This document shows, piece by piece, positions 1-52,769 of a stretch of DNA of 52,769 nt. The stretch lies in assembly GCA_013388985.1 (NCBI GenBank), contig JACAEF010000037.1, positions 1 to 52,769 on the forward strand. The letters run 5' to 3'. The notes under the pieces were generated by a model. It ran no database searches. It was not told the origin of the DNA and was given only the letters and a program-made list of their open reading frames with translations. The DNA is from Rhodocyclaceae bacterium (GTDB lineage: Bacteria; Pseudomonadota; Gammaproteobacteria; Burkholderiales; Rhodocyclaceae). The position numbers and the translations under genes were made by a program. The stretch's first letter is position 1. The number at the start of each line of letters is the position of its first letter.

Positions 1-969
1 CACACGATGGAACGCAAGCGCGGCGAAGGTCTGGTCTTCATCAACTGCATGGAAAAGCTGACGATGAACGCGCCGAAGGAAACGCTGCGCGTGCGGCTGC
101 GCTCGGCGCTCGATGCCGGCATCGACGGCATCACCCTCGCCGCAGGCCTGCATTTGGGCTCCTTCGCGCTGATGGAGGATCACCCGCGTTTCCACGACGC
201 CAAGCTCGGCATCATCGTCTCTTCCCTGCGTGCCTTGCAGCTGTTCATCAAGAAGAGCGCGCGCACCCGACGGCTGCCGGACTATGTCGTCGTCGAGGGC
301 CCGCTCGCCGGCGGCCACCTCGGTTTCGGCATGGACTGGGCGGAATACGATCTGGCCGCCATCGTCGCCGAGATCCGCGCCTGGCTGGAGGCCGAGCAGC
401 TCGCGATCCCTCTGATTCCCGCCGGCGGCATCTTCACCGGCGGTGATGCGGTCGGCTTCCTCGAAAATGGCGCCGCGGCGGTGCAGGTGGCGACGCGCTT
501 CACCGTCTCGAAGGAATGCGGACTGCCCGACGACGTCAAGCAGGAGTATTTCAAGGCCGACGAGGACGACATCGTCGTGAATACCATCTCGCCCACCGGC
601 TATCCGATGCGCATGCTGAAGCACAGCCCGGCGATCGGCGACGGCATCCGTCCCAACTGCGAGGCCTATGGCTATCTGCTCGATGCCAACGGCCGCTGTT
701 CCTACATCGACGCCTACAACCGCGAGGTTGCCGCGCATCCGGGCGCGAAGAAGATTCACGTTTGGGACAAGACCTGCCTGTGCACGCAGATGCGCAACTT
801 CGACCTTTGGACCTGTGGGCATTACACCTACCGGCTCAAGGACACCTCGCGGCGCCGACCGGACGGCACGTGGCAGCTGCTGACCGCCGAACACGTCTTC
901 AACGACTATCGCTACAGCAAGGAGGGGGTGATCGCCCTGCCTCCTGCGGAGGACGCGCAGCAGTCCTGA
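1..969 (+). CDS. Nitronate monooxygenase-family FMN enzyme, 5' partial
   Basis: The reading frame is open from base 1 (His-Thr precede the first Met at base 7), so the N-terminus lies outside the window. The visible 322 residues match the 2-nitropropane dioxygenase / nitronate monooxygenase TIM-barrel family, which oxidises nitronates with FMN. Seen: the glycine-rich VVEGPLAGGHLG segment near residue 97, the phosphate-binding PLIPAGGIFTGGDA segment near 135, and AAAVQVATRF. A Cys-rich C-terminal part (CLCTQ...CGHY) is longer than in short family members. The exact substrate cannot be told; related proteins are often annotated only as NAD(P)H-dependent flavin oxidoreductase. It is followed by a separate promoter. 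Confidence 0.82.
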   Translation, partial: HTMERKRGEGLVFINCMEKLTMNAPKETLRVRLRSALDAGIDGITLAAGLHLGSFALMEDHPRFHDAKLGIIVSSLRALQLFIKKSARTRRLPDYVVVEGPLAGGHLGFGMDWAEYDLAAIVAEIRAWLEAEQLAIPLIPAGGIFTGGDAVGFLENGAAAVQVATRFTVSKECGLPDDVKQEYFKADEDDIVVNTISPTGYPMRMLKHSPAIGDGIRPNCEAYGYLLDANGRCSYIDAYNREVAAHPGAKKIHVWDKTCLCTQMRNFDLWTCGHYTYRLKDTSRRRPDGTWQLLTAEHVFNDYRYSKEGVIALPPAEDAQQS

Positions 970-982
970 GGTGGCGCCGTAT

Positions 983-996
983 TTGACGTCTGTCAA
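983..996. promoter_or_regulatory. FNR/Anr/Dnr-type box upstream of the hemerythrin operon
   Basis: TTGAC-GTCT-GTCAA is a perfect inverted repeat fitting the FNR/Anr/Dnr consensus TTGAT-N4-ATCAA. Its centre lies about 67 bp before the ATG at 1057. An activating box at -41.5 would start transcription near 1031. Three regulators of this family are encoded in the window. Function is inferred. Confidence 0.7.
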
Positions 997-1056
997 GGCA
1001 TCGAGGGCCGCGAGCAGCGAGAATGGCAACTCCTTGCAAAACGACCCGAGTTGCCG

Positions 1057-1503
1057 ATGTCCTCCCTGACCGAACCGTTACGTCACCACCACCAGCATTG
1101 CGACGACCTGTTCGTCGCCGCGGAAAATGCCGTGCGCGAAGGCGATTGGTCGCGCGCCCGGCGTGAGCTGTCCGCTTTTCTCGCCGCGATGGAAACCCAT
1201 TTCGACACCGAGGAGGAAACCTTGTTTCCCGCCTTCGAAGCCGCCACCGGCATGAATATGGGGCCGACGCGCATGATGCGCCATGAGCATGCGCAGATGC
1301 GCGATCTGTTTCGGCAGATGGATGCGGCGCTGGAGAGCCGCGATGCCACCGCTTACGCCAGCGCCGCCGATACGCTATTGGTGATGATGCAGCAGCACAA
1401 CATGAAAGAGGAGAACATCCTCTATCCGATGTGCGATCGGGGCCTGGATGCCCAGGCCGCGGCGCTGGGCCCCGTCTTGCGGGAACGGCTGGAGGTGGAA
1501 TGA
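1057..1503 (+). CDS. Hemerythrin HHE-domain protein
   Basis: A soluble 148-residue four-helix protein of the bacterial hemerythrin-like (HHE) family, which binds O2, NO or iron at a di-iron site. Candidate ligands are visible in order: HHHQHCDD near residue 10, HFDTEEE near 49, HEHAQM near 74 and HNMKEEN near 113. I chose ATG 1057 over the TTG two codons upstream. The stop overlaps the next ATG (ATGA), and the genes that follow are a DUF2249 protein and a membrane protein, a grouping typical of NO- or O2-responsive loci. The FNR-type box upstream suggests low-oxygen induction. A role in NO handling or di-iron repair is inference. Confidence 0.85.
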   Translation: MSSLTEPLRHHHQHCDDLFVAAENAVREGDWSRARRELSAFLAAMETHFDTEEETLFPAFEAATGMNMGPTRMMRHEHAQMRDLFRQMDAALESRDATAYASAADTLLVMMQQHNMKEENILYPMCDRGLDAQAAALGPVLRERLEVE

Positions 1504-1733
1504 CGGCCGCCGTCTCGCCCGCACGGATCATCGACGGCCGGGAAATGCAGCCGCCCGAGCCGCTCGAAAAAACGCTCGAAGCGCTCGACGGTCTGCCCCG
1601 CGGCGAGGAGCTGCTGTTGCTGCTCTATTGTCACCCGCTGCCGTTGTTCAACATCCTGCGCAATCATGGCTTCGTCTGGCAGGAGGACATCCTCGATGAC
1701 GGCACGCACGAGATTCGCATCCGGCACGGCTGA
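1500..1733 (+). CDS. DUF2249-domain small protein
   Basis: A 77-residue protein resembling DUF2249, a TusA-like alpha/beta fold. Seen: an N-terminal IIDGREMQPPEPLEKTLEAL stretch, then LPRGEELLLLLYCHPLPLFNIL and a C-terminal WQEDILDDGTHEIRI strand. The ATG overlaps the hemerythrin stop, implying translational coupling. A longer reading frame from 1431 exists but would overlap the hemerythrin gene by 70 bp and lacks family similarity. DUF2249 genes are frequent beside hemerythrin and NO-related genes; the biochemical role is unknown. One cysteine (YCHP) sits in the middle of the fold. Confidence 0.75.
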   Translation: MTAAVSPARIIDGREMQPPEPLEKTLEALDGLPRGEELLLLLYCHPLPLFNILRNHGFVWQEDILDDGTHEIRIRHG

Positions 1734-1753
1734 TCCGGCACGAGGAATGTGCC

Positions 1754-3055
1754 TTGCATCCTGATCTCTCCTTCGATCAGGCGCCGCCGATCGATGTCCC
1801 GTTCCGCTTTTTCCTGACCGCGCCGCTGTTCGGCATCGCGGCAGGGCTGCTGCTCGCGATCGTCGGCGGCGAGATGTTCGCATCGCGCTGGATGCCCCCG
1901 GCGCTGGCCGGCACCCATCTGCTGGTGCTCGGCTTCATGTTGCAGGCGATGTGCGGGGCGCTCTTGCAGTTTCTGCCCGTGGCGGCCGGAGCGAACATCT
2001 GGCGTCCCCGCTGGGTGGCCGGGGTGGTGCACCCGTTGCTGGCCGTCTCGGCCGTGCTGCTGGTGACGGCCTTCCTCAGCCAGCGCTCCGGACTCTTTCT
2101 GGCTGCTGCTATCGGGCTGGCGCTGGGGCTCGGCCTCTTTGCCGTCGTGACGGGGATCGCGCTCTGGCGCACGCCCGCGCGCGGCGCGACCGTGATGGCG
2201 CTGCGTCTGGCCTTGCTCGGCCTCGTCGCGACGCTGAGCCTCGGCATCCTGCTCGCGACGGGGCTGGCGCGGGGCAGCGACTGGCCGCTTCTGGCGCTCA
2301 CCGATCTGCATGCCGCCTGGGGGCTGGGCGGCTGGGCGCTGATCCTACTGGCCGGGGTGTCCTACTACGTGGTGCCGATGTTCCAGCTCACGCCGGCTTA
2401 TCCCGCCCGGTTGGCACGCAGCTTGCCACTGCTCCTGCTCGCGGTTCTGGCGGGCTGGTCGCTGACCTTCGATCCGGGCGCGGCGGGCAGACAGCAGGTG
2501 GCGTTCATCGGCGGGGTGGCGGTGAGCAGCGCCTATGCCGTATCCACCTTGCGCTTGCAGCAGCGCCGCCGCCGCAAGGTGAGCGACGCCACTTTCCTGT
2601 TCTTCCGCGTCGCGATGCTGGCTCTACTCGGCGTGTTCGTCTCCGCTCTGGCGATCACTCTGCTGCCGGCCCTGCAGAACGAGCCGCGCGGCGCGGTGTG
2701 GATCGGCCTGCTCGCCATCGTCGGCGTGTTCGTCTCGGCGATCAACGGCATGCTCTACAAGATCGTGCCGTTCTTGAACTGGCTGCATCTGCAGAACTTA
2801 TGCGGGATGCGGGCCATGCCGCCGACGATGCACCAGATGATCCCGGAAAGGCGCATGCGCGGACAGTTCTATCTGCATCTGGCGGCCTTGGGAATGTTGC
2901 TGGCGGCCGTGTGGTGGCCGCTGCTGGCGCGGCCGGCCGGTCTGCTGTTCGCGGCGTCCTGCGCCTGGCTGGGGTACAACCTGCTCGGCGCGGTGGGCGT
3001 CTATCGCGCCTTCAAAACTCGTATTCGCGCAGACGCTTCAGATCGCCGATCTTGA
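1754..3055 (+). CDS. Polytopic membrane protein (NnrS/heme-copper-oxidase-like)
   Basis: A 433-residue protein with roughly 11-12 hydrophobic helices. Several histidines occur in or near membrane segments (GTHLLVLGF, VVHPLL, DLHAAWGLGGWA), the pattern of NnrS-like or heme-copper-oxidase-subunit-I-like proteins seen beside hemerythrin genes in denitrifiers. The start is TTG 1754, chosen because GAGGA at 1742-1746 is correctly spaced and no in-frame ATG is near. It is the third gene of the FNR-box operon. The last 44 bp overlap the convergent regulator gene ending at 3012. Heme binding and a link to NO tolerance are inferences. Confidence 0.7.
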   Translation: MHPDLSFDQAPPIDVPFRFFLTAPLFGIAAGLLLAIVGGEMFASRWMPPALAGTHLLVLGFMLQAMCGALLQFLPVAAGANIWRPRWVAGVVHPLLAVSAVLLVTAFLSQRSGLFLAAAIGLALGLGLFAVVTGIALWRTPARGATVMALRLALLGLVATLSLGILLATGLARGSDWPLLALTDLHAAWGLGGWALILLAGVSYYVVPMFQLTPAYPARLARSLPLLLLAVLAGWSLTFDPGAAGRQQVAFIGGVAVSSAYAVSTLRLQQRRRRKVSDATFLFFRVAMLALLGVFVSALAITLLPALQNEPRGAVWIGLLAIVGVFVSAINGMLYKIVPFLNWLHLQNLCGMRAMPPTMHQMIPERRMRGQFYLHLAALGMLLAAVWWPLLARPAGLLFAASCAWLGYNLLGAVGVYRAFKTRIRADASDRRS

Positions 3056-3713
3056 TGTGCTTGCCCTGCATCTCGATCAGCCGGGCTTCGGCGAGATCGT
3101 GCAGGATGCGCGAGAGCGTTTCCGACGTCAGGTTGAGCCGCGAGGCGATCACCTGCTTCGAGGTCGGCAGGGTGATCTCGATGCTGCCCTCGCAATGCTC
3201 GTTCGGGCAGTGCTGCAGCAGATAGCCGATCACGCGCTGGGCGCTGGAACGCAGGCTGTAGGATTCGACATCCAGGATCAGCGAATGCAGGCGCATCGCC
3301 AGGCCGGAGAGCATGTTGCGCGCGAAGGAGTTGTCCGTTTCGAGCAGCTCGAAGAGCGCGTCGCGCGGCACATAGAGCAACAGGGTGTCGGCCAGCGCCT
3401 GGGCGAACACCGGATAGGGGCGCTGGGCGAAGACCGCGGCCTCGCCGAAGCTCTGCCGCGGGCCGAGGATTTCGACGACCTTTTCGTTGCCGCTCGAGGA
3501 CGGAAAGGCGAGCTTGACCTGGCCGAAGACGATGAAATAGAAGCCATGGGCGATGTCGCCCCGCTGGAACAGCATTTCCCCCTTGGGCAGCCGCTTGCTG
3601 CGCGTGTGCGCGGCGAGATGGGCGATCTGGGCGGGCGTGAGTTCCTGGAACAGCGGCAGGCGGACCAGCAGCGCCGGAATGTCGATGCGGGTGTCGTGGG
3701 TTTCCTGCGTCAT
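3012..3713 (-). CDS. Crp/Fnr-family regulator (Dnr-like, no Fe-S cysteines)
   Basis: A 233-residue transcription factor with an N-terminal cyclic-nucleotide-binding-type beta-roll (about residues 15-130) and a C-terminal winged helix. The recognition helix reads SKQVIASRLNLTSETLSRIL; its E-x-x-S-R pattern is the one that reads TTGA-type half sites in FNR and Dnr. It lacks the N-terminal cysteine cluster of FNR, so it probably does not sense O2 through a 4Fe-4S cluster. The start is the internal ATG at 3713, because GAGGAGAA lies directly upstream; a longer frame to 3746 has no such site. It is followed on the other strand by the hemerythrin operon, overlapping it tail to tail. A heme/NO-sensing Dnr role is possible. 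Confidence 0.83.
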   Translation of the reverse strand: MTQETHDTRIDIPALLVRLPLFQELTPAQIAHLAAHTRSKRLPKGEMLFQRGDIAHGFYFIVFGQVKLAFPSSSGNEKVVEILGPRQSFGEAAVFAQRPYPVFAQALADTLLLYVPRDALFELLETDNSFARNMLSGLAMRLHSLILDVESYSLRSSAQRVIGYLLQHCPNEHCEGSIEITLPTSKQVIASRLNLTSETLSRILHDLAEARLIEMQGKHIKIGDLKRLREYEF

Positions 3714-3788
3714 TTCTCCTCCTCGAACGGGCGCAAACCATACCACAGGAACTCCTGTTGCGAGCGGTTGCGCGAGGGGGGCAAACGC

Positions 3789-4526
3789 TCAGGCGCGCCG
3801 TTCGGAAAGCAGCTTCTTGAGGCCGGCGACATCGAGAATCCGGATGTGTTTCTGGTGCACCGCGATCAGCCCTTCTTCCTGGAAGCGGGAGAAGGCGCGG
3901 CTGACGGTTTCGAGCTTGAGGCCCAGGTAGGAGCCGATTTCGTTGCGGGTCATGCGCAGGTTGAATTCGGTGGGCGAGTAGCCGCGCGCGGTAAAGCGCT
4001 GCGACAGGTTGAGCAGGAACGCGGCGAGGCGCTCCTCGGCGCGCATGATGCCCAAGAGCATCATCACGCCGTGATCGCGCACGATCTCGCGGCTCATGAC
4101 TTTGTGGAAATGGTGCTGCAGCGCGCCGATCGAGCGGGAATAGTTTTCCAGGTCGGCGAATGGAATGACGCAGACTTCGCTGTCCTCGAGGGCGACGGCA
4201 TTGCAGGCGTGTTTCTCGCTGCCGATGCCGTCGAGACCGAGGATCTCGCCGGCCATCTGGAAGCCGGTGACCTGTTCGCGGCCGTCTTCGAGCAGCACGT
4301 CGGTCTTGAAAAAACCGGTCTTGATCGCATAGATGGCCTCGAAGGGGTCGCCGCTGCGGAACAGGTGCTGGCCGCGCAGGACGCGGCGCCGCAACGTGAC
4401 GAGCTCGTCGAGCTGGCCCATTTCCTGCTCCGAGAGGCCGACCGGCAGGCACAGCTCGCGCAGATTGCATTGCGAGCAGGCCTCACGCAGCGCCGGAACC
4501 GAGAGAGGGGCTAGCTTGGCCGGCAT
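3789..4526 (-). CDS. fnr: FNR, oxygen-sensing 4Fe-4S transcription regulator
   Basis: A 245-residue global regulator of the switch to anaerobic life. From the chosen start, cysteines 17, 20, 26 and 108 (ACSQCNLRELC and HACNA) match the ligands of the FNR 4Fe-4S cluster. The recognition helix is RNEIGSYLGLKLETVSRAF, with the E-x-x-S-R residues that read TTGAT. Start choice: ATG 4526 gives the usual betaproteobacterial N-terminus (MPAKLAPLS) and leaves the FNR box at 4548-4561 upstream. An in-frame ATG at 4586 has a better ribosome site but would place that box inside the gene. The gene is divergent from hemN, a classic FNR-controlled partner. Confidence 0.9.
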   Translation of the reverse strand: MPAKLAPLSVPALREACSQCNLRELCLPVGLSEQEMGQLDELVTLRRRVLRGQHLFRSGDPFEAIYAIKTGFFKTDVLLEDGREQVTGFQMAGEILGLDGIGSEKHACNAVALEDSEVCVIPFADLENYSRSIGALQHHFHKVMSREIVRDHGVMMLLGIMRAEERLAAFLLNLSQRFTARGYSPTEFNLRMTRNEIGSYLGLKLETVSRAFSRFQEEGLIAVHQKHIRILDVAGLKKLLSERRA

Positions 4527-4547
4527 GGCGCGCCATTCGGAAAGGCT

Positions 4548-4561
4548 TTGATCTGCGTCAA
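4548..4561. promoter_or_regulatory. FNR box in the fnr-hemN divergent region
   Basis: TTGAT-CTGC-GTCAA matches the FNR consensus with one mismatch. It lies 22 bp upstream of the chosen fnr start and about 116 bp upstream of the hemN start. It could mediate fnr autoregulation, hemN activation or both. Regulatory effect is inferred. Confidence 0.65.
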
Positions 4562-4670
4562 CGTGGGGCCGGCGCGCTTGCTGCATCCTGTGGCCTTCGT
4601 CCGGTCGGGAAACGCCCCGGCAGTGCGTGTTATTTTCATCGCGTCGTTATCGCGTTCATCGTTGCAAGTC

Positions 4671-6062
4671 GTGAGCCACTATCAAGAACTGATTTTCGAT
4701 CCGCAGATCATCCGTCGCTTCGATGTCAGCGGGCCGCGCTACACCTCCTACCCGACGGCCGACCGCTTCGTCGAGGCCTTCGATGCCTCGGCCTATCGTT
4801 CCTGGTTGGGCAAGCGCACGATCGGGGGAATCGGCAGGCCACTCTCATTATACTTTCACATCCCTTTCTGCAACACGATCTGCTACTACTGCGCCTGCAA
4901 CAAGATCATCACCAAGGATCACGGTCGCTCGGCGAAGTATCTGAGGTATCTCGGCAAGGAGCTCGCCTTGCAGGCGGAGGCGCTCGACGGGCCGCACGAC
5001 GTGGTGCAGCTCCATTGGGGCGGCGGCACGCCCACCTTCCTTTCGCACGACGAGATGCGCCGCCTGATGGAGATGACGCAGAAGCATTTCCGCCTGCTGC
5101 CGGACGGCGAATATTCGATCGAGGTCGATCCGCGCAAGGTCGATCGCGAGACGGTGAAGCTGCTCGCCGAGCTCGGCTTCAACCGCATGAGCGTCGGCGT
5201 GCAGGATTTCGACCCGCGCGTGCAGGCCGCGGTGAACCGCATCCAGACGCTCGACGAGACGCGCGTCGTCATCGAGGCGGCGCGCGAGTTCGGCTTCAAG
5301 GGCATCTCGGTCGACCTGATCTACGGCCTGCCCAAGCAGAACGTGATCAGCTTCAACCACACGCTCGACGAGGTGCTCAAGCTCGGCCCGGATCGCCTGT
5401 CGATCTACAACTACGCGCATCTGCCGAACCTCGCCAAGCCGCAGCGGCGCATCGATGAAGCCGATCTGCCCAGCCCGGATGCCAAGCTGCAGATCATCCA
5501 GCTGGCGATTCGCCGCCTCACCGACGCCGATTACGTCTTCATCGGCATGGACCACTTCGCCAAGCCGGACGACGAGCTCGCCATCGCCCAGCGCCAAGGC
5601 AGGCTGCACCGCAACTTCCAGGGCTACTCGACCCATGCCGAGGCCGATCTCCTGGCCTTCGGCGTTTCGGCGATCGGCAAGGTCGGGCCGACCTACAGCC
5701 AGAATTACCGCACGCTCGACGAATACTACGACGCGCTCGACCAGGGCCGCCTGCCGGTGATGCGCGGGCTGGAGCTCACCGCCGACGACCTGTTGCGCCG
5801 CTCGATCATCCAGGCCTTGATGTGCCATTTCGAGCTGTCGATCGAATCGATCGAGATCGCCCATCTGATCGACTTCAAGTCCTACTTCGCGCCCGAGCTC
5901 GCCGACCTGCGCGAAATGGAGGAGGCGGGGCTGTTGACCATCGACGATCAGTGGATCACCGTCGAGCCGAAGGGCCGCATCCTGGTGCGCGTGATCGCGA
6001 TGGTGTTCGACAAGTATCTGCGCGCCGACCGCGAGCGGGTCAGGTATTCAAAGGTGATTTGA
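4671..6062 (+). CDS. hemN: Oxygen-independent coproporphyrinogen III dehydrogenase
   Basis: A radical-SAM enzyme that converts coproporphyrinogen III to protoporphyrinogen IX without O2 in heme synthesis. The cluster motif C-x3-C-x2-C is seen in PFCNTICYYCAC, preceded by the family's GPRYTSYPTA segment. WGGGTPTF and the HemW/HemN C-terminal domain (LMCHFEL) are present. Length (463 residues) fits HemN. The start is GTG 4671, which aligns with the usual N-terminus; the open frame upstream has no family similarity. It is divergent from fnr, with a FNR box between. The stop codon merges with a copy of the 25-bp dispersed repeat. Confidence 0.93.
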   Translation: MSHYQELIFDPQIIRRFDVSGPRYTSYPTADRFVEAFDASAYRSWLGKRTIGGIGRPLSLYFHIPFCNTICYYCACNKIITKDHGRSAKYLRYLGKELALQAEALDGPHDVVQLHWGGGTPTFLSHDEMRRLMEMTQKHFRLLPDGEYSIEVDPRKVDRETVKLLAELGFNRMSVGVQDFDPRVQAAVNRIQTLDETRVVIEAAREFGFKGISVDLIYGLPKQNVISFNHTLDEVLKLGPDRLSIYNYAHLPNLAKPQRRIDEADLPSPDAKLQIIQLAIRRLTDADYVFIGMDHFAKPDDELAIAQRQGRLHRNFQGYSTHAEADLLAFGVSAIGKVGPTYSQNYRTLDEYYDALDQGRLPVMRGLELTADDLLRRSIIQALMCHFELSIESIEIAHLIDFKSYFAPELADLREMEEAGLLTIDDQWITVEPKGRILVRVIAMVFDKYLRADRERVRYSKVI

Positions 6063-6086
6063 AAGTCGGCGCTGGCAGCACGGCAC
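6062..6086 (+). repeat. 25-bp dispersed repeat, copy 1 (hemN 3' end)
   Basis: Matches AAAGTCGGCGYTGGY-N3-ACGGCAC (N3 = AGC). Its first A is the last base of the hemN stop, giving TGA-AAGTCGG, the same junction as the copy at 14857-14881. Confidence 0.85.
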
Positions 6087-6093
6087 GCGCTCC

Positions 6094-6236
6094 GCGCTTG
6101 TAAAAGTTACGTTGCGAGCGGGCTGAGGGCAAGGCGCACGGAGCGCAGCGACTGAGACATGACAATCTGTTAGGCGAGGGAGCGAGCACCGCGCAACACA
6201 GCCATCGGCCCGCGCAGCAGAAAATTTTACAAGCGC
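6094..6236 (-). repeat. ERIC-like palindromic element, copy 1
   Basis: Closed by a 12-bp perfect inverted repeat, GCGCTTGTAAAA (6094-6105) with TTTTACAAGCGC (6225-6236). The core is shared with copies at 6.9, 12.0, 33.5 and 43.3 kb but lies in reverse orientation to the first three. The central hairpin is TGACA (6160-6164) / TGTTA (6168-6172), with one G.T wobble. It fills the hemN to 6240 gap. Confidence 0.85.
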
Positions 6237-6239
6237 CCA

Positions 6240-6905
6240 GTGGATAATTCGTTTCTCGCGCTCTTCATCGTCGGCCTGCTCGGCGGCGGACACTGTGCCG
6301 GCATGTGCGGCGGCATCGTCGGCGCGCTCTCGCTGCAAGCGCCCAAGCAGGGCGCGGCGGCGGTGCTGGTGCATCTCGCTTACAACCTCGGGCGCATCGG
6401 CAGCTATGTGGCGGCCGGCCTCGTCGCCGGAGGGCTCGGCCAGGCGGCCGGCAACCTGCTCGCGCTGCAACACGGGCTCTATCTCTTCGCCAGCCTGATG
6501 CTGATCGCGATGGGGCTGTATCTGCTCGGCCTCACGCAGTTCCTGGCGCCGCTGGAACGCGGCGGCCAGACGTTGTGGCGACGCATCCAGCCGCTCACCG
6601 CGCGCTTCCTGCCGGTACGCGGGGTCGCACAAGCGCTTCCCTTGGGACTGCTCTGGGGGTGGCTGCCCTGCGGCCTCGTCTACAGCGCCTTGACCACGGC
6701 GCTCGCGGCCGGCTCGGCCGCCAAGGGCGCGTTGCTGATGCTCGCCTTCGGGCTGGGCACGTTGCCCAATCTGCTGCTCGCCGGCCTCTTGATGACGCGC
6801 TTTCGCCGCTTCGCCCAAGCCCGCGCCGTGCGCGTGGTTTCTGGTCTTCTGGTGCTCGGCTACGGGATAATTGGCTTCGTCAATTATTTCGGAAGCTTTG
6901 CATAA
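6240..6905 (+). CDS. TauE/SafE (DsbD_2-type) membrane protein
   Basis: A 221-residue integral membrane protein with about six helices, of the DsbD_2/UreH-like sulfite-exporter family often found beside copper ATPases and cytochrome-oxidase maturation genes. Seen: GLLGGGHCAGMCGGI at the N-terminus, and WGWLPCGLVYSAL in the second half, each a Cys/Gly-rich helix typical of the family. The start is GTG 6240; no ATG is near and no clear ribosome site is seen because a repeat element ends just upstream. The next gene is copA, supporting a role in copper or redox traffic to membrane oxidases (inference). The last 12 coding bases form the left arm of the next repeat element. Confidence 0.82.
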   Translation: MDNSFLALFIVGLLGGGHCAGMCGGIVGALSLQAPKQGAAAVLVHLAYNLGRIGSYVAAGLVAGGLGQAAGNLLALQHGLYLFASLMLIAMGLYLLGLTQFLAPLERGGQTLWRRIQPLTARFLPVRGVAQALPLGLLWGWLPCGLVYSALTTALAAGSAAKGALLMLAFGLGTLPNLLLAGLLMTRFRRFAQARAVRVVSGLLVLGYGIIGFVNYFGSFA

Positions 6906-7033
6906 GTTGCTGCGCGGGCGCATCGCTGCGTTGCGCGGTGCTCGGATGCTCGCCTATCTACTTGATATGTCTCGCATCCTGCGCTCCGGGCGCCTAGCGC
7001 TGCATCCCGCTCGCGGCCTTCTGCAGAGCTTCC
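6891..7033 (+). repeat. ERIC-like palindromic element, copy 2
   Basis: The outer stem is GGAAGCTTTGCA (6891-6902) with TGCAGAGCTTCC (7022-7033), 11 of 12 bp paired. The left arm is coding sequence for the last four residues of the upstream gene. The central hairpin is TATC (6955-6958) / GATA (6964-6967). The core (GCTGCGCGGGC, TTGCGCGGTGCTC, CTGCGCTCCGGGCGCC) is shared with the other copies. Confidence 0.85.
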
Positions 7034-7052
7034 TTTCCGTAGCTGAGAATAT

Positions 7053-9215
7053 ATGAAATCACGCAACGAGACCTGCGAGACCGTCGAGCTGGCGATCGGC
7101 GGCATGACCTGCGCCGCCTGCTCGGCGCGCATCGAGCGGCAACTGAACAAACTGCCGGGCGTCGAGGCGGTGGTGAATCTGCCGGCCGAGCGCGCCCACA
7201 TCCGTTTCGATCCGCATGCGGTCGATGTCGAGAAACTCATCGCCACCATCGTCAAGACCGGCTTCACGGCCACCCCCTCGACCGCGGATACCCGCGCCGA
7301 GGAAAAGGCGCGCAAGCAAGCGGCCTACCGCGCCGAGGTGAAGCGCTTCTGGATCGCGCTGGCGCTGACCTTGCCGCTGATCGCGCAGATGCCGTTCATG
7401 TTTGCCGCGGGCGGCGGCGTGCATGCCGACATCCTGCCGCGCTGGCTGCAATTCCTGCTGGCGACGCCGGTGCAGTTCTGGATCGGCTGGCGCTTTTATG
7501 TGGGCGGCTGGAACGCGCTGCGCGGCGGTTCCGGCAACATGGACGTGCTCGTCGCGCTGGGCACGACGATGGCCTGGGCCTACAGCACCGTCGTGCTGCT
7601 GTTCGGGCTGCACCAGCACGTCTATTTCGAAGCCTCGGCGACGGTGATCACGCTTGTGTTGATGGGCAAGATCCTCGAAGCGCGGGCGAAAGCCAAGACC
7701 GGCGCGGCGATCGAGGCGCTGATGAAGCTCGCCCCCGCGACCGCGCATGTCGAGCGCGAGGGCCGGCTCGTCGAGCTGCCGGTGAAAAGCCTGATCCCCG
7801 GCGACATCGTGATCGTGCGGCCGGGTGAGGCGGTGCCGGTCGATGGCGAGGTGGTGGCCGGCACTTCGAGCGCCAACGAGGCAATGCTGACCGGCGAGAG
7901 CCTGCCGGTGGCGAAAACCGTCGGCGACAAGGTGTTCGCGGCGACGATCAATGGCGATGGGCTGCTGCGCGTGAAGGCCACGGGTGTGGGCGCGCACACG
8001 CTGCTCTCCGGCATCATCCGCCTGGTCGAGGAGGCGCAGGGCTCGAAGGCGCCCGTGCAGCGGCTCGCCGACAAGGTCGCCGCGATCTTCGTGCCGGTGG
8101 TGGTGACGATCGCCTTGCTCACCTTCGGCGCCTGGTGGATGCTGGCCGGCGATTTCACGCAGGCGTTGATCAACGCGGTCGCGGTGCTGGTGATCGCCTG
8201 CCCCTGCGCGCTGGGGTTGGCGACGCCGACGGCGATCATGGTCGGCACCGGCCTGGGGGCGAAGGCCGGCATCCTGATCAAGAACGCGCAGGCGCTGGAG
8301 CTGGCGGAAAAGATCCAGGTGCTGGCCGTCGACAAGACCGGCACGCTGACCGAAGGCCGGCCGGTGGTGGTCGATATCAAAGTCGGCGCTGGTGATACGG
8401 CACCGGACGTGCTGCGCCTTGCCGCGAGCCTCGAACAGGGCTCGACGCATCCGCTCGCGGCCGCGCTGGTGGCCGAGGCGAAGCGGCAAGGCCTGACGCT
8501 CGAAGCGCCGCAGGAGGTGAGCGTCGAGGCGGGCAAGGGCATCCGCGGTACGGTGGGCGGCAAGACCGTGCGGGTCGGCTCGCCCGATTGGCTCGGAGCC
8601 GCGGCGGGCGATGCAGTGGGCAGCCAGATCGCGGTCGAGGTGGAGGGTCAGGTCGTCGGCGTGATCGGCGTCGCCGATCCGCTGCGGGAGAGCTCGAAGG
8701 CGGCGGTGGCGCGTCTGCGGCGTCTGGGCGTCGAGGTGGTGATGCTCACCGGCGACAACGCGGCGACGGCGGCCGAGATCGCCCGGCAGGCCGGCGTGGA
8801 CCGCTTCGAGGCGAACGTGCTGCCCGGCGACAAGGCGGCGCATGTCGCGGCGCTGAAGTCGTCTGGAAAGATCGTCGGCATGGCCGGCGACGGCATCAAC
8901 GACGCGCCGGCGCTGGCGGCGGCCGATGTCTCCTTCGCGATGGGCGCCGGGGCGGACGTGGCGATGCAGGCGGCCGACGTGACGCTGATGAAGAACGATC
9001 TGGGCGGCGTCGCCGATGCGATCTCGCTCTCGCGCGCCACCTTGGCGAAGATTCGCCAGAACCTGTTCTGGGCCTTCATCTACAATGTGATCGGCATTCC
9101 GGCCGCCGCACTGGGGTATCTGAACCCGGTGGTGGCCGGCGCGGCGATGGCGATGAGTTCCGTTTCGGTGGTGAGCAATTCGCTGCTGCTGAAGCGTTGG
9201 CGACCTGGGAGATGA
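7053..9215 (+). CDS. copA: Cu(I)-exporting P1B-type ATPase
   Basis: A 720-residue inner-membrane pump exporting Cu(I) to the periplasm with ATP. Domains in order: one N-terminal HMA domain with GMTCAAC (Cys20, Cys23), membrane helices, the actuator loop with TGES, the copper site CPC (residues 383-385), the phosphorylation motif DKTGT (Asp427), the nucleotide domain with STHPL, and the hinge GDGINDAP. All catalytic motifs are intact. The 25-bp repeat (8379-8403) encodes KVGAGDTA from residue 443, in a variable loop just after the phosphorylation site. The gene overlaps the chaperone gene that follows. Start ATG 7053; a repeat element occupies the upstream region. Confidence 0.95.
8379..8403 (+). 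repeat. 25-bp dispersed repeat, copy 2 (inside copA)
   Basis: Matches the consensus with N3 = GAT and a T at the Y position. In frame with copA as K-V-G-A-G-D-T-A, located in a variable loop. Confidence 0.8.
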
Positions 9216-9220
9216 GTGAG

Positions 9221-9427
9221 ATGGAAACGACGACGATCAAGATCACCGGCATGTCCTGCGGTGGGTGCACCGCCAGCGTGACGAAGGTGCTGACCGAAAC
9301 CGCCGGCGTGGCGAAGGTGGAGGTGCAGCTCACGCCCGGCCAGGCGACCGTGGAATACGATCCGGCCAGGGTGACGCGCGAAGCGCTCTGTGCGGCGATC
9401 GAGGACGCCGGATTCGGAGCGGAATGA
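9221..9427 (+). CDS. copZ: Copper chaperone, HMA domain
   Basis: A 68-residue ferredoxin-fold HMA protein that would carry Cu(I) to the CopA pump. The metal motif is GMSCGGC (consensus GMxCxxC), followed by the family pattern VTKVLTETAGVAKVEV and VEYDPARVTREAL. ATG 9221 is preferred because GGGAG lies 9 bases upstream; ATG 9212, overlapping the copA stop, would add three residues. It directly follows copA, so the pair is probably co-transcribed and translationally coupled. CopZ-type function follows from family and context. Confidence 0.88.
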   Translation: METTTIKITGMSCGGCTASVTKVLTETAGVAKVEVQLTPGQATVEYDPARVTREALCAAIEDAGFGAE

Positions 9428-9462
9428 AACGCGGGGAAATGTCGTGCTGCGTCGCAACAACC

Positions 9463-9468
9463 TATAAT
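9463..9468 (+). promoter_or_regulatory. -10 element of the ppa promoter
   Basis: TATAAT is an exact sigma-70 -10 hexamer 24 bp before the GTG start of ppa. No convincing -35 is seen at 16-18 bp spacing. Confidence 0.55.
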
Positions 9469-9491
9469 CACGCTTTTTGCTGGAGCTGACC

Positions 9492-10040
9492 GTGGCCTTG
9501 AACAATGTTCCCGCCGGCAAGGATCTGCCGAACGATTTCAACGTGATCATCGAAATCCCGATGCATTCGGACCCGATCAAGTACGAGGTCGACAAGGACT
9601 CGGGTGCGATCTTCGTCGATCGCTTCATGTCCACGGCGATGCACTATCCGTGCAACTACGGCTACATTCCGCATACCATCGCCGGCGACGGCGATCCCGT
9701 CGATGTGCTGGTCGTCACGCAGTTCGCTCTGCCGCCCGGCGTGGTGGTGCGCTGCCGGCCGGTCGGCATGCTGAAGATGACCGACGAGGCGGGCGAGGAT
9801 GCGAAACTGCTCGCGGTGCCGGTCGACAAGCTCACGCCGATGTATCGCGACATCGAGTCGCCGCGCGACTTCCCGCAGGTGGTGCTCGATTCCATCGCCC
9901 ACTTCTTCGCGCATTACAAGGACCTCGAGCCGGGCAAGTTCGTCAAGGTCGAGGGCTGGGTGGGCGCCGAGGAGGCCAAGCAGGAGATCATCGACGGCGT
10001 ACGCCGTTACAACGACGCGAAGCAAAAGCCCGCGTTCTGA
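9492..10040 (+). CDS. ppa: Inorganic pyrophosphatase
   Basis: A cytoplasmic family I enzyme hydrolysing pyrophosphate to two phosphates with Mg2+. Seen: N-terminal [36 protein letters not shown], the signature DGDPVDVLV with metal-binding aspartates, and [20 protein letters not shown]. The 182 residues fit bacterial enzymes. GTG 9492 is the start: GGAG lies 7 bases upstream and the protein then begins like its homologues; TTG 9477 would add five unrelated residues. Confidence 0.94.
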
Positions 10041-10055
10041 CATCCCGGCACCGAG

Positions 10056-11678
10056 ATGGCCCTGCGGATCGCCGTCGCCCAGATCAACTGCACGGTCGGC
10101 GACCTCGCTGGCAACGCGGCCCGCATCCTTGCCGCCGCCGATGAGGCGCATGCCCTGGGCGCCGATCTGCTGCTGACGCCCGAGCTGGCGCTCGCCGGCT
10201 ATCCGCCGGAAGATCTGCTGCTGCGGCCGGACTTCCATCGCGCCTGCGCGCGGGAATTGTCGGCGCTGGCACAACGGCTCCCGCTGCCGGCCGTCGTCGG
10301 CCATCCCGAGATGCGCGGCCCGCTGCGCTACAACGCCGCCTCGCTGCTGCGCGATGGGCGTGTCGAGGTCACCTATCACAAGCAGCGGCTGCCCAACAGC
10401 GAGGTGTTCGACGAGGAGCGCTATTTCGCCGCCGGCAGCGCGCCGTGCGTGTTCATGCTTGGCGAAACCGCGATCGGACTGGCGATCTGCGAGGACATCT
10501 GGCTGCCGGGCACGGTCGAAGCGACGCGCGCGGCCGGCGCCGAACTGCTCCTGGCGCTCAATGCGTCGCCGTTCCATATGAACAAGGCGGCGACGCGTCA
10601 GGCGGTGCTGCGCGAGCGCATCATGGGCAGCGGCATGCCGGCGGTCTATTGCAATCTGGTCGGCGGGCAGGACGAGCTGGTGTTCGATGGCGATTCGTTC
10701 GCGCTCGATGCCGCCGGTCGGCTGACCCACCAGCTGCCCGCCTTCGAGGAGGCGCTGGCGATCGTCGAATATGCCGATGGCCATCTGCTGCCGGGCATGC
10801 AGGCCGCGCCGTTGTCTGTCGAGGCGTCGGTCTATGCCGCGCTGTGCCTCGGCGTCTCCGATTACCTCGGCAAGAATGGCTTTCCCGGCGCGATCATCGG
10901 CCTGTCGGGCGGCATCGATTCGGCGCTCACCCTCGCCGTCGCCGTCGATGCGCTGGGTGCGGACAAGGTGCGCGCGGTGATGATGCCCTCGCCTTGGACG
11001 GCGCAGATGAGTCTCGACGATGCGCGCGAGATGGTGCGACGGCTCGGTGTGCAGTACGACGAAATTCCGATCGCCGGGGCGATGGAGCAGTTCGCCACGA
11101 TGCTCGCGCCGGTGTTCGCGCCGCTGGGCCCGAAGCCGGCCTGGGACACCACCGAGGAAAACATCCAGGCGCGCATCCGCGGGCTGCTGCTGATGGCGCT
11201 CTCCAACCGCACCGGCCGTATCCTGCTCACCACCGGCAACAAAAGCGAGATGGCCGTCGGCTATGCAACGCTCTACGGCGACATGGCCGGGGGCTTCGCG
11301 GTGCTCAAGGACGTCTTCAAGACCTTCGTCTATCGGCTGGCGCATTACCGCAACTCGCGCTCCGAGGTGATCCCGCACAACATCCTCGTGCGCGCGCCTT
11401 CGGCCGAGCTCAAGGCCAATCAGACCGATCAGGATTCGCTGCCGCCGTATGAGGTGCTCGACGCGATCATCGAAGCCTACATGGAGCGCGATGAGAGCCC
11501 GCGGGAAATCATTGCCCAGGGCATGCCGGAAGCCGACGTGCGGCGCGTGATCACGCTGCTGAAGAAGAACGAATACAAGCGCCGCCAGGCGCCGCCCGGC
11601 GTGCGCGTCACCCGTCGCGCCTTCGGCAAGGACTGGCGCTATCCGATAACATCGCGTTATCCCGACGAATGGAGTTGA
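10056..11678 (+). CDS. nadE: Glutamine-dependent NAD+ synthetase
   Basis: A 540-residue enzyme making NAD+ from deamido-NAD, ATP and glutamine. The N-terminal nitrilase-type amidotransferase domain (about residues 1-250) shows the Glu-Lys-Cys triad in TPELALAGYPPEDL, YHKQRLPN and GLAICEDIW. The C-terminal synthetase domain has the PP-loop SGGIDSAL near residue 287 and TTGNKSEMAVGYATLYGDMAG. The two-domain form frees the enzyme from needing ammonia. glnB starts 3 bases after the stop, so nitrogen sensing and a glutamine-using enzyme are probably in one transcript. Confidence 0.94.
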   Translation: MALRIAVAQINCTVGDLAGNAARILAAADEAHALGADLLLTPELALAGYPPEDLLLRPDFHRACARELSALAQRLPLPAVVGHPEMRGPLRYNAASLLRDGRVEVTYHKQRLPNSEVFDEERYFAAGSAPCVFMLGETAIGLAICEDIWLPGTVEATRAAGAELLLALNASPFHMNKAATRQAVLRERIMGSGMPAVYCNLVGGQDELVFDGDSFALDAAGRLTHQLPAFEEALAIVEYADGHLLPGMQAAPLSVEASVYAALCLGVSDYLGKNGFPGAIIGLSGGIDSALTLAVAVDALGADKVRAVMMPSPWTAQMSLDDAREMVRRLGVQYDEIPIAGAMEQFATMLAPVFAPLGPKPAWDTTEENIQARIRGLLLMALSNRTGRILLTTGNKSEMAVGYATLYGDMAGGFAVLKDVFKTFVYRLAHYRNSRSEVIPHNILVRAPSAELKANQTDQDSLPPYEVLDAIIEAYMERDESPREIIAQGMPEADVRRVITLLKKNEYKRRQAPPGVRVTRRAFGKDWRYPITSRYPDEWS

Positions 11679-12020
<342 letters not shown>

Positions 12021-12022
12021 TC

Positions 12023-12165
12023 GCTTGCGAAAATTTCTGCTGCGCGGGCCGATGGCTGCGTTGCGCGGTGCTCACTTCCTCGCCTAGCTGCACAGCTATG
12101 TCTCGGTCGCTGCGCTCCGGGCGCCTTGCCCTCGGCCCGCTCGCGACGAAATTTTTTTCGCAAGC
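12023..12165 (+). repeat. ERIC-like palindromic element, copy 3
   Basis: The outer stem is GCTTGCGAAAA (12023-12033) with TTTTCGCAAGC (12155-12165). The central hairpin is TAGCT (12085-12089) / AGCTA (12094-12098). An inner pairing is visible between GCGGGCCGA and TCGGCCCGC. It fills most of the gap between glnB and the methyltransferase gene. Relative to copy 4, the outer-stem difference TGCG / TGTG is matched on the other side by CGCA / CACA. Confidence 0.88.
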
Positions 12166-12211
12166 TCTGAGCCGCAATCCACTCTTTGTGAATGAAAGGT
12201 AACACGTCGGC

Positions 12212-12964
12212 ATGGACAAGCCCGTCTCGAAGGAATCGCGCCGCGCGCAATTGTTCGGTCATTACTGGAAGAACGATCTCGATCCCGTCTTCACCGACGT
12301 CGCCAGCTATTACGACAATGCCAACCAGGTCGCCAGTCTCGGCTTGTGGAACTGGTTCCTCCGTCATCACATGGATCTCGTCGAGACGCGGCCAGGCATG
12401 CGCTCACTCGACATCTGCGCCGGCACCAATGCGGTCGGCATCGCGCTCTTGAAGAAGGAGCCGACGCTGGAGGCCTACGCGATCGACCGCAACGTCGCGA
12501 TGCAGACGGTCGGCCGCGAGCGGGCGCAAAAGCGCGGCCTGCATATCCGCGCGACGATCGGCGACGTGCACAAGCTGCCCTATCCGGACGGTCATTTCGA
12601 CATCGTCACGCTGCAATGGGCGGCGCGTCATCTGCAACTCGACATCGTGCTCGACGAGGTGCGGCGCGTGCTGAAGCCAGGAGGGCATTTCCACCATTGC
12701 GACATGCTGCGGCCGCCGCATCCGCGCGTGGCGAAGCTCTATTTCGGCTATCTACGTTTCTGCCTGAATTTCACTGCGACGATCTTCCGCAGCGGCGAGC
12801 CGGCACTCAACTGCCGCAAATATTTCATCGACGTGCTCGACAACTTCTATTCGCCGGAAGAGTTTTCCGATCTGCTGCGCGCCCACGGCCTGGTCAACGT
12901 GGTGCACAAGAGCCTGTTGGCCGGCATGATCGGCGTGCATCGGGCGCAGAAACCCGCAGAGTGA
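12212..12964 (+). CDS. Class I SAM-dependent methyltransferase (UbiE/MenG-like)
   Basis: A 250-residue soluble methyltransferase. The SAM-binding fold is shown by MRSLDICAGTNAVGIALL (motif I near residue 67), AIDRNVAM (motif II), DVHKLPYPDGHFDIVTLQWAARHL (motif III, with the UbiE/MenG-like LPYPDGHFD) and VRRVLKPGGHFHHCDML. The family methylates quinone rings, but motif I is NAVG-type rather than the usual GTGD, and the C-terminal half is unlike canonical UbiE, so the substrate is uncertain. It is followed 1 base later by an uncharacterised gene, suggesting a two-gene unit. Confidence 0.75.
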   Translation: MDKPVSKESRRAQLFGHYWKNDLDPVFTDVASYYDNANQVASLGLWNWFLRHHMDLVETRPGMRSLDICAGTNAVGIALLKKEPTLEAYAIDRNVAMQTVGRERAQKRGLHIRATIGDVHKLPYPDGHFDIVTLQWAARHLQLDIVLDEVRRVLKPGGHFHHCDMLRPPHPRVAKLYFGYLRFCLNFTATIFRSGEPALNCRKYFIDVLDNFYSPEEFSDLLRAHGLVNVVHKSLLAGMIGVHRAQKPAE

Positions 12965-12965
12965 C

Positions 12966-13610
12966 ATGGACCGGGCGAGGCTGCTCGCCGAGCTGGACCG
13001 GCAGTTGTTGGAGGCCTATAGCCGGCGCACGACGTCGGCGTTGCAGAGCCGCCTGCCTCTGCCGACGGCGCTGCCGTGGCTGGATCGCCTGCTACTCAGC
13101 AATGTCGAGAAGGAGGTGCGCAAGGATGCGGCGGTCATCCGGCGCGCCGTAGACACACAGAACGCCGGCCAGTCCCCCGACGAGCGGATCGTGGGCGAAC
13201 TGCTGCAGATCGCGCGTGCGATCGACCGCGATTTCCTCGCCCAGGCGAAGGGGCCGCTCGAAATCCCGATCCGTTACGAGGTCATCGAGCCGGTGCGCGC
13301 CGAGCGCATCCGCAGGCTGTTCGAAGCGACCCAGCGGCTCGCTGCCGCGTGGCAGCCGCCTCGCAAGCTGCGTGCGGCATTCGCCACGGTCTTTCCGGGC
13401 CCAGCGCTGGAGCGGCTGTTGTTCGAGCTGATGGTCTCCTATGCGCGCGAGACCCAGGCGCTCGGCGAATCGGTGCGCATGCCGGCGCTGCTCTCGCCCT
13501 TGCGGCGGCGCGTGCTGGCCGGGCTTTACGAGACGATGGAGAAGGCGGCGGCCGCGCTCGCCCGCGAGGCGGCCGACCATCTGACTAGAACTTCCCGTCG
13601 TCGAGCTTGA
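12966..13610 (+). CDS. Hypothetical protein, mostly helical
   Basis: I do not recognise this 214-residue protein. It is rich in Arg, Ala and Leu, has no signal peptide or clear membrane helix and is predicted by eye to be helical throughout. Its ATG lies 1 base after the methyltransferase stop, so it is likely translated from the same message. The last 26 bases overlap the convergent NosL-type gene. Arginine-rich segments near residues 105-130 (EPVRAERIRRLFEATQRLAA) might be an interaction surface. The call as a real gene rests on operon spacing and lack of a better frame. Confidence 0.6.
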   Translation: MDRARLLAELDRQLLEAYSRRTTSALQSRLPLPTALPWLDRLLLSNVEKEVRKDAAVIRRAVDTQNAGQSPDERIVGELLQIARAIDRDFLAQAKGPLEIPIRYEVIEPVRAERIRRLFEATQRLAAAWQPPRKLRAAFATVFPGPALERLLFELMVSYARETQALGESVRMPALLSPLRRRVLAGLYETMEKAAAALAREAADHLTRTSRRRA

Positions 13611-14109
13611 ACGGCAGATCCTTCGTCACCTGCTCGAAGCGCAGGATGCGCCTGCCTTTGTGTTCCTTCAGGAACTCCTCGGCATCCGCTTGGCTCGCGA
13701 GCGGCACGAACTCATGCCCCATCGGGCCGAGCACGTCGGAGCCGATCACGTAAAACGCGGTCTTCGCATCGATCGACTGCAGGTTGTAGTAATCAGTGAC
13801 GGCGATCTGCGCGATCATCTCGCGCGCGTGGTTGGGCGCGTATTTCGGCGGATCGAACCAGAACTTGAACATGTCCTTGGCACCGTCGAAGAAGTGTGCG
13901 TGGCCATCCTTGTAGACGATCGTCGCCACCCAGTGCGGATACTTCGAGACGAGCATGCCGCAGACCGGGCAGGTGTCCTTTGGCCCGGGCTTGGGCAGAC
14001 GGTCGAAGGGCAACGGCGGCTTGGCCAGCGACTGCGTCGTCTGGGCAGCGGCCGTCGCCGCCCAGACGCAAGCACAGGCACCCAGCAGGAAATGCCGGCG
14101 CGAACGCAT
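13585..14109 (-). CDS. NosL-family copper chaperone-like protein
   Basis: A 174-residue exported protein. The N-terminus (MRSRRHFLLGACACVWAATAAA) has twin arginines, a hydrophobic stretch and a cysteine that could be lipidated. The NosL signature DTCPVCGMLVSKYPHW follows near residue 46; Cys-x-x-Cys-Gly-Met is the Cu(I)-binding region in NosL, which helps deliver copper to nitrous-oxide reductase. Then come KDGHAHFFDGAKDMFKF and GHEFVPLASQADAEEFLKEHKG, both typical. The ATG overlaps the stop of the preceding NosL-type gene (TGATG). No nosZ lies in the window, so the client is unknown. Confidence 0.85.
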   Translation of the reverse strand: MRSRRHFLLGACACVWAATAAAQTTQSLAKPPLPFDRLPKPGPKDTCPVCGMLVSKYPHWVATIVYKDGHAHFFDGAKDMFKFWFDPPKYAPNHAREMIAQIAVTDYYNLQSIDAKTAFYVIGSDVLGPMGHEFVPLASQADAEEFLKEHKGRRILRFEQVTKDLPFKLDDGKF

Positions 14110-14738
14110 CAATGCTTGTGCTCCATCGGCTGGGCCTGCTGCTGCTCCATCATCTTCTTGCGGCGTTCGGCGCGCATCTTGCGGATGCGCGACACATCCT
14201 TCGCCATGTCCGTATAAGCGGCGAGCAGCGCGTCGTCGAACTTGACGAGCTCGCCGCCGTTCGCGGCCTGCGCGGCCTTGGCGGCCTCCTCGCTGCCGTA
14301 GGCGACCTTGCTGCGTGCCGTCATCACGCCGGGAATCTTGCTGCCGACGAGGAAGGTTGCCTTGTCGACCTCGACCAGCGGCTTGGGCTCGCCAGCCGCC
14401 GCATTGTCGCCGACCCAGATCATTTTCGGCTCGCGGTCGATGTTGAGCGAGAGCGAGATCGCCGCGCAGTGCAGCGAGCAGGTGCCATCCGGCAGGTCAT
14501 CGGAATACTGGATCAGCATGCGCGAATGATGATACTGGCGGCGATCCATGCCGCAGTAGGGGCACTTCGGGTATTTCTCGATGTCATTCACCTGCGGCTG
14601 CGGATCGGCCGGTTTTTTCGGGACGAACTGCATTGGCGTGCCATCGCCTTCGCAGACGGCGGCCTGGGCAGGACGGGTGCCGACGGCCATGCCGGCGCCG
14701 GCCAGCAGCGAGAGTTTCAATGCTTCACGACGATCCAT
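14109..14738 (-). CDS. NosL-family protein, second paralogue
   Basis: A 209-residue exported protein with an N-terminal MDRREALKLSLLAGAGMAVG signal (twin-arginine-like). The NosL motif is KCPYCGMDRRQYHHSRM near residue 59, followed by DGTCSLHCAAISLSLNID, adding further Cys and His. It is longer than the downstream paralogue and ends in a basic, Met/Gln/His-rich tail (KKMMEQQQAQPMEHKH) that could bind copper. It is first in a two-gene operon whose promoter region has a FNR box and the TGCGACA-N3-TGTCGCA palindrome, suggesting anaerobic and probably metal- or NO-linked control. Client protein unknown. Confidence 0.82.
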   Translation of the reverse strand: MDRREALKLSLLAGAGMAVGTRPAQAAVCEGDGTPMQFVPKKPADPQPQVNDIEKYPKCPYCGMDRRQYHHSRMLIQYSDDLPDGTCSLHCAAISLSLNIDREPKMIWVGDNAAAGEPKPLVEVDKATFLVGSKIPGVMTARSKVAYGSEEAAKAAQAANGGELVKFDDALLAAYTDMAKDVSRIRKMRAERRKKMMEQQQAQPMEHKH

Positions 14739-14801
14739 GATGGGTCTCCTAGAGAGAGTTGACTATGCATCACAATATAAGCCGTCGCGCATGTGACGAC
14801 C

Positions 14802-14818
14802 TGCGACATCTTGTCGCA
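14802..14818. promoter_or_regulatory. Palindrome TGCGACA-N3-TGTCGCA, copy 1
   Basis: A perfect 7-bp inverted repeat with a 3-bp centre, centred about 72 bp before the NosL-operon start and 39.5 bp downstream of the FNR-box centre. The same motif occurs at 32704, 38515 and 47077 at the same distance from the start codon. Likely an operator. Confidence 0.75.
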
Positions 14819-14842
14819 GCCGTCTGAAAATCGTCTCTGGAG

Positions 14843-14856
14843 TTGATATGGGTCAA
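14843..14856. promoter_or_regulatory. FNR box of the NosL-type operon
   Basis: TTGAT-ATGG-GTCAA, one mismatch from the FNR consensus, lies 39.5 bp (centre to centre) upstream of the palindrome. Activation from -41.5 would place the transcription start within the palindrome. It directly abuts the 25-bp repeat at 14857. Confidence 0.7.
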
Positions 14857-14881
14857 CTGCCGTGCCGCCAGCGCCGACTTT
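14857..14881 (-). repeat. 25-bp dispersed repeat, copy 3 (kinase 3' end)
   Basis: On the minus strand it reads AAAGTCGGCGCTGGC-GGC-ACGGCAG. Its first A is the last base of the sensor-kinase stop (TGA-AAGTCGG), exactly as at hemN. Confidence 0.82.
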
Positions 14882-16176
14882 CAGGACAACGCGATCCAGG
14901 CGGCGAGCCCGCCTTCCGCGCGCGGTTCGAGCGTGACCCGCCAGCCATTGGCTTTGGCCAGCTCGCGCACGATCGCCAGGCCAAGTCCTGCGCCGCCGCC
15001 TTGCGGACTGCGCGAAGCGTCGAGCCGCTGGAAAGGCTCGAACATCGCGGCGATATGTTCCGGCGGAATGCCCGGCCCGCGGTCGAGCACGCCGACCCGG
15101 CAAGAGGGGCCCTGCGTTTCGCATACCAGTTCGATCGGGCCCTCCGGCGCATAGCGCAGCGCATTTTCCAGCAGATTGCCAAGCGCCCGGCGCAAGGCGC
15201 GGACAGCGACGCGCCGACGGCAAGGCGGGCAGCGCACGGCGATGGCGCGGCCCGAGGCGAGCGACTGTTCGGCGAGCTCGCCCAACACCTCGGCGAGATC
15301 GGCCTCCTGGGGCGGTTCGCGTTCGAGGCCGCGCGCCAGGTCGAGCAGGGTGGCGATCAGAGCGTTCATCTCTTCGATGTCTTGCTCCAGCCGCTCGATC
15401 AGCGCAGGCGAAGGGTCGGACTTGAGCATTTCCAGCGCCAGCCGCATGCGCGCCAGGGGCGTGCGCAGGTCGTGCGAGACGCCGGCCAAGAGCGTCGTGC
15501 GCGCCGTGACGAGGTCGCGCACTTGTTGCGCCATCGCGTTGAAACGCCGCGCCAGCGAGACGATTTCGGCCGGTCCGGTTTCGGGCAGCAAGGCGGGGCG
15601 CTCCCCCTCGCCGATCCGTTGCGCAGCGGCTTCGAAACGCGCCAGCGGCGCGGTGATGCGCCGCGCCAGCCACCCGGCGAAGCCGATGGCGAGGACGATG
15701 CCGCCGCCCAAGGCAAGCGCGATCGCAGTGAATGGGCGGGTTTCGATGCGTGTGCGCGGCAGGCCGACCGCGAGTGTCCTCCCGCCCGCCGGCAGGTCTG
15801 CCCAATACCAGAGGGTCGAGCCGATGCGTTCGCTGGTGAGATGGCGCGGCTCGCCCAGACGCCGCGACAAGGCGGCTTCGAGCAGATAGAAGTAAGGGGG
15901 ATGCCACTCGTCGCGGCCGTGGCCGGCCGGCTCGGCGCGCAGCGCCAGCTGATGGTTTTCCATCAGTTCGTGCTCGAAGGCCGGGCGCGTTTCGGGCGGC
16001 AGTTCGGCCCAGGTTTGCGCGGCGAGGATCATCAACCCGGCCAGATCGTCGGCCGAGCGCCGCGCCATCGGCAACATGAGAAAGAGCGCGAACGACAGCG
16101 CGGCCAGTAGTTCGACCAGCAGGAAGGCGGCCGCGATGAGCCGTGTATTCTGACGGGCGAGACTCGGCGCCTTCAA
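14881..16176 (-). CDS. EnvZ-type sensor histidine kinase
   Basis: A 431-residue inner-membrane kinase. Seen: an N-terminal helix (LIAAAFLLVELLAALSFALF), a periplasmic domain of about 115 residues, a second helix (AIALALGGGIVLAIGFAGWL), HAMP (ARRITAPLARFEAAAQRIGEG), the phospho-acceptor box GVSHDLRTPLARM, and an ATPase domain with ENALRYA, DRGPGIP and GAGLGLAIV. The start is TTG 16176, overlapping the stop of the response-regulator gene (TTGA). The periplasmic part shows no obvious metal-binding motif, but divergent Met/Gly-rich proteins and metal genes suggest an envelope or metal signal (inference). Confidence 0.88.
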   Translation of the reverse strand: MKAPSLARQNTRLIAAAFLLVELLAALSFALFLMLPMARRSADDLAGLMILAAQTWAELPPETRPAFEHELMENHQLALRAEPAGHGRDEWHPPYFYLLEAALSRRLGEPRHLTSERIGSTLWYWADLPAGGRTLAVGLPRTRIETRPFTAIALALGGGIVLAIGFAGWLARRITAPLARFEAAAQRIGEGERPALLPETGPAEIVSLARRFNAMAQQVRDLVTARTTLLAGVSHDLRTPLARMRLALEMLKSDPSPALIERLEQDIEEMNALIATLLDLARGLEREPPQEADLAEVLGELAEQSLASGRAIAVRCPPCRRRVAVRALRRALGNLLENALRYAPEGPIELVCETQGPSCRVGVLDRGPGIPPEHIAAMFEPFQRLDASRSPQGGGAGLGLAIVRELAKANGWRVTLEPRAEGGLAAWIALS

Positions 16177-16892
16177 ATCGTGCCGCCGTTGGGGTTGAAC
16201 AGATAACCTTCGCCCCGCACGGTGCGGATATACACCGGATGGGCAGGGTCGGGCTCGATCTTGCGTCGCAGACGGGTGACGCGGATATCGATGCTGCGGT
16301 CGAATGGGTCGCGGTCATAGCCCTTGAGCAGATCGATCAGCACGTCCCGCGAGAGCACGCGGTGGGGGCGCGCGACGAAGGCGGCGAGCAGGTCGAACTC
16401 GGCCGAGGTCAGATGGATTTCCGCCGCCTCGCGCAACAGGCGCCGTCCGGCGAGGTCGAGGGTGTAGGGCCCGAAACGATGCATGGCCGAGACGCTTCCC
16501 TGCTCGCCGGCTGTGGGCAGCCTGCGCCGCAGCAAGGCGCGCAAGCGGGCCAGCAGCTCGCGCGGACCGAAAGGCTTGGCCAGATAATCGTCGGCGCCCA
16601 CTTCCAGCCCGATCACCCGGTCGATCTCCTCGCCGCGCGCAGAGAGCATCAGGATCGGCACGTTCGACTGCGCGCGCAGGGCGCGGGTGAGCGCCAGACC
16701 GTCTTCTCCGGGCAGCATCAGATCGAGCACGATCGCATCGGCATAACGCTCGGCGAGCGCCGCCCGCATCGCGGCACCGTCGCCGACGGCCTGCACCGAA
16801 AAGCCGTTCGCGGCGAGATAATCGGAGAGCAGCTCGCGCAGGGCAGGATCGTCATCGACGACGAGAATGTGGGGCTGACGGCCATCATCCAT
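16173..16892 (-). CDS. OmpR-family response regulator
   Basis: A 239-residue two-component regulator. The receiver domain has ILVVDDDPAL near residue 9, the phospho-acceptor Asp57 in IVLDLMLPGEDG and the switch lysine in DDYLAKPFGPREL. The C-terminal winged helix shows LTSAEFDLLAAFV, DRSIDIRVTRLRRKIEPDP and IRTVRGEGYLF. ATG 16892 starts the family-typical N-terminus; a longer frame to 17051 runs through the intergenic repeats and is rejected. The cognate kinase gene overlaps its stop. GGAAAC repeats upstream are candidate binding sites. Confidence 0.9.
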   Translation of the reverse strand: MDDGRQPHILVVDDDPALRELLSDYLAANGFSVQAVGDGAAMRAALAERYADAIVLDLMLPGEDGLALTRALRAQSNVPILMLSARGEEIDRVIGLEVGADDYLAKPFGPRELLARLRALLRRRLPTAGEQGSVSAMHRFGPYTLDLAGRRLLREAAEIHLTSAEFDLLAAFVARPHRVLSRDVLIDLLKGYDRDPFDRSIDIRVTRLRRKIEPDPAHPVYIRTVRGEGYLFNPNGGTI

Positions 16893-16914
16893 GCGGAAAG
16901 TGTAACGCTGCACG

Positions 16915-16937
16915 GTTTCCGGCGCCTTGCCGGAAAC
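16915..16937. promoter_or_regulatory. Perfect 9-bp inverted repeat upstream of the response regulator
   Basis: GTTTCCGGC and GCCGGAAAC are separated by 5 bp. It lies 22 bp before the regulator start and could be an operator or leader hairpin. Each arm contains the GGAAAC unit found again at 16952 and 16962. Confidence 0.5.
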
Positions 16938-16967
16938 GCGACGATACCCATGGAAACGGATGGAAAC
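16932..16967. promoter_or_regulatory. Phased GGAAAC direct repeats, candidate OmpR-type sites
   Basis: GGAAAC occurs at 16932, 16952 and 16962, spaced 20 and 10 bp, so all face one side of the helix. It lies between the divergent regulator and the secreted-protein genes. OmpR-family regulators bind phased direct repeats; assignment to the adjacent regulator is inference. Confidence 0.45.
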
Positions 16968-17034
16968 ACACGGATGCATGCCGGACATGGCAAGGTTACG
17001 GAAGATGTCGATGATGCCGCTACCGGAAGCCATC

Positions 17035-17403
17035 ATGAAAACACGATCCACTTCCCTCGCTTGCCTGCTCCTTTTCTTCGCCGTGCCCGGCTGGGGTCAG
17101 ACCCCGCCCGCGCCGGCGAGCGAGGCGCAGCGCCCGCTCAACCTGTCGCTGCCGCGCGATGTGGTTTCACCGCCGGCGGGCTTGCGCCGCGGCGAGACCG
17201 ACGAGACGGCCGAGCGCAATCTGCGCAAAGAAGGCGAAATCGATGCCGCGCGCACGCCGCGTTACGGCACCGGTTTCGAGGCCCGACAGCGCGGCATGGG
17301 CGCGGAAGGCTTCGGCGGCTTCGGCAGCGGCATGGGCGCGCCGATGGGCGGGGGCGCGGGCATGGGAGGAGGCGGACGTGGCGGCATGGGGCGTGGCCGG
17401 TGA
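17035..17403 (+). CDS. Secreted Gly/Met-rich protein A
   Basis: A 122-residue exported protein of no recognised family. A cleavable signal (MKTRSTSLACLLLFFAVPGWG) is followed by a Pro-rich stretch, a charged middle (GETDETAERNLRKEGEIDA) and a C-terminal glycine/methionine tract (GAEGFGGFGSGMGAPMGGG and GMGGGGRGGMGRGR). ATG 17035 has GGAAG 7 bases upstream and directly begins the signal peptide. It is the first of three consecutive genes for small exported low-complexity proteins, divergent from a two-component system. Met/Gly tracts could bind Cu(I) or Ag(I), but this is speculation. Confidence 0.65.
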   Translation: MKTRSTSLACLLLFFAVPGWGQTPPAPASEAQRPLNLSLPRDVVSPPAGLRRGETDETAERNLRKEGEIDAARTPRYGTGFEARQRGMGAEGFGGFGSGMGAPMGGGAGMGGGGRGGMGRGR

Positions 17404-17431
17404 TTTCTTTGACCTTCCTTTGGAGCGCAAT

Positions 17432-17761
17432 ATGAAAACGATGAGCAAGATCACGATTCTTCTGGTTTCCGCCACGCTGGCCGGTTCGGCGTTCGCCCGC
17501 GGTCCCGGCGGCGGCATGGGAGGCGGCATGGGAGGCGGGATGGGGATGTCGTCCGGCACGACGGCCCAATCGCAAAACCAGTATCGCCATCAATACCGTA
17601 ACGCCAACGGCGATGCCGCGGCGCAGGGACAAGGGATGCAAACGCGCACGCAGACCCGCGATCCGGCCAGCAATCCGACGGGCCAGCCGATCCAGCAGCG
17701 CGAGCGCATCCACACGCCGGGTACCGGTCTGACGGCCCCGGTGGCGCCGGCGACCAACTGA
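17432..17761 (+). CDS. Secreted Gly/Met/Gln-rich protein B
   Basis: A 109-residue exported protein. The signal peptide MKTMSKITILLVSATLAGSAFA is followed by GGGMGGGMGGGMGMSSG and a Gln/Asn/Arg/Thr-rich C-terminal half (QYRHQYRNANG, QTRTQTRDP). ATG 17432 has TGGAG 7 bases upstream. The GGGMGGGM pattern resembles the tail of the preceding protein and the QTRTQTR pattern resembles the tail of the next, so this middle member links the trio as diverged relatives. No enzyme motif is present; periplasmic or surface location is expected. Confidence 0.65.
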   Translation: MKTMSKITILLVSATLAGSAFARGPGGGMGGGMGGGMGMSSGTTAQSQNQYRHQYRNANGDAAAQGQGMQTRTQTRDPASNPTGQPIQQRERIHTPGTGLTAPVAPATN

Positions 17762-17792
17762 GTAGTGCCCTATCCTCGAAAGGAGAACTCAC

Positions 17793-18188
17793 ATGAAAAA
17801 CAGCACGCGACTCGCAGTCTTGTTATCGACCGCCGTGATGGCGATCTCGACGGCTTCCTTCGCTGGCGGCGGTGGCGGCGGCGGAGGTGGGGGAGGTGGC
17901 GGTGGAGGCGGAGGTGGTGGCGGCGCAGGAGGGGGTGCCGGTGCGGGCGCAGGCGCCGGCATGGGGATGGGCGCAGGGATGGGGGTGGGAATGGGGCAGC
18001 AAGGCCAGTCCGCCCAGACCCAGACGCAGACCCAGACTCAGACGCAGAGCAAGGCACAGGTTCAGACCCAGACGCGCAGCCAGCAGCAAACACAGGAAGA
18101 GGCGCAGCAGCAGGTGCAGACCCGCTCCCAGACGCAAACCCAGACCCGCTCGCAGGATCAGGTCCAGACCCAGACCCAGACTCGCTGA
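17793..18188 (+). CDS. Secreted poly-Gly / Gln-Thr repeat protein C
   Basis: A 131-residue exported protein of extreme composition: a signal peptide (MKNSTRLAVLLSTAVMAISTASFA), twenty consecutive glycines, an Ala/Gly/Met tract (GMGMGAGMGVGMG) and then about 60 residues of QTQTQ-type repeats with Arg, Ser, Glu and Val interspersed. AAAGGAG is 9 bases before the ATG. The glycine run uses a mix of GGC, GGT, GGA and GGG codons, so it is kept by protein-level selection rather than by slippage. Aggregation into a matrix or fibre, or metal binding through Met, are possibilities only. A terminator follows. Confidence 0.65.
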   Translation: MKNSTRLAVLLSTAVMAISTASFAGGGGGGGGGGGGGGGGGGGGAGGGAGAGAGAGMGMGAGMGVGMGQQGQSAQTQTQTQTQTQSKAQVQTQTRSQQQTQEEAQQQVQTRSQTQTQTRSQDQVQTQTQTR

Positions 18189-18205
18189 AGCGGGCGCTTT
18201 CCACG

Positions 18206-18231
18206 ACGCCGGCGCTTGCCGGCGTTTTTTT
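18206..18231 (+). terminator. Rho-independent terminator after the secreted-protein genes
   Basis: The stem ACGCCGGC / GCCGGCGT (8 bp) with loop GCTT is followed by a run of seven T residues including the last stem base. It lies 18 bp after the stop of protein C. Confidence 0.9.
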
Positions 18232-18269
18232 GCTCGAGCAATCCAACCGCGCACCCTCATCAGCGTTGC

Positions 18270-18286
18270 CTTAAGCCTTCTTTAAG
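18270..18286 (+). promoter_or_regulatory. QseB/PmrA-type box before the RND operon
   Basis: CTTAAG-N5-TTTAAG, matching the (C/T)TTAA(G/T)-N5 direct-repeat consensus of QseB/PmrA regulators. It lies 45 bp before the lipoprotein ATG. The same arrangement occurs at 24466-24493. The candidate regulator is the one encoded at 26037. Confidence 0.65.
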
Positions 18287-18330
18287 GCACGGACAGCAAA
18301 ATCGATCCCTCCATCCAGCGTGATCTCCTT

Positions 18331-18720
18331 ATGCATAAGACATTACAGACCGCACCCGATCCCTGGGTGAGCCAACATTCACGGCAAACCAGTGGGCGGC
18401 GTCCGTGCGTCGTGCCCGGTTTGGCCTCGTTCCTTGCCATCTGGCTCGCCGGCTGCAGCGCGCTGTCCCCTTCCTATGTCCATCGCGATGGCGAACGTCC
18501 GGGCACCGTCACGCAGATCGGCAGCGATCCCGCGATCATCGAACGGCTTGCCGATACCTGCCCGCCGCCGGATGGGAAAGCCACCTATGCGCTGATCCGC
18601 TATACGGGCAACGACCATCTGCGCTGGCGCGCGTTTCCGGTTCCGCCCGGGATCGAGCTTCAGGTGGGCGACCGGGTGCGGCTCGACGTCAATGCCTGCC
18701 GTTTCACGAAGATGGAGTAA
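18331..18720 (+). CDS. Putative lipoprotein leading the RND operon
   Basis: A protein of up to 129 residues with a lipobox LAGC (Cys42) after a hydrophobic stretch (LASFLAIW). The mature part has two cysteines (DTCPPPDG and VNACRF) and no recognised family; VGDRVRLDVNACRF resembles a small beta-barrel end. The start is uncertain: ATG 18331 gives a long n-region, while GTG 18412 would give an ordinary lipoprotein signal. The next gene, an RND adaptor, begins 6 bases after the stop, so it may be an accessory outer-membrane or periplasmic part of that metal efflux system. Confidence 0.62.
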   Translation: MHKTLQTAPDPWVSQHSRQTSGRRPCVVPGLASFLAIWLAGCSALSPSYVHRDGERPGTVTQIGSDPAIIERLADTCPPPDGKATYALIRYTGNDHLRWRAFPVPPGIELQVGDRVRLDVNACRFTKME

Positions 18721-18726
18721 GCAGCG

Positions 18727-19809
18727 ATGCGTCTATGGTTGATGGGTGTGGCTCTGGGGCTGTCCTGGTTTGCGCAGGCCGCCGAGGAGGCGCTCGTGCG
18801 CATGACGGAAGAACAAGCCGCCCGCATGGGCGTCGTCCTCCAGACGGTCGGCGCGACAACGATGGAAGGCCGCCTGCGCCTGCCGGCGCAAGTGATGGTG
18901 CCACCGGCCCAGATCGAGGTGGTGACTGCACCCCTGCCGGCGCTGGTGACCAAGGTGCTGGTCGCCTATGGCGAGACGGTGCGCAAAGGCCAGCCGCTGG
19001 CGCGCCTGCAGGGCGCCGCCTTTCTGGAAGCGCAGCGCGCCTATCAGGAGGCGCGCGCGCAGGCGGCACTGGCGGCGGAAAACCGCCAGCGCGACGAGGC
19101 GCTGTTCGCCGACGGCATCATCAGCCAGGCGCGCCTGTCGGCAAGCCGCGCCAACGAGCGCGAGGCCGCCGCACGTCTGGCGGAAAAACGTCAGGCACTG
19201 CGCCTGGCCGGCCTTGCCGAAAGCGACGAGCCCGGCGCGATCCATGACGCCATGCTGCTGCGCGCGCCGTTCGACGGCGTGGTACTCGAGGCCATGGTCC
19301 AGCCGGGCCAGCGCGTCGATGCACAGACCTCGCTCGTCAAACTGGGCCGGCTGGCGCCGTTGTGGCTGGAGATGCAGGCCAGCGCCGAACAAGCGGCGCA
19401 TCTTTCCCTCGGCGATGCCGTCTCGCTGCCCGGCTGCGCCCAGCCGGCGCGGGTGACGCTCGTCGCCTCGCAGGTGCAGATGGCCAGCCAATCGGTGCTG
19501 ATCCGCGCGGAGATGGATAAGCCGGGCGGCTGCGTCAAGCCCTTCCAGTTCGTCCAGGCCGAGGTGGCGAAGCGCCATCTGGCGGGGGGGACGATGGTGC
19601 CGACGGCGGCCTTGGTGCGTCATCAGGGCAAGAGCTGGATCTTTCTCGCCGTCGAGGGCGGCTTCCGGCCGCTGCCGGTCGAGGTGGAGGACGAATCGCC
19701 CGGCTCGGTCAGAATCAAGGCCGAGCTGCCCGCGAATGCCCGTATCGCGGTGAAGGGCGTGGCGGCGATCAAGGCCGCCTGGCTGGGCCTGGGCGCCAGC
19801 GGGGAATAA
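18727..19809 (+). CDS. RND efflux periplasmic adaptor (CusB/CzcB-like)
   Basis: A 360-residue membrane-fusion protein linking an inner-membrane RND pump to an outer-membrane channel. Order: a signal peptide (MRLWLMGVALGLSWFAQAA), a barrel-sandwich lipoyl half (VTKVLVAYGETVRKGQPLARL), an alpha-hairpin (residues about 95-165), the second lipoyl half (LRAPFDGVVLEAMVQPGQRVD), a beta-barrel and a membrane-proximal domain (VPTAALVRHQGKSWIFLAVEGGF). It lacks the long N-terminal Met/His metal-binding tail of classic CusB. It is upstream of the pump gene, 6 bp apart. Confidence 0.88.
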   Translation: MRLWLMGVALGLSWFAQAAEEALVRMTEEQAARMGVVLQTVGATTMEGRLRLPAQVMVPPAQIEVVTAPLPALVTKVLVAYGETVRKGQPLARLQGAAFLEAQRAYQEARAQAALAAENRQRDEALFADGIISQARLSASRANEREAAARLAEKRQALRLAGLAESDEPGAIHDAMLLRAPFDGVVLEAMVQPGQRVDAQTSLVKLGRLAPLWLEMQASAEQAAHLSLGDAVSLPGCAQPARVTLVASQVQMASQSVLIRAEMDKPGGCVKPFQFVQAEVAKRHLAGGTMVPTAALVRHQGKSWIFLAVEGGFRPLPVEVEDESPGSVRIKAELPANARIAVKGVAAIKAAWLGLGASGE

Positions 19810-19815
19810 GCTGCC

Positions 19816-22800
19816 ATGTTCCAGAAGCTGGTCGAGTTCGCGCTGACCCAGCGCCTGTTGGTGATCATCGGCGCGCTACTGTTGATCGGCGCGGGCGTCT
19901 ATGCCTTTCGCACGCTGCCGATCGACGCCTTCCCCGATGTCTCGAGCACCCAGGTCAAGATCATCGTCAAGGCGCCGGGCATGACGCCCGAGGAAGTCGA
20001 GGCGCGCATCGTCATGCCGATCGAGCTCGAGCTGCTCGGCATCCCGAACCAGCGCGCGATGCGCGCCGTGGCGAAATACGCGATCGCCGACATCACGCTC
20101 GACTTCGTCGATGGCACCGACATCTACTGGGCACGACAGCAAGTCTCCGAGCGGCTTGCCGGTGTCATGAAGGATTTTCCCGCCGAGGTCTCCGGGGGGC
20201 TGGCGCCGATCACCACGCCTTTGGGCGAGATGCTGATGTTCACCATCGAGGGCGATCTGCCGCTTGCCGAGAAGCGCGCGCTGCTTGACTGGGTGATCCG
20301 GCCGCAACTGCGCACGCTTCCGGGCGTGGCGGATGTCAATGCGCTGGGCGGCTATGTGCGCACTTTCGAGGTGGTGCCCAACCTGCTCGCGCTCAAAGCG
20401 CGCGGGCTGACGCTCGCCGACCTGCGCCGTGCGCTGGAAGCGAACAACCGCAACGATGGCGCCGGCCGGCTCAGCGAAGGGGAGGAGTCTTGGCTCGTGC
20501 GCGTCGAAGGCAGCGTCAAGACGCTCGACGATCTGCGCGCGATCATCGTGCCGGATGCGCATGGCAACCATGCGCCGCACATCACGCGCGTCGGCGACGT
20601 CGCCGAGGTGCGCATCGGCAGCCTGACGCGCTATGGCTTCGTCACCCATGGCGGCAAGGAAGAGGCCGTCGAAGGGCTAGTGCTGGGCTTGCGCGGAGCG
20701 AATGCGCGCGTCGTGGTGGAAAGCGTGCGGGCGAAGCTCGCCGAGATCCAGCCGATGCTGCCGCCCGGGGTGACGACCAAGATCTTCTACGACCGCGGCG
20801 CGCTCGTCGACCGCGCCATCGGCACGGTCTCGAAGGCGCTCACCGAGGCGATCGTGCTGGTGCTGGTATTGCTCCTCGCCTTCCTCGGCAATCTGCGCGC
20901 GGCGGTGGCGGTGGCCTGTGTGCTGCCGCTCGCGGCCTTGATCACCTTCATCCTCATGCATGCTTTCGGCATGTCGGCGAACCTGATGAGCCTCGGGGGT
21001 CTGGCGATCGCCATCGGCATGCTCGTCGATGCGGCCGTGGTGGTGGTCGAGAACATCGAGGCGCGGCTCGCCAATGCCTCAGACGCGCGGCTGCCTTTCC
21101 TGCATCGCCTCTACCGCGCCGTGCGCGAGGTGACCGTGCCGGTGGTCTCGGGCATCCTGATCATCGTCATCGTCTTTTTGCCGTTGCTCACCTTGCAGGG
21201 CCTGGAGGGCAAGCTGTTCATTCCGGTGGCATTGACGATCGTCTTCGCCCTGTCGGGGTCTTTGCTGCTTTCCTTGACGGTGATCCCGGTGCTCGCCTCC
21301 TTCCTGCTCAAGCCGACCGCCGCTCACCATGAACCCTGGCTGCCGCGGCAGGCGCTGCGGGTCTACACGCCGATCCTCGCCTGGAGTCTCGCCAACGCGA
21401 AGAAAGTCATCACCGGCGCGGTGATCCTGCTCATCGCCGCGATCCTTGCCTTCTTCCAGCTCGGCAAGACCTTCATGCCGACGATGGACGAGGGCGACAT
21501 CCTGCTGCAGCTCGCCAAGCTGCCTTCGATCGGGCTGGAGCAGAGCCGCGACACCGATCTCGCGGTGCAAAAGGCGCTGCTCGAGCGCGTGCCGGAAATC
21601 CAGGACATCGTCGCCCGCACCGGCTCCGACGAGCTGGGCCTCGATCCGATGGGGCTCAATGAAACCGATAGCTTCCTGGTGCTCGCCCCGCGCGAGAAAT
21701 GGCGCCAGCCGGACAAGGAATGGCTCACCGACGAGATTCGCAAGGTGATGGCCGAATTCGCCGGCATGGACATCGCGTTCACCCAGCCGATCGAGATGCG
21801 CGTTTCCGAGATGCTCACTGGCACGCGCGGCGATCTGGCGATCAAGATCTTCGGCAACGATCTCGCCACCCTCAACGATCTCGCCGAGAGAATCGCCAGC
21901 GTGCTGAAAACGATTCCCGGCGCGCAGGATGTGCTCACGGTGAAGAACGAGGGCGTGCAGTATTACACGGTCGAGGTCGACCGCCTGATGGCCGGCCGTT
22001 TCGGCCTCACCGTCGAGGACGTCGCCAGCGCCTTGCGCGCCCAGCTCGAAGGCCAGCCGCTCGGCCTCGTGCTCGAGAATGGGCGGCGCACGCCGCTTCT
22101 CTTGCGCGGCGCCGAGGACGTGCGCCTGTCGCCGGCGCTGTTTGCCGGCCTGCAGATCGCGCTGCCCAGCGGCGAGAGCGTGGCGCTCGCGCAACTGGCG
22201 CGGCTCAAACGCGTTGCCGGGCCGGTCAAGGTCGATCACGAAAATGCCGCGCGGCTCGCCGTCGTGCAGGCCAGCGTTGCGGGCCGCGATCTGGTCGGCT
22301 TCGTCGACGCGGCGAAAACGAAGGTCGCCGCCGAAGTGCCGCTGCCGCCGGGCTATCGGCTTGCCTGGGGCGGCCAGTTCGAGAACCAGCAGCGCGCCGC
22401 CAAGCGGCTCATGCTGGTGGTGCCGGTGGCACTCGCCTTGATCTTCCACATCCTGTTTACCACCTTCGGCTCGGTGCGGCAGGCGGCGATGGTGTTCGTC
22501 AACATCCCCTTCGCTCTGATCGGCGGGGTGTTCGCCCTGCTCATCTCCGGCGAATATCTTTCCGTCCCGGCGTCGGTCGGCTTCATCGCGCTGCTCGGCA
22601 TCGCGGTGCTCAACGGCCTCGTCTTGATCACCCACTTCAATCAGCTCAGCGCCCAGGGGATGCCGCTCGAACGGGTCGTCGTCGAAGGCGCCCGGCGCCG
22701 CTTGCGTCCGGTGCTGATGACCGCCTCGATCGCCGCCTTCGGCCTCGTGCCGCTGCTCTTCGCCAGCGGTCCGGGCTCCGAGATCCAGCGGCCGCTGGCC

Positions 22801-22890
22801 ATCGTCGTCATCGGCGGTCTCGTCACCTCGACGCTGCTCACCCTCGTCGTGCTGCCGATCTTCTATCAACGCTGGGGGAAAGCCTCATGA
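19816..22890 (+). CDS. cusA: Heavy-metal RND efflux pump (CusA/CzcA family)
   Basis: A 1024-residue inner-membrane proton/metal antiporter with twelve predicted helices and two large periplasmic loops. Early motifs include LPIDAFPDVSSTQVKI and GTDIYWARQQVSERL. TM4 reads GGLAIAIGMLVDAAVVVVEN: it keeps the second Asp and the Glu of the proton relay but has AIAIG where zinc-type CzcA has an extra Asp, matching the CusA (Cu/Ag) pattern; the substrate call is therefore Cu(I)/Ag(I) with moderate certainty. Met residues in the periplasmic cleft were not mapped. The next gene (DUF3240) overlaps its stop by ATGA. Confidence 0.88.
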   Translation: MFQKLVEFALTQRLLVIIGALLLIGAGVYAFRTLPIDAFPDVSSTQVKIIVKAPGMTPEEVEARIVMPIELELLGIPNQRAMRAVAKYAIADITLDFVDGTDIYWARQQVSERLAGVMKDFPAEVSGGLAPITTPLGEMLMFTIEGDLPLAEKRALLDWVIRPQLRTLPGVADVNALGGYVRTFEVVPNLLALKARGLTLADLRRALEANNRNDGAGRLSEGEESWLVRVEGSVKTLDDLRAIIVPDAHGNHAPHITRVGDVAEVRIGSLTRYGFVTHGGKEEAVEGLVLGLRGANARVVVESVRAKLAEIQPMLPPGVTTKIFYDRGALVDRAIGTVSKALTEAIVLVLVLLLAFLGNLRAAVAVACVLPLAALITFILMHAFGMSANLMSLGGLAIAIGMLVDAAVVVVENIEARLANASDARLPFLHRLYRAVREVTVPVVSGILIIVIVFLPLLTLQGLEGKLFIPVALTIVFALSGSLLLSLTVIPVLASFLLKPTAAHHEPWLPRQALRVYTPILAWSLANAKKVITGAVILLIAAILAFFQLGKTFMPTMDEGDILLQLAKLPSIGLEQSRDTDLAVQKALLERVPEIQDIVARTGSDELGLDPMGLNETDSFLVLAPREKWRQPDKEWLTDEIRKVMAEFAGMDIAFTQPIEMRVSEMLTGTRGDLAIKIFGNDLATLNDLAERIASVLKTIPGAQDVLTVKNEGVQYYTVEVDRLMAGRFGLTVEDVASALRAQLEGQPLGLVLENGRRTPLLLRGAEDVRLSPALFAGLQIALPSGESVALAQLARLKRVAGPVKVDHENAARLAVVQASVAGRDLVGFVDAAKTKVAAEVPLPPGYRLAWGGQFENQQRAAKRLMLVVPVALALIFHILFTTFGSVRQAAMVFVNIPFALIGGVFALLISGEYLSVPASVGFIALLGIAVLNGLVLITHFNQLSAQGMPLERVVVEGARRRLRPVLMTASIAAFGLVPLLFASGPGSEIQRPLAIVVIGGLVTSTLLTLVVLPIFYQRWGKAS

Positions 22891-23201
22891 GCAAGCCGTT
22901 CGACGTCTGCCTGAACCTGATCCTGCCCAATGCCCTGAAAGACAAGGTGCTCGACGAGCTGCTCAAGCATCCGGAATGGGTCGGTCCCTTCACCACGCAT
23001 CGCGTCGAGGGGCATGGCGATCCCGACCGCATCGAAAGCCCGGTCGAAAAGGTGCGCGGCCGCGCCGAGCGCGTGCGCATCGAAATCCTGATGGATGCGA
23101 CTCATGTCGATGCGTTGCTGGCCGCACTGCGCGCCGGGCTGGCGAGCGAGGAGAGCGTCTGGTGGCTAACGCCGATCCTGCGCGCGGGGAGCCTCGCATG
23201 A
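22887..23201 (+). CDS. DUF3240 family protein
   Basis: A 104-residue soluble protein of DUF3240, a small PII-like ferredoxin-fold family found with CusA/CzcA-type pumps. Seen: the N-terminal strand DVCLNLILPNALKDKVLDELLKHPEWVGPFTTHRVEGHG, then VRGRAERVRIEILMDATHVDALLAALRAGL and the C-terminal VWWLTPIL strand. The ATG overlaps the pump stop and its own stop overlaps the TolC-type start, so it is translated within the efflux operon. It may sense metal or nucleotide in the cytoplasm and modulate the pump; that is inference from fold and position. Confidence 0.8.
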   Translation: MSKPFDVCLNLILPNALKDKVLDELLKHPEWVGPFTTHRVEGHGDPDRIESPVEKVRGRAERVRIEILMDATHVDALLAALRAGLASEESVWWLTPILRAGSLA

Positions 23202-24481
23202 GAAAACTGCTCGCTGCTGCATTGCTGGTGTTTTCCTGCCTCGCGCATGGCGCCGAGGCGACCGATCTGCCTCCCCGGGAGCAGGTGCTCTCCGCCGTGC
23301 GCGCGCATCCAGAGGTGCAAGCGGCGCTGGCCGGCGTGCGCGCCGCCGAGGCGCAACGCGATGGTCTTGCCGCCGGGCCGCACGAATTTTCGCTGCGCGC
23401 CATGGCGCAAAGCCGCCGGGATCGCAGCCTCGATCAGCGTTACCGCGAGCACGAATTCGGCATCGAGCGCAGCCTGCGCCTGCCGGGCAAGGCGCTGCTC
23501 GATGCCGAGCTCGGCGCAGCCGGCCTCGAAGTCGCCCAGCATGCGCTCGGCGAGGCGCTGCATGCCGTAAGCCGCGAGCTGCTCACGCGCTGGTTCGCCT
23601 GGCAGCGCGAAGCGGCCGCCGTCGCCGACTGGCAGGCGCAGGTGGCCCTGCTCACTGATCTCGACGCCGCGGTGCGCAAGAAAGTCGGCGCTGGCGAGAC
23701 GGCACGCCTCGAAGCGATGCTCATCAACGCCCAGCTCAAACAGGCCGAAGCCCAGCTCGCTCAGGCGCGGATGCGGCGCGAACGCGCGGCGCGCGAATGG
23801 CGCCAGCATTTCCCGGGCATCACGCTGCCGGATGCGCCGCAGCTCGCTGCGCCGCAGCCGATCGAGGCCATGCCGGAAGCCCTGGCGCGCTGGCGCGAGC
23901 GCATCCTCGCCGAAAACCACGAACTCGCCGTCGCGCGCAGTGGAGCGCGCCGCAGCCGGCTTGCCGCCGCGCGCGCCGAGGCCGAGCGCCGGCCCGATCC
24001 GACCGTGGGCCTGACGCTCGGCAGCGAGCGCGACGGTCAGGAACGCCTGATCGGCCTGCATCTCTCCCTGCCGCTGCCGGGCGAGGCGCGCGCGGCGAGC
24101 GCGCGTGCCGCGAGCGCCGAAGCCGATGCCGCGGCGGCGCGCGAAAGCCTCGTCCTGGCGCGCGTCGAAGCCGAAGCGCGACAGGCCATCGCCGCTGCGG
24201 TGGAGGCCTATGCGCAATGGCGCCGCTTCGAGGACGTCGCCCGCCAGATGGAGGAAAACGCCCGTCTCGTCGACAAGGCCTGGCGGCTCGGCGAAGGCCA
24301 GTATGCCGACCTGCAGGCCGCGCGCCGCCAGGCCATCGAAGCGCGGCTCGCTGCGACCCAGGCCCTGCTCGAAGCCAACGAGGCGCGCTACCGGCTGCTG
24401 CTCGACGCGCACGAGCTGTGGGAATTCGAGCTCGATGGCGCGGCAGCTGAAGCAGATAAGGGAGGCTTAAGCCCGCGCTAA
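23198..24481 (+). CDS. TolC-family outer-membrane efflux channel (CusC/CzcC-like)
   Basis: A 427-residue outer-membrane factor completing the RND tripartite system. A signal peptide (MRKLLAAALLVFSCLAHGAEA) is followed by two repeats of the coiled-coil OEP domain (about residues 40-225 and 230-415) rich in Ala, Glu, Arg and Gln. There is no lipobox Cys as in CusC. The 25-bp repeat (23681-23705) codes KVGAGETARL from residue 162, at a helix-turn where other family members also have a G-rich turn. The stop codon lies inside the QseB/PmrA-type box of the next operon. Confidence 0.85.
   Translation: MRKLLAAALLVFSCLAHGAEATDLPPREQVLSAVRAHPEVQAALAGVRAAEAQRDGLAAGPHEFSLRAMAQSRRDRSLDQRYREHEFGIERSLRLPGKALLDAELGAAGLEVAQHALGEALHAVSRELLTRWFAWQREAAAVADWQAQVALLTDLDAAVRKKVGAGETARLEAMLINAQLKQAEAQLAQARMRRERAAREWRQHFPGITLPDAPQLAAPQPIEAMPEALARWRERILAENHELAVARSGARRSRLAAARAEAERRPDPTVGLTLGSERDGQERLIGLHLSLPLPGEARAASARAASAEADAAAARESLVLARVEAEARQAIAAAVEAYAQWRRFEDVARQMEENARLVDKAWRLGEGQYADLQAARRQAIEARLAATQALLEANEARYRLLLDAHELWEFELDGAAAEADKGGLSPR
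23681..23705 (+). repeat. 25-bp dispersed repeat, copy 4 (inside tolC-like gene)
   Basis: Matches the consensus with N3 = GAG; read in the K-V-G-A-G-E-T-A frame. The encoded peptide is also compatible with the protein family, so shared ancestry with the other copies is slightly less sure. Confidence 0.7.
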
Positions 24482-24493
24482 GCCTCGCTTAAG
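24466..24493 (+). promoter_or_regulatory. Triple QseB/PmrA-type box before the SHP operon
   Basis: CTTAAG-N5-GCTAAG-N5-CTTAAG: three half-sites in exact 11-bp register, overlapping the tolC-like stop and lying 50 bp before the SHP start. It fits the direct-repeat sites of QseB/PmrA regulators; a regulator of that type is the fourth gene of this operon. Confidence 0.7.
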
Positions 24494-24543
24494 TCTTGGG
24501 GCACACACTGCGCGCGTGTTCATTCACCGCAGGAGCCTCAGAG

Positions 24544-24939
24544 ATGAAATCCGTGATCTTCCTGTTGGCCGGGTCGCTCGCCATGAGCGCCCAGGCCGCC
24601 ATGCCCGCCGAGCTTCTGGGCGGCTATGCGGCTGCCGCCGGCGCCGGCTTCAAGGCCGACGCCGCGCGCGGCGCCGCGTTCTACGCCAAAGCCTTCGGCG
24701 TCTCGGCCAAGATGCCGTCGTGTGCGAGCTGTCATACCGACAGTCCCTCCCAGCCCGGCCGCCATGTCGTCACCGACAAAGCGATCAAACCGCTCGCTCC
24801 GGCCGCCAACCCCGAGCGCTTCAGCGATCCGGCCAAGGTCGAGAAATGGTTCAAGCGCAACTGCAGCGAGGTCGTCGGCCGCGAATGCACGGCGGCCGAG
24901 AAGGCCGACTTCATCGCTTTTGTGACGGGAGGGCGTTGA
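24544..24939 (+). CDS. DUF1924 / SHP-type monoheme cytochrome c
   Basis: A 131-residue periplasmic cytochrome related to sphaeroides heme protein (SHP), an oxygen-binding monoheme c-type protein. A signal peptide (MKSVIFLLAGSLAMSAQAA) precedes the heme motif CASCH near residue 59. RNC and GREC near the C-terminus match the Asn-Cys...Cys arrangement of SHP, where the Asn is the labile sixth ligand and the two Cys form a disulfide (from memory of the family). AGGAG lies 10 bases before the ATG. The SHP, DHC, b561 gene order is a known conserved cluster, often with QseBC-like regulators. Confidence 0.87.
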   Translation: MKSVIFLLAGSLAMSAQAAMPAELLGGYAAAAGAGFKADAARGAAFYAKAFGVSAKMPSCASCHTDSPSQPGRHVVTDKAIKPLAPAANPERFSDPAKVEKWFKRNCSEVVGRECTAAEKADFIAFVTGGR

Positions 24940-24940
24940 G

Positions 24941-25420
24941 ATGAAAAAACTCTTGCTGTTCCTGGCCTGCCTGCCGCTGGGCGCATTTGCCGATGATCTG
25001 CGTCCGTTGCGCGATGCTCCGCCGGCCTTCCAGGCCGAATGCGGCAGTTGCCACATCGCCTTCCCGCCGCAATTGCTGGCGGCGGATGACTGGCGTCAGG
25101 TGATGCGCACGCTCGATAAGCACTATGGCGACAACGCCGGCCTCGACGAGAAGACGCGCCAGGCGCTCGAAGACTTTCTCGTCCGCCATGCCGGCAAGGC
25201 AGCGAAAGTCGGCGCCTCATTGACCAACATGGGGACGGCACCGCGGCTTACCCAGACGGCATGGTTCCAGCGCAAGCACCGCGAAGTCAGCTCCGCCGAC
25301 TGGCGGCATGCGAAAGTGAAGACGCCGGCCAACTGCGCCGCCTGCCATACGAAAGCGGCGGAAGGCAGCTATCGCGAACGCGAGATCGTGATGCCCGATG
25401 GCCGCCGTTGGGAAGATTGA
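24941..25420 (+). CDS. Diheme cytochrome c (DHC)
   Basis: A 159-residue periplasmic electron carrier with a signal peptide (MKKLLLFLACLPLGAFA) and two heme c attachment motifs, CGSCH near residue 32 and CAACH near 133. The length and wide spacing of the hemes match the diheme cytochrome DHC, the electron donor to SHP. The ATG begins 1 base after the SHP stop. A partial match to the 25-bp repeat (AAAGTCGGCGCC) at 25206 was noted but does not extend. Electron flow from the b561 protein through DHC to SHP is the accepted scheme for this cluster. Confidence 0.88.
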   Translation: MKKLLLFLACLPLGAFADDLRPLRDAPPAFQAECGSCHIAFPPQLLAADDWRQVMRTLDKHYGDNAGLDEKTRQALEDFLVRHAGKAAKVGASLTNMGTAPRLTQTAWFQRKHREVSSADWRHAKVKTPANCAACHTKAAEGSYREREIVMPDGRRWED

Positions 25421-25421
25421 A

Positions 25422-26027
25422 ATGGCCAAAGTACTGATCTGGGATGCGCCGGTGCGCGTCGGCCACTGGCTCCTGGTCGGCGCCTTTGCGCTGGCCTGGG
25501 CGACGAGCGAAAGCGAGGAATGGCGGCTTATGCATGCCGTCGCTGGCGGGGTGATGATCGGCGTGATCCTGTTTCGCCTGCTGTGGGGCTTCGTCGGCAC
25601 GCGCCATGCGCGTTTCGCGAGCTTCGTGCGCGGGCCTCAGGCGGCCTTCGCGTATGTCCGCGGCCTGCTGCGCGGCGAGGCATCGCAGTATGCCGGCCAC
25701 AACGCGGCCGGCGGCTGGGCGATCCTCGCGCTGCTGGCGTTGGGTCTCATGACCGGCGCCAGCGGCTGGCTCGTCTATCAGGACATGGGCGGGGAGTGGC
25801 TCGAAGAAGCGCACGAGCTGCTTGCCAACGGTCTGCTCGCGGTCGCCGCGCTGCATGTCGCCGGCGTCGTCGCGAGCAGCCTCGCGCACCGCGAGAACCT
25901 CGTCCGCGCGATGCTCACCGGCTTCAAGTCGGGTCGCCCGGAGGAGGCGATCGCCAGCGCGCGGCCGTGGGCGATTCCGCTCCTGCTCGTTTCCGCTGCG
26001 GCAGCGGCCTGGTTGCTGACACGCTAA
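25422..26027 (+). CDS. Cytochrome b561-family membrane protein
   Basis: A 201-residue di-heme b protein with four to five helices. Likely heme-ligand histidines are RVGHWLLV near residue 14, RLMHAVAGG near 38, and HELL / AALHVAGV near 128-145. It would pass quinol electrons to the periplasmic diheme cytochrome. ATG 25422 has GGAAG 7 bases upstream; the longer frame from 25398 overlaps the DHC gene and is not preferred. It completes the SHP-DHC-b561 trio and is followed 9 bp later by the response-regulator gene. Confidence 0.87.
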   Translation: MAKVLIWDAPVRVGHWLLVGAFALAWATSESEEWRLMHAVAGGVMIGVILFRLLWGFVGTRHARFASFVRGPQAAFAYVRGLLRGEASQYAGHNAAGGWAILALLALGLMTGASGWLVYQDMGGEWLEEAHELLANGLLAVAALHVAGVVASSLAHRENLVRAMLTGFKSGRPEEAIASARPWAIPLLLVSAAAAAWLLTR

Positions 26028-26036
26028 ACTGGTTCC

Positions 26037-26696
26037 ATGCGTATCCTGCTCGCCGAAGACGATCCTCATCTGGGCGACGGCCTCACGGTCGGCCTGCGCC
26101 AGGATGGCTATGCCGTCGATTGGGTGAAGGACGGGATGGCCGCCGACCTGGCGCTCAAAAGCGAGCCCTTCGACCTGCTCGTGCTCGATCTCGGCCTGCC
26201 CAGGCTGACCGGCATGGAAGTGCTCGCCCGCCTGCGCGCGCGCGGCCAGACGCTGCCGGTCTTGATCCTCACCGCGCGCGACGCCACGGGCGACAAGGTG
26301 CTGGGGCTCGATGCCGGCGCCGACGATTACGTCGTCAAGCCGGTCGATCTCGACGAGCTCGCCGCGCGTGTGCGGGCGCTGTCGCGCCGCGTCGCGGGGC
26401 GGGCGCAGCCGGTGGTGCAAGTAGGTGAGCTGGTGCTCGATCCGGCGACGCGCGAAGTAACGCTTCGCGGTGCGCCCATCGAGCTGTCGCAGCGCGAATA
26501 TTCGCTGCTGTCGATGCTGATGGAAAACTGCGGGCGCGTGCTGACGCGCGCGCAGCTCGAGGCTTCGCTCTACGGCTGGCGTGACGAGCCCGACAGCAAC
26601 GCGCTCGAAGTGCATATCCACCATCTGCGCAAGAAGCTCGGCGCCGAACGCATCAGGACCTTGCGCGGCGTCGGTTACATGATGCCGAAATCATGA
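26037..26696 (+). CDS. QseB/PmrA-like response regulator
   Basis: A 219-residue OmpR-family regulator. The receiver starts MRILLAEDDPHLGDGL; the phospho-acceptor is Asp51 in LLVLDLGLPRLTGMEVL, and the switch region DDYVVKPVDLDEL follows. The winged helix shows LSQREYSLLSMLMEN, SNALEVHIHHLRKKLGAERIRTLRGVGYM, close to QseB/PmrA. It sits downstream of cytochrome genes preceded by CTTAAG direct repeats, the type of site this subfamily binds, so autoregulation of the whole operon and cross-control of the RND operon are likely. The kinase gene overlaps its stop (ATGA). Confidence 0.9.
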   Translation: MRILLAEDDPHLGDGLTVGLRQDGYAVDWVKDGMAADLALKSEPFDLLVLDLGLPRLTGMEVLARLRARGQTLPVLILTARDATGDKVLGLDAGADDYVVKPVDLDELAARVRALSRRVAGRAQPVVQVGELVLDPATREVTLRGAPIELSQREYSLLSMLMENCGRVLTRAQLEASLYGWRDEPDSNALEVHIHHLRKKLGAERIRTLRGVGYMMPKS

Positions 26697-27820
26697 TGAT
26701 GGCAACACGCTGGTTCTCGCTGCGCCGCCGCCTGCTGTTCTGGCTGCTGACGGGGATGACCGCCGGCTGGCTCGGCGCCGTCGGCTTTGCCTATGTCGAA
26801 ACGCGCCACGAGATGCTGGAAGTGTTCGAGAAACGCGCCTGGCGCGAGGAGCCGGAGAATGTCGCAAAGCGCATCCACAAGGCGGAGAAAATCGAAAGAC
26901 GCATCCACCAGGAGCTGACCGATCATCTGCTCAAGACCATGCTGGTCTCGTTGCTGTTCGGTCTGCCGCTCTTGGGCGGGTGGATCTGGTTTGCCACCTG
27001 GCGGGGCCTGAGGCCGCTCGACGAGGTTGCCGAAGAGTTGAGGAGACGCGCCCCGGAGCGGCTCGACCCGGTGCTGCCGGCCGCCGCGCCGCGCGAGGTG
27101 CAGCCCTTGCTCGAAGCGCTCAATGCGCTGTTCGCGCGCGTCGACCAGGCGATGCAGAACGAGCGCGCCTTTACCGCCGACGCCGCGCACGAATTGCGCA
27201 CGCCGCTGGCGGCGATCAGCGCGCAGGCGCAGGTGGCGACCCGTGCGCGCGATGCGGCCGAACGTGATCATGCGCTGGAGCAGCTCTCCGCCAGCGCGCG
27301 CCGTGCGAGCCATCTGGTCGAGCAGCTCTTGACGCTGGCCCGGCTCGATCCGGCCAGCGCGCCGGTGATGAACCCCGTGCGGCTCGATCGGCTTGCTGCC
27401 GAAGCATGCGCCGACCATGCGGCGGTGGCGCTGGAAAAAGGCATCTCGCTCGAGCTGGACGCTCCGCAGCCTGTCGCAGTGCAGGGAAACGAAGCGATGC
27501 TGCGCATCCTCTTGCGCAACCTGATCGATAACGCCGTGCGTTACACGCCGGCCGGCGGCAAAGTCGGCGTTGGCGTGACGGCACATTCTGGCGAAGTGCG
27601 GCTGGCCGTCTGCGACGACGGGCCCGGGATTCCGCCCGAAAAGCGTAGCGATGCGCTGCGCCGCCTGCATCGTCTGGCCGGGCAGGAAACCGAAGGCTGT
27701 GGACTGGGGCTCTCCATCGTCGCGCGCATCGTCGAGCTGCATCATGCCCGGCTCTCGCTCGGCGAAGGATTCGACGGCGCAGGGCTGTGCGTGACGGTCA
27801 CCTTTGCGCGGACGGGATAG
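26693..27820 (+). CDS. QseC/PmrB-like sensor histidine kinase
   Basis: A 375-residue membrane kinase: first helix (LLFWLLTGMTAGWLGAVGFAY), a short periplasmic segment of about 80 residues with HKAEKIERRIHQ, a second helix (MLVSLLFGLPLLGGWIWFATW), a HAMP-like linker, the phospho box FTADAAHELRTPLAAI, and an ATPase domain with DNAVRYTP, DDGPGIP and GCGLGLSIV. Odd: where QseC-like kinases have an ERFYRL-type F box, this one has LRRLHRLAGQE, lacking the aromatic. The 25-bp repeat (27560-27584) encodes KVGVGVTA from residue 290, on a strand between N and G1 boxes. Confidence 0.88.
   Translation: MMMATRWFSLRRRLLFWLLTGMTAGWLGAVGFAYVETRHEMLEVFEKRAWREEPENVAKRIHKAEKIERRIHQELTDHLLKTMLVSLLFGLPLLGGWIWFATWRGLRPLDEVAEELRRRAPERLDPVLPAAAPREVQPLLEALNALFARVDQAMQNERAFTADAAHELRTPLAAISAQAQVATRARDAAERDHALEQLSASARRASHLVEQLLTLARLDPASAPVMNPVRLDRLAAEACADHAAVALEKGISLELDAPQPVAVQGNEAMLRILLRNLIDNAVRYTPAGGKVGVGVTAHSGEVRLAVCDDGPGIPPEKRSDALRRLHRLAGQETEGCGLGLSIVARIVELHHARLSLGEGFDGAGLCVTVTFARTG
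27560..27584 (+). repeat. 25-bp dispersed repeat, copy 5 (inside kinase gene)
   Basis: Matches the consensus with T at the first Y and N3 = GTG; read as K-V-G-V-G-V-T-A. The encoded strand is plausible for the family, so independent origin cannot be excluded. Confidence 0.65.
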
Positions 27821-27918
27821 GAATTTTCCGGCAAGAAAATCGGACTACGACCAATCGGCAAGACATTTCCGGCTTGTTAGCATGGGACACATCGCGTCTG
27901 CCCGGCCATGTCCTTGCC

Positions 27919-28593
27919 ATGTCTTGCCAGGAATTGCGGAGTGTCCCTTTCTTTGCGGAGTTGCCGCCGGCCTTGCTCAACGAACTGGTGGCCGCCGCGC
28001 GGGAAAGGCATTACGAAAAGGAGGAGCTGATCGTCCTCAAGGGCGATCGGCCGACCGCCTTGTATGCGGTGCTTTCCGGCGTGGTCAAGCTGGCCTGTCA
28101 GTCACCGGCCGGCGAAGAGCGGGTCATCGACCTGGTGGGCTGCGGCGAGGTCTTTGGCGAGTCGGCCGTGTTGCTCGGCAATCCCTTTCCCTACCTCGCA
28201 GCGGCAATTTCGCCGGCGCGACTGCTGCACATCGATGCCGAGACCGTGCTCGCCCTCTCCGGCCGCTCGGCGCAGTTCGCCAAGCGCCTGATGATCAAGC
28301 TCTCCACGCGCCTTTACGCGCACATGCGCGACCTCGAGGATTTCCGCCTGCATCCGCCGGTCAGGCGCCTGGCCAATTATCTGGTCGGGCAAGGTGCCGC
28401 ATCCTCGCGCGGCGAGGCGGTGATCAGCTTCTGCGCGCCCAAGCACGTCATCGCCTCGCGTCTGGGCATGACGCCCGAGGCATTGTCACGCTGTCTGCGC
28501 GAACTGTCGGACAGCGGGGCGATCGCCGTCGGCGTCGACCATGTGCGGGTGCTCGATGCCGGCTGTCTGCAGGGCCTGAGCGGGGCGCAGTAA
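27919..28593 (+). CDS. Crp/Fnr-family regulator, third paralogue
   Basis: A 224-residue regulator with an effector beta-roll (KGDRPTALYAVLSGVVKLAC, GEVFGESAVLLG) and a C-terminal helix-turn-helix (PKHVIASRLGMTPEALSRCLREL). It lacks the N-terminal FNR cysteine cluster; cysteines at residues 3, 59 and about 78 are not in FNR positions. ATG 27919 is chosen because it begins at the conserved domain; a frame open from 27787 adds 44 residues overlapping the kinase gene. No clear ribosome site is seen. It is convergent with the exbD gene, 9 bp apart. The ligand is unknown; heme, NO or redox sensing are options. Confidence 0.82.
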   Translation: MSCQELRSVPFFAELPPALLNELVAAARERHYEKEELIVLKGDRPTALYAVLSGVVKLACQSPAGEERVIDLVGCGEVFGESAVLLGNPFPYLAAAISPARLLHIDAETVLALSGRSAQFAKRLMIKLSTRLYAHMRDLEDFRLHPPVRRLANYLVGQGAASSRGEAVISFCAPKHVIASRLGMTPEALSRCLRELSDSGAIAVGVDHVRVLDAGCLQGLSGAQ

Positions 28594-28602
28594 GGGGCCA
28601 GA

Positions 28603-29022
28603 TCACTGCCCTTCCGGCTCGCTGATGAAGCCGATCCTCACCATCCCGGCCTTCGCCGCCGTGGCCATCACCTTGGCGACCTGCTCGTAGGGCACGAGCC
28701 GGTCGGCGCGGATGTGCAGCTCGGGCTGCGGCTGCTGAGTCGCGACGGCGGCGAAGCGCTGCGGCAGCTGGTCGAACGTCACCGCCTCGCCGTTCCAGAA
28801 CAGGCTGCCATCCTCGCGGATGCCGAACTCGATGTGCTCGGGCTTGGTGATATTCACGGCGGAGGAGGCCTTGGGTAGATCGATCTTCACCGCATGGGTA
28901 AGGATCGGCGCGGTGACGATGAAGATCACCAAGAGCACCAGCATCACATCGACGAGCGGCACGACGTTCATCGCCGCCATCGGCTCGTCGTGATGGCGGC
29001 GGGAAATGTCAGCCTTGGCCAT
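28603..29022 (-). CDS. exbD: TonB energy-transduction protein ExbD
   Basis: A 139-residue inner-membrane protein of the ExbD/TolR family. A short cytoplasmic N-terminus is followed by one helix with the essential Asp in MNVVPLVDVMLVLLVIFIV, then a periplasmic domain (IRADRLVPYEQVAKVMATAAKAGMVRIGFI). With ExbB it uses the proton gradient to energise TonB. The start overlaps the exbB end by 14 bp. Last of the tonB-exbB-exbD unit, which follows a copper-receptor gene, so it may be dedicated to copper import (inference). Confidence 0.93.
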   Translation of the reverse strand: MAKADISRRHHDEPMAAMNVVPLVDVMLVLLVIFIVTAPILTHAVKIDLPKASSAVNITKPEHIEFGIREDGSLFWNGEAVTFDQLPQRFAAVATQQPQPELHIRADRLVPYEQVAKVMATAAKAGMVRIGFISEPEGQ

Positions 29023-29665
29023 GTTTCACCGTCAGCAAGACATAAAGTTCGTGAGCGAAGGATTCGAGACGGTTGAGCCACATGCGGTTGCGGCGCTGGA
29101 AGGCGTTGTAGGCCAGCACTGCCGGGATTGCCACCGCTAGCCCCAGCGCCGTCATGATCAGCGCCTCGCCGACCGGGCCGGCCACCTTGTCGAGCGTGCC
29201 CTGGCCCGACATGCCGATCTGCACCAGCGCATGGTAGATGCCCCACACCGTGCCGAAGAGGCCGATGTAAGGCGCGGCCGAACCGGCGGTGGCGAGGATC
29301 GTCAGGCCATGCTCGGCACGCATCATCTCCTGGTCGATGACATTGTTGAGGCTGCGGGTCAGCACCTCGCCGAAATCGGCATGGCCGCTGGCCGCGCGCT
29401 GGACGTCGAGCGCTTCGCCCACCAGCGTGGACAGCGCATTGCCGGCCTCGGGCGTCAGCGCGTCGAGCGCCGGCGCCGCGCGAAAACGCGCCTCGAAAGC
29501 CGCGGCGCGCCGCGAGGCACGCCAGTTCTCGAGCGTGCGCGTAATGATCAGATACCAGCTGGCGACCGAGAGCAGCAACAGAAGAATGAGCACGGCCTTG
29601 CCGACGCCATCGCACTGGGCGAGGAAGTGGGCGAAGCCGAAGCCATCGAAATGGTTGTGTTCCAT
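29009..29665 (-). CDS. exbB: TonB energy-transduction protein ExbB
   Basis: A 218-residue MotA/TolQ/ExbB proton-channel protein. Three helices: KAVLILLLLLSVASWYLII, LTILATAGSAAPYIGLFGTVWGIYHALV and GEALIMTALGLAVAIPAVLAYNAF, the last two carrying the family signatures. It forms the pentameric stator with ExbD dimers. It follows tonB by 4 bp and overlaps exbD, so the three are one transcript. Confidence 0.93.
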   Translation of the reverse strand: MEHNHFDGFGFAHFLAQCDGVGKAVLILLLLLSVASWYLIITRTLENWRASRRAAAFEARFRAAPALDALTPEAGNALSTLVGEALDVQRAASGHADFGEVLTRSLNNVIDQEMMRAEHGLTILATAGSAAPYIGLFGTVWGIYHALVQIGMSGQGTLDKVAGPVGEALIMTALGLAVAIPAVLAYNAFQRRNRMWLNRLESFAHELYVLLTVKHGQG

Positions 29666-29669
29666 TGGC

Positions 29670-30299
29670 TCAGTTTCCTTGCAGAACGAATTTGAAGGGT
29701 TGCAGCGCGGTGGCCCGCACCGGCTGGCCGTTGCGCTGCGCCGGCTGGCAGCGCCAGGTCTTCACCGCCGCGAGCGCCGCCTCGTCGAGGCGACGAAAGC
29801 CGCTGCTGGTCTGGATCCGCGCTTGGGCCACGGCACCGGTTTCGTCGAGCTCGACGCGCAACACCACCGTGCCCTCCTCGCCGAGACGGCGCGAGAGAGC
29901 CGGATAGACGGGCGCCGTGCGCTCCGGACAGGCGACGGAAAGCTCGCTGCCCAGACTGATGGGACCGGCCGGCAAAGGCGTGGGCGGCGCCGGTGGGGCT
30001 GGGGGCGCGGCGGGCGCCTCGATGCGGGGCGGCTCGGGCGGGGGAGGCGGGGCGACGTAATCGGCCGGCGCGACCACGGGGGTGTGCGCGACGAGACGTG
30101 GCGCGGGCGGCGTCACCGGCCTGGGCTTGACAGCCTTCGGCGGTGGTTCCGGTTTCTTCTCCGGCGCGGGCGGGGCGATGAAATCGACGAACAGCGTCAT
30201 CGCCTCCTGCGGGCCGGGGATCAGCCGGTGCTGCCAGAGCGCCCAGAGGATCGCGCCATGCAGCAATAACACGAGGGACAGGCTGATCAGTCGTTGCAT
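29670..30299 (-). CDS. tonB: TonB protein
   Basis: A 209-residue protein that transmits proton-motive force to outer-membrane receptors. An N-terminal anchor (LISLSLVLLLHGAILWAL), with the Ser/His face seen in TonB, precedes a Pro-rich periplasm-spanning region (APPAPEKKPEPPPKAVKPRP and PPPPPEPPRIEAP) and the C-terminal domain (VYPALSRRLGEEGTVVLRVELDETGAV). ATG 30299 is chosen because a rho-independent terminator of the upstream receptor lies at 30323-30346; the longer frame to 30362 would contain it. Confidence 0.9.
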   Translation of the reverse strand: MQRLISLSLVLLLHGAILWALWQHRLIPGPQEAMTLFVDFIAPPAPEKKPEPPPKAVKPRPVTPPAPRLVAHTPVVAPADYVAPPPPPEPPRIEAPAAPPAPPAPPTPLPAGPISLGSELSVACPERTAPVYPALSRRLGEEGTVVLRVELDETGAVAQARIQTSSGFRRLDEAALAAVKTWRCQPAQRNGQPVRATALQPFKFVLQGN

Positions 30300-30322
30300 C
30301 GAAGCGCGCGGGGCGGGGAAGG

Positions 30323-30346
30323 AAAACGCCGGCGCGAGGCCGGCGT
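30323..30346 (-). terminator. Rho-independent terminator of the copper-receptor gene
   Basis: On the minus strand the stem ACGCCGGC / GCCGGCGT (8 bp) is followed by TTTT (plus-strand AAAA at 30323-30326). It separates the receptor from tonB and helps fix the tonB start. The stem is identical to that of the 18206 terminator. Confidence 0.75.
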
Positions 30347-30378
30347 CGCAAGGCTGGGACATCGAGATTCTACGTGGC

Positions 30379-32637
30379 TCAGAACTTGTAATTGAAACCG
30401 GCGTAAATCGAGCGGCCCGGACCGGGGACGGGTGTGCCCCATTGCGGATAGTTGGGCAGCGCCGGATTGGTCATCGTCGTGCCCTGTCCGGTGTAGGCGC
30501 CGCCAAGCGGCAGGTAATAGAGCCGATCGAACAGGTTTTCGATGCCGAAATCGACGCGCGTCTGCTGCCATGAATAACTCGCGCGCAGATTGACCAGGCT
30601 GTAACCCGGCGTCTTGATCTCGTTGCGCACGTCGGAAACCTTGTCCTTGCCCTTGACCATTACGAGCTCCACCGCATTGTCCCAGCCGCCCGTCTTGTGC
30701 GTGAGCGTCAGTTTGGCATTGAGCGGCATGATGTTGTAGAGCTCGTCGCCCGTGTCGCGGTTCTTGCCGTTGGTGTAATTGAGCAAGCCCTTGAGCCCGA
30801 ACTCGCCGAGGCCGGTCTTGGAAAGCGGCATCTTGCCTGACAAATCGAGGCCGTAAAGCCGGGCATCCTGGTTCATGTATTTGAGGACGCTGAAAGCGTT
30901 GCTGACCTGTGTCGTGGCCGGCGCATTGGCCGAGGCGTTCCACTGCACTGCGTCGATGTAGTCATTGACGCGGGTGTAATAGGGCGTGGCCTTGAGTTCC
31001 CAGACGCGATCCTGCGCGTGCCAGTCGAAGGTGGCCGACAGAGTGTTGGCCTTTTCCTTCTTCAGATCGAGATTGCCGACATAGCCGTTGCCGTCGCCGA
31101 CGAAGTTGTTCATCAGCGCTGCCATCTGCCAGGTCGACCACGGATAAAGTTCGTAAAGGCTCGGCGCGCGTTCTTTATGAGCGAATCCGAACTCGATCTC
31201 GTAATTGGCGCTCGCCGTGTATTTGGCGAGTAGCGTCATGTCCCAGTTGTCGAAGCTGCGCGCATGATTGCGGGCATTGAAGAGATTCGCATCCAGTCCT
31301 TGGTTTCCGCCGCCGGCGGGGTTGTAGCCGACGGCTGCACCTGCATCCGTCTTCACGTGCTCATAGCGCAGGCCGGCCAGCGTCAGCCATTGCGCGTTGA
31401 GTTTGGCTTCCCATTCGCCGAAGAGCGCATCGCGATTGCGCTCGCCGTTGCGGATGTTCCAGAACGTGCCGGGCCACATGCCGCTGCCGGAGGGCGGCCA
31501 CCAGTCGTCGAGCTCATAACGGTGCAGTTCCGCTCCGACACGCAGCAGATCCTTTTGCGAGAGGGCGATTTCGGCCTTGAGCGCCGCCCCATTGGTCGAG
31601 CTTTCGGTGTACATCGGCATGCCGGCCGCGCAAGTCGTGCTGATCGGCGAACAGGGAGTGCCATTCAGCGCACTACCGCCCCCCGAAGCCGAGCCATACC
31701 AATAGCGCTTGTCGGCGCCGAAATCCATGAAATGATCGACGTGCTCGTGCCAGACGCGCGCATCGAGCTTGCCCCAGTCGAATTGGCCGAGGTAGCGCAG
31801 ATTGAGCTTGAGGCTCTCGTTGTCGAGCATGTCCATGCGCTGGTTCGGATAGAGCTGGTAAGGCATGTCCTGATACGCCAGCTTGGCCTCGACGAGGTGA
31901 TTGCCGCCTTTGAAAGCCAATCCCAACGTATGGTTGCGCGTTTCATAGGCAGTGGAGCCTACCTCGTCACGCGGCAGCGTGTGGCCGAGGCGGCCGGTGA
32001 AATCGTAATTCTTGAAGTCTCCACCGGCCTTGTAGTTGTCGGACTTGGCGGTTGCGCCGGTATAGCTGACATTGAAGGATTCGGTGGCATAGGTCGCGGC
32101 GAGATTGCCGCCATAGGCGCCGCCATTGCTGCGATAGAAGGCGCCGACTTCTCCCTTGAGTAGGCTGCCTTGACCCGCTGCGGCAAAGACAGGCGGTACG
32201 CTTTCGACGGCGATCGTGCCGGCGATTGCATCGCCCCCGGCGGAAACCGGTGCGATGCCGGCCCAGACCTTGATGGCGCCGACTTGCACGGGATCGATGT
32301 AGGACAGCGGTGTGTTCATGTGGTTCGGGCAGGCGGCATAGAGGTCCATGCCATCGACGGTGAGGCGGATGCGCTCGTCGGCCAGGCCGTGAATGACCGG
32401 CAGGCTCGATACGCCGCCCGCGCCGTAGAAACTCACCCCCGGCACGTCGCGTAGCAGGGTGGCGGTGTCGCTGGTGGCCGGACGCAGGACTTGCAAGGTT
32501 TCGCTTTCGACCTTGGCGGCGGCGGTTTCTTCCTTGGCGCCGGTGACGACGACGGTCGACAGGGTCGTGTCGGCCGCTCGCGCGGTGAAAGGCAAAGCCG
32601 CGATCGCGGCGGCAAGGGTGATGCGCTTCAATGACAT
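30379..32637 (-). CDS. TonB-dependent copper receptor (OprC/NosA-like)
   Basis: A 752-residue outer-membrane receptor. A signal peptide (MSLKRITLAAAIAALPFTARA) is followed by a TonB-box-like segment (LSTVVVTGAKEE), a plug domain and a 22-strand barrel ending in ...YAGFNYKF with terminal Phe. The plug has CPNHM (Cys103, Met107), the C-x3-M copper-binding motif of OprC, in the conserved context DLYAACPNHMNTPLSYIDP. This makes copper a well-supported substrate. GGAG lies 9 bases before the chosen ATG. The promoter carries a FNR box and the TGCGACA palindrome; OprC/NosA genes are known to be anaerobically induced and copper-repressed in pseudomonads. Confidence 0.88.
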   Translation of the reverse strand: MSLKRITLAAAIAALPFTARAADTTLSTVVVTGAKEETAAAKVESETLQVLRPATSDTATLLRDVPGVSFYGAGGVSSLPVIHGLADERIRLTVDGMDLYAACPNHMNTPLSYIDPVQVGAIKVWAGIAPVSAGGDAIAGTIAVESVPPVFAAAGQGSLLKGEVGAFYRSNGGAYGGNLAATYATESFNVSYTGATAKSDNYKAGGDFKNYDFTGRLGHTLPRDEVGSTAYETRNHTLGLAFKGGNHLVEAKLAYQDMPYQLYPNQRMDMLDNESLKLNLRYLGQFDWGKLDARVWHEHVDHFMDFGADKRYWYGSASGGGSALNGTPCSPISTTCAAGMPMYTESSTNGAALKAEIALSQKDLLRVGAELHRYELDDWWPPSGSGMWPGTFWNIRNGERNRDALFGEWEAKLNAQWLTLAGLRYEHVKTDAGAAVGYNPAGGGNQGLDANLFNARNHARSFDNWDMTLLAKYTASANYEIEFGFAHKERAPSLYELYPWSTWQMAALMNNFVGDGNGYVGNLDLKKEKANTLSATFDWHAQDRVWELKATPYYTRVNDYIDAVQWNASANAPATTQVSNAFSVLKYMNQDARLYGLDLSGKMPLSKTGLGEFGLKGLLNYTNGKNRDTGDELYNIMPLNAKLTLTHKTGGWDNAVELVMVKGKDKVSDVRNEIKTPGYSLVNLRASYSWQQTRVDFGIENLFDRLYYLPLGGAYTGQGTTMTNPALPNYPQWGTPVPGPGRSIYAGFNYKF

Positions 32638-32703
32638 CGTGATCTCCAGGAAGGGTGCGGAAAAGATTGCGTGAAATTCTAGGAAGCCGCTCGCGATGTC
32701 TCC

Positions 32704-32720
32704 TGCGACATATCGTCGCA
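32704..32720. promoter_or_regulatory. Palindrome TGCGACA-N3-TGTCGCA, copy 2
   Basis: TGCGACA-TAT-CGTCGCA, one mismatch to symmetry, centred 75 bp before the receptor start and 40.5 bp from the FNR-box centre. Confidence 0.75.
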
Positions 32721-32745
32721 GTGTGGCGCTTTTCTGCAGCCTTGC

Positions 32746-32759
32746 TTGACATGGATCAA
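32746..32759. promoter_or_regulatory. FNR box of the copper-receptor gene
   Basis: TTGAC-ATGG-ATCAA, one mismatch from the FNR consensus, upstream of the palindrome on the receptor side of the divergent region. Activation at -41.5 would start transcription at about 32711, inside the palindrome. Confidence 0.72.
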
Positions 32760-32896
32760 GCAGGAACGCCGTGCCGCCTCGCCAGCGCAGGAAAATCGTC
32801 CCGGGGTGCGGCAGACTGACGCGCGACAATTTGCCTGATTCCCAAGCCACGCCGGCTTTCCTAGCATTGAGTTTCCACTGTTGCCGGAGTGCTGCG

Positions 32897-33487
32897 ATGT
32901 CCAAACTGAAGTTGCTGTTGTCTGCCGGCCTGCTGCTGCAGGTCATGGGTTCTTTTGCTGCCGAGCCGACGGCCGATGCCGATCTGCGCAAGGCAGCCAG
33001 ACTGCACCTGGGCGGCGAGACGGCCGCGGCGGTGCAGATCTGGAAGAAATGGGCGCAGCAGGGCGACGTCGATGCCGCCTACAACCTCGCGGTGATCCAT
33101 CAGTATGCCGATGGCGTGGCTTACGATGCCGCGCAGGCGCTCGCCTGGTATCGCTTCGCCGCGGAACGCGGCGACAAGGCGGCGCAATACGCGCTTGGCC
33201 TGATGTATCTGAAGGGCGAAGGCGTGCCTGCCGACGAGGCCAAGGCGCATGAATGGTTCACCCGCAACCGGAAGGAACATCTGCACCATCAGCACGATGC
33301 GCGATTCCTGCAGTGGCAGAAACAGGCGCGCGAGCTGATCGAGGAACGCGACCGGCGCGAAGCGCTCGCCGCCTCGCGCCAGAACGACGCGCGCATCCTG
33401 GCCGAGCTCCAGCGGCGGGCCGGCATCGCGGCATCGGCACAACCTGCGCGGGACGATACACGTCTGGCGGCGCTGCGCGGCGACTGA
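32897..33487 (+). CDS. Exported Sel1-repeat (tetratricopeptide-like) protein
   Basis: A 196-residue protein with a signal peptide (MSKLKLLLSAGLLLQVMGSFAA) and two to three Sel1-like repeats: AAAVQIWKKWAQQGDVDAAYNLAVIHQYADGVAYD, then AQALAWYRFAAERGDKAAQYALGLMYLKGEGVPAD, and a partial third. The C-terminal third is a charged helix (QARELIEERDRREALAASR). Such repeats form a protein-binding scaffold. GGAG lies 8 bases before the ATG. It is divergent from the copper receptor; a functional link is not shown. Its stop codon is the first part of a palindromic repeat element. Confidence 0.8.
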   Translation: MSKLKLLLSAGLLLQVMGSFAAEPTADADLRKAARLHLGGETAAAVQIWKKWAQQGDVDAAYNLAVIHQYADGVAYDAAQALAWYRFAAERGDKAAQYALGLMYLKGEGVPADEAKAHEWFTRNRKEHLHHQHDARFLQWQKQARELIEERDRREALAASRQNDARILAELQRRAGIAASAQPARDDTRLAALRGD

Positions 33488-33632
33488 GAGCTTGTGAAAA
33501 TTTCTGCTGCGCATCCCGATGGCTGTGTTGCCCGGAGCTCGCTCCCGCGCCTAACTGATAGTTATGTCTTGGTCGCTGCGCTCCGTGCGCCTTGCCCTCG
33601 GCCCGCTCGCGACGAAATTTTTCACAAGCTCT
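33487..33632 (+). repeat. ERIC-like palindromic element, copy 4
   Basis: The outer stem is AGAGCTTGTGAAAA (33487-33500) with TTTTCACAAGCTCT (33619-33632), 14 bp perfect and beginning on the last base of the upstream stop codon. The central hairpin is TAACT (33552-33556) / AGTTA (33560-33564). The core matches copy 3 closely. Confidence 0.88.
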
Positions 33633-33654
33633 GAGCCACGGTGCGGCGGCCGCA

Positions 33655-34338
33655 TCAGAATGACAAAAGGATGCGACGGATTCCGAGCAGGATCAGCACG
33701 GCCGCCGCGCACCCGACGAGCCAGCGGGACATCCATGTGCGTCCGGCGCGCAATTCGCGTCCCAGCCTGCCGGCCAGGGGCACGAGCACGAGGATCGGCG
33801 TCATCGCCGCACCCAGCCCGAAAGACAGGCCATAAGCCGCGCCCTGCACCGGGCTGCCCGCCTGCGCGGCGAGCGCCAGCAGGGAGGCGAGCGGCGTGCA
33901 GGGGGTGAGCGAGAGCGCGGCGCCGAGAAACAGCGGCGGCAGGCTGTCGGTCTGGTGGCGATGAATCCTGACGGGCGCGAAAGTCGGCGCTGGTGACACG
34001 GCACCACAGCGTTTCGCTGTGGGCTTCGCCAGCAGCCACAGCCCGGCGAACAGGCTCGCCGCGCCGATCAGGGCATTGCCCAGCGAACCGCCGAGCGCCC
34101 GGGCGAGCCCCAGGCCCGCCGCACCGGCGAGCGCAGCGAGCAGGGTGTAGGTGACGATGCGGCCGGCGAGGAACACGCCGGTGTGCAGCAGGGCTTCGCG
34201 CTGGCCGCTGGCGCGTCCGAGCGCCCAGGTGCCCATGAAGGGCAGGCAGGTCACGGTGCAGGCGGTCAGCCCCATCGACACGCCGAGCAGCCAGACCGTG
34301 GCCAGCGTCACCCGGCCGGCGGCGAGTTCCTCAAGCAT
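33655..34338 (-). CDS. TauE/SafE or DsbD-like membrane protein
   Basis: A 227-residue polytopic membrane protein with about six helices, similar to the CcdA/DsbD_2/TauE group. Cysteines occur in the first helix (GLTACTVTCLPFMG) and in a helix of the second half (LSLTPCTPLASLLAL), suggesting thiol or metal handling. A central loop carries the antisense-oriented 25-bp repeat, encoding AVSPAPTF. Last gene of the receptor / DUF4198 / NapH-like / TauE operon; its start overlaps the end of the NapH-like gene by 8 bp. Confidence 0.78.
   Translation of the reverse strand: MLEELAAGRVTLATVWLLGVSMGLTACTVTCLPFMGTWALGRASGQREALLHTGVFLAGRIVTYTLLAALAGAAGLGLARALGGSLGNALIGAASLFAGLWLLAKPTAKRCGAVSPAPTFAPVRIHRHQTDSLPPLFLGAALSLTPCTPLASLLALAAQAGSPVQGAAYGLSFGLGAAMTPILVLVPLAGRLGRELRAGRTWMSRWLVGCAAAVLILLGIRRILLSF
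33980..34004 (+). repeat. 25-bp dispersed repeat, copy 6 (antisense inside TauE-like gene)
   Basis: Matches the consensus with N3 = GAC; antisense to the gene, read as A-V-S-P-A-P-T-F in a loop between membrane helices. Confidence 0.8.
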
Positions 34339-35401
34339 CGGCGGCCCCGTGCGTGGTCCTGGCCGCGCTCTTCACGAACTTGAGCGGTTTCACCGTACCG
34401 TCGGGCAGCTCGCGCTGCACCCTTCCCTTGTAGTAATCCCGGCTCGACGAGAACAGCGACCACGGCCCCCATTTGAGCCGGATCACGCCATCCTGCGGAC
34501 AGTATTCGGCGCAGCGGCCGCACAGGGTGCACTCTTCGTGGTAGGCCTTGCGGCCTTCCTGCTGGCTGATCTCCGGAATGTCCATCGGGCAGGCTTCGGT
34601 GCAGATGTGGCAGCTTCCGCATTTTTCACGCGAGGGCTTGGCGAGCCGCATCGGCGACAGGCGCTGGAACACCGCGTTGAAAGCCAGGAGCGGACAGATG
34701 CGGCAAAACGGCTGACGCAGCGCCAATGCGCCGACGAGCGTGAAGCCGACCAGCAGGTTGGCGATCGCGCCGAGGGTGAAGCTCACGCCATCGCCGAGAC
34801 GCAGCGCGAGCTGCTCGGTGTTGCCGGTGAGCAGGGTCGTCGCGACGCGCGAAGGGCAGATGTCGCAATACGGGTTGCCGAGACTGTGCGGCGTCACGCC
34901 CAGGCCGGTGGCGAGCGGCAGCACGAAGACCAGACCGAGCAGGATCAGCCATTTCAGCGGCCGCACGCGCCTGACGTTGCCCAAGTCGCCCGGCACGAAG
35001 CGGCGCACGCCGATGCCGAAACGGCGCCCGAGTTTGCCGATCCATTCCTGCAAGGTGCCCAAGGGGCAGACCCAGCCGCAGAAGGCCTTGCCGATGACGA
35101 AGAAGAACGCGAAGAAGGTCAGGAAGGTCATCAGGAGCGGCAGCACCATGCCGAAGGTGAGCTGCTGGGCACGCACCAGCGCCTCGCCGATGCGGTGATG
35201 GAGGATGTGCTGGGTGGGAATCAGCACGCAATAGCCGCCGTTCATCTGGTCGTAGGCGCAGGAGAGTGCGGGCAGGGCGTTGGAGATCTTGTCGGCCATG
35301 TAGGTGCCGACGATGACGCTGCCATAGACGGTGACGAACAGCATGACGAGCTGCACCGCGAAACGGATGCGGCCCAGTGTGAGAACGGTCTTTTCAGCCA
35401 T
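34331..35401 (-). CDS. NapH/NosR-like polyferredoxin membrane protein
   Basis: A 356-residue inner-membrane iron-sulfur protein with four to five helices. The membrane half has CGWVCPLGTLQEW, CDICPSR and CRICPLLAFN, the twin CxxxCP signatures of NapH, NosR and CcoG. The C-terminal cytoplasmic end has two 4Fe-4S ferredoxin motifs, CGSCHICTEACP and CTLCGRCAEYCP. It probably moves electrons from the quinol pool or cytoplasmic donors across the membrane, perhaps to reduce imported Cu(II) (inference). ATG 35401 has AGAGG upstream; the longer frame is rejected. It overlaps the DUF4198 gene by 8 bp. Confidence 0.84.
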   Translation of the reverse strand: MAEKTVLTLGRIRFAVQLVMLFVTVYGSVIVGTYMADKISNALPALSCAYDQMNGGYCVLIPTQHILHHRIGEALVRAQQLTFGMVLPLLMTFLTFFAFFFVIGKAFCGWVCPLGTLQEWIGKLGRRFGIGVRRFVPGDLGNVRRVRPLKWLILLGLVFVLPLATGLGVTPHSLGNPYCDICPSRVATTLLTGNTEQLALRLGDGVSFTLGAIANLLVGFTLVGALALRQPFCRICPLLAFNAVFQRLSPMRLAKPSREKCGSCHICTEACPMDIPEISQQEGRKAYHEECTLCGRCAEYCPQDGVIRLKWGPWSLFSSSRDYYKGRVQRELPDGTVKPLKFVKSAARTTHGAADA

Positions 35402-36278
35402 TTTTCGCCTCTCCGTGTGTGTCGTTGCGACGTCGTAGCAGCGGCGTGGCCGCCAGCATGCCGACGAGGCCGAAGGCGACACCCCAGCCGAGGCTGCGGT
35501 CGCGATCGGCGTCCTCGCCGTAGCTCGAATTGAATGCGGTCAGATAGCGGCGGCCATCGAGCTCTTTCGCGGTCGAGAGCACGAAGGGGACGCGGCGCGG
35601 GCCGTGATCTCCACCCTCACGCCTGTCCGCGGCGGGTTTGAAATCGCGCGGAAACAGCACGGTGGCGTAGCCCGCCGCGTCGGTAAGCACCGTGCTGCGC
35701 GTGCCAAAGGCCGTTTCCAGCATCACCGGCTGGTTCGCCAGCGGCTGGCCCTGGAAGCGCACCAGGAAGCGCCATTTCTCGCTTTCCCGGTAACTGCCGT
35801 GTTCGCGCGGCAGCGGCTCGGGGACGATCTCCAGCTCGTGCTTGACCTGCTGCAACAACGCCTGCGGCGAATCGCCGGGATTGCTGAAATACCAGGCGGT
35901 CGAGGCGACGCGCACCGCATCCGGGGTTTCCTCGCGGGCGATCACCCAGTGGTAGTTGCCGATCTTCGGCGCGGCCGCTTCGATCCTGGCGCCTTCCGGG
36001 CCGACGGGGTATTCGACCTTCAGCCGTTCACTCGGTCCTTCCGGCGCATACACCGTGACGTGCGTTGCGGCGATGCCTTCGGGCCGCAGCAGGGCTGCCG
36101 CCCGTTCGCCACGCGGGCCGCGAGCGGGCAGCAGCAGGGGCTGGCTGGTCCACCGCGGTGAAGCCGGACGCGATGCCGGCAAGGCCGCTTCCGTGCCGGT
36201 CGCCGGCGCGCTCGCGTGATCATGCTGAGCGAACGCCGGCGCGGCCAGCAGCAACAACAGGCAGAGGGAGCGCTTCAT
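35394..36278 (-). CDS. DUF4198-like exported protein with C-terminal anchor
   Basis: A 294-residue periplasmic protein. A signal peptide (MKRSLCLLLLLAAPAFA) is followed by a His-rich start (QHDHAS), then beta-rich carboxypeptidase-regulatory or DUF4198-type domains (VTVYAPEGPSERLKVEYPVG; RFQGQPLANQPVMLETAFGTRSTVLTDAAGYATVLFPRDF). A C-terminal membrane helix (GWGVAFGLVGMLAATPLLRRR) anchors it. Such proteins accompany metal TonB receptors. ATG 36278 has GAGG 6 bases upstream. It sits between the second receptor and the polyferredoxin; a periplasmic metal-handoff role is likely but unproven. Confidence 0.72.
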   Translation of the reverse strand: MKRSLCLLLLLAAPAFAQHDHASAPATGTEAALPASRPASPRWTSQPLLLPARGPRGERAAALLRPEGIAATHVTVYAPEGPSERLKVEYPVGPEGARIEAAAPKIGNYHWVIAREETPDAVRVASTAWYFSNPGDSPQALLQQVKHELEIVPEPLPREHGSYRESEKWRFLVRFQGQPLANQPVMLETAFGTRSTVLTDAAGYATVLFPRDFKPAADRREGGDHGPRRVPFVLSTAKELDGRRYLTAFNSSYGEDADRDRSLGWGVAFGLVGMLAATPLLRRRNDTHGEAKNG

Positions 36279-36285
36279 GGTGGCC

Positions 36286-38448
36286 TCAACGGAAGTCATA
36301 GCGATAGGTCAGCATCACGGTGCGCGGCGAGGCAGCCATGTAGGTCACCTTGCCGGTGGTGTCTTTCTTGACCTCCATCGCGTAGAGCTTGTCGAACAGG
36401 TTGTCGACGTTGAGCGTCAGGCTGTGGCCTTGCCGCTCATAGCCGACCGAGAGATTGGTCACCCATTCCCAGCCTTGATATTTCTCGGTGTTGGCGTTGT
36501 CGAGCCAGTATTCGCCCCAGGTGTTCGAGGACAGGCGCGCTTTCCAGCCGGTGGGCGATTTCCAGCCGAGGAACAGGCCGTATTGCTGGTGCGGGATGAA
36601 CGGCACGGTCTTGCCGGCGCGGTCCATGTTGACGGTCGTCATGCCGACGCGCACCGGCTCGCTGAACGACAGATAGGTGTAGTCGGTGAGCGACAGATAG
36701 CCGCCGAACTCGAAACCTTCCTTCAGCGCCATGCTGCCCGAGAACTCGAAGCCCTTGCGGCGCGTCTTGCCGGCATTGACATAGCTGTTGACGCCACCGG
36801 TGGTGATCGTGACGATCTCCTTGTCGACGTCGTTGAGGTAGATGCTGGTGTCGAACTGCCAGCCCTGGCCACGGCCTTTGAGGCCGATCTCCTTGTTGCG
36901 CGAAACGGGAGCGTCGAGCGCCGGATTGCTCGAAAACTCGCTTTGCGAGGGCACCTGTCCGGCCTGCGCCAGCATGCCGAACAGATGCACGCCTTCGAGG
37001 AGCTGGTAGCTCACCGCGAGCTTCGGCGCCGGCAGGTTGTAGGTCTTCTCGGTGTGCGTCACGCCGGCGCCGGCGACGTATTTGCCGGTCGCATAATCGT
37101 ATTTCCAGAACTGCTGGTTGTCGTCGGTGAATTTGATGCTATCAAAGCGAAAGCCCACATCGACGATCCAGCGCGCGGCCGGGCGCCAGGATTCCTGCAG
37201 ATAAACGCCGGTGAGCAGGCTCGTCGCGTCGTCGATTTCCGCCAGGCGGCCTTTCGCGTCCGAGCAGGTGGCGAGGATGCGACCGGTCGCCGTGGCCGAA
37301 TCGCGGCACTGGCCACCGCTCGTCGTCGTGATCACGCGGCTGTATTGATACTTGCGCGAATCGGGCGTGCGTTCCTGGCGTACGGTGAGGCCGCCGACCA
37401 GGGTCCCGTCGGTATGCCGCCAGTGGGCTTCGAGGTCGGCGCCCAGGTTCCACACCCATTGTTCGGTTTCGTTGATGATGCCGGTGACCGGGTGGTAGTG
37501 ATACCAGGTGTTGTAGTAGAGCCGCGGCTTGAAAGTGAAGTCGCCGACTTCCTTTTCAAGCTTGGTGTTGAAGAACCACACCTTCGAATAGCGGCCGGAG
37601 TGTTTCCACGGCTCCGAGGTGTCCGTCTGTTTGCCGGTAGCGAGAAATTGCTGGAACAGCGCGGCATCCATCGCGCCGGGCAGCTGGGCATTGGCTTCCG
37701 CATAGGAGAGCTCGCTTTCCCAGGTCGCATCGTTGCCGAGCTGCAAGCCGTGTTTCAGCGACAGCTGGGTGGTGTCGAACTGGTTCCAGACGCGCCAGCT
37801 GTTGTCCATCGTCCGGTAGGTGCCGGTGAACGCCAGTGCCTGGTCGCCGAAGGTCTTGCCATAGCGCAGATGGTAATTCTGCGTATCGTCGTTGCCGTAA
37901 CCGATCTTCAGGTTGTTGGCGCGCTCGTCGAAGACCGATTTCGAGAAGATCTGGATCGCCCCGCCCGCGGCCCCGGCGGCGAACAGGTTGCCCGGGCCTT
38001 TGGCGACTTCGATGCGCTCGATGTCCTGGGTGTCGACGAAATCGAGGCGGGTGAAGCTGTCCGGGTCGGAAAGCGGTACGCCGTCGCGCAGCACCTCGAT
38101 CTCGCGGATGCCATAAGGCGCCTTCAACCCTGCGCCGCGAATGATCAGCCGTGCGTCGAAACCGCCGTTCTTGCTATCGACATAGACGCCGGGCATCTCC
38201 TGCAGGGCTTCCTTCATGTTGAACATCTTCTTTTCCTGCAGCGTCTCCTTGCCGACGACGCTGATCGCCTGGGGCACCTCGCCGGTGGCGCGCGCCTCGC
38301 GCGTCGCGGTCACCGAAATCTCGTCGAGCTTCTGTGCCGTATCCGTCGCCCAGACCGGCGCGGCTGCGACCGAGATGAACAAGAGGAAGCCGTGATGACG
38401 GCGGAGGGGCACGCGGTCAGGTCGGACCTGATACGTGTTGCTGGACAT
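36286..38448 (-). CDS. TonB-dependent outer-membrane receptor
   Basis: A 720-residue receptor. An N-terminal signal (FLLFISVAAAPVWA) is followed by a TonB-box-like DEISVTATREARA, a plug (QEMPGVYVDSKNGGFDARLIIRGAGLKAPYGIREIEVLRDGVPL) and a barrel ending ...VMLTYRYDFR. It lacks the OprC CPNHM motif. Substrate unknown; DUF4198, polyferredoxin and TauE partners and the shared promoter signals point to a metal or metallophore imported anaerobically. GGAGG lies 8 bases before the ATG. First gene of a four-gene minus-strand operon. Confidence 0.85.
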   Translation of the reverse strand: MSSNTYQVRPDRVPLRRHHGFLLFISVAAAPVWATDTAQKLDEISVTATREARATGEVPQAISVVGKETLQEKKMFNMKEALQEMPGVYVDSKNGGFDARLIIRGAGLKAPYGIREIEVLRDGVPLSDPDSFTRLDFVDTQDIERIEVAKGPGNLFAAGAAGGAIQIFSKSVFDERANNLKIGYGNDDTQNYHLRYGKTFGDQALAFTGTYRTMDNSWRVWNQFDTTQLSLKHGLQLGNDATWESELSYAEANAQLPGAMDAALFQQFLATGKQTDTSEPWKHSGRYSKVWFFNTKLEKEVGDFTFKPRLYYNTWYHYHPVTGIINETEQWVWNLGADLEAHWRHTDGTLVGGLTVRQERTPDSRKYQYSRVITTTSGGQCRDSATATGRILATCSDAKGRLAEIDDATSLLTGVYLQESWRPAARWIVDVGFRFDSIKFTDDNQQFWKYDYATGKYVAGAGVTHTEKTYNLPAPKLAVSYQLLEGVHLFGMLAQAGQVPSQSEFSSNPALDAPVSRNKEIGLKGRGQGWQFDTSIYLNDVDKEIVTITTGGVNSYVNAGKTRRKGFEFSGSMALKEGFEFGGYLSLTDYTYLSFSEPVRVGMTTVNMDRAGKTVPFIPHQQYGLFLGWKSPTGWKARLSSNTWGEYWLDNANTEKYQGWEWVTNLSVGYERQGHSLTLNVDNLFDKLYAMEVKKDTTGKVTYMAASPRTVMLTYRYDFR

Positions 38449-38514
38449 GGATTCGCCTCCCTTTGCGATGGTTCCGAAAGGACGCGAGCCTATTGCTTAG
38501 GTCAGAGGGCGGGA

Positions 38515-38531
38515 AGTGACAAATCGTCGCA
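38515..38531. promoter_or_regulatory. Palindrome TGCGACA-N3-TGTCGCA, copy 3 (degenerate)
   Basis: AGTGACA-AAT-CGTCGCA: the right half is conserved, the left half has two changes. The centre lies 75 bp before the receptor start and 40.5 bp from the FNR-box centre, exactly as at 32704. Confidence 0.65.
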
Positions 38532-38556
38532 GGTGGTGGGGTTTTTGCACGCCGGC

Positions 38557-38570
38557 TTGACTTCGATCAA
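38557..38570. promoter_or_regulatory. FNR box of the second receptor operon
   Basis: TTGAC-TTCG-ATCAA lies within a longer inverted repeat GGCTTGA...TCAAGCC, and starts 9 bp beyond the stop of the upstream TauE gene. It is one mismatch from the FNR consensus. Confidence 0.72.
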
Positions 38571-38578
38571 GCCGGGCT

Positions 38579-39271
38579 TCAAGCCACCAGCGACCACATC
38601 ACCAGGAAGTAGCGCAGCCCCTGCCAGAAGGTGGAGATGCCCAGCGCGATCACGGTGAGCGCCGCGGCCTTCAGGAGCGCGCCGCGCAAGGTGGGCCCGA
38701 GCTTGCCGAACAGCACGGACGCCGAGAGCATCGAAGGCAGCGTGCCGGCGCCGAAGGCGAGCATCAACAGCATGCCTTCCGGCGGGCTGGGCGCGGTGGT
38801 GGCTTTGACCGCCATCGCCATCGTCATCGAGCAGGGCATCAGGCCATTGATCGCGCCGCCGATCAGCGAGCCGATGACCGGCCCCTTCTGCGTCGCGCCC
38901 ACGAACTGCCGGCGCAGCCAGGCGAGCGGCGCGAAGCCCCAGGCATTGCGGATCGGCGCGAGACCGAGCAGATCGAAGCCGAGCAGGATCACCAGCACGC
39001 CGGCGATGATCTGCAGGACGCCCTGCGCCAGGCCGAGCCGGCCGGTGGACACCAGCACCGCGCCCAAGAGGGCGGCCAGCAGGCCGACGATCGCATAGAC
39101 CGCGATGCGCGCGCCGTGATAGGCGAGGATGGCGGGGAAGGGTGCCGTCCTGCCAGCGCCGACTTTCATGAAGAAGGCCGAGACCAGCCCGCCGCACATG
39201 CCGAGGCAGTGCCCGCTGCCCAGCAAGCCGACCAGGAAGGCGGCGCCGTAGGAGAACTCGATGGGGCTCAC
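38579..39271 (-). CDS. TauE/SafE (DsbD_2-type) membrane protein
   Basis: A 230-residue membrane protein paralogous to the one at 6240. Seen: FLVGLLGSGHCLGMCGGLVSAFF at the N-terminus, and GGAINGLMPCSMTMAMAV in the second half, with about six helices. The start is GTG 39271, overlapping the stop of the copper-ATPase gene (GTGA). The sense-oriented 25-bp repeat encodes KVGAGRTA from residue 36, in the loop after helix 1. The repeated pairing of this family with Cu ATPases, in both loci of the window, supports a shared role in copper supply to respiratory enzymes (inference). Confidence 0.82.
   Translation of the reverse strand: MSPIEFSYGAAFLVGLLGSGHCLGMCGGLVSAFFMKVGAGRTAPFPAILAYHGARIAVYAIVGLLAALLGAVLVSTGRLGLAQGVLQIIAGVLVILLGFDLLGLAPIRNAWGFAPLAWLRRQFVGATQKGPVIGSLIGGAINGLMPCSMTMAMAVKATTAPSPPEGMLLMLAFGAGTLPSMLSASVLFGKLGPTLRGALLKAAALTVIALGISTFWQGLRYFLVMWSLVA
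39142..39166 (-). repeat. 25-bp dispersed repeat, copy 7 (inside TauE/SafE gene)
   Basis: On the minus strand: consensus with N3 = AGG, in the gene's sense, read K-V-G-A-G-R-T-A. Confidence 0.82.
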
Positions 39272-41721
39272 CGCCTTTGCAGCCGCAGCGAGTTGGTGAC
39301 GACCGAGACCGAGCTCATCGCCATCGCCGCCGCGGCGATCATCGGATTGAGCCGGCCCGCCGCCGCGACGGGGATGGCGACGACGTTGTAGCCCAGCGCC
39401 CAGAACAGGTTCTGGCGCACGATCGCCATCGTGCGACGCGAGAGCTCGATGCCGGCGGCCACGCGCGCGATGTCGCCGCCGACCAGCGTGACGTCGGCCG
39501 CCTCGACCGCGATGTCGGCGCCGCCGCCGATCGCAAAGCCCACTGCCGCCGCTGCCAGCGCCGGCGCATCGTTGATGCCGTCGCCGATCATGCCGACTTT
39601 CCTGCCTTCCGCTTTCAGGCGTTCGACCAGCGCGAGCTTGTCGGCCGGCGTGGCGCGCGCGATCACTTCCTCGATGCCGACTTCGCGCGCGACGTGGCGC
39701 GCGGCGGCCTCGACATCGCCGGTGCACATCACCGTGCGCAGGCCGAGGCGGTGCAGCAGCGCGATGGCTTCCTTCGCGCCTTCACGCGGCGCGTCGGCGA
39801 TCGCGAACAGCGCGACGCAAGCGTCGTCCAGGGCGACGAACACCGGCGTCTTGCCTTGCCGGGCGAAGGCTTCGGCCTGGGCGGCCTGCGCGCGGCAGTC
39901 GATGCCGGCGGCTTCGAGATAGGCGGCGTTGCCGATGCGGATGATCGTGCCGTCGCTTTGCGCCTGCACGCCCTGGCCGGGCGTCGCCGTGAAATCGAAA
40001 ATCGGCGCTGGGGAGATGGCAAGATGAGCGGCACGGGCCCGGCAGTAGACATTGATCGCGCGGGCGAGGAAGTGCTCCGAATGCTGCTCGACGCCGGCGA
40101 CCCGCGCGAGCAGCCGTGCTTCGTCGATGCCCTCGGCGGGGAGGAAGTCGGTGACGACGGGCTTGCCCGCGGTGATGGTGCCGGTCTTGTCGAACACCAG
40201 CGTGTCGAGCGTCGCGGCGGTCTCCAGCGCCTCGCCGTTCCTGATGTAGATGCCGCGCCGCGCCGCTTCGCCCATCGCGACCATGATCGCGGTCGGCGTG
40301 GCCAGCCCCAGCGCGCAGGGGCAGGCGATCAAGAGCACCGCCACCGCGTGCGAGAGCGCGCGGGAGAGCGGATGGCCGGCCGCGAGCCAGCCAACGAGCG
40401 TGGCGGCGGCGACGGCGCCTACGGCAGGGACGAAGCGCGCCGAGATGCGGTCGGCGAGTTTTTGCACCGGCAGCTTCGATCCTTGCGCATGATCGACCAG
40501 CTTGACGATGCCGGCGAGCACCGTGTCCGGGCCGATGGCGGTGACCTGCAGCGTGAAGCTGCCGTTGCGATTGAGCGTGCCGCCGACGACCTTATCGCCC
40601 GTGGCTTTGCCGACCGGCAAGGGCTCGCCGGTGACGAGCGATTCATCGATGCTGCCGCTGCCGTCGATGACCACGCCATCGGTCGGCACTTTGTCGCCGG
40701 GGCGCACGCGCAGCACGTCACCCACCCGCACCTCGTCGATGCCGACCGTCTCGTCGCCGGCCGCGGTCACAAGGATCGCCGTGTCGGGCTGCAGCTCGAT
40801 GAGCTTGCGGATCGCCTCGGAGGCCTTGCCCTTCGCGCGCTCTTCCATGTAACGCCCGCCGAGCACGAAGGAAACGATCGCCGCGGCCGACTCGAAATAG
40901 ACGTGGTGCTGCATCGAGAAGACGCCGGGCAGGCTGTAGAGATAGGCCGCGCCGGCGCCCATCGCGATCAGCGAGTCCATGTTCGCCTCGCGCGCTTTGG
41001 CGAGCGCCCAGGCCTTCTTGAAGATGTCCCGGCCCGGGCCGGCGAGCACATAGGTCGAAACCGCCAGCTCCATCATGCGCAGCGCCAGCGAGCGATGCAT
41101 CAGCATGCCGGAGATCATCACCGGCGTGGTCGCCAGCGCGGCATAGATGAGCTTTTGGCGGGCCTCGGCCAGCCGCGCCTTCTCGCGCTCGACGACGAGC
41201 CGCCGCTGCGAGAGCGTGTCCATCGGCCGCGCCTGGTAGCCGAGCTTTTTCACTGCCGCGAAGAGTTCGTCTTTCGACAGGCGCCCCTTCACCGTCACCG
41301 TCTCGGCGGCGTAATTGACGGCGACGGATTCGACGCGCGGATCGCGCTTCAAGGACAGCTCGATCAGCGCCGCGCAGGAGGCGCAGGTCATGCCCTCGAC
41401 GGCGGCGAGGCATTCCTGCACGGGCTGGTTCGGATCGAGCGTCAAAGTCGGCGTTGGCGAGACGGCACGCTTGCGGCCGGCCTGCACCAGATTGCCGATC
41501 ACCGCGTCGAGGAGTGCGACGAGGCGCGCCTCGGGCAGCTGCGCCGCGTCGTACTGGACCGTCACCGAGCCGATCGCCGGCACCGCGCGCACCTCGCGGA
41601 TCGCGGCATGCTTCCTCAGCAGGATCTCGACCAGGTAGCAGCGCTCCTCGTCCTTGACGAGCGATGGCGCAAGGATGCGCAGGCGCCAGGGCAGGCGGTG
41701 GACGATGCGGTAATGCTTCAC
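39268..41721 (-). CDS. Cu-type P1B ATPase with degenerate extra N-terminal domain
   Basis: An 817-residue membrane pump. Domains: an N-terminal HMA-like fold without Cys-x-x-Cys (residues 1-80), a true HMA domain with GMTCASC near 110, an actuator with TGEP, CPC in [13 protein letters not shown], the phosphorylation motif DKTGT, and GDGINDAP. Odd: the usual SEHPL is SEHFL, so the His that positions ATP is kept but the Pro is lost. Two antisense 25-bp repeats lie in linkers (encoding AVSPTPTL and ISPAPIF). Start GTG 41721. The position in a maturation-like operon suggests a CcoI/CtpA-type pump supplying cuproproteins rather than detoxification (inference). Confidence 0.88.
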   Translation of the reverse strand: MKHYRIVHRLPWRLRILAPSLVKDEERCYLVEILLRKHAAIREVRAVPAIGSVTVQYDAAQLPEARLVALLDAVIGNLVQAGRKRAVSPTPTLTLDPNQPVQECLAAVEGMTCASCAALIELSLKRDPRVESVAVNYAAETVTVKGRLSKDELFAAVKKLGYQARPMDTLSQRRLVVEREKARLAEARQKLIYAALATTPVMISGMLMHRSLALRMMELAVSTYVLAGPGRDIFKKAWALAKAREANMDSLIAMGAGAAYLYSLPGVFSMQHHVYFESAAAIVSFVLGGRYMEERAKGKASEAIRKLIELQPDTAILVTAAGDETVGIDEVRVGDVLRVRPGDKVPTDGVVIDGSGSIDESLVTGEPLPVGKATGDKVVGGTLNRNGSFTLQVTAIGPDTVLAGIVKLVDHAQGSKLPVQKLADRISARFVPAVGAVAAATLVGWLAAGHPLSRALSHAVAVLLIACPCALGLATPTAIMVAMGEAARRGIYIRNGEALETAATLDTLVFDKTGTITAGKPVVTDFLPAEGIDEARLLARVAGVEQHSEHFLARAINVYCRARAAHLAISPAPIFDFTATPGQGVQAQSDGTIIRIGNAAYLEAAGIDCRAQAAQAEAFARQGKTPVFVALDDACVALFAIADAPREGAKEAIALLHRLGLRTVMCTGDVEAAARHVAREVGIEEVIARATPADKLALVERLKAEGRKVGMIGDGINDAPALAAAAVGFAIGGGADIAVEAADVTLVGGDIARVAAGIELSRRTMAIVRQNLFWALGYNVVAIPVAAAGRLNPMIAAAAMAMSSVSVVTNSLRLQRR
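39998..40022 (+). repeat. 25-bp dispersed repeat, copy 8 (degenerate, antisense in Cu ATPase)
   Basis: AAAATCGGCGCTGGG-GAG-ATGGCAA, four changes from the consensus; same antisense phase as copies 6 and 9. Confidence 0.6.
41444..41468 (+). repeat. 25-bp dispersed repeat, copy 9 (antisense in Cu ATPase)
   Basis: Consensus with T at the first Y and N3 = GAG; read A-V-S-P-T-P-T-L in the linker between the two HMA-type domains. Confidence 0.82.
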
Positions 41722-41725
41722 GAAG

Positions 41726-42265
41726 TCATGTCTTGCGATAACGGACCAGCAGGAAGACGAAATAGAACACCGTCAGCCAGGCATTGGTGTATTTGACCGG
41801 CTCCTTGATCCAGTGATTGACGATCAGGTCCCAATGCACCTTGATCAGATAGAAGGCGACGATGTCGTTCGTGAAGTTGGTGATCGCCTTCTCGGTCGTG
41901 GCATTGGCGACGAGGGGACGGAAACGCGCCGGCGCGGCGGCGATCAATCGGGCGCGCAGATCGTCGAGACGTTCGGCCAGCCCGACGGTTTCGGGAACGG
42001 ATCCCGGCACGCTGCCTGCCGCCGGTCCGGCCGGCAACACAGACTTGATGCGCCGCGCGATGTCGGCAGGGGCGAGCCGCTGCGGGTCGAAGCGCACCGC
42101 GAGCTTGCCTTCGACCGTCAGCCAGCTCGTGCGCAGCACGCCCGGCAGGGCCTGCAGGCTCTTTTCGAGCGTCGCGCCGAAGTCGGGCGTGCGCAGCGCG
42201 GCGGGCAGCCGCAGCCGCAGGTAGCCTTCCGCGCGCTGCAGGACTTCGATGGCGGCGGCATCCAT
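41726..42265 (-). CDS. HMA-like domain protein with C-terminal membrane helix
   Basis: A 179-residue protein. Residues about 10-75 (YLRLRLPAALRTPDFGATLEKSLQAL, then VLRTSWLTVEGKLAVRFDP) resemble the ferredoxin-like HMA fold without the metal-binding Cys pair, similar to the N-terminal domain of the ATPase encoded next. A helical linker follows, then NFTNDIVAFYLIKVHWDLIVNHWIKEP and a membrane helix (AWLTVFYFVFLLV). GAGG lies upstream of the ATG. It may dock on the ATPase or heterodimerise with its degenerate domain; that is a hypothesis. Confidence 0.65.
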   Translation of the reverse strand: MDAAAIEVLQRAEGYLRLRLPAALRTPDFGATLEKSLQALPGVLRTSWLTVEGKLAVRFDPQRLAPADIARRIKSVLPAGPAAGSVPGSVPETVGLAERLDDLRARLIAAAPARFRPLVANATTEKAITNFTNDIVAFYLIKVHWDLIVNHWIKEPVKYTNAWLTVFYFVFLLVRYRKT

Positions 42266-42275
42266 CGCGGCGGCC

Positions 42276-42635
42276 TCAGCCTTGCGTCGGTGGCGCGGCC
42301 GGCGGAGCGGCTTCGGCCGCCGGCCCCTGGGCCTCGGCGAGCAGATCGTCGAGGTTTTCCTTCTGGTGGGCGACGAAATCCTTGCCGATGCCGGTGAGCT
42401 TGCTCACGGTCTGGAGGATTTCCTTCTCATACTTGAAGAGGAGATAGCCGGCGGCGACGCCCGCGGCGAGAAAGACCAGTGGGTTGCGCAGCAGGCTCGT
42501 CCCGGCGCCCAGCAGCCCCTTGCCGGCGGCGTAGCCGCCGACGGCCATCATCGAGCCCGTCGCCATCGGATGCGCCATCATGTTGCCCATCATCTGCGGC
42601 ATCTGGCGGGCCGCTTCCGTCATCGCTGTGTTCAT
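42276..42635 (-). CDS. Small Met-rich single-pass membrane protein
   Basis: A 119-residue protein. The N-terminus is methionine-rich (MPQMMGNMMAHPMATGSMM), followed by a Gly-rich hydrophobic region and one clear helix (NPLVFLAAGVAAGYLLF), then a charged helix and an Ala/Pro tail. Met clusters next to a membrane segment are common in copper-trafficking proteins, and the neighbours are a Cu ATPase and metal-binding proteins. AGGAAG lies upstream of the ATG. No family recognised by name. Confidence 0.68.
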   Translation of the reverse strand: MNTAMTEAARQMPQMMGNMMAHPMATGSMMAVGGYAAGKGLLGAGTSLLRNPLVFLAAGVAAGYLLFKYEKEILQTVSKLTGIGKDFVAHQKENLDDLLAEAQGPAAEAAPPAAPPTQG

Positions 42636-42820
42636 GGTTTCTTCCTTTCGGTTGCAGGAGCCATAGTTTGCACCGGCTGTGCGGGCGGCGCATTGATCTC
42701 GTTCAACATTTGATAGATTCCCCGGCAGCCTTCGCAGCAGAAATTGAGCGTGCCGTGCGGCGTCTCCAGCGTGAAGGGCTGCTTGCCGCAATCGAGCGCG
42801 CACAGGTCACAGGCGATCAT
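42632..42820 (-). CDS. Small cysteine-rich metal-binding protein (ATPase N-terminal type)
   Basis: A 62-residue protein with Cys pairs CDLC and CCEGCRGIYQML, matching the small Cys-rich domain found at the N-terminus of CcoI/FixI-type copper ATPases, here encoded as a separate gene. The ATG overlaps the stop of the TlpA-like gene (ATGA) and its end overlaps the next start. As a stand-alone domain upstream of an ATPase that lacks it, it may be the missing module acting in trans (inference). Confidence 0.75.
   Translation of the reverse strand: MIACDLCALDCGKQPFTLETPHGTLNFCCEGCRGIYQMLNEINAPPAQPVQTMAPATERKKP
42693..42706. promoter_or_regulatory. Possible internal FNR box
   Basis: TTGAT-CTCG-TTCAA, one mismatch, inside the small metal-binding gene but 64 bp before the start of the next gene, the usual distance in this window. 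Possible internal promoter; coincidence cannot be excluded. Confidence 0.3.
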
Positions 42821-43296
42821 TGCAGCAGCGCCTGGATGTGACGCTCGAACAGCGCCTCGTCGGCTTCGCCGACGATCTTGCCGCGCACGATGCCCTTCGC
42901 GTCGACGAAGAACGTGGTCGGCAGGCCGACCACGCCGTAGGACTTGGCGATCTTCGACTGCTCGTCCATCAATGACGGATAGCCGACGCCGAGCTTCTCC
43001 ATGAAGGCGGTCACGGTCTTTTTGTCCTGGCCGACGTTGATCGCGATCACCGCCAGCCGCTGAGCGCGGTGGCGCGCCGCGACCTGGTCGAGTAGCTTCA
43101 TCTCCGGCGCGCAGAAGCGGCACCAGTCGGCCCAGAAGCGGATCACCACCGGCTGGCCGGTCCAGGCGGCGGGAAAATGCGCGGCCATGCCGTCGGCGCG
43201 CACGGTCTGGAAGGTCGGCGCGATGTCGCCGACGTTGAGATTCTTCGGCGGTCCGCTGCCGCCGCAGGCGGCGAGCGCGATAGCGAACAATGTCAT
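42817..43296 (-). CDS. TlpA/ResA-like thioredoxin-fold lipoprotein
   Basis: A 159-residue exported thiol-disulfide protein. The lipobox LAAC (Cys12) follows a short hydrophobic signal (TLFAIALAAC). The thioredoxin fold has the active site WADWCRFCAPE, then LAVIAINVGQDKK and GVVGLPTTFFVDAKG with the cis-Pro. TlpA-like proteins reduce apo-cytochromes or the CuA-site cysteines of oxidases and copper chaperones. ATG 43296 is taken as the start because it begins the signal; the open frame upstream runs through a palindromic repeat element. No ribosome site is visible, as the repeat's arm directly precedes the ATG. Confidence 0.85.
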   Translation of the reverse strand: MTLFAIALAACGGSGPPKNLNVGDIAPTFQTVRADGMAAHFPAAWTGQPVVIRFWADWCRFCAPEMKLLDQVAARHRAQRLAVIAINVGQDKKTVTAFMEKLGVGYPSLMDEQSKIAKSYGVVGLPTTFFVDAKGIVRGKIVGEADEALFERHIQALLQ

Positions 43297-43297
43297 C

Positions 43298-43508
43298 AAG
43301 AAACGCTGAAGAAAGCAGCGAGCGGGAAGGGATGCAAGGCGCACGGAGCGCAGGATGCGAGAAAACGAGCCGAAGGCGAAGTTTCGGCGAAGACTCACAT
43401 GAGCGTAGCGCATGTTACGTCGAAGCCACATACCTAGAAGGTAGGCGAGCATCCGAGCACCGCGCAACACAGCAGACCACCCGCGCAGCAATTTATTCAG
43501 CGTTTCTT
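43298..43508 (-). repeat. ERIC-like palindromic element, copy 5, with nested insertion
   Basis: The outer stem is AAGAAACGCTGAA (43298-43310) with TTCAGCGTTTCTT (43496-43508), 13 bp perfect and touching the stop codon of the upstream gene. The central hairpin is TACCT (43430-43434) / AGGTA (43438-43442). About 60 bp (roughly 43369-43428) are extra relative to the other copies and resemble the element after rplS. Confidence 0.85.
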
Positions 43509-44513
43509 TCAATCGAGCAGCACCAGGTTGGAACGCCAGATCATCGAGCTGGCGATGAGCAGGAACGCACCGTAGCCGAAAGCGGCGACGCCGGCAAGCC
43601 GGCCGGTCAACTCCGGCAAGACCCGGGCGAGGCTGGGACGGCGCGAGAAGAGGCGCAGCACGCCGGCCGCGAGGCCCGCGGCGGTGGCGGCGAACAGCGG
43701 GATGTAGAGCGCATAGCCCTGGTAGTCGTATTCGGGCTTGAGCAGGCAGAACGGGCAGTGATGATGCGGATGCTCATAGACATAGAGCGAGACGAAGGCG
43801 AGGATACCGCTGATGCTGGCGACGAAGGCAGCCGCCGCGGCCAGGCCTGTCGCATAGCCGCTCACATCGTCGCGCCGCTGCCGGTGCCAGAGCGAGACGG
43901 CCATCGCGGCGAGCAGCGTGCCATAGAAGATCAGCATCGCCGGTTTGGCTTCCAGGGCCGTCACTTCGCTGGCGAGGTTGGGCGAGCCTTCCGAGAACAT
44001 GCTGCCGCAGCACGAGGTGATGACGTCGGCCTTGAGACCGAGGAAGTAGCGCAACTGCAGCCACAGGCTCAGCGCGAACAGCGGCAGTGCGGCCAACAGC
44101 AGCGCGTATTTGAGCCTCACCAGCGGATAGTCGCGCGCGTGAGCATCGGCATGGTTGATCGCCAGCCAGGTGGTGGCGAGGAAGAACAGGCCGAGCTGGG
44201 CATACAGCGCCGGGAAGCCGTAGTCATTGACGTTGAGCGCGCCCACCGCGCACATCGCGCCGACGAACATCACCGACAGCTTGTCGGCGTTGAAGACGAA
44301 CAGCAGCGCGGCGGCGATCTGCATCACGCAGACGAAGGCGACCAGCGTCGAGAAGAGATAGGTGAGCCGTTCGAGGCGCAACTGCCGCTCGCTGCCGCTC
44401 GTGATGTCCCAATGGCGGATCACCTGCAGCGCGAAGGGCGAGGCGATCAGGAGCATCGCCAGGCTCAGGCCGGCGGCGAGCAGCAGGGCGATGATGGCAG
44501 GTTGAAAGATCAT
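43509..44513 (-). CDS. Polytopic membrane protein with Cys/His motifs, unknown
   Basis: A 334-residue protein with about nine hydrophobic helices and no family I can name. Notable: TSCCGSMFSEGSP in an extramembrane loop and HPHHHCPFCLLKPEYDY, a dense His/Cys motif next to a helix, both potential copper or heme sites. It sits between the ABC transporter genes and the TlpA-like lipoprotein and Cu ATPase genes on the same strand. A role in copper import, sensing or cofactor insertion is plausible. Its 5' end abuts the 25-bp repeat copy that separates it from the ABC ATPase gene. Confidence 0.7.
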   Translation of the reverse strand: MIFQPAIIALLLAAGLSLAMLLIASPFALQVIRHWDITSGSERQLRLERLTYLFSTLVAFVCVMQIAAALLFVFNADKLSVMFVGAMCAVGALNVNDYGFPALYAQLGLFFLATTWLAINHADAHARDYPLVRLKYALLLAALPLFALSLWLQLRYFLGLKADVITSCCGSMFSEGSPNLASEVTALEAKPAMLIFYGTLLAAMAVSLWHRQRRDDVSGYATGLAAAAAFVASISGILAFVSLYVYEHPHHHCPFCLLKPEYDYQGYALYIPLFAATAAGLAAGVLRLFSRRPSLARVLPELTGRLAGVAAFGYGAFLLIASSMIWRSNLVLLD

Positions 44514-44516
44514 CTC

Positions 44517-44541
44517 AAACTCGGCGCTGGCGGGACGGCAC
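44517..44541 (+). repeat. 25-bp dispersed repeat, copy 10 (between two genes)
   Basis: AAACTCGGCGCTGGC-GGG-ACGGCAC. It fills the whole gap between the ABC ATPase stop and the membrane-protein start; its terminal base is the final G of the ATPase TAG stop. Confidence 0.8.
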
Positions 44542-45218
44542 TAGGTCTGATCCACGATACGGCCGTCGCGCAGGGTGACGACGCGATCGACGACGGAGGA
44601 TTCGACCACCAGCGGATCGTGGCTGGTGAGGATGATGGTGCGGCCCTGGCCGGCCAGTTTTTCGAGGATGCCGAGGAATTCCTTCGACAGCTTCGTGTCG
44701 AGGTTCGCGGTCGGCTCGTCGGCGATCAGGATCGCCGGGTCGTTGATCAGCGCACGGCAGATCGCGACGCGCTGCTGTTCGCCGCCGGAGAGCCATTCCA
44801 CCTTGGCATCGCGGCGGTGCCCGAGGTTGACGCCAGCGAGCAGCGCTTCGGCCTTTTCCAGCAGATCCTTGCGCGGCTGACCTTCCGGGTAGGCGGGCAG
44901 GATGATGTTCTCGATCGCCGAAAGCCCGCGCACCAGGTTGAACTGCTGGAAGATGAAGCCGAAGGTCTTGCGCCGGATCTCGGTCAGGAAGCGTTCGGGC
45001 AGGCCGGAAATGTCCTCGCCCTTCAGGCGCACGCGCCCCTCGGTGGGACGCGCGAGGCAGCCGAGGATGGTGAGCAGCGTGGTCTTGCCGGAACCGGACG
45101 GCCCCTTGAGCGCGGTCACCTGCTGGGCCGGAATCGTCAGGTCGATGCCGTCGAGCGCCCAGTATTCGTTGTGCTTGCCCTGGTTGAAGGCCTTGCGGAT
45201 GCCTTTCAATTCGATCAT
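44541..45218 (-). CDS. ABC transporter ATP-binding protein (LolD/MacB type)
   Basis: A 225-residue ATPase. Walker A GPSGSGKTT near residue 40, Q-loop FQQFNLVRGLSAIENIILP, signature LSGGEQQRVAICRAL, Walker B AILIADEPTANLD, and H-loop LTSHDP are all intact. The subfamily pairs with FtsX-like permeases that perform mechanical work on periplasmic or lipoprotein partners rather than classic transport. ATG 45218 begins the family-typical MIELKGIRKAF; an ATG at 45233 would add five residues. The permease gene lies upstream, separated by a hairpin repeat. Confidence 0.9.
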   Translation of the reverse strand: MIELKGIRKAFNQGKHNEYWALDGIDLTIPAQQVTALKGPSGSGKTTLLTILGCLARPTEGRVRLKGEDISGLPERFLTEIRRKTFGFIFQQFNLVRGLSAIENIILPAYPEGQPRKDLLEKAEALLAGVNLGHRRDAKVEWLSGGEQQRVAICRALINDPAILIADEPTANLDTKLSKEFLGILEKLAGQGRTIILTSHDPLVVESSVVDRVVTLRDGRIVDQT

Positions 45219-45233
45219 GAATAGACCCGCCAT

Positions 45234-45271
45234 CCCCCAGCCCCTTCCTCGCGGAAGGGGAGACTTTGTGC
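45234..45271 (-). repeat. Short hairpin repeat, copy A
   Basis: CCCCTTCC (45241-45248), loop TCGC, GGAAGGGG (45253-45260), then AGACTTTGTGC. Compared with the copy at 49946, three stem pairs differ on both sides in a compensatory way. It lies between the permease and ATPase genes. Orientation is given arbitrarily. Confidence 0.72.
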
Positions 45272-45298
45272 TCGCTGTGCTCGAAGACCAATCATGAT

Positions 45299-46435
45299 CT
45301 AGCTCCTCATCACCGTGTCGGGATCGGTCGTCGCCGCGCGCCAGATCGGCACCAGCACCGCGGCCGTGTAAGGCACGACGGTGAAGAAGAACAGCGTGGC
45401 GATCTGCAGGCCGTCGATGTGCGGCGGCAGGCTGAAGCGTGGATAGAGCACCGCCCAGCCTTTCAATACCGGCTCGAACAGGCTCGCGCCGAAGTAAAAG
45501 ACATGCAGGTAGGCGGCCACATAGCCGACGAGGAAGGCGGTGAGCGAGATCAGCAAACCCTCCCAGAACTTCATCTTGATCACGTCGTTGGTTTCCCAGC
45601 CGATCGCCTTCAGGATGCCGATCTCGCGCTTTTCCTCGGCGGAGAGGCCGGCGGCCTTCTCCCAGGCGAAGATGCCGAAGGCGAGGATCGCGGCGGAAAG
45701 CAGCGCCAGCATCAGCCCCTCGCGCCAGTCGAAGATCGACGCATAGGTGCGCAGCACCTCGTCGCGCAGGATCGGCCGGCTGTCGGGCAGCGTCGTCAAC
45801 AGCTTGATCGCGACGTTCCTGACCTCCTGCGGGTTGGCGACATTCATCGCGATGTCGTTGTAATACCCTTCCGGAATCTTGAAGAAGGCGCGGAAATCCT
45901 CCTCGTTCATCAGCACCAGGTCGGCGCTGACCAGTTCGGAGGTCTCGGGCAGCACGTCGGCGACGATGAAGGTGTGCAACTCGCCGGTATAGGCGCGAAA
46001 CGAGATGCCATTGCCGGCGGCCAGGCCCCGCGAACGCTCCAGCGCCGGGCCGACGACGATCTCGCCGCGCTCGATCTTCATGTCGCGCGGCGCCATGAAG
46101 GTGTAGTTGGCCTTCACCACGCTGTCGTAGTAGTAGCCCCACAGCCGGCCTTCCATCTTCTGCACGCCGCGGATGCGGCCGATCTTCTCCAGATAGCCGG
46201 GCGGAATCAGGTCGTGACGGCCGGCGATCAGCCGCTGCAGCACGATTTCCGGGCTGCCGGCCAGCACCTTCTGCGCCTCCACGCGCAGCGCATGGGTGTA
46301 GAGCGCCACCGAGGCGAGCACGAACACGAGCAGCGTGTAGATGGCCAGCAGCCCGAGATTCTTCGCCTTGCGCCGTGCCAGTGAGGCGAGCGTGAAGTCA
46401 ATCAGGTGTTTCTGTTTTTCGATCCAGATTCTCAT
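45299..46435 (-). CDS. ABC transporter permease (FtsX/MacB-like)
   Basis: A 378-residue permease of the FtsX/LolC group: one N-terminal helix (NLGLLAIYTLLVFVLASVALY), a periplasmic domain of about 200 residues (including GEIVVGPALERSRGLAAGN), then three C-terminal helices (LMLALLSAAILAFGIFAW, LLISLTAFLVGYVAAYLHVFYF, IATLFFFTVVPYTAAVLVPIW) with EKREIGILKAIGWETNDVIKMKF, the coupling segment. With the ATPase it forms a mechanotransmission-type ABC system, here embedded in a copper-linked operon. Confidence 0.88.
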   Translation of the reverse strand: MRIWIEKQKHLIDFTLASLARRKAKNLGLLAIYTLLVFVLASVALYTHALRVEAQKVLAGSPEIVLQRLIAGRHDLIPPGYLEKIGRIRGVQKMEGRLWGYYYDSVVKANYTFMAPRDMKIERGEIVVGPALERSRGLAAGNGISFRAYTGELHTFIVADVLPETSELVSADLVLMNEEDFRAFFKIPEGYYNDIAMNVANPQEVRNVAIKLLTTLPDSRPILRDEVLRTYASIFDWREGLMLALLSAAILAFGIFAWEKAAGLSAEEKREIGILKAIGWETNDVIKMKFWEGLLISLTAFLVGYVAAYLHVFYFGASLFEPVLKGWAVLYPRFSLPPHIDGLQIATLFFFTVVPYTAAVLVPIWRAATTDPDTVMRS

Positions 46436-46727
46436 AAGCCTTGAGGAGACCGGCGGGTGGCGGCACGAGCGAGCCGCTGGGGAAGTGTTCGAACGCGACG
46501 GGGTGATCCTGGAAGGCCGACTGCAGATCGGCCTGCGTCGGATGCCGCGTGTAGCGCGCCTCGGTAAACAGCACCGGGTCGGTCAGGCCGAGGCGCTCGA
46601 CCAGCGCGGCGGACGTGGCGCTCCCCTCGGCGCGCAGCGTGCGCAGGCGCGCGGCATCCGCGAAAGTCAGCGCGAACGCGCCGAACAGGATGGCGAAGAC
46701 GAGCAAGGCGATATAGGCAGGTCGCAT
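46398..46727 (-). CDS. Small membrane-anchored protein, unknown
   Basis: A 109-residue protein with one N-terminal helix (AYIALLVFAILFGAFALTF) and a periplasmic C-terminal part (GLTDPVLFTEARYTRHPTQADLQSAFQDHPVAFEHFPSGSLVPPP) that has no family I recognise. It overlaps the permease gene by 38 bp and is the first gene of the minus-strand operon reaching to 38579. ATG 46727 is chosen because it starts the helix; a frame to 46787 adds a basic stretch. Likely a partner of the ABC system. Confidence 0.65.
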   Translation of the reverse strand: MRPAYIALLVFAILFGAFALTFADAARLRTLRAEGSATSAALVERLGLTDPVLFTEARYTRHPTQADLQSAFQDHPVAFEHFPSGSLVPPPAGLLKAYENLDRKTETPD

Positions 46728-46833
46728 CGGCGGCAGGGAAGAATATCGTTCCACTCGGCGCTGCCCGCGAACGGACATGCGCCGCAAGGCCGTCGATTAT
46801 CGCAGACCCGAGGCAGGCCGAATGTGCGTGACG

Positions 46834-47016
46834 TTACAGATGATTGGCGGCGCGCATCAAGGCACCCCGTAAGGCGATCGTCAGGCTCGACCCCAGGCCG
46901 ATTCTCTGCGCCACCGCGGGCAGCAGGATCAGCGAGGCGAGCGCGAAGCCGGCACCCAAGAGCAGCGAAGCCATTTCGGGTTGGGCAGCGGTCTTTTCCT
47001 GGGGCACATTGTTCAT
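46834..47016 (-). CDS. Small (60-residue) membrane protein
   Basis: A 60-residue protein with one or two helices ([22 protein letters not shown] and a C-terminal amphipathic stretch [17 protein letters not shown]). GAGGAG is 8 bases before the ATG at 47016. The palindrome TGCGACAGATTGTCGCA lies 69 bp upstream, as in the three other genes with this motif, which makes it a probable member of the same regulon. Function unknown. Confidence 0.68.
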
Positions 47017-47076
47017 GACCAAGCTCCTCGGAGAACATTTTGAAGCCACTCTACGCCCATCCTATTGGCAGGGGAA

Positions 47077-47093
47077 TGCGACAGATTGTCGCA
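47077..47093. promoter_or_regulatory. Palindrome TGCGACA-N3-TGTCGCA, copy 4
   Basis: A perfect 7-bp inverted repeat (centre GAT). 69 bp before the 60-residue gene. No FNR box was found 40 bp upstream here, unlike the other three. Confidence 0.75.
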
Positions 47094-47216
47094 GCGCGGG
47101 GAAAGGCTGGGGCCCGCTTCAGTGTGAAACGCCTTACATGCCGACCGCTGTCCCAGTCGTGTTTAATCGACTGTGGGTGGCCCGGGGTCGGCGATGCGGC
47201 GTTAGCCCGGGCCCGG

Positions 47217-47245
47217 TTGCCGGGATGGGGCTTTTCGTCTTTAAT
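47217..47245 (+). promoter_or_regulatory. Candidate sigma-70 promoter of hemA
   Basis: TTGCCG, 17 bp, TTTAAT: four and five of six matches to the -35 and -10 consensus. Transcription would start near 47252, 24 bp before the GTG. Confidence 0.5.
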
Positions 47246-47275
47246 GACGGGTTGGCACATTCGCAGACGGATCCC

Positions 47276-48529
47276 GTGCAGGTCTTCGCCCTCGGCATCA
47301 ACCATCATACCGCCCCGCTCGAAATCCGCGAGCAGGTGGCGTTCGCGCCGACGCGCCTTGCCCAGGCGCTGCACGACCTGTTGCGCGGCCGGCCGGTGCG
47401 CGAGGCGGCGATCCTGTCCACCTGCAACCGCACCGAGCTGTATTGCGCCACCGACGAGCCGGCGGCGGCGATCGACTGGCTGGCCGAATACCACGCGCTG
47501 CCGCCGCGGCGGATCGAGCCCTATCTGTATCGGCATCCGCAGCGCGATGCCGTGCGTCACATGTTCCGCGTCGCCTCGGGGCTCGATTCGATGGTGGTCG
47601 GCGAGCCGCAGATCCTCGGCCAGATGAAGCAGGCGGCGCGGGTCGCCGAGCAGGCCGGCACCCTCGGCACGCTGCTCAACAAGCTGTTCCAGCGCACCTT
47701 CGCGGTGGCCAAGGAGGTGCGCTCGACGACCGCGATCGGCGCCAACATCGTCTCGATGGCCGCGGCCGCGGTGCATCTGTCCGAGCGCATCTTCGAGCGC
47801 CTCGACGAGCAGCGCGTGCTGTTCGTCGGCGCCGGCGAGATGATCGAGCTGTGCGCGGCCCACTTCGCCGGCGCGCGGCCCAAACGCCTCTCCATCGCCA
47901 ACCGCACGCCGGAGCGCGCCCAGGCGATCGCCGAGCGTTTCGATGGCGACGTGATGCGCCTCGACGAGCTGAGCGAGCGGCTCGCCGAATACGACATCGT
48001 CGTGTCCTGCACCGCGAGCACGCTGCCGATCATCGGCCTCGGCATGGTCGAGCGCGCGGTCAAGGCGCGGCGCCACCGGCCGATGGTGATGGTGGATCTG
48101 GCCGTGCCGCGCGACATCGAGGCCGAGGTGGCGCGGCTCGACGACGTCTTCCTCTACACGCTCGACGACCTCGCGCAGATCGTCGAATCCGGCCAGGAGT
48201 CGCGCCAGGCGGCGATCGTCGAGGCCGAGAGAATCATCGACCGGCGCGTCGACGATTTCCTGCACTGGATGGAAGCGCGGGAGACGGTGCCCTTGATCCG
48301 CGCGCTGCGCGATACCGCGGAACGCATGCGGCGCCACGAAGTCGAGCATGCGTTGAAGCGCCTGCAGCGCGGCGAGGACCCGGCCCAGGTGCTCGAAGCG
48401 CTGTCCAAGGGGCTCACCAACAAGCTGCTGCATCCGCCGACCGAGGCGCTGAATCTCGCCGAAGGCGCGGACCGCGGCGATCTCGCGCGGCTGATCTCGC
48501 GCATCTGGCGCCTTCATCCCGAGCAATAG
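47276..48529 (+). CDS. hemA: Glutamyl-tRNA reductase
   Basis: A 417-residue NADPH enzyme making glutamate-1-semialdehyde for heme synthesis. Seen: [19 protein letters not shown], the catalytic Cys in [30 protein letters not shown], Rossmann GAGEMIEL, and the C-terminal dimerisation domain ([21 protein letters not shown]). GTG 47276 aligns with the usual N-terminus; an upstream in-frame ATG would add an unrelated extension. It begins the hemA-prfA-prmC operon. Confidence 0.95.
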
Positions 48530-48532
48530 CCG

Positions 48533-49615
48533 ATGAAGCCCTCGATCCGCCAGCGCCTTGCGCGGCTGGCCGAGCGCCTTGCCGAACTCGATGCGCTCCT
48601 CGGACAGGAGGATGCCACGCGCGATATGGATGCCTACCGGCGCATGCAACGCGAACGGGCCGAGATCGCCGAAGTCGTCGAACTGTTTTCCGCCTGGCGG
48701 CGCGCCGAGGCCGATCTGGTGACGGCGCGGGAGATGGAGCGCGATCCCGAGCTGCGCGCCTTCGCCCAGGCCGAGGCCGCCGCGGCCGAAGAAGAGCTCG
48801 CGCGCCTCGATGAGGCGCTCGCTCGCGCCCTGCTGCCGCGCGACCCGGACGACGACAGGAACGTCTTCCTGGAAATCCGCGCCGGCACCGGCGGCGAGGA
48901 GTCGGCGCTGTTCGCCGCCGATCTGTTCCGCATGTATGCGCGCTATGCCGAGCGCCAGGGCTGGAAGGTCGAGGTGGTGTCGAAAAACGAATCCGATCTG
49001 GGCGGCTACCGCGAGATCATCGCTCGCATCGTCGGCAGCGGCGTGTATGCGAAGCTGAAGTTCGAATCGGGCGGCCACCGCGTGCAGCGCGTGCCGGAAA
49101 CCGAGGCGCAGGGCCGCATCCATACCTCGGCGTGCACCGTCGCCGTGCTGCCGGAGGCGGATGCAGTCGGCGAGGTCGAGATCAATCCGGCCGATCTGCG
49201 TATCGACACCTTCCGCGCCTCTGGCGCCGGCGGACAGCACATCAACAAGACCGATTCGGCGGTGCGCATCACCCATTTGCCGACGGGTCTCGTGGTCGAA
49301 TGTCAGGACGACCGCTCGCAGCACCGCAACAAGGCGCAGGCGCTCGCGGTGCTGGCCGCGCGCCTCAAGGACCGGGAAGAGCGCGAACGGCAGCAGCGGC
49401 TGGCCAGCACGCGCAAGAGCCTGATCGGCAGCGGCGACCGTTCCGAGCGCATCCGCACCTACAACTTCCCGCAGGGCCGCGTCACCGACCACCGCATCAA
49501 TCTGACGCTCTACAAGATCGACGCGATCATGGACGGCGATCTCGACGAGCTGATCGGCGCGCTGGCGGCGGCGCATCAGGCCGAGCAGCTCGCGGCGCTG
49601 GCCGGCGAGGCATGA
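48533..49615 (+). CDS. prfA: Peptide chain release factor 1
   Basis: A 360-residue translation terminator for UAA and UAG. Seen: the GGQ loop in [19 protein letters not shown], whose Gln is the target of PrmC methylation, the RF1 segment [20 protein letters not shown] in the codon-recognition region and [14 protein letters not shown]. It starts 3 bp after hemA. The prmC start overlaps its stop by ATGA, giving the modifier immediately after its substrate. Confidence 0.96.
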
Positions 49616-50538
49616 CGACGGTCGCCACCCTGCTTGCCGCGGCGCGCCGGTCGATCCCGCCGTCCGAAGCGCGCCTGCTGCTCGGCCATCTGCTCGGCCG
49701 CAATTCGGCCTGGCTCGAAGCCCACCGCGACGATGCGCTCGAAGCGGCGGCCGCCGCGCAGTTCTCGGCGCTCGTGGCGCGGCGTGCGGCGGGCGAGCCG
49801 GTCGCCTATCTGACTGGCCGGCGCGAGTTCTATGGCCGCGACTTCGCCGTCACGCCCGACGTGCTGATCCCGCGGCCGGAAACCGAACTGCTGGTGGAAA
49901 TCGCCGTGGAAAAAGTCGGCGCTGGCGGGACGGCACATTCGGCACGCCCCAGCCCCGCCCTCACGGGCGGGGAGACTTCGTGCGCCCAAGGCGCGATACG
50001 CATCCTCGATCTGGGCACCGGCAGCGGCTGCCTGGCGATCACGCTGGCGCTGGAGCTGCCGGCTGCGCAGGTGACGGCGGTGGAGGCTTCGCCGCGGGCA
50101 TTGGCCGTCGCGCGCGCGAATGCCGAGCGGCTCGGCGCGAAAGTCGCCTTCGTCGAGAGCGACTGGTTTGCGGCGCTGCCGCCGCAGACTTTCGACCTGA
50201 TCGTCGCCAATCCGCCCTATGTCGCGGCGAACGACCCGCATCTGGGACAGGGCGATCTGCGCTTCGAACCGGCGGATGCGCTCACCGATCATGCGGATGG
50301 CCTGACGGCGATCCGCCGCATCGTCGCCGCAGCGCCGCGCTGGCTGGCAGAGGGCGGCTGGCTGTTCTTCGAGCACGGCTGGGATCAGGCAGATGCTGCC
50401 CGGGCACTGCTGGAGACCGCCGGCTTCGAGGCCATCGAGCAGGCGCGGGACCTCGCCGGCATCGTGCGCATGAGTGGCGGCCGAAAGCCAGCGGCCAGGG
50501 CTCCGATTGCTCTTGTGCCAGAGGCGAATAACCAATAA
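49612..50538 (+). CDS. prmC: Release-factor glutamine methyltransferase with a repeat-derived insertion
   Basis: A 308-residue SAM-dependent enzyme methylating the GGQ glutamine of RF1 and RF2. Seen: N-terminal helical domain, [14 protein letters not shown] motif [13 protein letters not shown] and catalytic NPPY. Between residues 101 and 128 there is extra sequence ([20 protein letters not shown] and following) that homologues lack. It comprises the 25-bp repeat (49912-49936) plus the hairpin repeat (49946-49984), both read through in frame. It lies in a surface loop before the SAM motif, so the enzyme may remain active. The C-terminal tail is also slightly long. Confidence 0.93.
49912..49936 (+). 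repeat. 25-bp dispersed repeat, copy 11 (inside prmC)
   Basis: Consensus with N3 = GGG, in sense, read K-V-G-A-G-G-T-A. It starts exactly on a codon boundary (codon 101). Confidence 0.85.
49946..49984 (+). repeat. Short hairpin repeat, copy B (inside prmC)
   Basis: CCCCGCCC (49953-49960), loop TCAC, GGGCGGGG (49965-49972), then AGACTTCGTGC. It shares CCCAGCCCC and GGGGAGACTTYGTGC with the copy at 45234, and the stem differs in a compensatory way. Confidence 0.75.
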
Positions 50539-50541
50539 AAT
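50513..50541 (+). promoter_or_regulatory. Candidate rpsP promoter
   Basis: TTGTGC, 17 bp, TAAAAT, at the 3' end of prmC and 40 bp before the rpsP ATG. Matches are moderate, but the position at the head of a ribosomal operon is expected. Confidence 0.45.
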
Positions 50542-50581
50542 CACGCGCTTTTCCATAGCCGGATTTTTTCGAGGAACCCCC

Positions 50582-50839
50582 ATGGTCGTGATTCGTCTCG
50601 CCCGCAGCGGCGCCAAGAAGCGCCCGTTCTACAACATGGTCGTCACCGACTCGCGCAATCGCCGCGACGGTCGTTTCGTCGAGCGCGTCGGTTACTACAA
50701 CCCCAAGGCCGCCGAAAACGAGAAGGCGCTGTCGATCGACACCGAGCGCCTGGCCTACTGGCAGGGCAAGGGCGCCCAGCTCTCGCCCACCGCTGCGCGC
50801 CTCGTCAAGCAGGCCGCTGCCGCCGCGAAGGCTGCCTGA
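50582..50839 (+). CDS. rpsP: 30S ribosomal protein S16
   Basis: An 85-residue ribosomal protein. The sequence [41 protein letters not shown] is nearly invariant in the family; [25 protein letters not shown] follows. GAGG lies upstream of the ATG. First gene of the conserved rpsP-rimM-trmD-rplS order. Confidence 0.97.
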
Positions 50840-50927
50840 CGAGCGGAGCGTTTGCGCCGGGCCGCCCCAAGCAAACGCGGCACGCCACGGCGGGGCAATC
50901 CGCAACGCGAGTGCAACGGAGCCGCCC

Positions 50928-51503
50928 GTGACGATCGAGCGCAGCGAGCAGTCAGGAACCCCCCGCGAGGGGGGCGAAGGGGGGCGGGTAATCATTCTGG
51001 GGCGGATCACCGCCCCATACGGGGTGAAAGGCTGGTTGCGCCTGCATCCTTTCGGCGACGATCCCGGACGCTGGCGAGAAATGCCGCACTGGTGGCTGGG
51101 CAAGGACGAGGCGGCGTTTGCCGGCTGGCGCGCCTTTGCCGTCCAGGACATGCGCATGCACGGCAAGGGCTGGCTGGTCAAGCTCTCGGGCATCGACGAT
51201 CGCACCGCGGCCGAACAGCTGGTTGGACAGTTCTTCGGTGCGCCGCGCGAGGCGCTGCCGGCGACGGAAGAAAACGAGTTTTACTGGGCCGATCTGGTCG
51301 GCCTGCAGGTGGTGAATGAACGGCAGGAGCCGCTCGGGCGCGTCAAGGAACTGATCGAGTCGGGTGCCCATGCCGTGCTGGTGGTGACGGAAGGCGAAGG
51401 CGAAACGGCGTGTGAGCGCCTGCTGCCCTTCGTCGGCCAGGTGGTGAAGGAAGTGGATGTGCCGGGTGGCACGGTCCGCGTCGCTTGGGAGCGCGACTGG
51501 TGA
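50928..51503 (+). CDS. rimM: Ribosome maturation factor RimM
   Basis: A 191-residue factor for 30S subunit assembly that binds S19. Seen: [22 protein letters not shown] at the start of the RimM domain, [16 protein letters not shown], and the PRC-barrel part [22 protein letters not shown]. The GTG start has GGAG 7 bases upstream. The first 20 residues ([16 protein letters not shown]) are an unusual extension encoded by a C/G-rich hairpin region at 50959-50974. Its stop overlaps the trmD start (GTGA). Confidence 0.95.
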
Positions 51504-52285
51504 CGCTGCGCTTCGATGTCGTGACCCTGTTCCCGGAGATGTTCGCGGCGGTGACGGAGTGCGGCATCACGCGGCGGGCATTGGAGCGAGGCTTGTGGCA
51601 GCTTGTATGCTGGAATCCGCGCCAGTGGGCCGGCAATGCCTACGGCTCGGTCGACGACCGGCCCTTCGGCGGCGGCCCCGGCATGGTGATGCGGGCCGAG
51701 CCGCTGGAGAAGGCGATCGGCGCCGCGAAAGCCGCGCGCGGCGGGACGGGGAGGGTGATCTGCCTCTCGCCGCAGGGCCAGCCGCTCACGCATGCGCGCG
51801 TGAAGGCGCTGGCGGCGACCGACGGGGCGATCCTGCTCTGCGGTCGCTACGAAGGGATCGACGAGCGCGTCATCGCGCGCTGCGTCGATGAGGAAGTGTC
51901 GCTGGGCGACTTCGTGTTGTCCGGCGGCGAGATCGCCGCGCTGGCGCTGATCGATGCGACGGTGCGGCAGCTGCCCGGGGCCCTGAACGACGGGGCCTCG
52001 GCGGTCGAGGATTCGTTCGTGGAGGGACTGCTGGATTGTCCCCACTACACGCGGCCGGAGGTGTATGAAGGATTGCCGGTGCCGGAGGTGTTGCTCTCCG
52101 GCCACCACGAGAACATCCGCCGCTGGCGACTGAAGCAGTCGCTGGCACGGACCCGGGAGCGCCGCCCGGAGTTGTTCGCCAAATGGCTGGCGCAAAAAAG
52201 TGCTCGCGGTTTGAGCAAGATGGAAGCGCAACTACTTCGGGAGATCGAAGCCGAATCGAGCGAAGCAGCTCTGCGGTCGTCATAA
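51500..52285 (+). CDS. trmD: tRNA (guanine37-N1)-methyltransferase
   Basis: A 261-residue SPOUT-fold enzyme methylating G37 of tRNAs. Seen: [49 protein letters not shown], the SAM knot region [15 protein letters not shown] and [22 protein letters not shown]. Start GTG 51500, overlapping rimM. Standard third gene of the operon. Confidence 0.96.
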
Positions 52286-52311
52286 ATTTCGTTTCGACAA
52301 GGAAAAACGAC

Positions 52312-52689
52312 ATGAACCTGATTCAGCAACTGGAAAAAGAGGAAATCGAACGCCTCGGCAAGAGCATCCCCGAGTTCGCCCCCGGCGACACCGTGGTGGT
52401 GAACGTGAATGTGGTCGAGGGCGAAAGAAAGCGCGTCCAGGCCTTCGAGGGCGTGGTGATCGCCAAGCGCAATCGCGGCCTCAATTCGAGCTTCACCGTG
52501 CGCAAGATCTCCTCCGGCGAGGGCGTCGAACGCACCTTCCAGACCTATTCCCCGCTGATCGCGAGCATCGAGGTCAAGCGCCGCGGCGACGTGCGCCGCG
52601 CCAAGCTCTACTACCTGCGCGATCGCTCCGGCAAGTCGGCCAGAATCAAGGAAAAACTCGCGCGCAAGACGGCCGAGGCGAAGGAGTAA
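52312..52689 (+). CDS. rplS: 50S ribosomal protein L19
   Basis: A 125-residue ribosomal protein at the 30S-50S interface. Seen: [70 protein letters not shown] and [32 protein letters not shown] is 9 bases before the ATG. The C-terminus [11 protein letters not shown] is normal. Nineteen bases of its 3' coding region recur beyond the repeat element that follows. Confidence 0.97.
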
Positions 52690-52696
52690 GGTATTC

Positions 52697-52761
52697 CGCG
52701 AGTTTTCGGCGAAGGCTCATGCCCGCGTGAGCGAGCGTGATGCCGGAACCAAAAACTCGCG
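52697..52761. repeat. TIR element after rplS
   Basis: CGCGAGTTTT (52697-52706) and AAAACTCGCG (52752-52761) are perfect inverted repeats. The interior, with GCTCA / TGAGC, resembles the extra segment inside copy 5 of the palindromic element (CGGCGAAG-CTCA-TGAGCG order). It lies 7 bp after the rplS stop, and may act as terminator or mRNA end. Confidence 0.72.
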
Positions 52762-52769
52762 CGCAAGAC
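52751..52769 (+). repeat. 19-nt copy of the rplS 3' end
   Basis: Identical to 52652-52670 inside rplS (AAAAACTCGCGCGCAAGAC). It runs to the window edge, so its true length is unknown. Confidence 0.85.

Follow-up and report, generated by a model that had tools for sequence, protein, structure and literature searches.

One hairpin core with several end types: a probable family of miniature mobile elements in Rhodocyclaceae and other bacteria

Bacterial miniature inverted-repeat transposable elements (MITEs) such as Correia, ERIC, RUP, QMITE and Chunjie are short, non-coding and hairpin-forming, with inverted ends and direct repeats that decayed copies lose, and are typically AT-rich (PMC10969869). 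The family of repeats described here is likewise short, non-coding and hairpin-forming, with inverted ends and direct repeats missing from decayed copies, but its core is GC-rich and spread across several bacterial lineages. MITE families are usually described with one set of ends, whereas here one core is combined with some six classes of ends and with duplications of several lengths. ERIC and Correia are recognised by a family consensus sequence and a TA target; the duplications seen here are of 3–5 bp. IS5-family elements target YTAR and resemble our class II in tips (GGAAACGCTGAATAA) and YTAR-like duplications; the element here differs in having no internal transposase gene, and its other classes duplicate 3 or 5 bp. 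Tn3 ends are long, whereas the ends of this family span 13–17 bp. What it appears to share with TIMEs, the Tn3-derived miniature elements that include mosaic forms, is mobilisation of a miniature element in trans (PMC4133298, PMC13367494). REP/BIME sequences with their RAYTs (PMC2817692) are likewise palindromic and present in many copies, but the family here is much longer and has target duplications. Literature searches by motif and topic, covering mostly open papers, listings and abstracts, returned no paper on the core, one unrelated paper for the arms and no description of the family.

The window, the whole 52,769-nt stretch of Rhodocyclaceae DNA analysed, contains five copies (A–E) at the places given in an initial annotation, with boundaries within 1–2 bp of those claimed there. 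Coordinates below are tip-to-tip boundaries.

6094..6236, minus strand: copy A, a class I variant, with a GCGCTTGTAAAA arm at either end.
6891..7033, plus strand: copy B, arms GGAAGCTTTGCATAA / TTCTGCAGAGCTTCC.
6887..6890 (left) and 7034-7037 (right), plus strand: direct repeat TTTC of copy B, read from the sequence.
12021..12167, plus strand: copy C, class I, arms TCGCTTGCGAAAA / TTTTCGCAAGCTC.
12018..12020 (left) and 12168-12170 (right), plus strand: direct repeat of copy C, the left one being the TGA stop codon of a P-II gene (11682-12020; PF00543).
33488..33631, plus strand: copy D, class I, arms GAGCTTGTGAAAA / TTTTTCACAAGCTC.
33485..33487 (left) and 33632-33634 (right), plus strand: direct repeat of copy D, the left one coinciding with the TGA stop of a Sel1-repeat gene.
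About 43299..43507, minus strand: copy E, a class II member made longer by a side hairpin, arms AGAAACGCTGAATAA / TTCTTCAGCGTTTCT.
43363..43428 (approximate bounds), minus strand: side-hairpin module within copy E, recurring in C29:2008 and C140:32192, with a diverged version in L371.

The common core is present in all five, as had been claimed, with identities of 86% between A and D, 87% between C and D and 81% between B and C. Their full arms, in order GCGCTTGTAAAA, GGAAGCTTTGCATAA, TCGCTTGCGAAAA/GAGCTTGCGAAAA, GAGCTTGTGAAAA and AGAAACGCTGAATAA, are self-complementary as noted; that they differ at each locus was an overstatement inside the window, where three of the five (copies at 6094, 12021 and 33488) are variants of (G/T)(A/C)GCTTG(T/C)(G/A)AAAA. 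Copy A carries two departures from its class consensus, common to both arms, and has no intact direct repeat (TGG/GGA). Copy E has no exact one either (TGAA/TGAT), and is longer than the others because of its extra side hairpin, which recurs in other copies.

A covariance-model search of the genome, as the initial annotation had proposed, gave 61 matches in the 2.9-Mb assembly, the six weakest (42–66 bits) being doubtful or decayed. The model (R1) uses the RNAalifold fold of the first alignment, which consists of small hairpins. Once aligned, nearly all of the 61 have paired arms, and therefore the five-copy pattern is not chance. The GC-rich hairpin core is about 110 nt and the whole unit about 145 bp; nearly all copies read are about 140–213 bp long, with one partial match of 110. 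The element is thus shorter than 500 bp, and it carries no transposase gene. Copies are dispersed and polymorphic in position: against 70 examined copies among 137 covariance-model matches in two congeners, only 1 of the 61 has a same-site counterpart, and two sites are empty in relatives (below). Records from Beta- and Gammaproteobacteria, Geobacterales and Nitrospirota contain the core. Of the rows for 80 GTDB loci, 12 were dropped. Copy D searched against phages and plasmids (E 1e-5) had no match except a partial one in a Nitrosomonas plasmid.

The arms of copies in this genome and two congeners group into about six classes, to which 123 of 131 copies were assigned, and each of the well-populated classes has its own pattern of flanking repeats (counts pooled over own, G017 and G002 copies). 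Class I (GAGCTTGTGAAAA) shows a 3-bp direct repeat in 21/43 copies and none at 4 bp or more, the repeat being TGA/TGA or TCA/TCA and once TCT/TCT; class II (GGAAACGCTGAATAA) shows a YTAR-like 4-bp repeat in 14/36; and class IV (GAAACCCCTGCGAAA) a 5-bp repeat in 9/16. None of 2,000 permutations reached the count for any of these three. Class VI (CAGGCTGTTGAAAAA) has a 4-bp repeat in 6 of 10 copies, a count reached by 17/2000 permutations, class III a repeat in one of five, and class V few or ill-defined ones. Several class IV copies had been caught by the class V probe; they were relabelled class IV for the core comparison and for a recount, which gives 11/24 at 5 bp with them merged in. In the first repeat survey, the anchor left five class I copies without a class, and the right tip of one copy (C143) was wrongly placed. 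An exact repeat is missing in about 40 to 60% of class I, II, IV and VI copies.

Within classes, then, the sequence of the arm recurs, the very observation that the initial annotation had named as counting against its reading of a fold kept without its sequence: the GAGCTTGTG arm or its variants occurs in 43 copies and the GGAAACGCTG arm in 37. One arm is found at dozens of unrelated sites in the genus, with the direct repeats outside the arms. Inverted termini flanked by duplications of 3, 4 and 5 bp in classes I, II and IV, and by those of class VI, make it probable that in this genus the arms are terminal inverted repeats and the element a MITE whose core is joined to several end types. Different arm classes sit on cores that are 94–96% identical. 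The core tree, which omits 14 of the 123 classed copies by length, is poorly resolved, with 51 of 101 inner branches open, and does not fix the number of end switches.

The initial annotation had proposed two routes by which locus-specific arms could arise, and neither is supported in this genus. In one, the element lands where a hairpin, for example a terminator, already stands, and the outer stem is part of the target site; arms that vary between copies yet are mostly paired would fit it, as would the Polaromonas copies described below. At the P-II locus (copy C), however, the class I arm is absent from the 100 nt after the stop codon in 14 of 15 informative relatives, the fifteenth having a core-deleted copy, and at a CTAG locus the copy's own arm is found in that interval in 0/18 informative relatives. 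At neither locus, thus, does an informative relative show the copy's own arm, and a consensus terminator scan of 5900–12400, which called 4 sites against 3.8 in shuffles, placed none inside copies A–C. With one arm recurring at unrelated sites inside its direct repeats, landing in existing hairpins is improbable. The other route, copying of adjacent sequence into an inverted arm on insertion, would account for locus-specific self-complementary arms such as those in Polaromonas, but neither arm of the two insertions lies beside the stop codon in relatives and the arms recur at unrelated sites in this genus, which leaves it very improbable.

The footprints also bear on what may move the element. 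Short palindromes at high copy number, mostly at gene ends, could be read as REP/BIME-like sequences moved by a RAYT (Y1) transposase. Y1 transposition is not known to leave a duplication, and against such an origin stand direct repeats of 3, 4 and 5 bp and conserved inverted-repeat tips, which are DDE footprints; REP/BIME units of 20–40 nt without duplication also contrast with a unit of about 145 bp with duplications. A RAYT origin is very improbable. We propose instead that the arms would be cut as terminal inverted repeats by DDE transposases supplied in trans. The tips of classes II and V resemble IS5-family element ends, found in other genomes only. In a related genus, L222 is an IS5-family element of 1217 bp with ends GGAAGCGCTGA and CTAG/CTAG repeats (NF033581, E 1.1e-103; the model was run on L222 and L225 only), and other IS5-family elements of related genera have ends GGACGCGCTGA, GGACACRCTGA and GGAACCTCTGCA with YTAR-like flanks. 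L269, with a DUF4096 match, has ends AGAACGTGTTTTGAAAGTC that resemble arm GAACGTGTTTTAAAAGC of copy L146 in a Methylovulum record. IS5-family transposases may therefore serve class II, with its YTAR-like target, and some other classes; the duplications of class I (3 bp) and class IV (5 bp) are not YTAR-like, and different classes could be moved by different transposases. No PF01609 or PF13340 transposase was found in the window's own assembly, and a partial search of the examined loci revealed class I, III, IV or VI ends on no autonomous element. L420, considered as an autonomous class I element, was rejected, being an IS110-family insertion nested in a copy. Taken together, the data suggest one passenger moved by several different transposases, the core perhaps being passed between end sets by recombination between elements or by end replacement.

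A covariation test supports the fold, which is kept partly by paired changes, as had been claimed. In the core, 167 cells are changed on both sides against 59.9 in shuffled and at most 57 in slid alignments. This count uses the long hairpin of single copies and 87 of 103 rows, the excluded ones being nine of class VI, four diverged ones of class V/IV and three of class I; in the 87, the loop pair is 42 UA, 25 AU, 18 CG and 1 GC, with 1 unpaired. Within two classes both arms carry common departures beyond chance (14 against 2.7, and 9 against 2.4); the class I set takes in seven extra G017 copies, and in class II many of the departures confined to one arm come down to a single constant left/right difference at position 13. 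Classes III (1, reached by 1209/5000 shuffles) and VI (0), with 4 distinct arm pairs each, showed no co-departure, and the class IV figure (23 against 8) was set aside because that set contained copy B, which is not a class IV member. The likeness of the two arms might be kept since a transposase must bind both, or hairpin-templated repair may copy arm onto arm.

Such pairing could also mean that the hairpin is a selected structure (a structured RNA, a bidirectional terminator or a protector of mRNA 3′ ends) and its mobility secondary, a reading compatible with a MITE. Besides the core covariation and a loop pair kept in 86/87 rows, copies lie downstream of an own-strand gene in 40 cases against 12, with 9 not called (p 1.3e-4), two arm pairs have changed on both sides at orthologous Polaromonas sites, and the A-rich left and T-rich right ends would resemble a bidirectional terminator. 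Yet the orientation bias is confined to class I (14:1) and class II (15:3), the other ratios being 3:4 (IV), 2:2 (V) and 1:2 (III), the in-place double changes are only two, and the window gave 0 Rfam matches at gathering scores. Nor is stability greater on the transcribed strand: the plus strand is better in 16/57, and plus-strand RNA stability was rejected as the cause of the bias. Selection for structure as the primary explanation is thus rather unlikely. In 40 copies a gene called with confidence lies upstream on the same strand as the element, and 27 of them begin within 1 nt of its stop codon; we propose that targets containing TGA, TAG or TAA account for the many copies placed precisely at a stop codon, where the gene stays intact.

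The Polaromonas copies behave differently from those in this genus. Arms are paired in 22/25 copies read, the outer 8–10 bp differ at nearly every locus, and the 22 have no direct repeat at their ends (0/22). Element sites are shared between Polaromonas species, consistent with these being old copies that may have retained pairing while their sequence drifted. At orthologous sites, read by eye, two arm pairs show changes in both partners, C-G to T-A (L295/L283) and A-T to G-C (L298/L299), and other changes at the same sites break or weaken pairs.

The mobile palindromic element of the initial annotation, in which a single core carries paired arms of differing sequence, thus stands, and it is likely to represent a large family of short mobile hairpins with several end types, each with its own insertion footprint. 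A more far-reaching account, which we put forward tentatively and hold at somewhat under even chances, is that of a deeply spread modular hairpin surviving by changing movers. Its core, side hairpins and ends would be separately exchangeable, at least three or four different transposase groups would have carried one passenger lineage, and the arms would be kept matched, whatever their sequence, by something active, either repair templated inside the hairpin or selection acting on the fold, up to the near-unique matched pairs of Polaromonas.

The core is a widespread repeat for which we found no name. Ends are what normally define a MITE family; in this one, the passenger appears to evolve independently of its mover. 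The family offers a natural system for asking how non-autonomous elements change transposase and why both ends stay matched, and also whether a hairpin that moves to the ends of genes can take on a function there as a 3′ structure.

The five palindromic copies described in the initial annotation are real and lie nearly as it described them. The covariance-model search that it proposed, with a model trained on 29 copies, gave 61 matches at E ≤ 1e-3 in the same assembly (2.9 Mb in 156 contigs, the window being contig C126), the weakest six of which (42–66 bits) are doubtful or decayed, and 76 and 61 matches in two congeners, again with a weak tail. Some copies lie near contig ends (C131, C141, C152 and C6); breaks in the assembly may therefore coincide with the repeats or lie beside them, and the true copy number may be higher. 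A DNA search matched 17 of 61 genomes, this one included among the 61, and the exact core 20-mer GCTGCGTTGCGCGGTGCTCG occurs in at least 112 stretches of one-per-species genomes. The matches listed (80 records) include Halomonadaceae, Marinobacterium, Polaromonas, Gallionella, Tepidiphilus, Azovibrio, Pseudomonas, Methylocaldum, Lysobacterales, Trichlorobacter/Geobacteraceae and Candidatus Troglogloeales, the taxa being those of record titles and several being metagenome bins, for which mis-binning is possible; one listed record (L167) looks like a chance match. No earlier description of the hairpin family was found in the literature searched, which had limited coverage.

Each element runs from a left arm of 13–17 bp with an A-rich inner end through TGCTGCGC... 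into a long imperfect stem, then through a small loop (TAxC-N-GxTA), the opposite side of the stem and ...GCTCGCG to the second arm. By arm tip, 123 of 131 copies (61 from this genome and 70 from the congeners G017 and G002) could be placed in classes, and 8 could not.

Arm classes and their tip sequences
Class I: GAGCTTGTGAAAA
Class II: GGAAACGCTGAATAA
Class III: GGGCACCTCGAATAA
Class IV: GAAACCCCTGCGAAAC
Class V: GGAACCTCTGAATAAC
Class VI: CAGGCTGTTGAAAAAC

Exact direct repeats adjoining the tips were counted against 2000 permutations that preserve target preference, so that any excess reflects a match between the left and right flanks of one copy. Class II has 4-bp repeats in 14 of 36 copies (permuted mean 1.7, maximum 6), class IV 5-bp repeats in 9 of 16 (mean 0.6, maximum 4), class I 3-bp repeats in 21 of 43 (mean 12.3, maximum 20 in 2000) and class VI 4-bp repeats in 6 of 10 (mean 2.5; reached by 17 of 2000 permutations); class III has a direct repeat in one of five. 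The class V probe gave 4-bp repeats in 2/12 and 5-bp repeats in 2/12, the latter being misfiled class IV copies, and merged class IV has 5-bp repeats in 11 of 24. Within this genome alone, 8 of 20 class II copies carry a repeat, compared with 0.36 expected, and the class I count (6 of 15, compared with 4.25) is not significant because TGA is nearly fixed there; the class I excess rests on G017, where TCA/TCA occurs too.

Different classes sit on cores that are up to 96.3% identical, as in L387 (a class IV copy with TCATT on both sides) and the class II copy at C130:66991. On a core tree of 109 rows, resolved at about half of its inner branches and with some class IV rows labelled V, the class labels require 24 changes, where the minimum is 5 and shuffling gives 61.6 on average; strongly supported branches alone force only 1–3 changes per class. 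The converse is found in G017, where quite different hairpins lie within class I ends (L402–L405 and L427). That genome also has 49–57-bp forms with almost no core (L421–L423); the junction CTGCGCTCGCGACG of core-deleted forms of about 50 bp (L311, L421 and L422) would fit a deletion between short direct repeats at the hairpin base.

The core stem varies as paired blocks (GCTCCC/GGTCGC, GGATGC/GCATCC and GGAACC/GGTTCC). Across 87 related sequences, with a reference fold taken from one of them and thus favouring the unslid structure, 36 core pairs are standard in 89.0% of cells (82.0% shuffled, 29–55% slid), and two-sided change is seen at 13 core pairs, covering 167 cells (59.9 when shuffled, 24–57 when slid). 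Some mismatches are retained in nearly all rows (at columns 51/98, for example, T in 85 and 79 of 87), so the stem is not simply homogenised. Side-hairpin modules of three kinds occur repeatedly at similar positions within the core, in class I and class II elements.

Side-hairpin modules
Window: 43363–43428
Other contigs of this assembly: C29:2008, C140:32192, C6:87952, C149:37536, C144:6920
Other loci: L395, L401, L408, L410, L411, L415, L371

The initial annotation held that in the arms the fold, not the sequence, is kept. That idea is partly borne out, most of all in Polaromonas, but in this genus the arms mostly belong to recurrent classes with their own footprints. Among 36 distinct class I arm pairs, the same departure occurs in both arms at 14 positions (shuffled 2.7; 0/5000), and among 24 class II pairs at 9 (shuffled 2.4; 2/5000), counts somewhat inflated by copies related by descent; classes III and VI, with four arm pairs each, show no excess. 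Departures in one arm only number 46 and 51 in classes I and II, respectively, so arm pairing is imperfect. In Polaromonas (L280–L309, genomes G102–G106), arms are paired in 22 of the 25 copies read, the outer 8–10 bp being peculiar to nearly every paired copy (the seven in G102 all differ), and none of the 22 has a direct repeat at its ends. Several copies occupy the same sites in different species, where two pairs have been altered on both sides in place, alongside changes that break or weaken pairs. Across 68 copies from many genera, the mean score is 10.4 for a copy's own right arm and 5.8 for the arms of other copies, and 44 of the 68 own arms score ≥8.5. Only 17 copies score strictly highest of the 68 with their own arm, given that class membership is often shared and that in other copies an arm is absent or has diverged. 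Matched arms may come from selection on the fold, transposase binding at both ends, templated repair or, in Polaromonas, even the target.

Landing in existing hairpins had been one proposed origin of the arms. Copy C (12021–12167, forward strand) lies at the stop codon of a P-II gene (PF00543); 15 of 17 relatives compared were informative, and in 14 of these the class I arm is absent from the 100 nt past the stop. At the same TGA, G017 has a core-deleted copy with arms GAGGCTGTG.../...CACAGCCCC and TGA on both sides. At the site of L031, a copy flanked by CTAG on both sides, its own arm appears in 0 of 18 relatives (100 nt read). At that point four of these (G016, G006, G003 and G014) terminate in a single TAG, G004 has other sequence between the genes, and G002 and G017 have CGGATACGCTG just downstream, which weakly resembles a class II tip and seems to belong to the end of the neighbouring gene.

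With strands called by a codon score trained on few window genes, the upstream coding strand could be assigned for 52 of the 61 copies, 40 matching the element and 12 opposing it (p 1.3e-4); a stop codon lies ≤1 nt from the element in 27 of the 40. Downstream genes divide 22:22, with 17 not called. The bias in this genome is confined to classes I (14:1) and II (15:3), whose orientation to the upstream gene is nearly fixed although their ends are inverted repeats. TNA/YTAR can contain stop codons, which duplication restores; this accounts for the place but not for the fixed orientation.

Candidate movers include four IS5-family elements from other genera of the same bacterial family: L222 (1217 bp, ends GGAAGCGCTGA, CTAG on both sides, NF033581 E 1.1e-103), L225 (ends GGAAGGTCTGCA/GGAACCTCTGCA, flanks TTAG/TTAA, NF033581 E 2e-106), L227 (ends GGACGCGCTGA, flanks TTAG/TTAA) and L224 (ends GGACACRCTGA, flanks CTTG/CTAG). 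In a Methylovulum record, one copy carries arms GAACGTGTTTTAAAAGC, which resemble the AGAACGTGTTTTGAAAGTC ends of L269, an element with a DUF4096 match. Domain search of this assembly found neither PF01609 nor PF13340, and the loci examined revealed no autonomous element for class I, III, IV or VI. Separately, an IS110-family RNA-guided transposase gene (NF033542 E 2e-73, PF01548, PF02371) lies within a class I-ended copy, apparently at the hairpin tip (L420, G017:C1:1955600–1958400).

The elements are best read as a superfamily of MITEs whose ends are exchangeable and which several DDE transposases, including those of the IS5 family, have probably mobilised.
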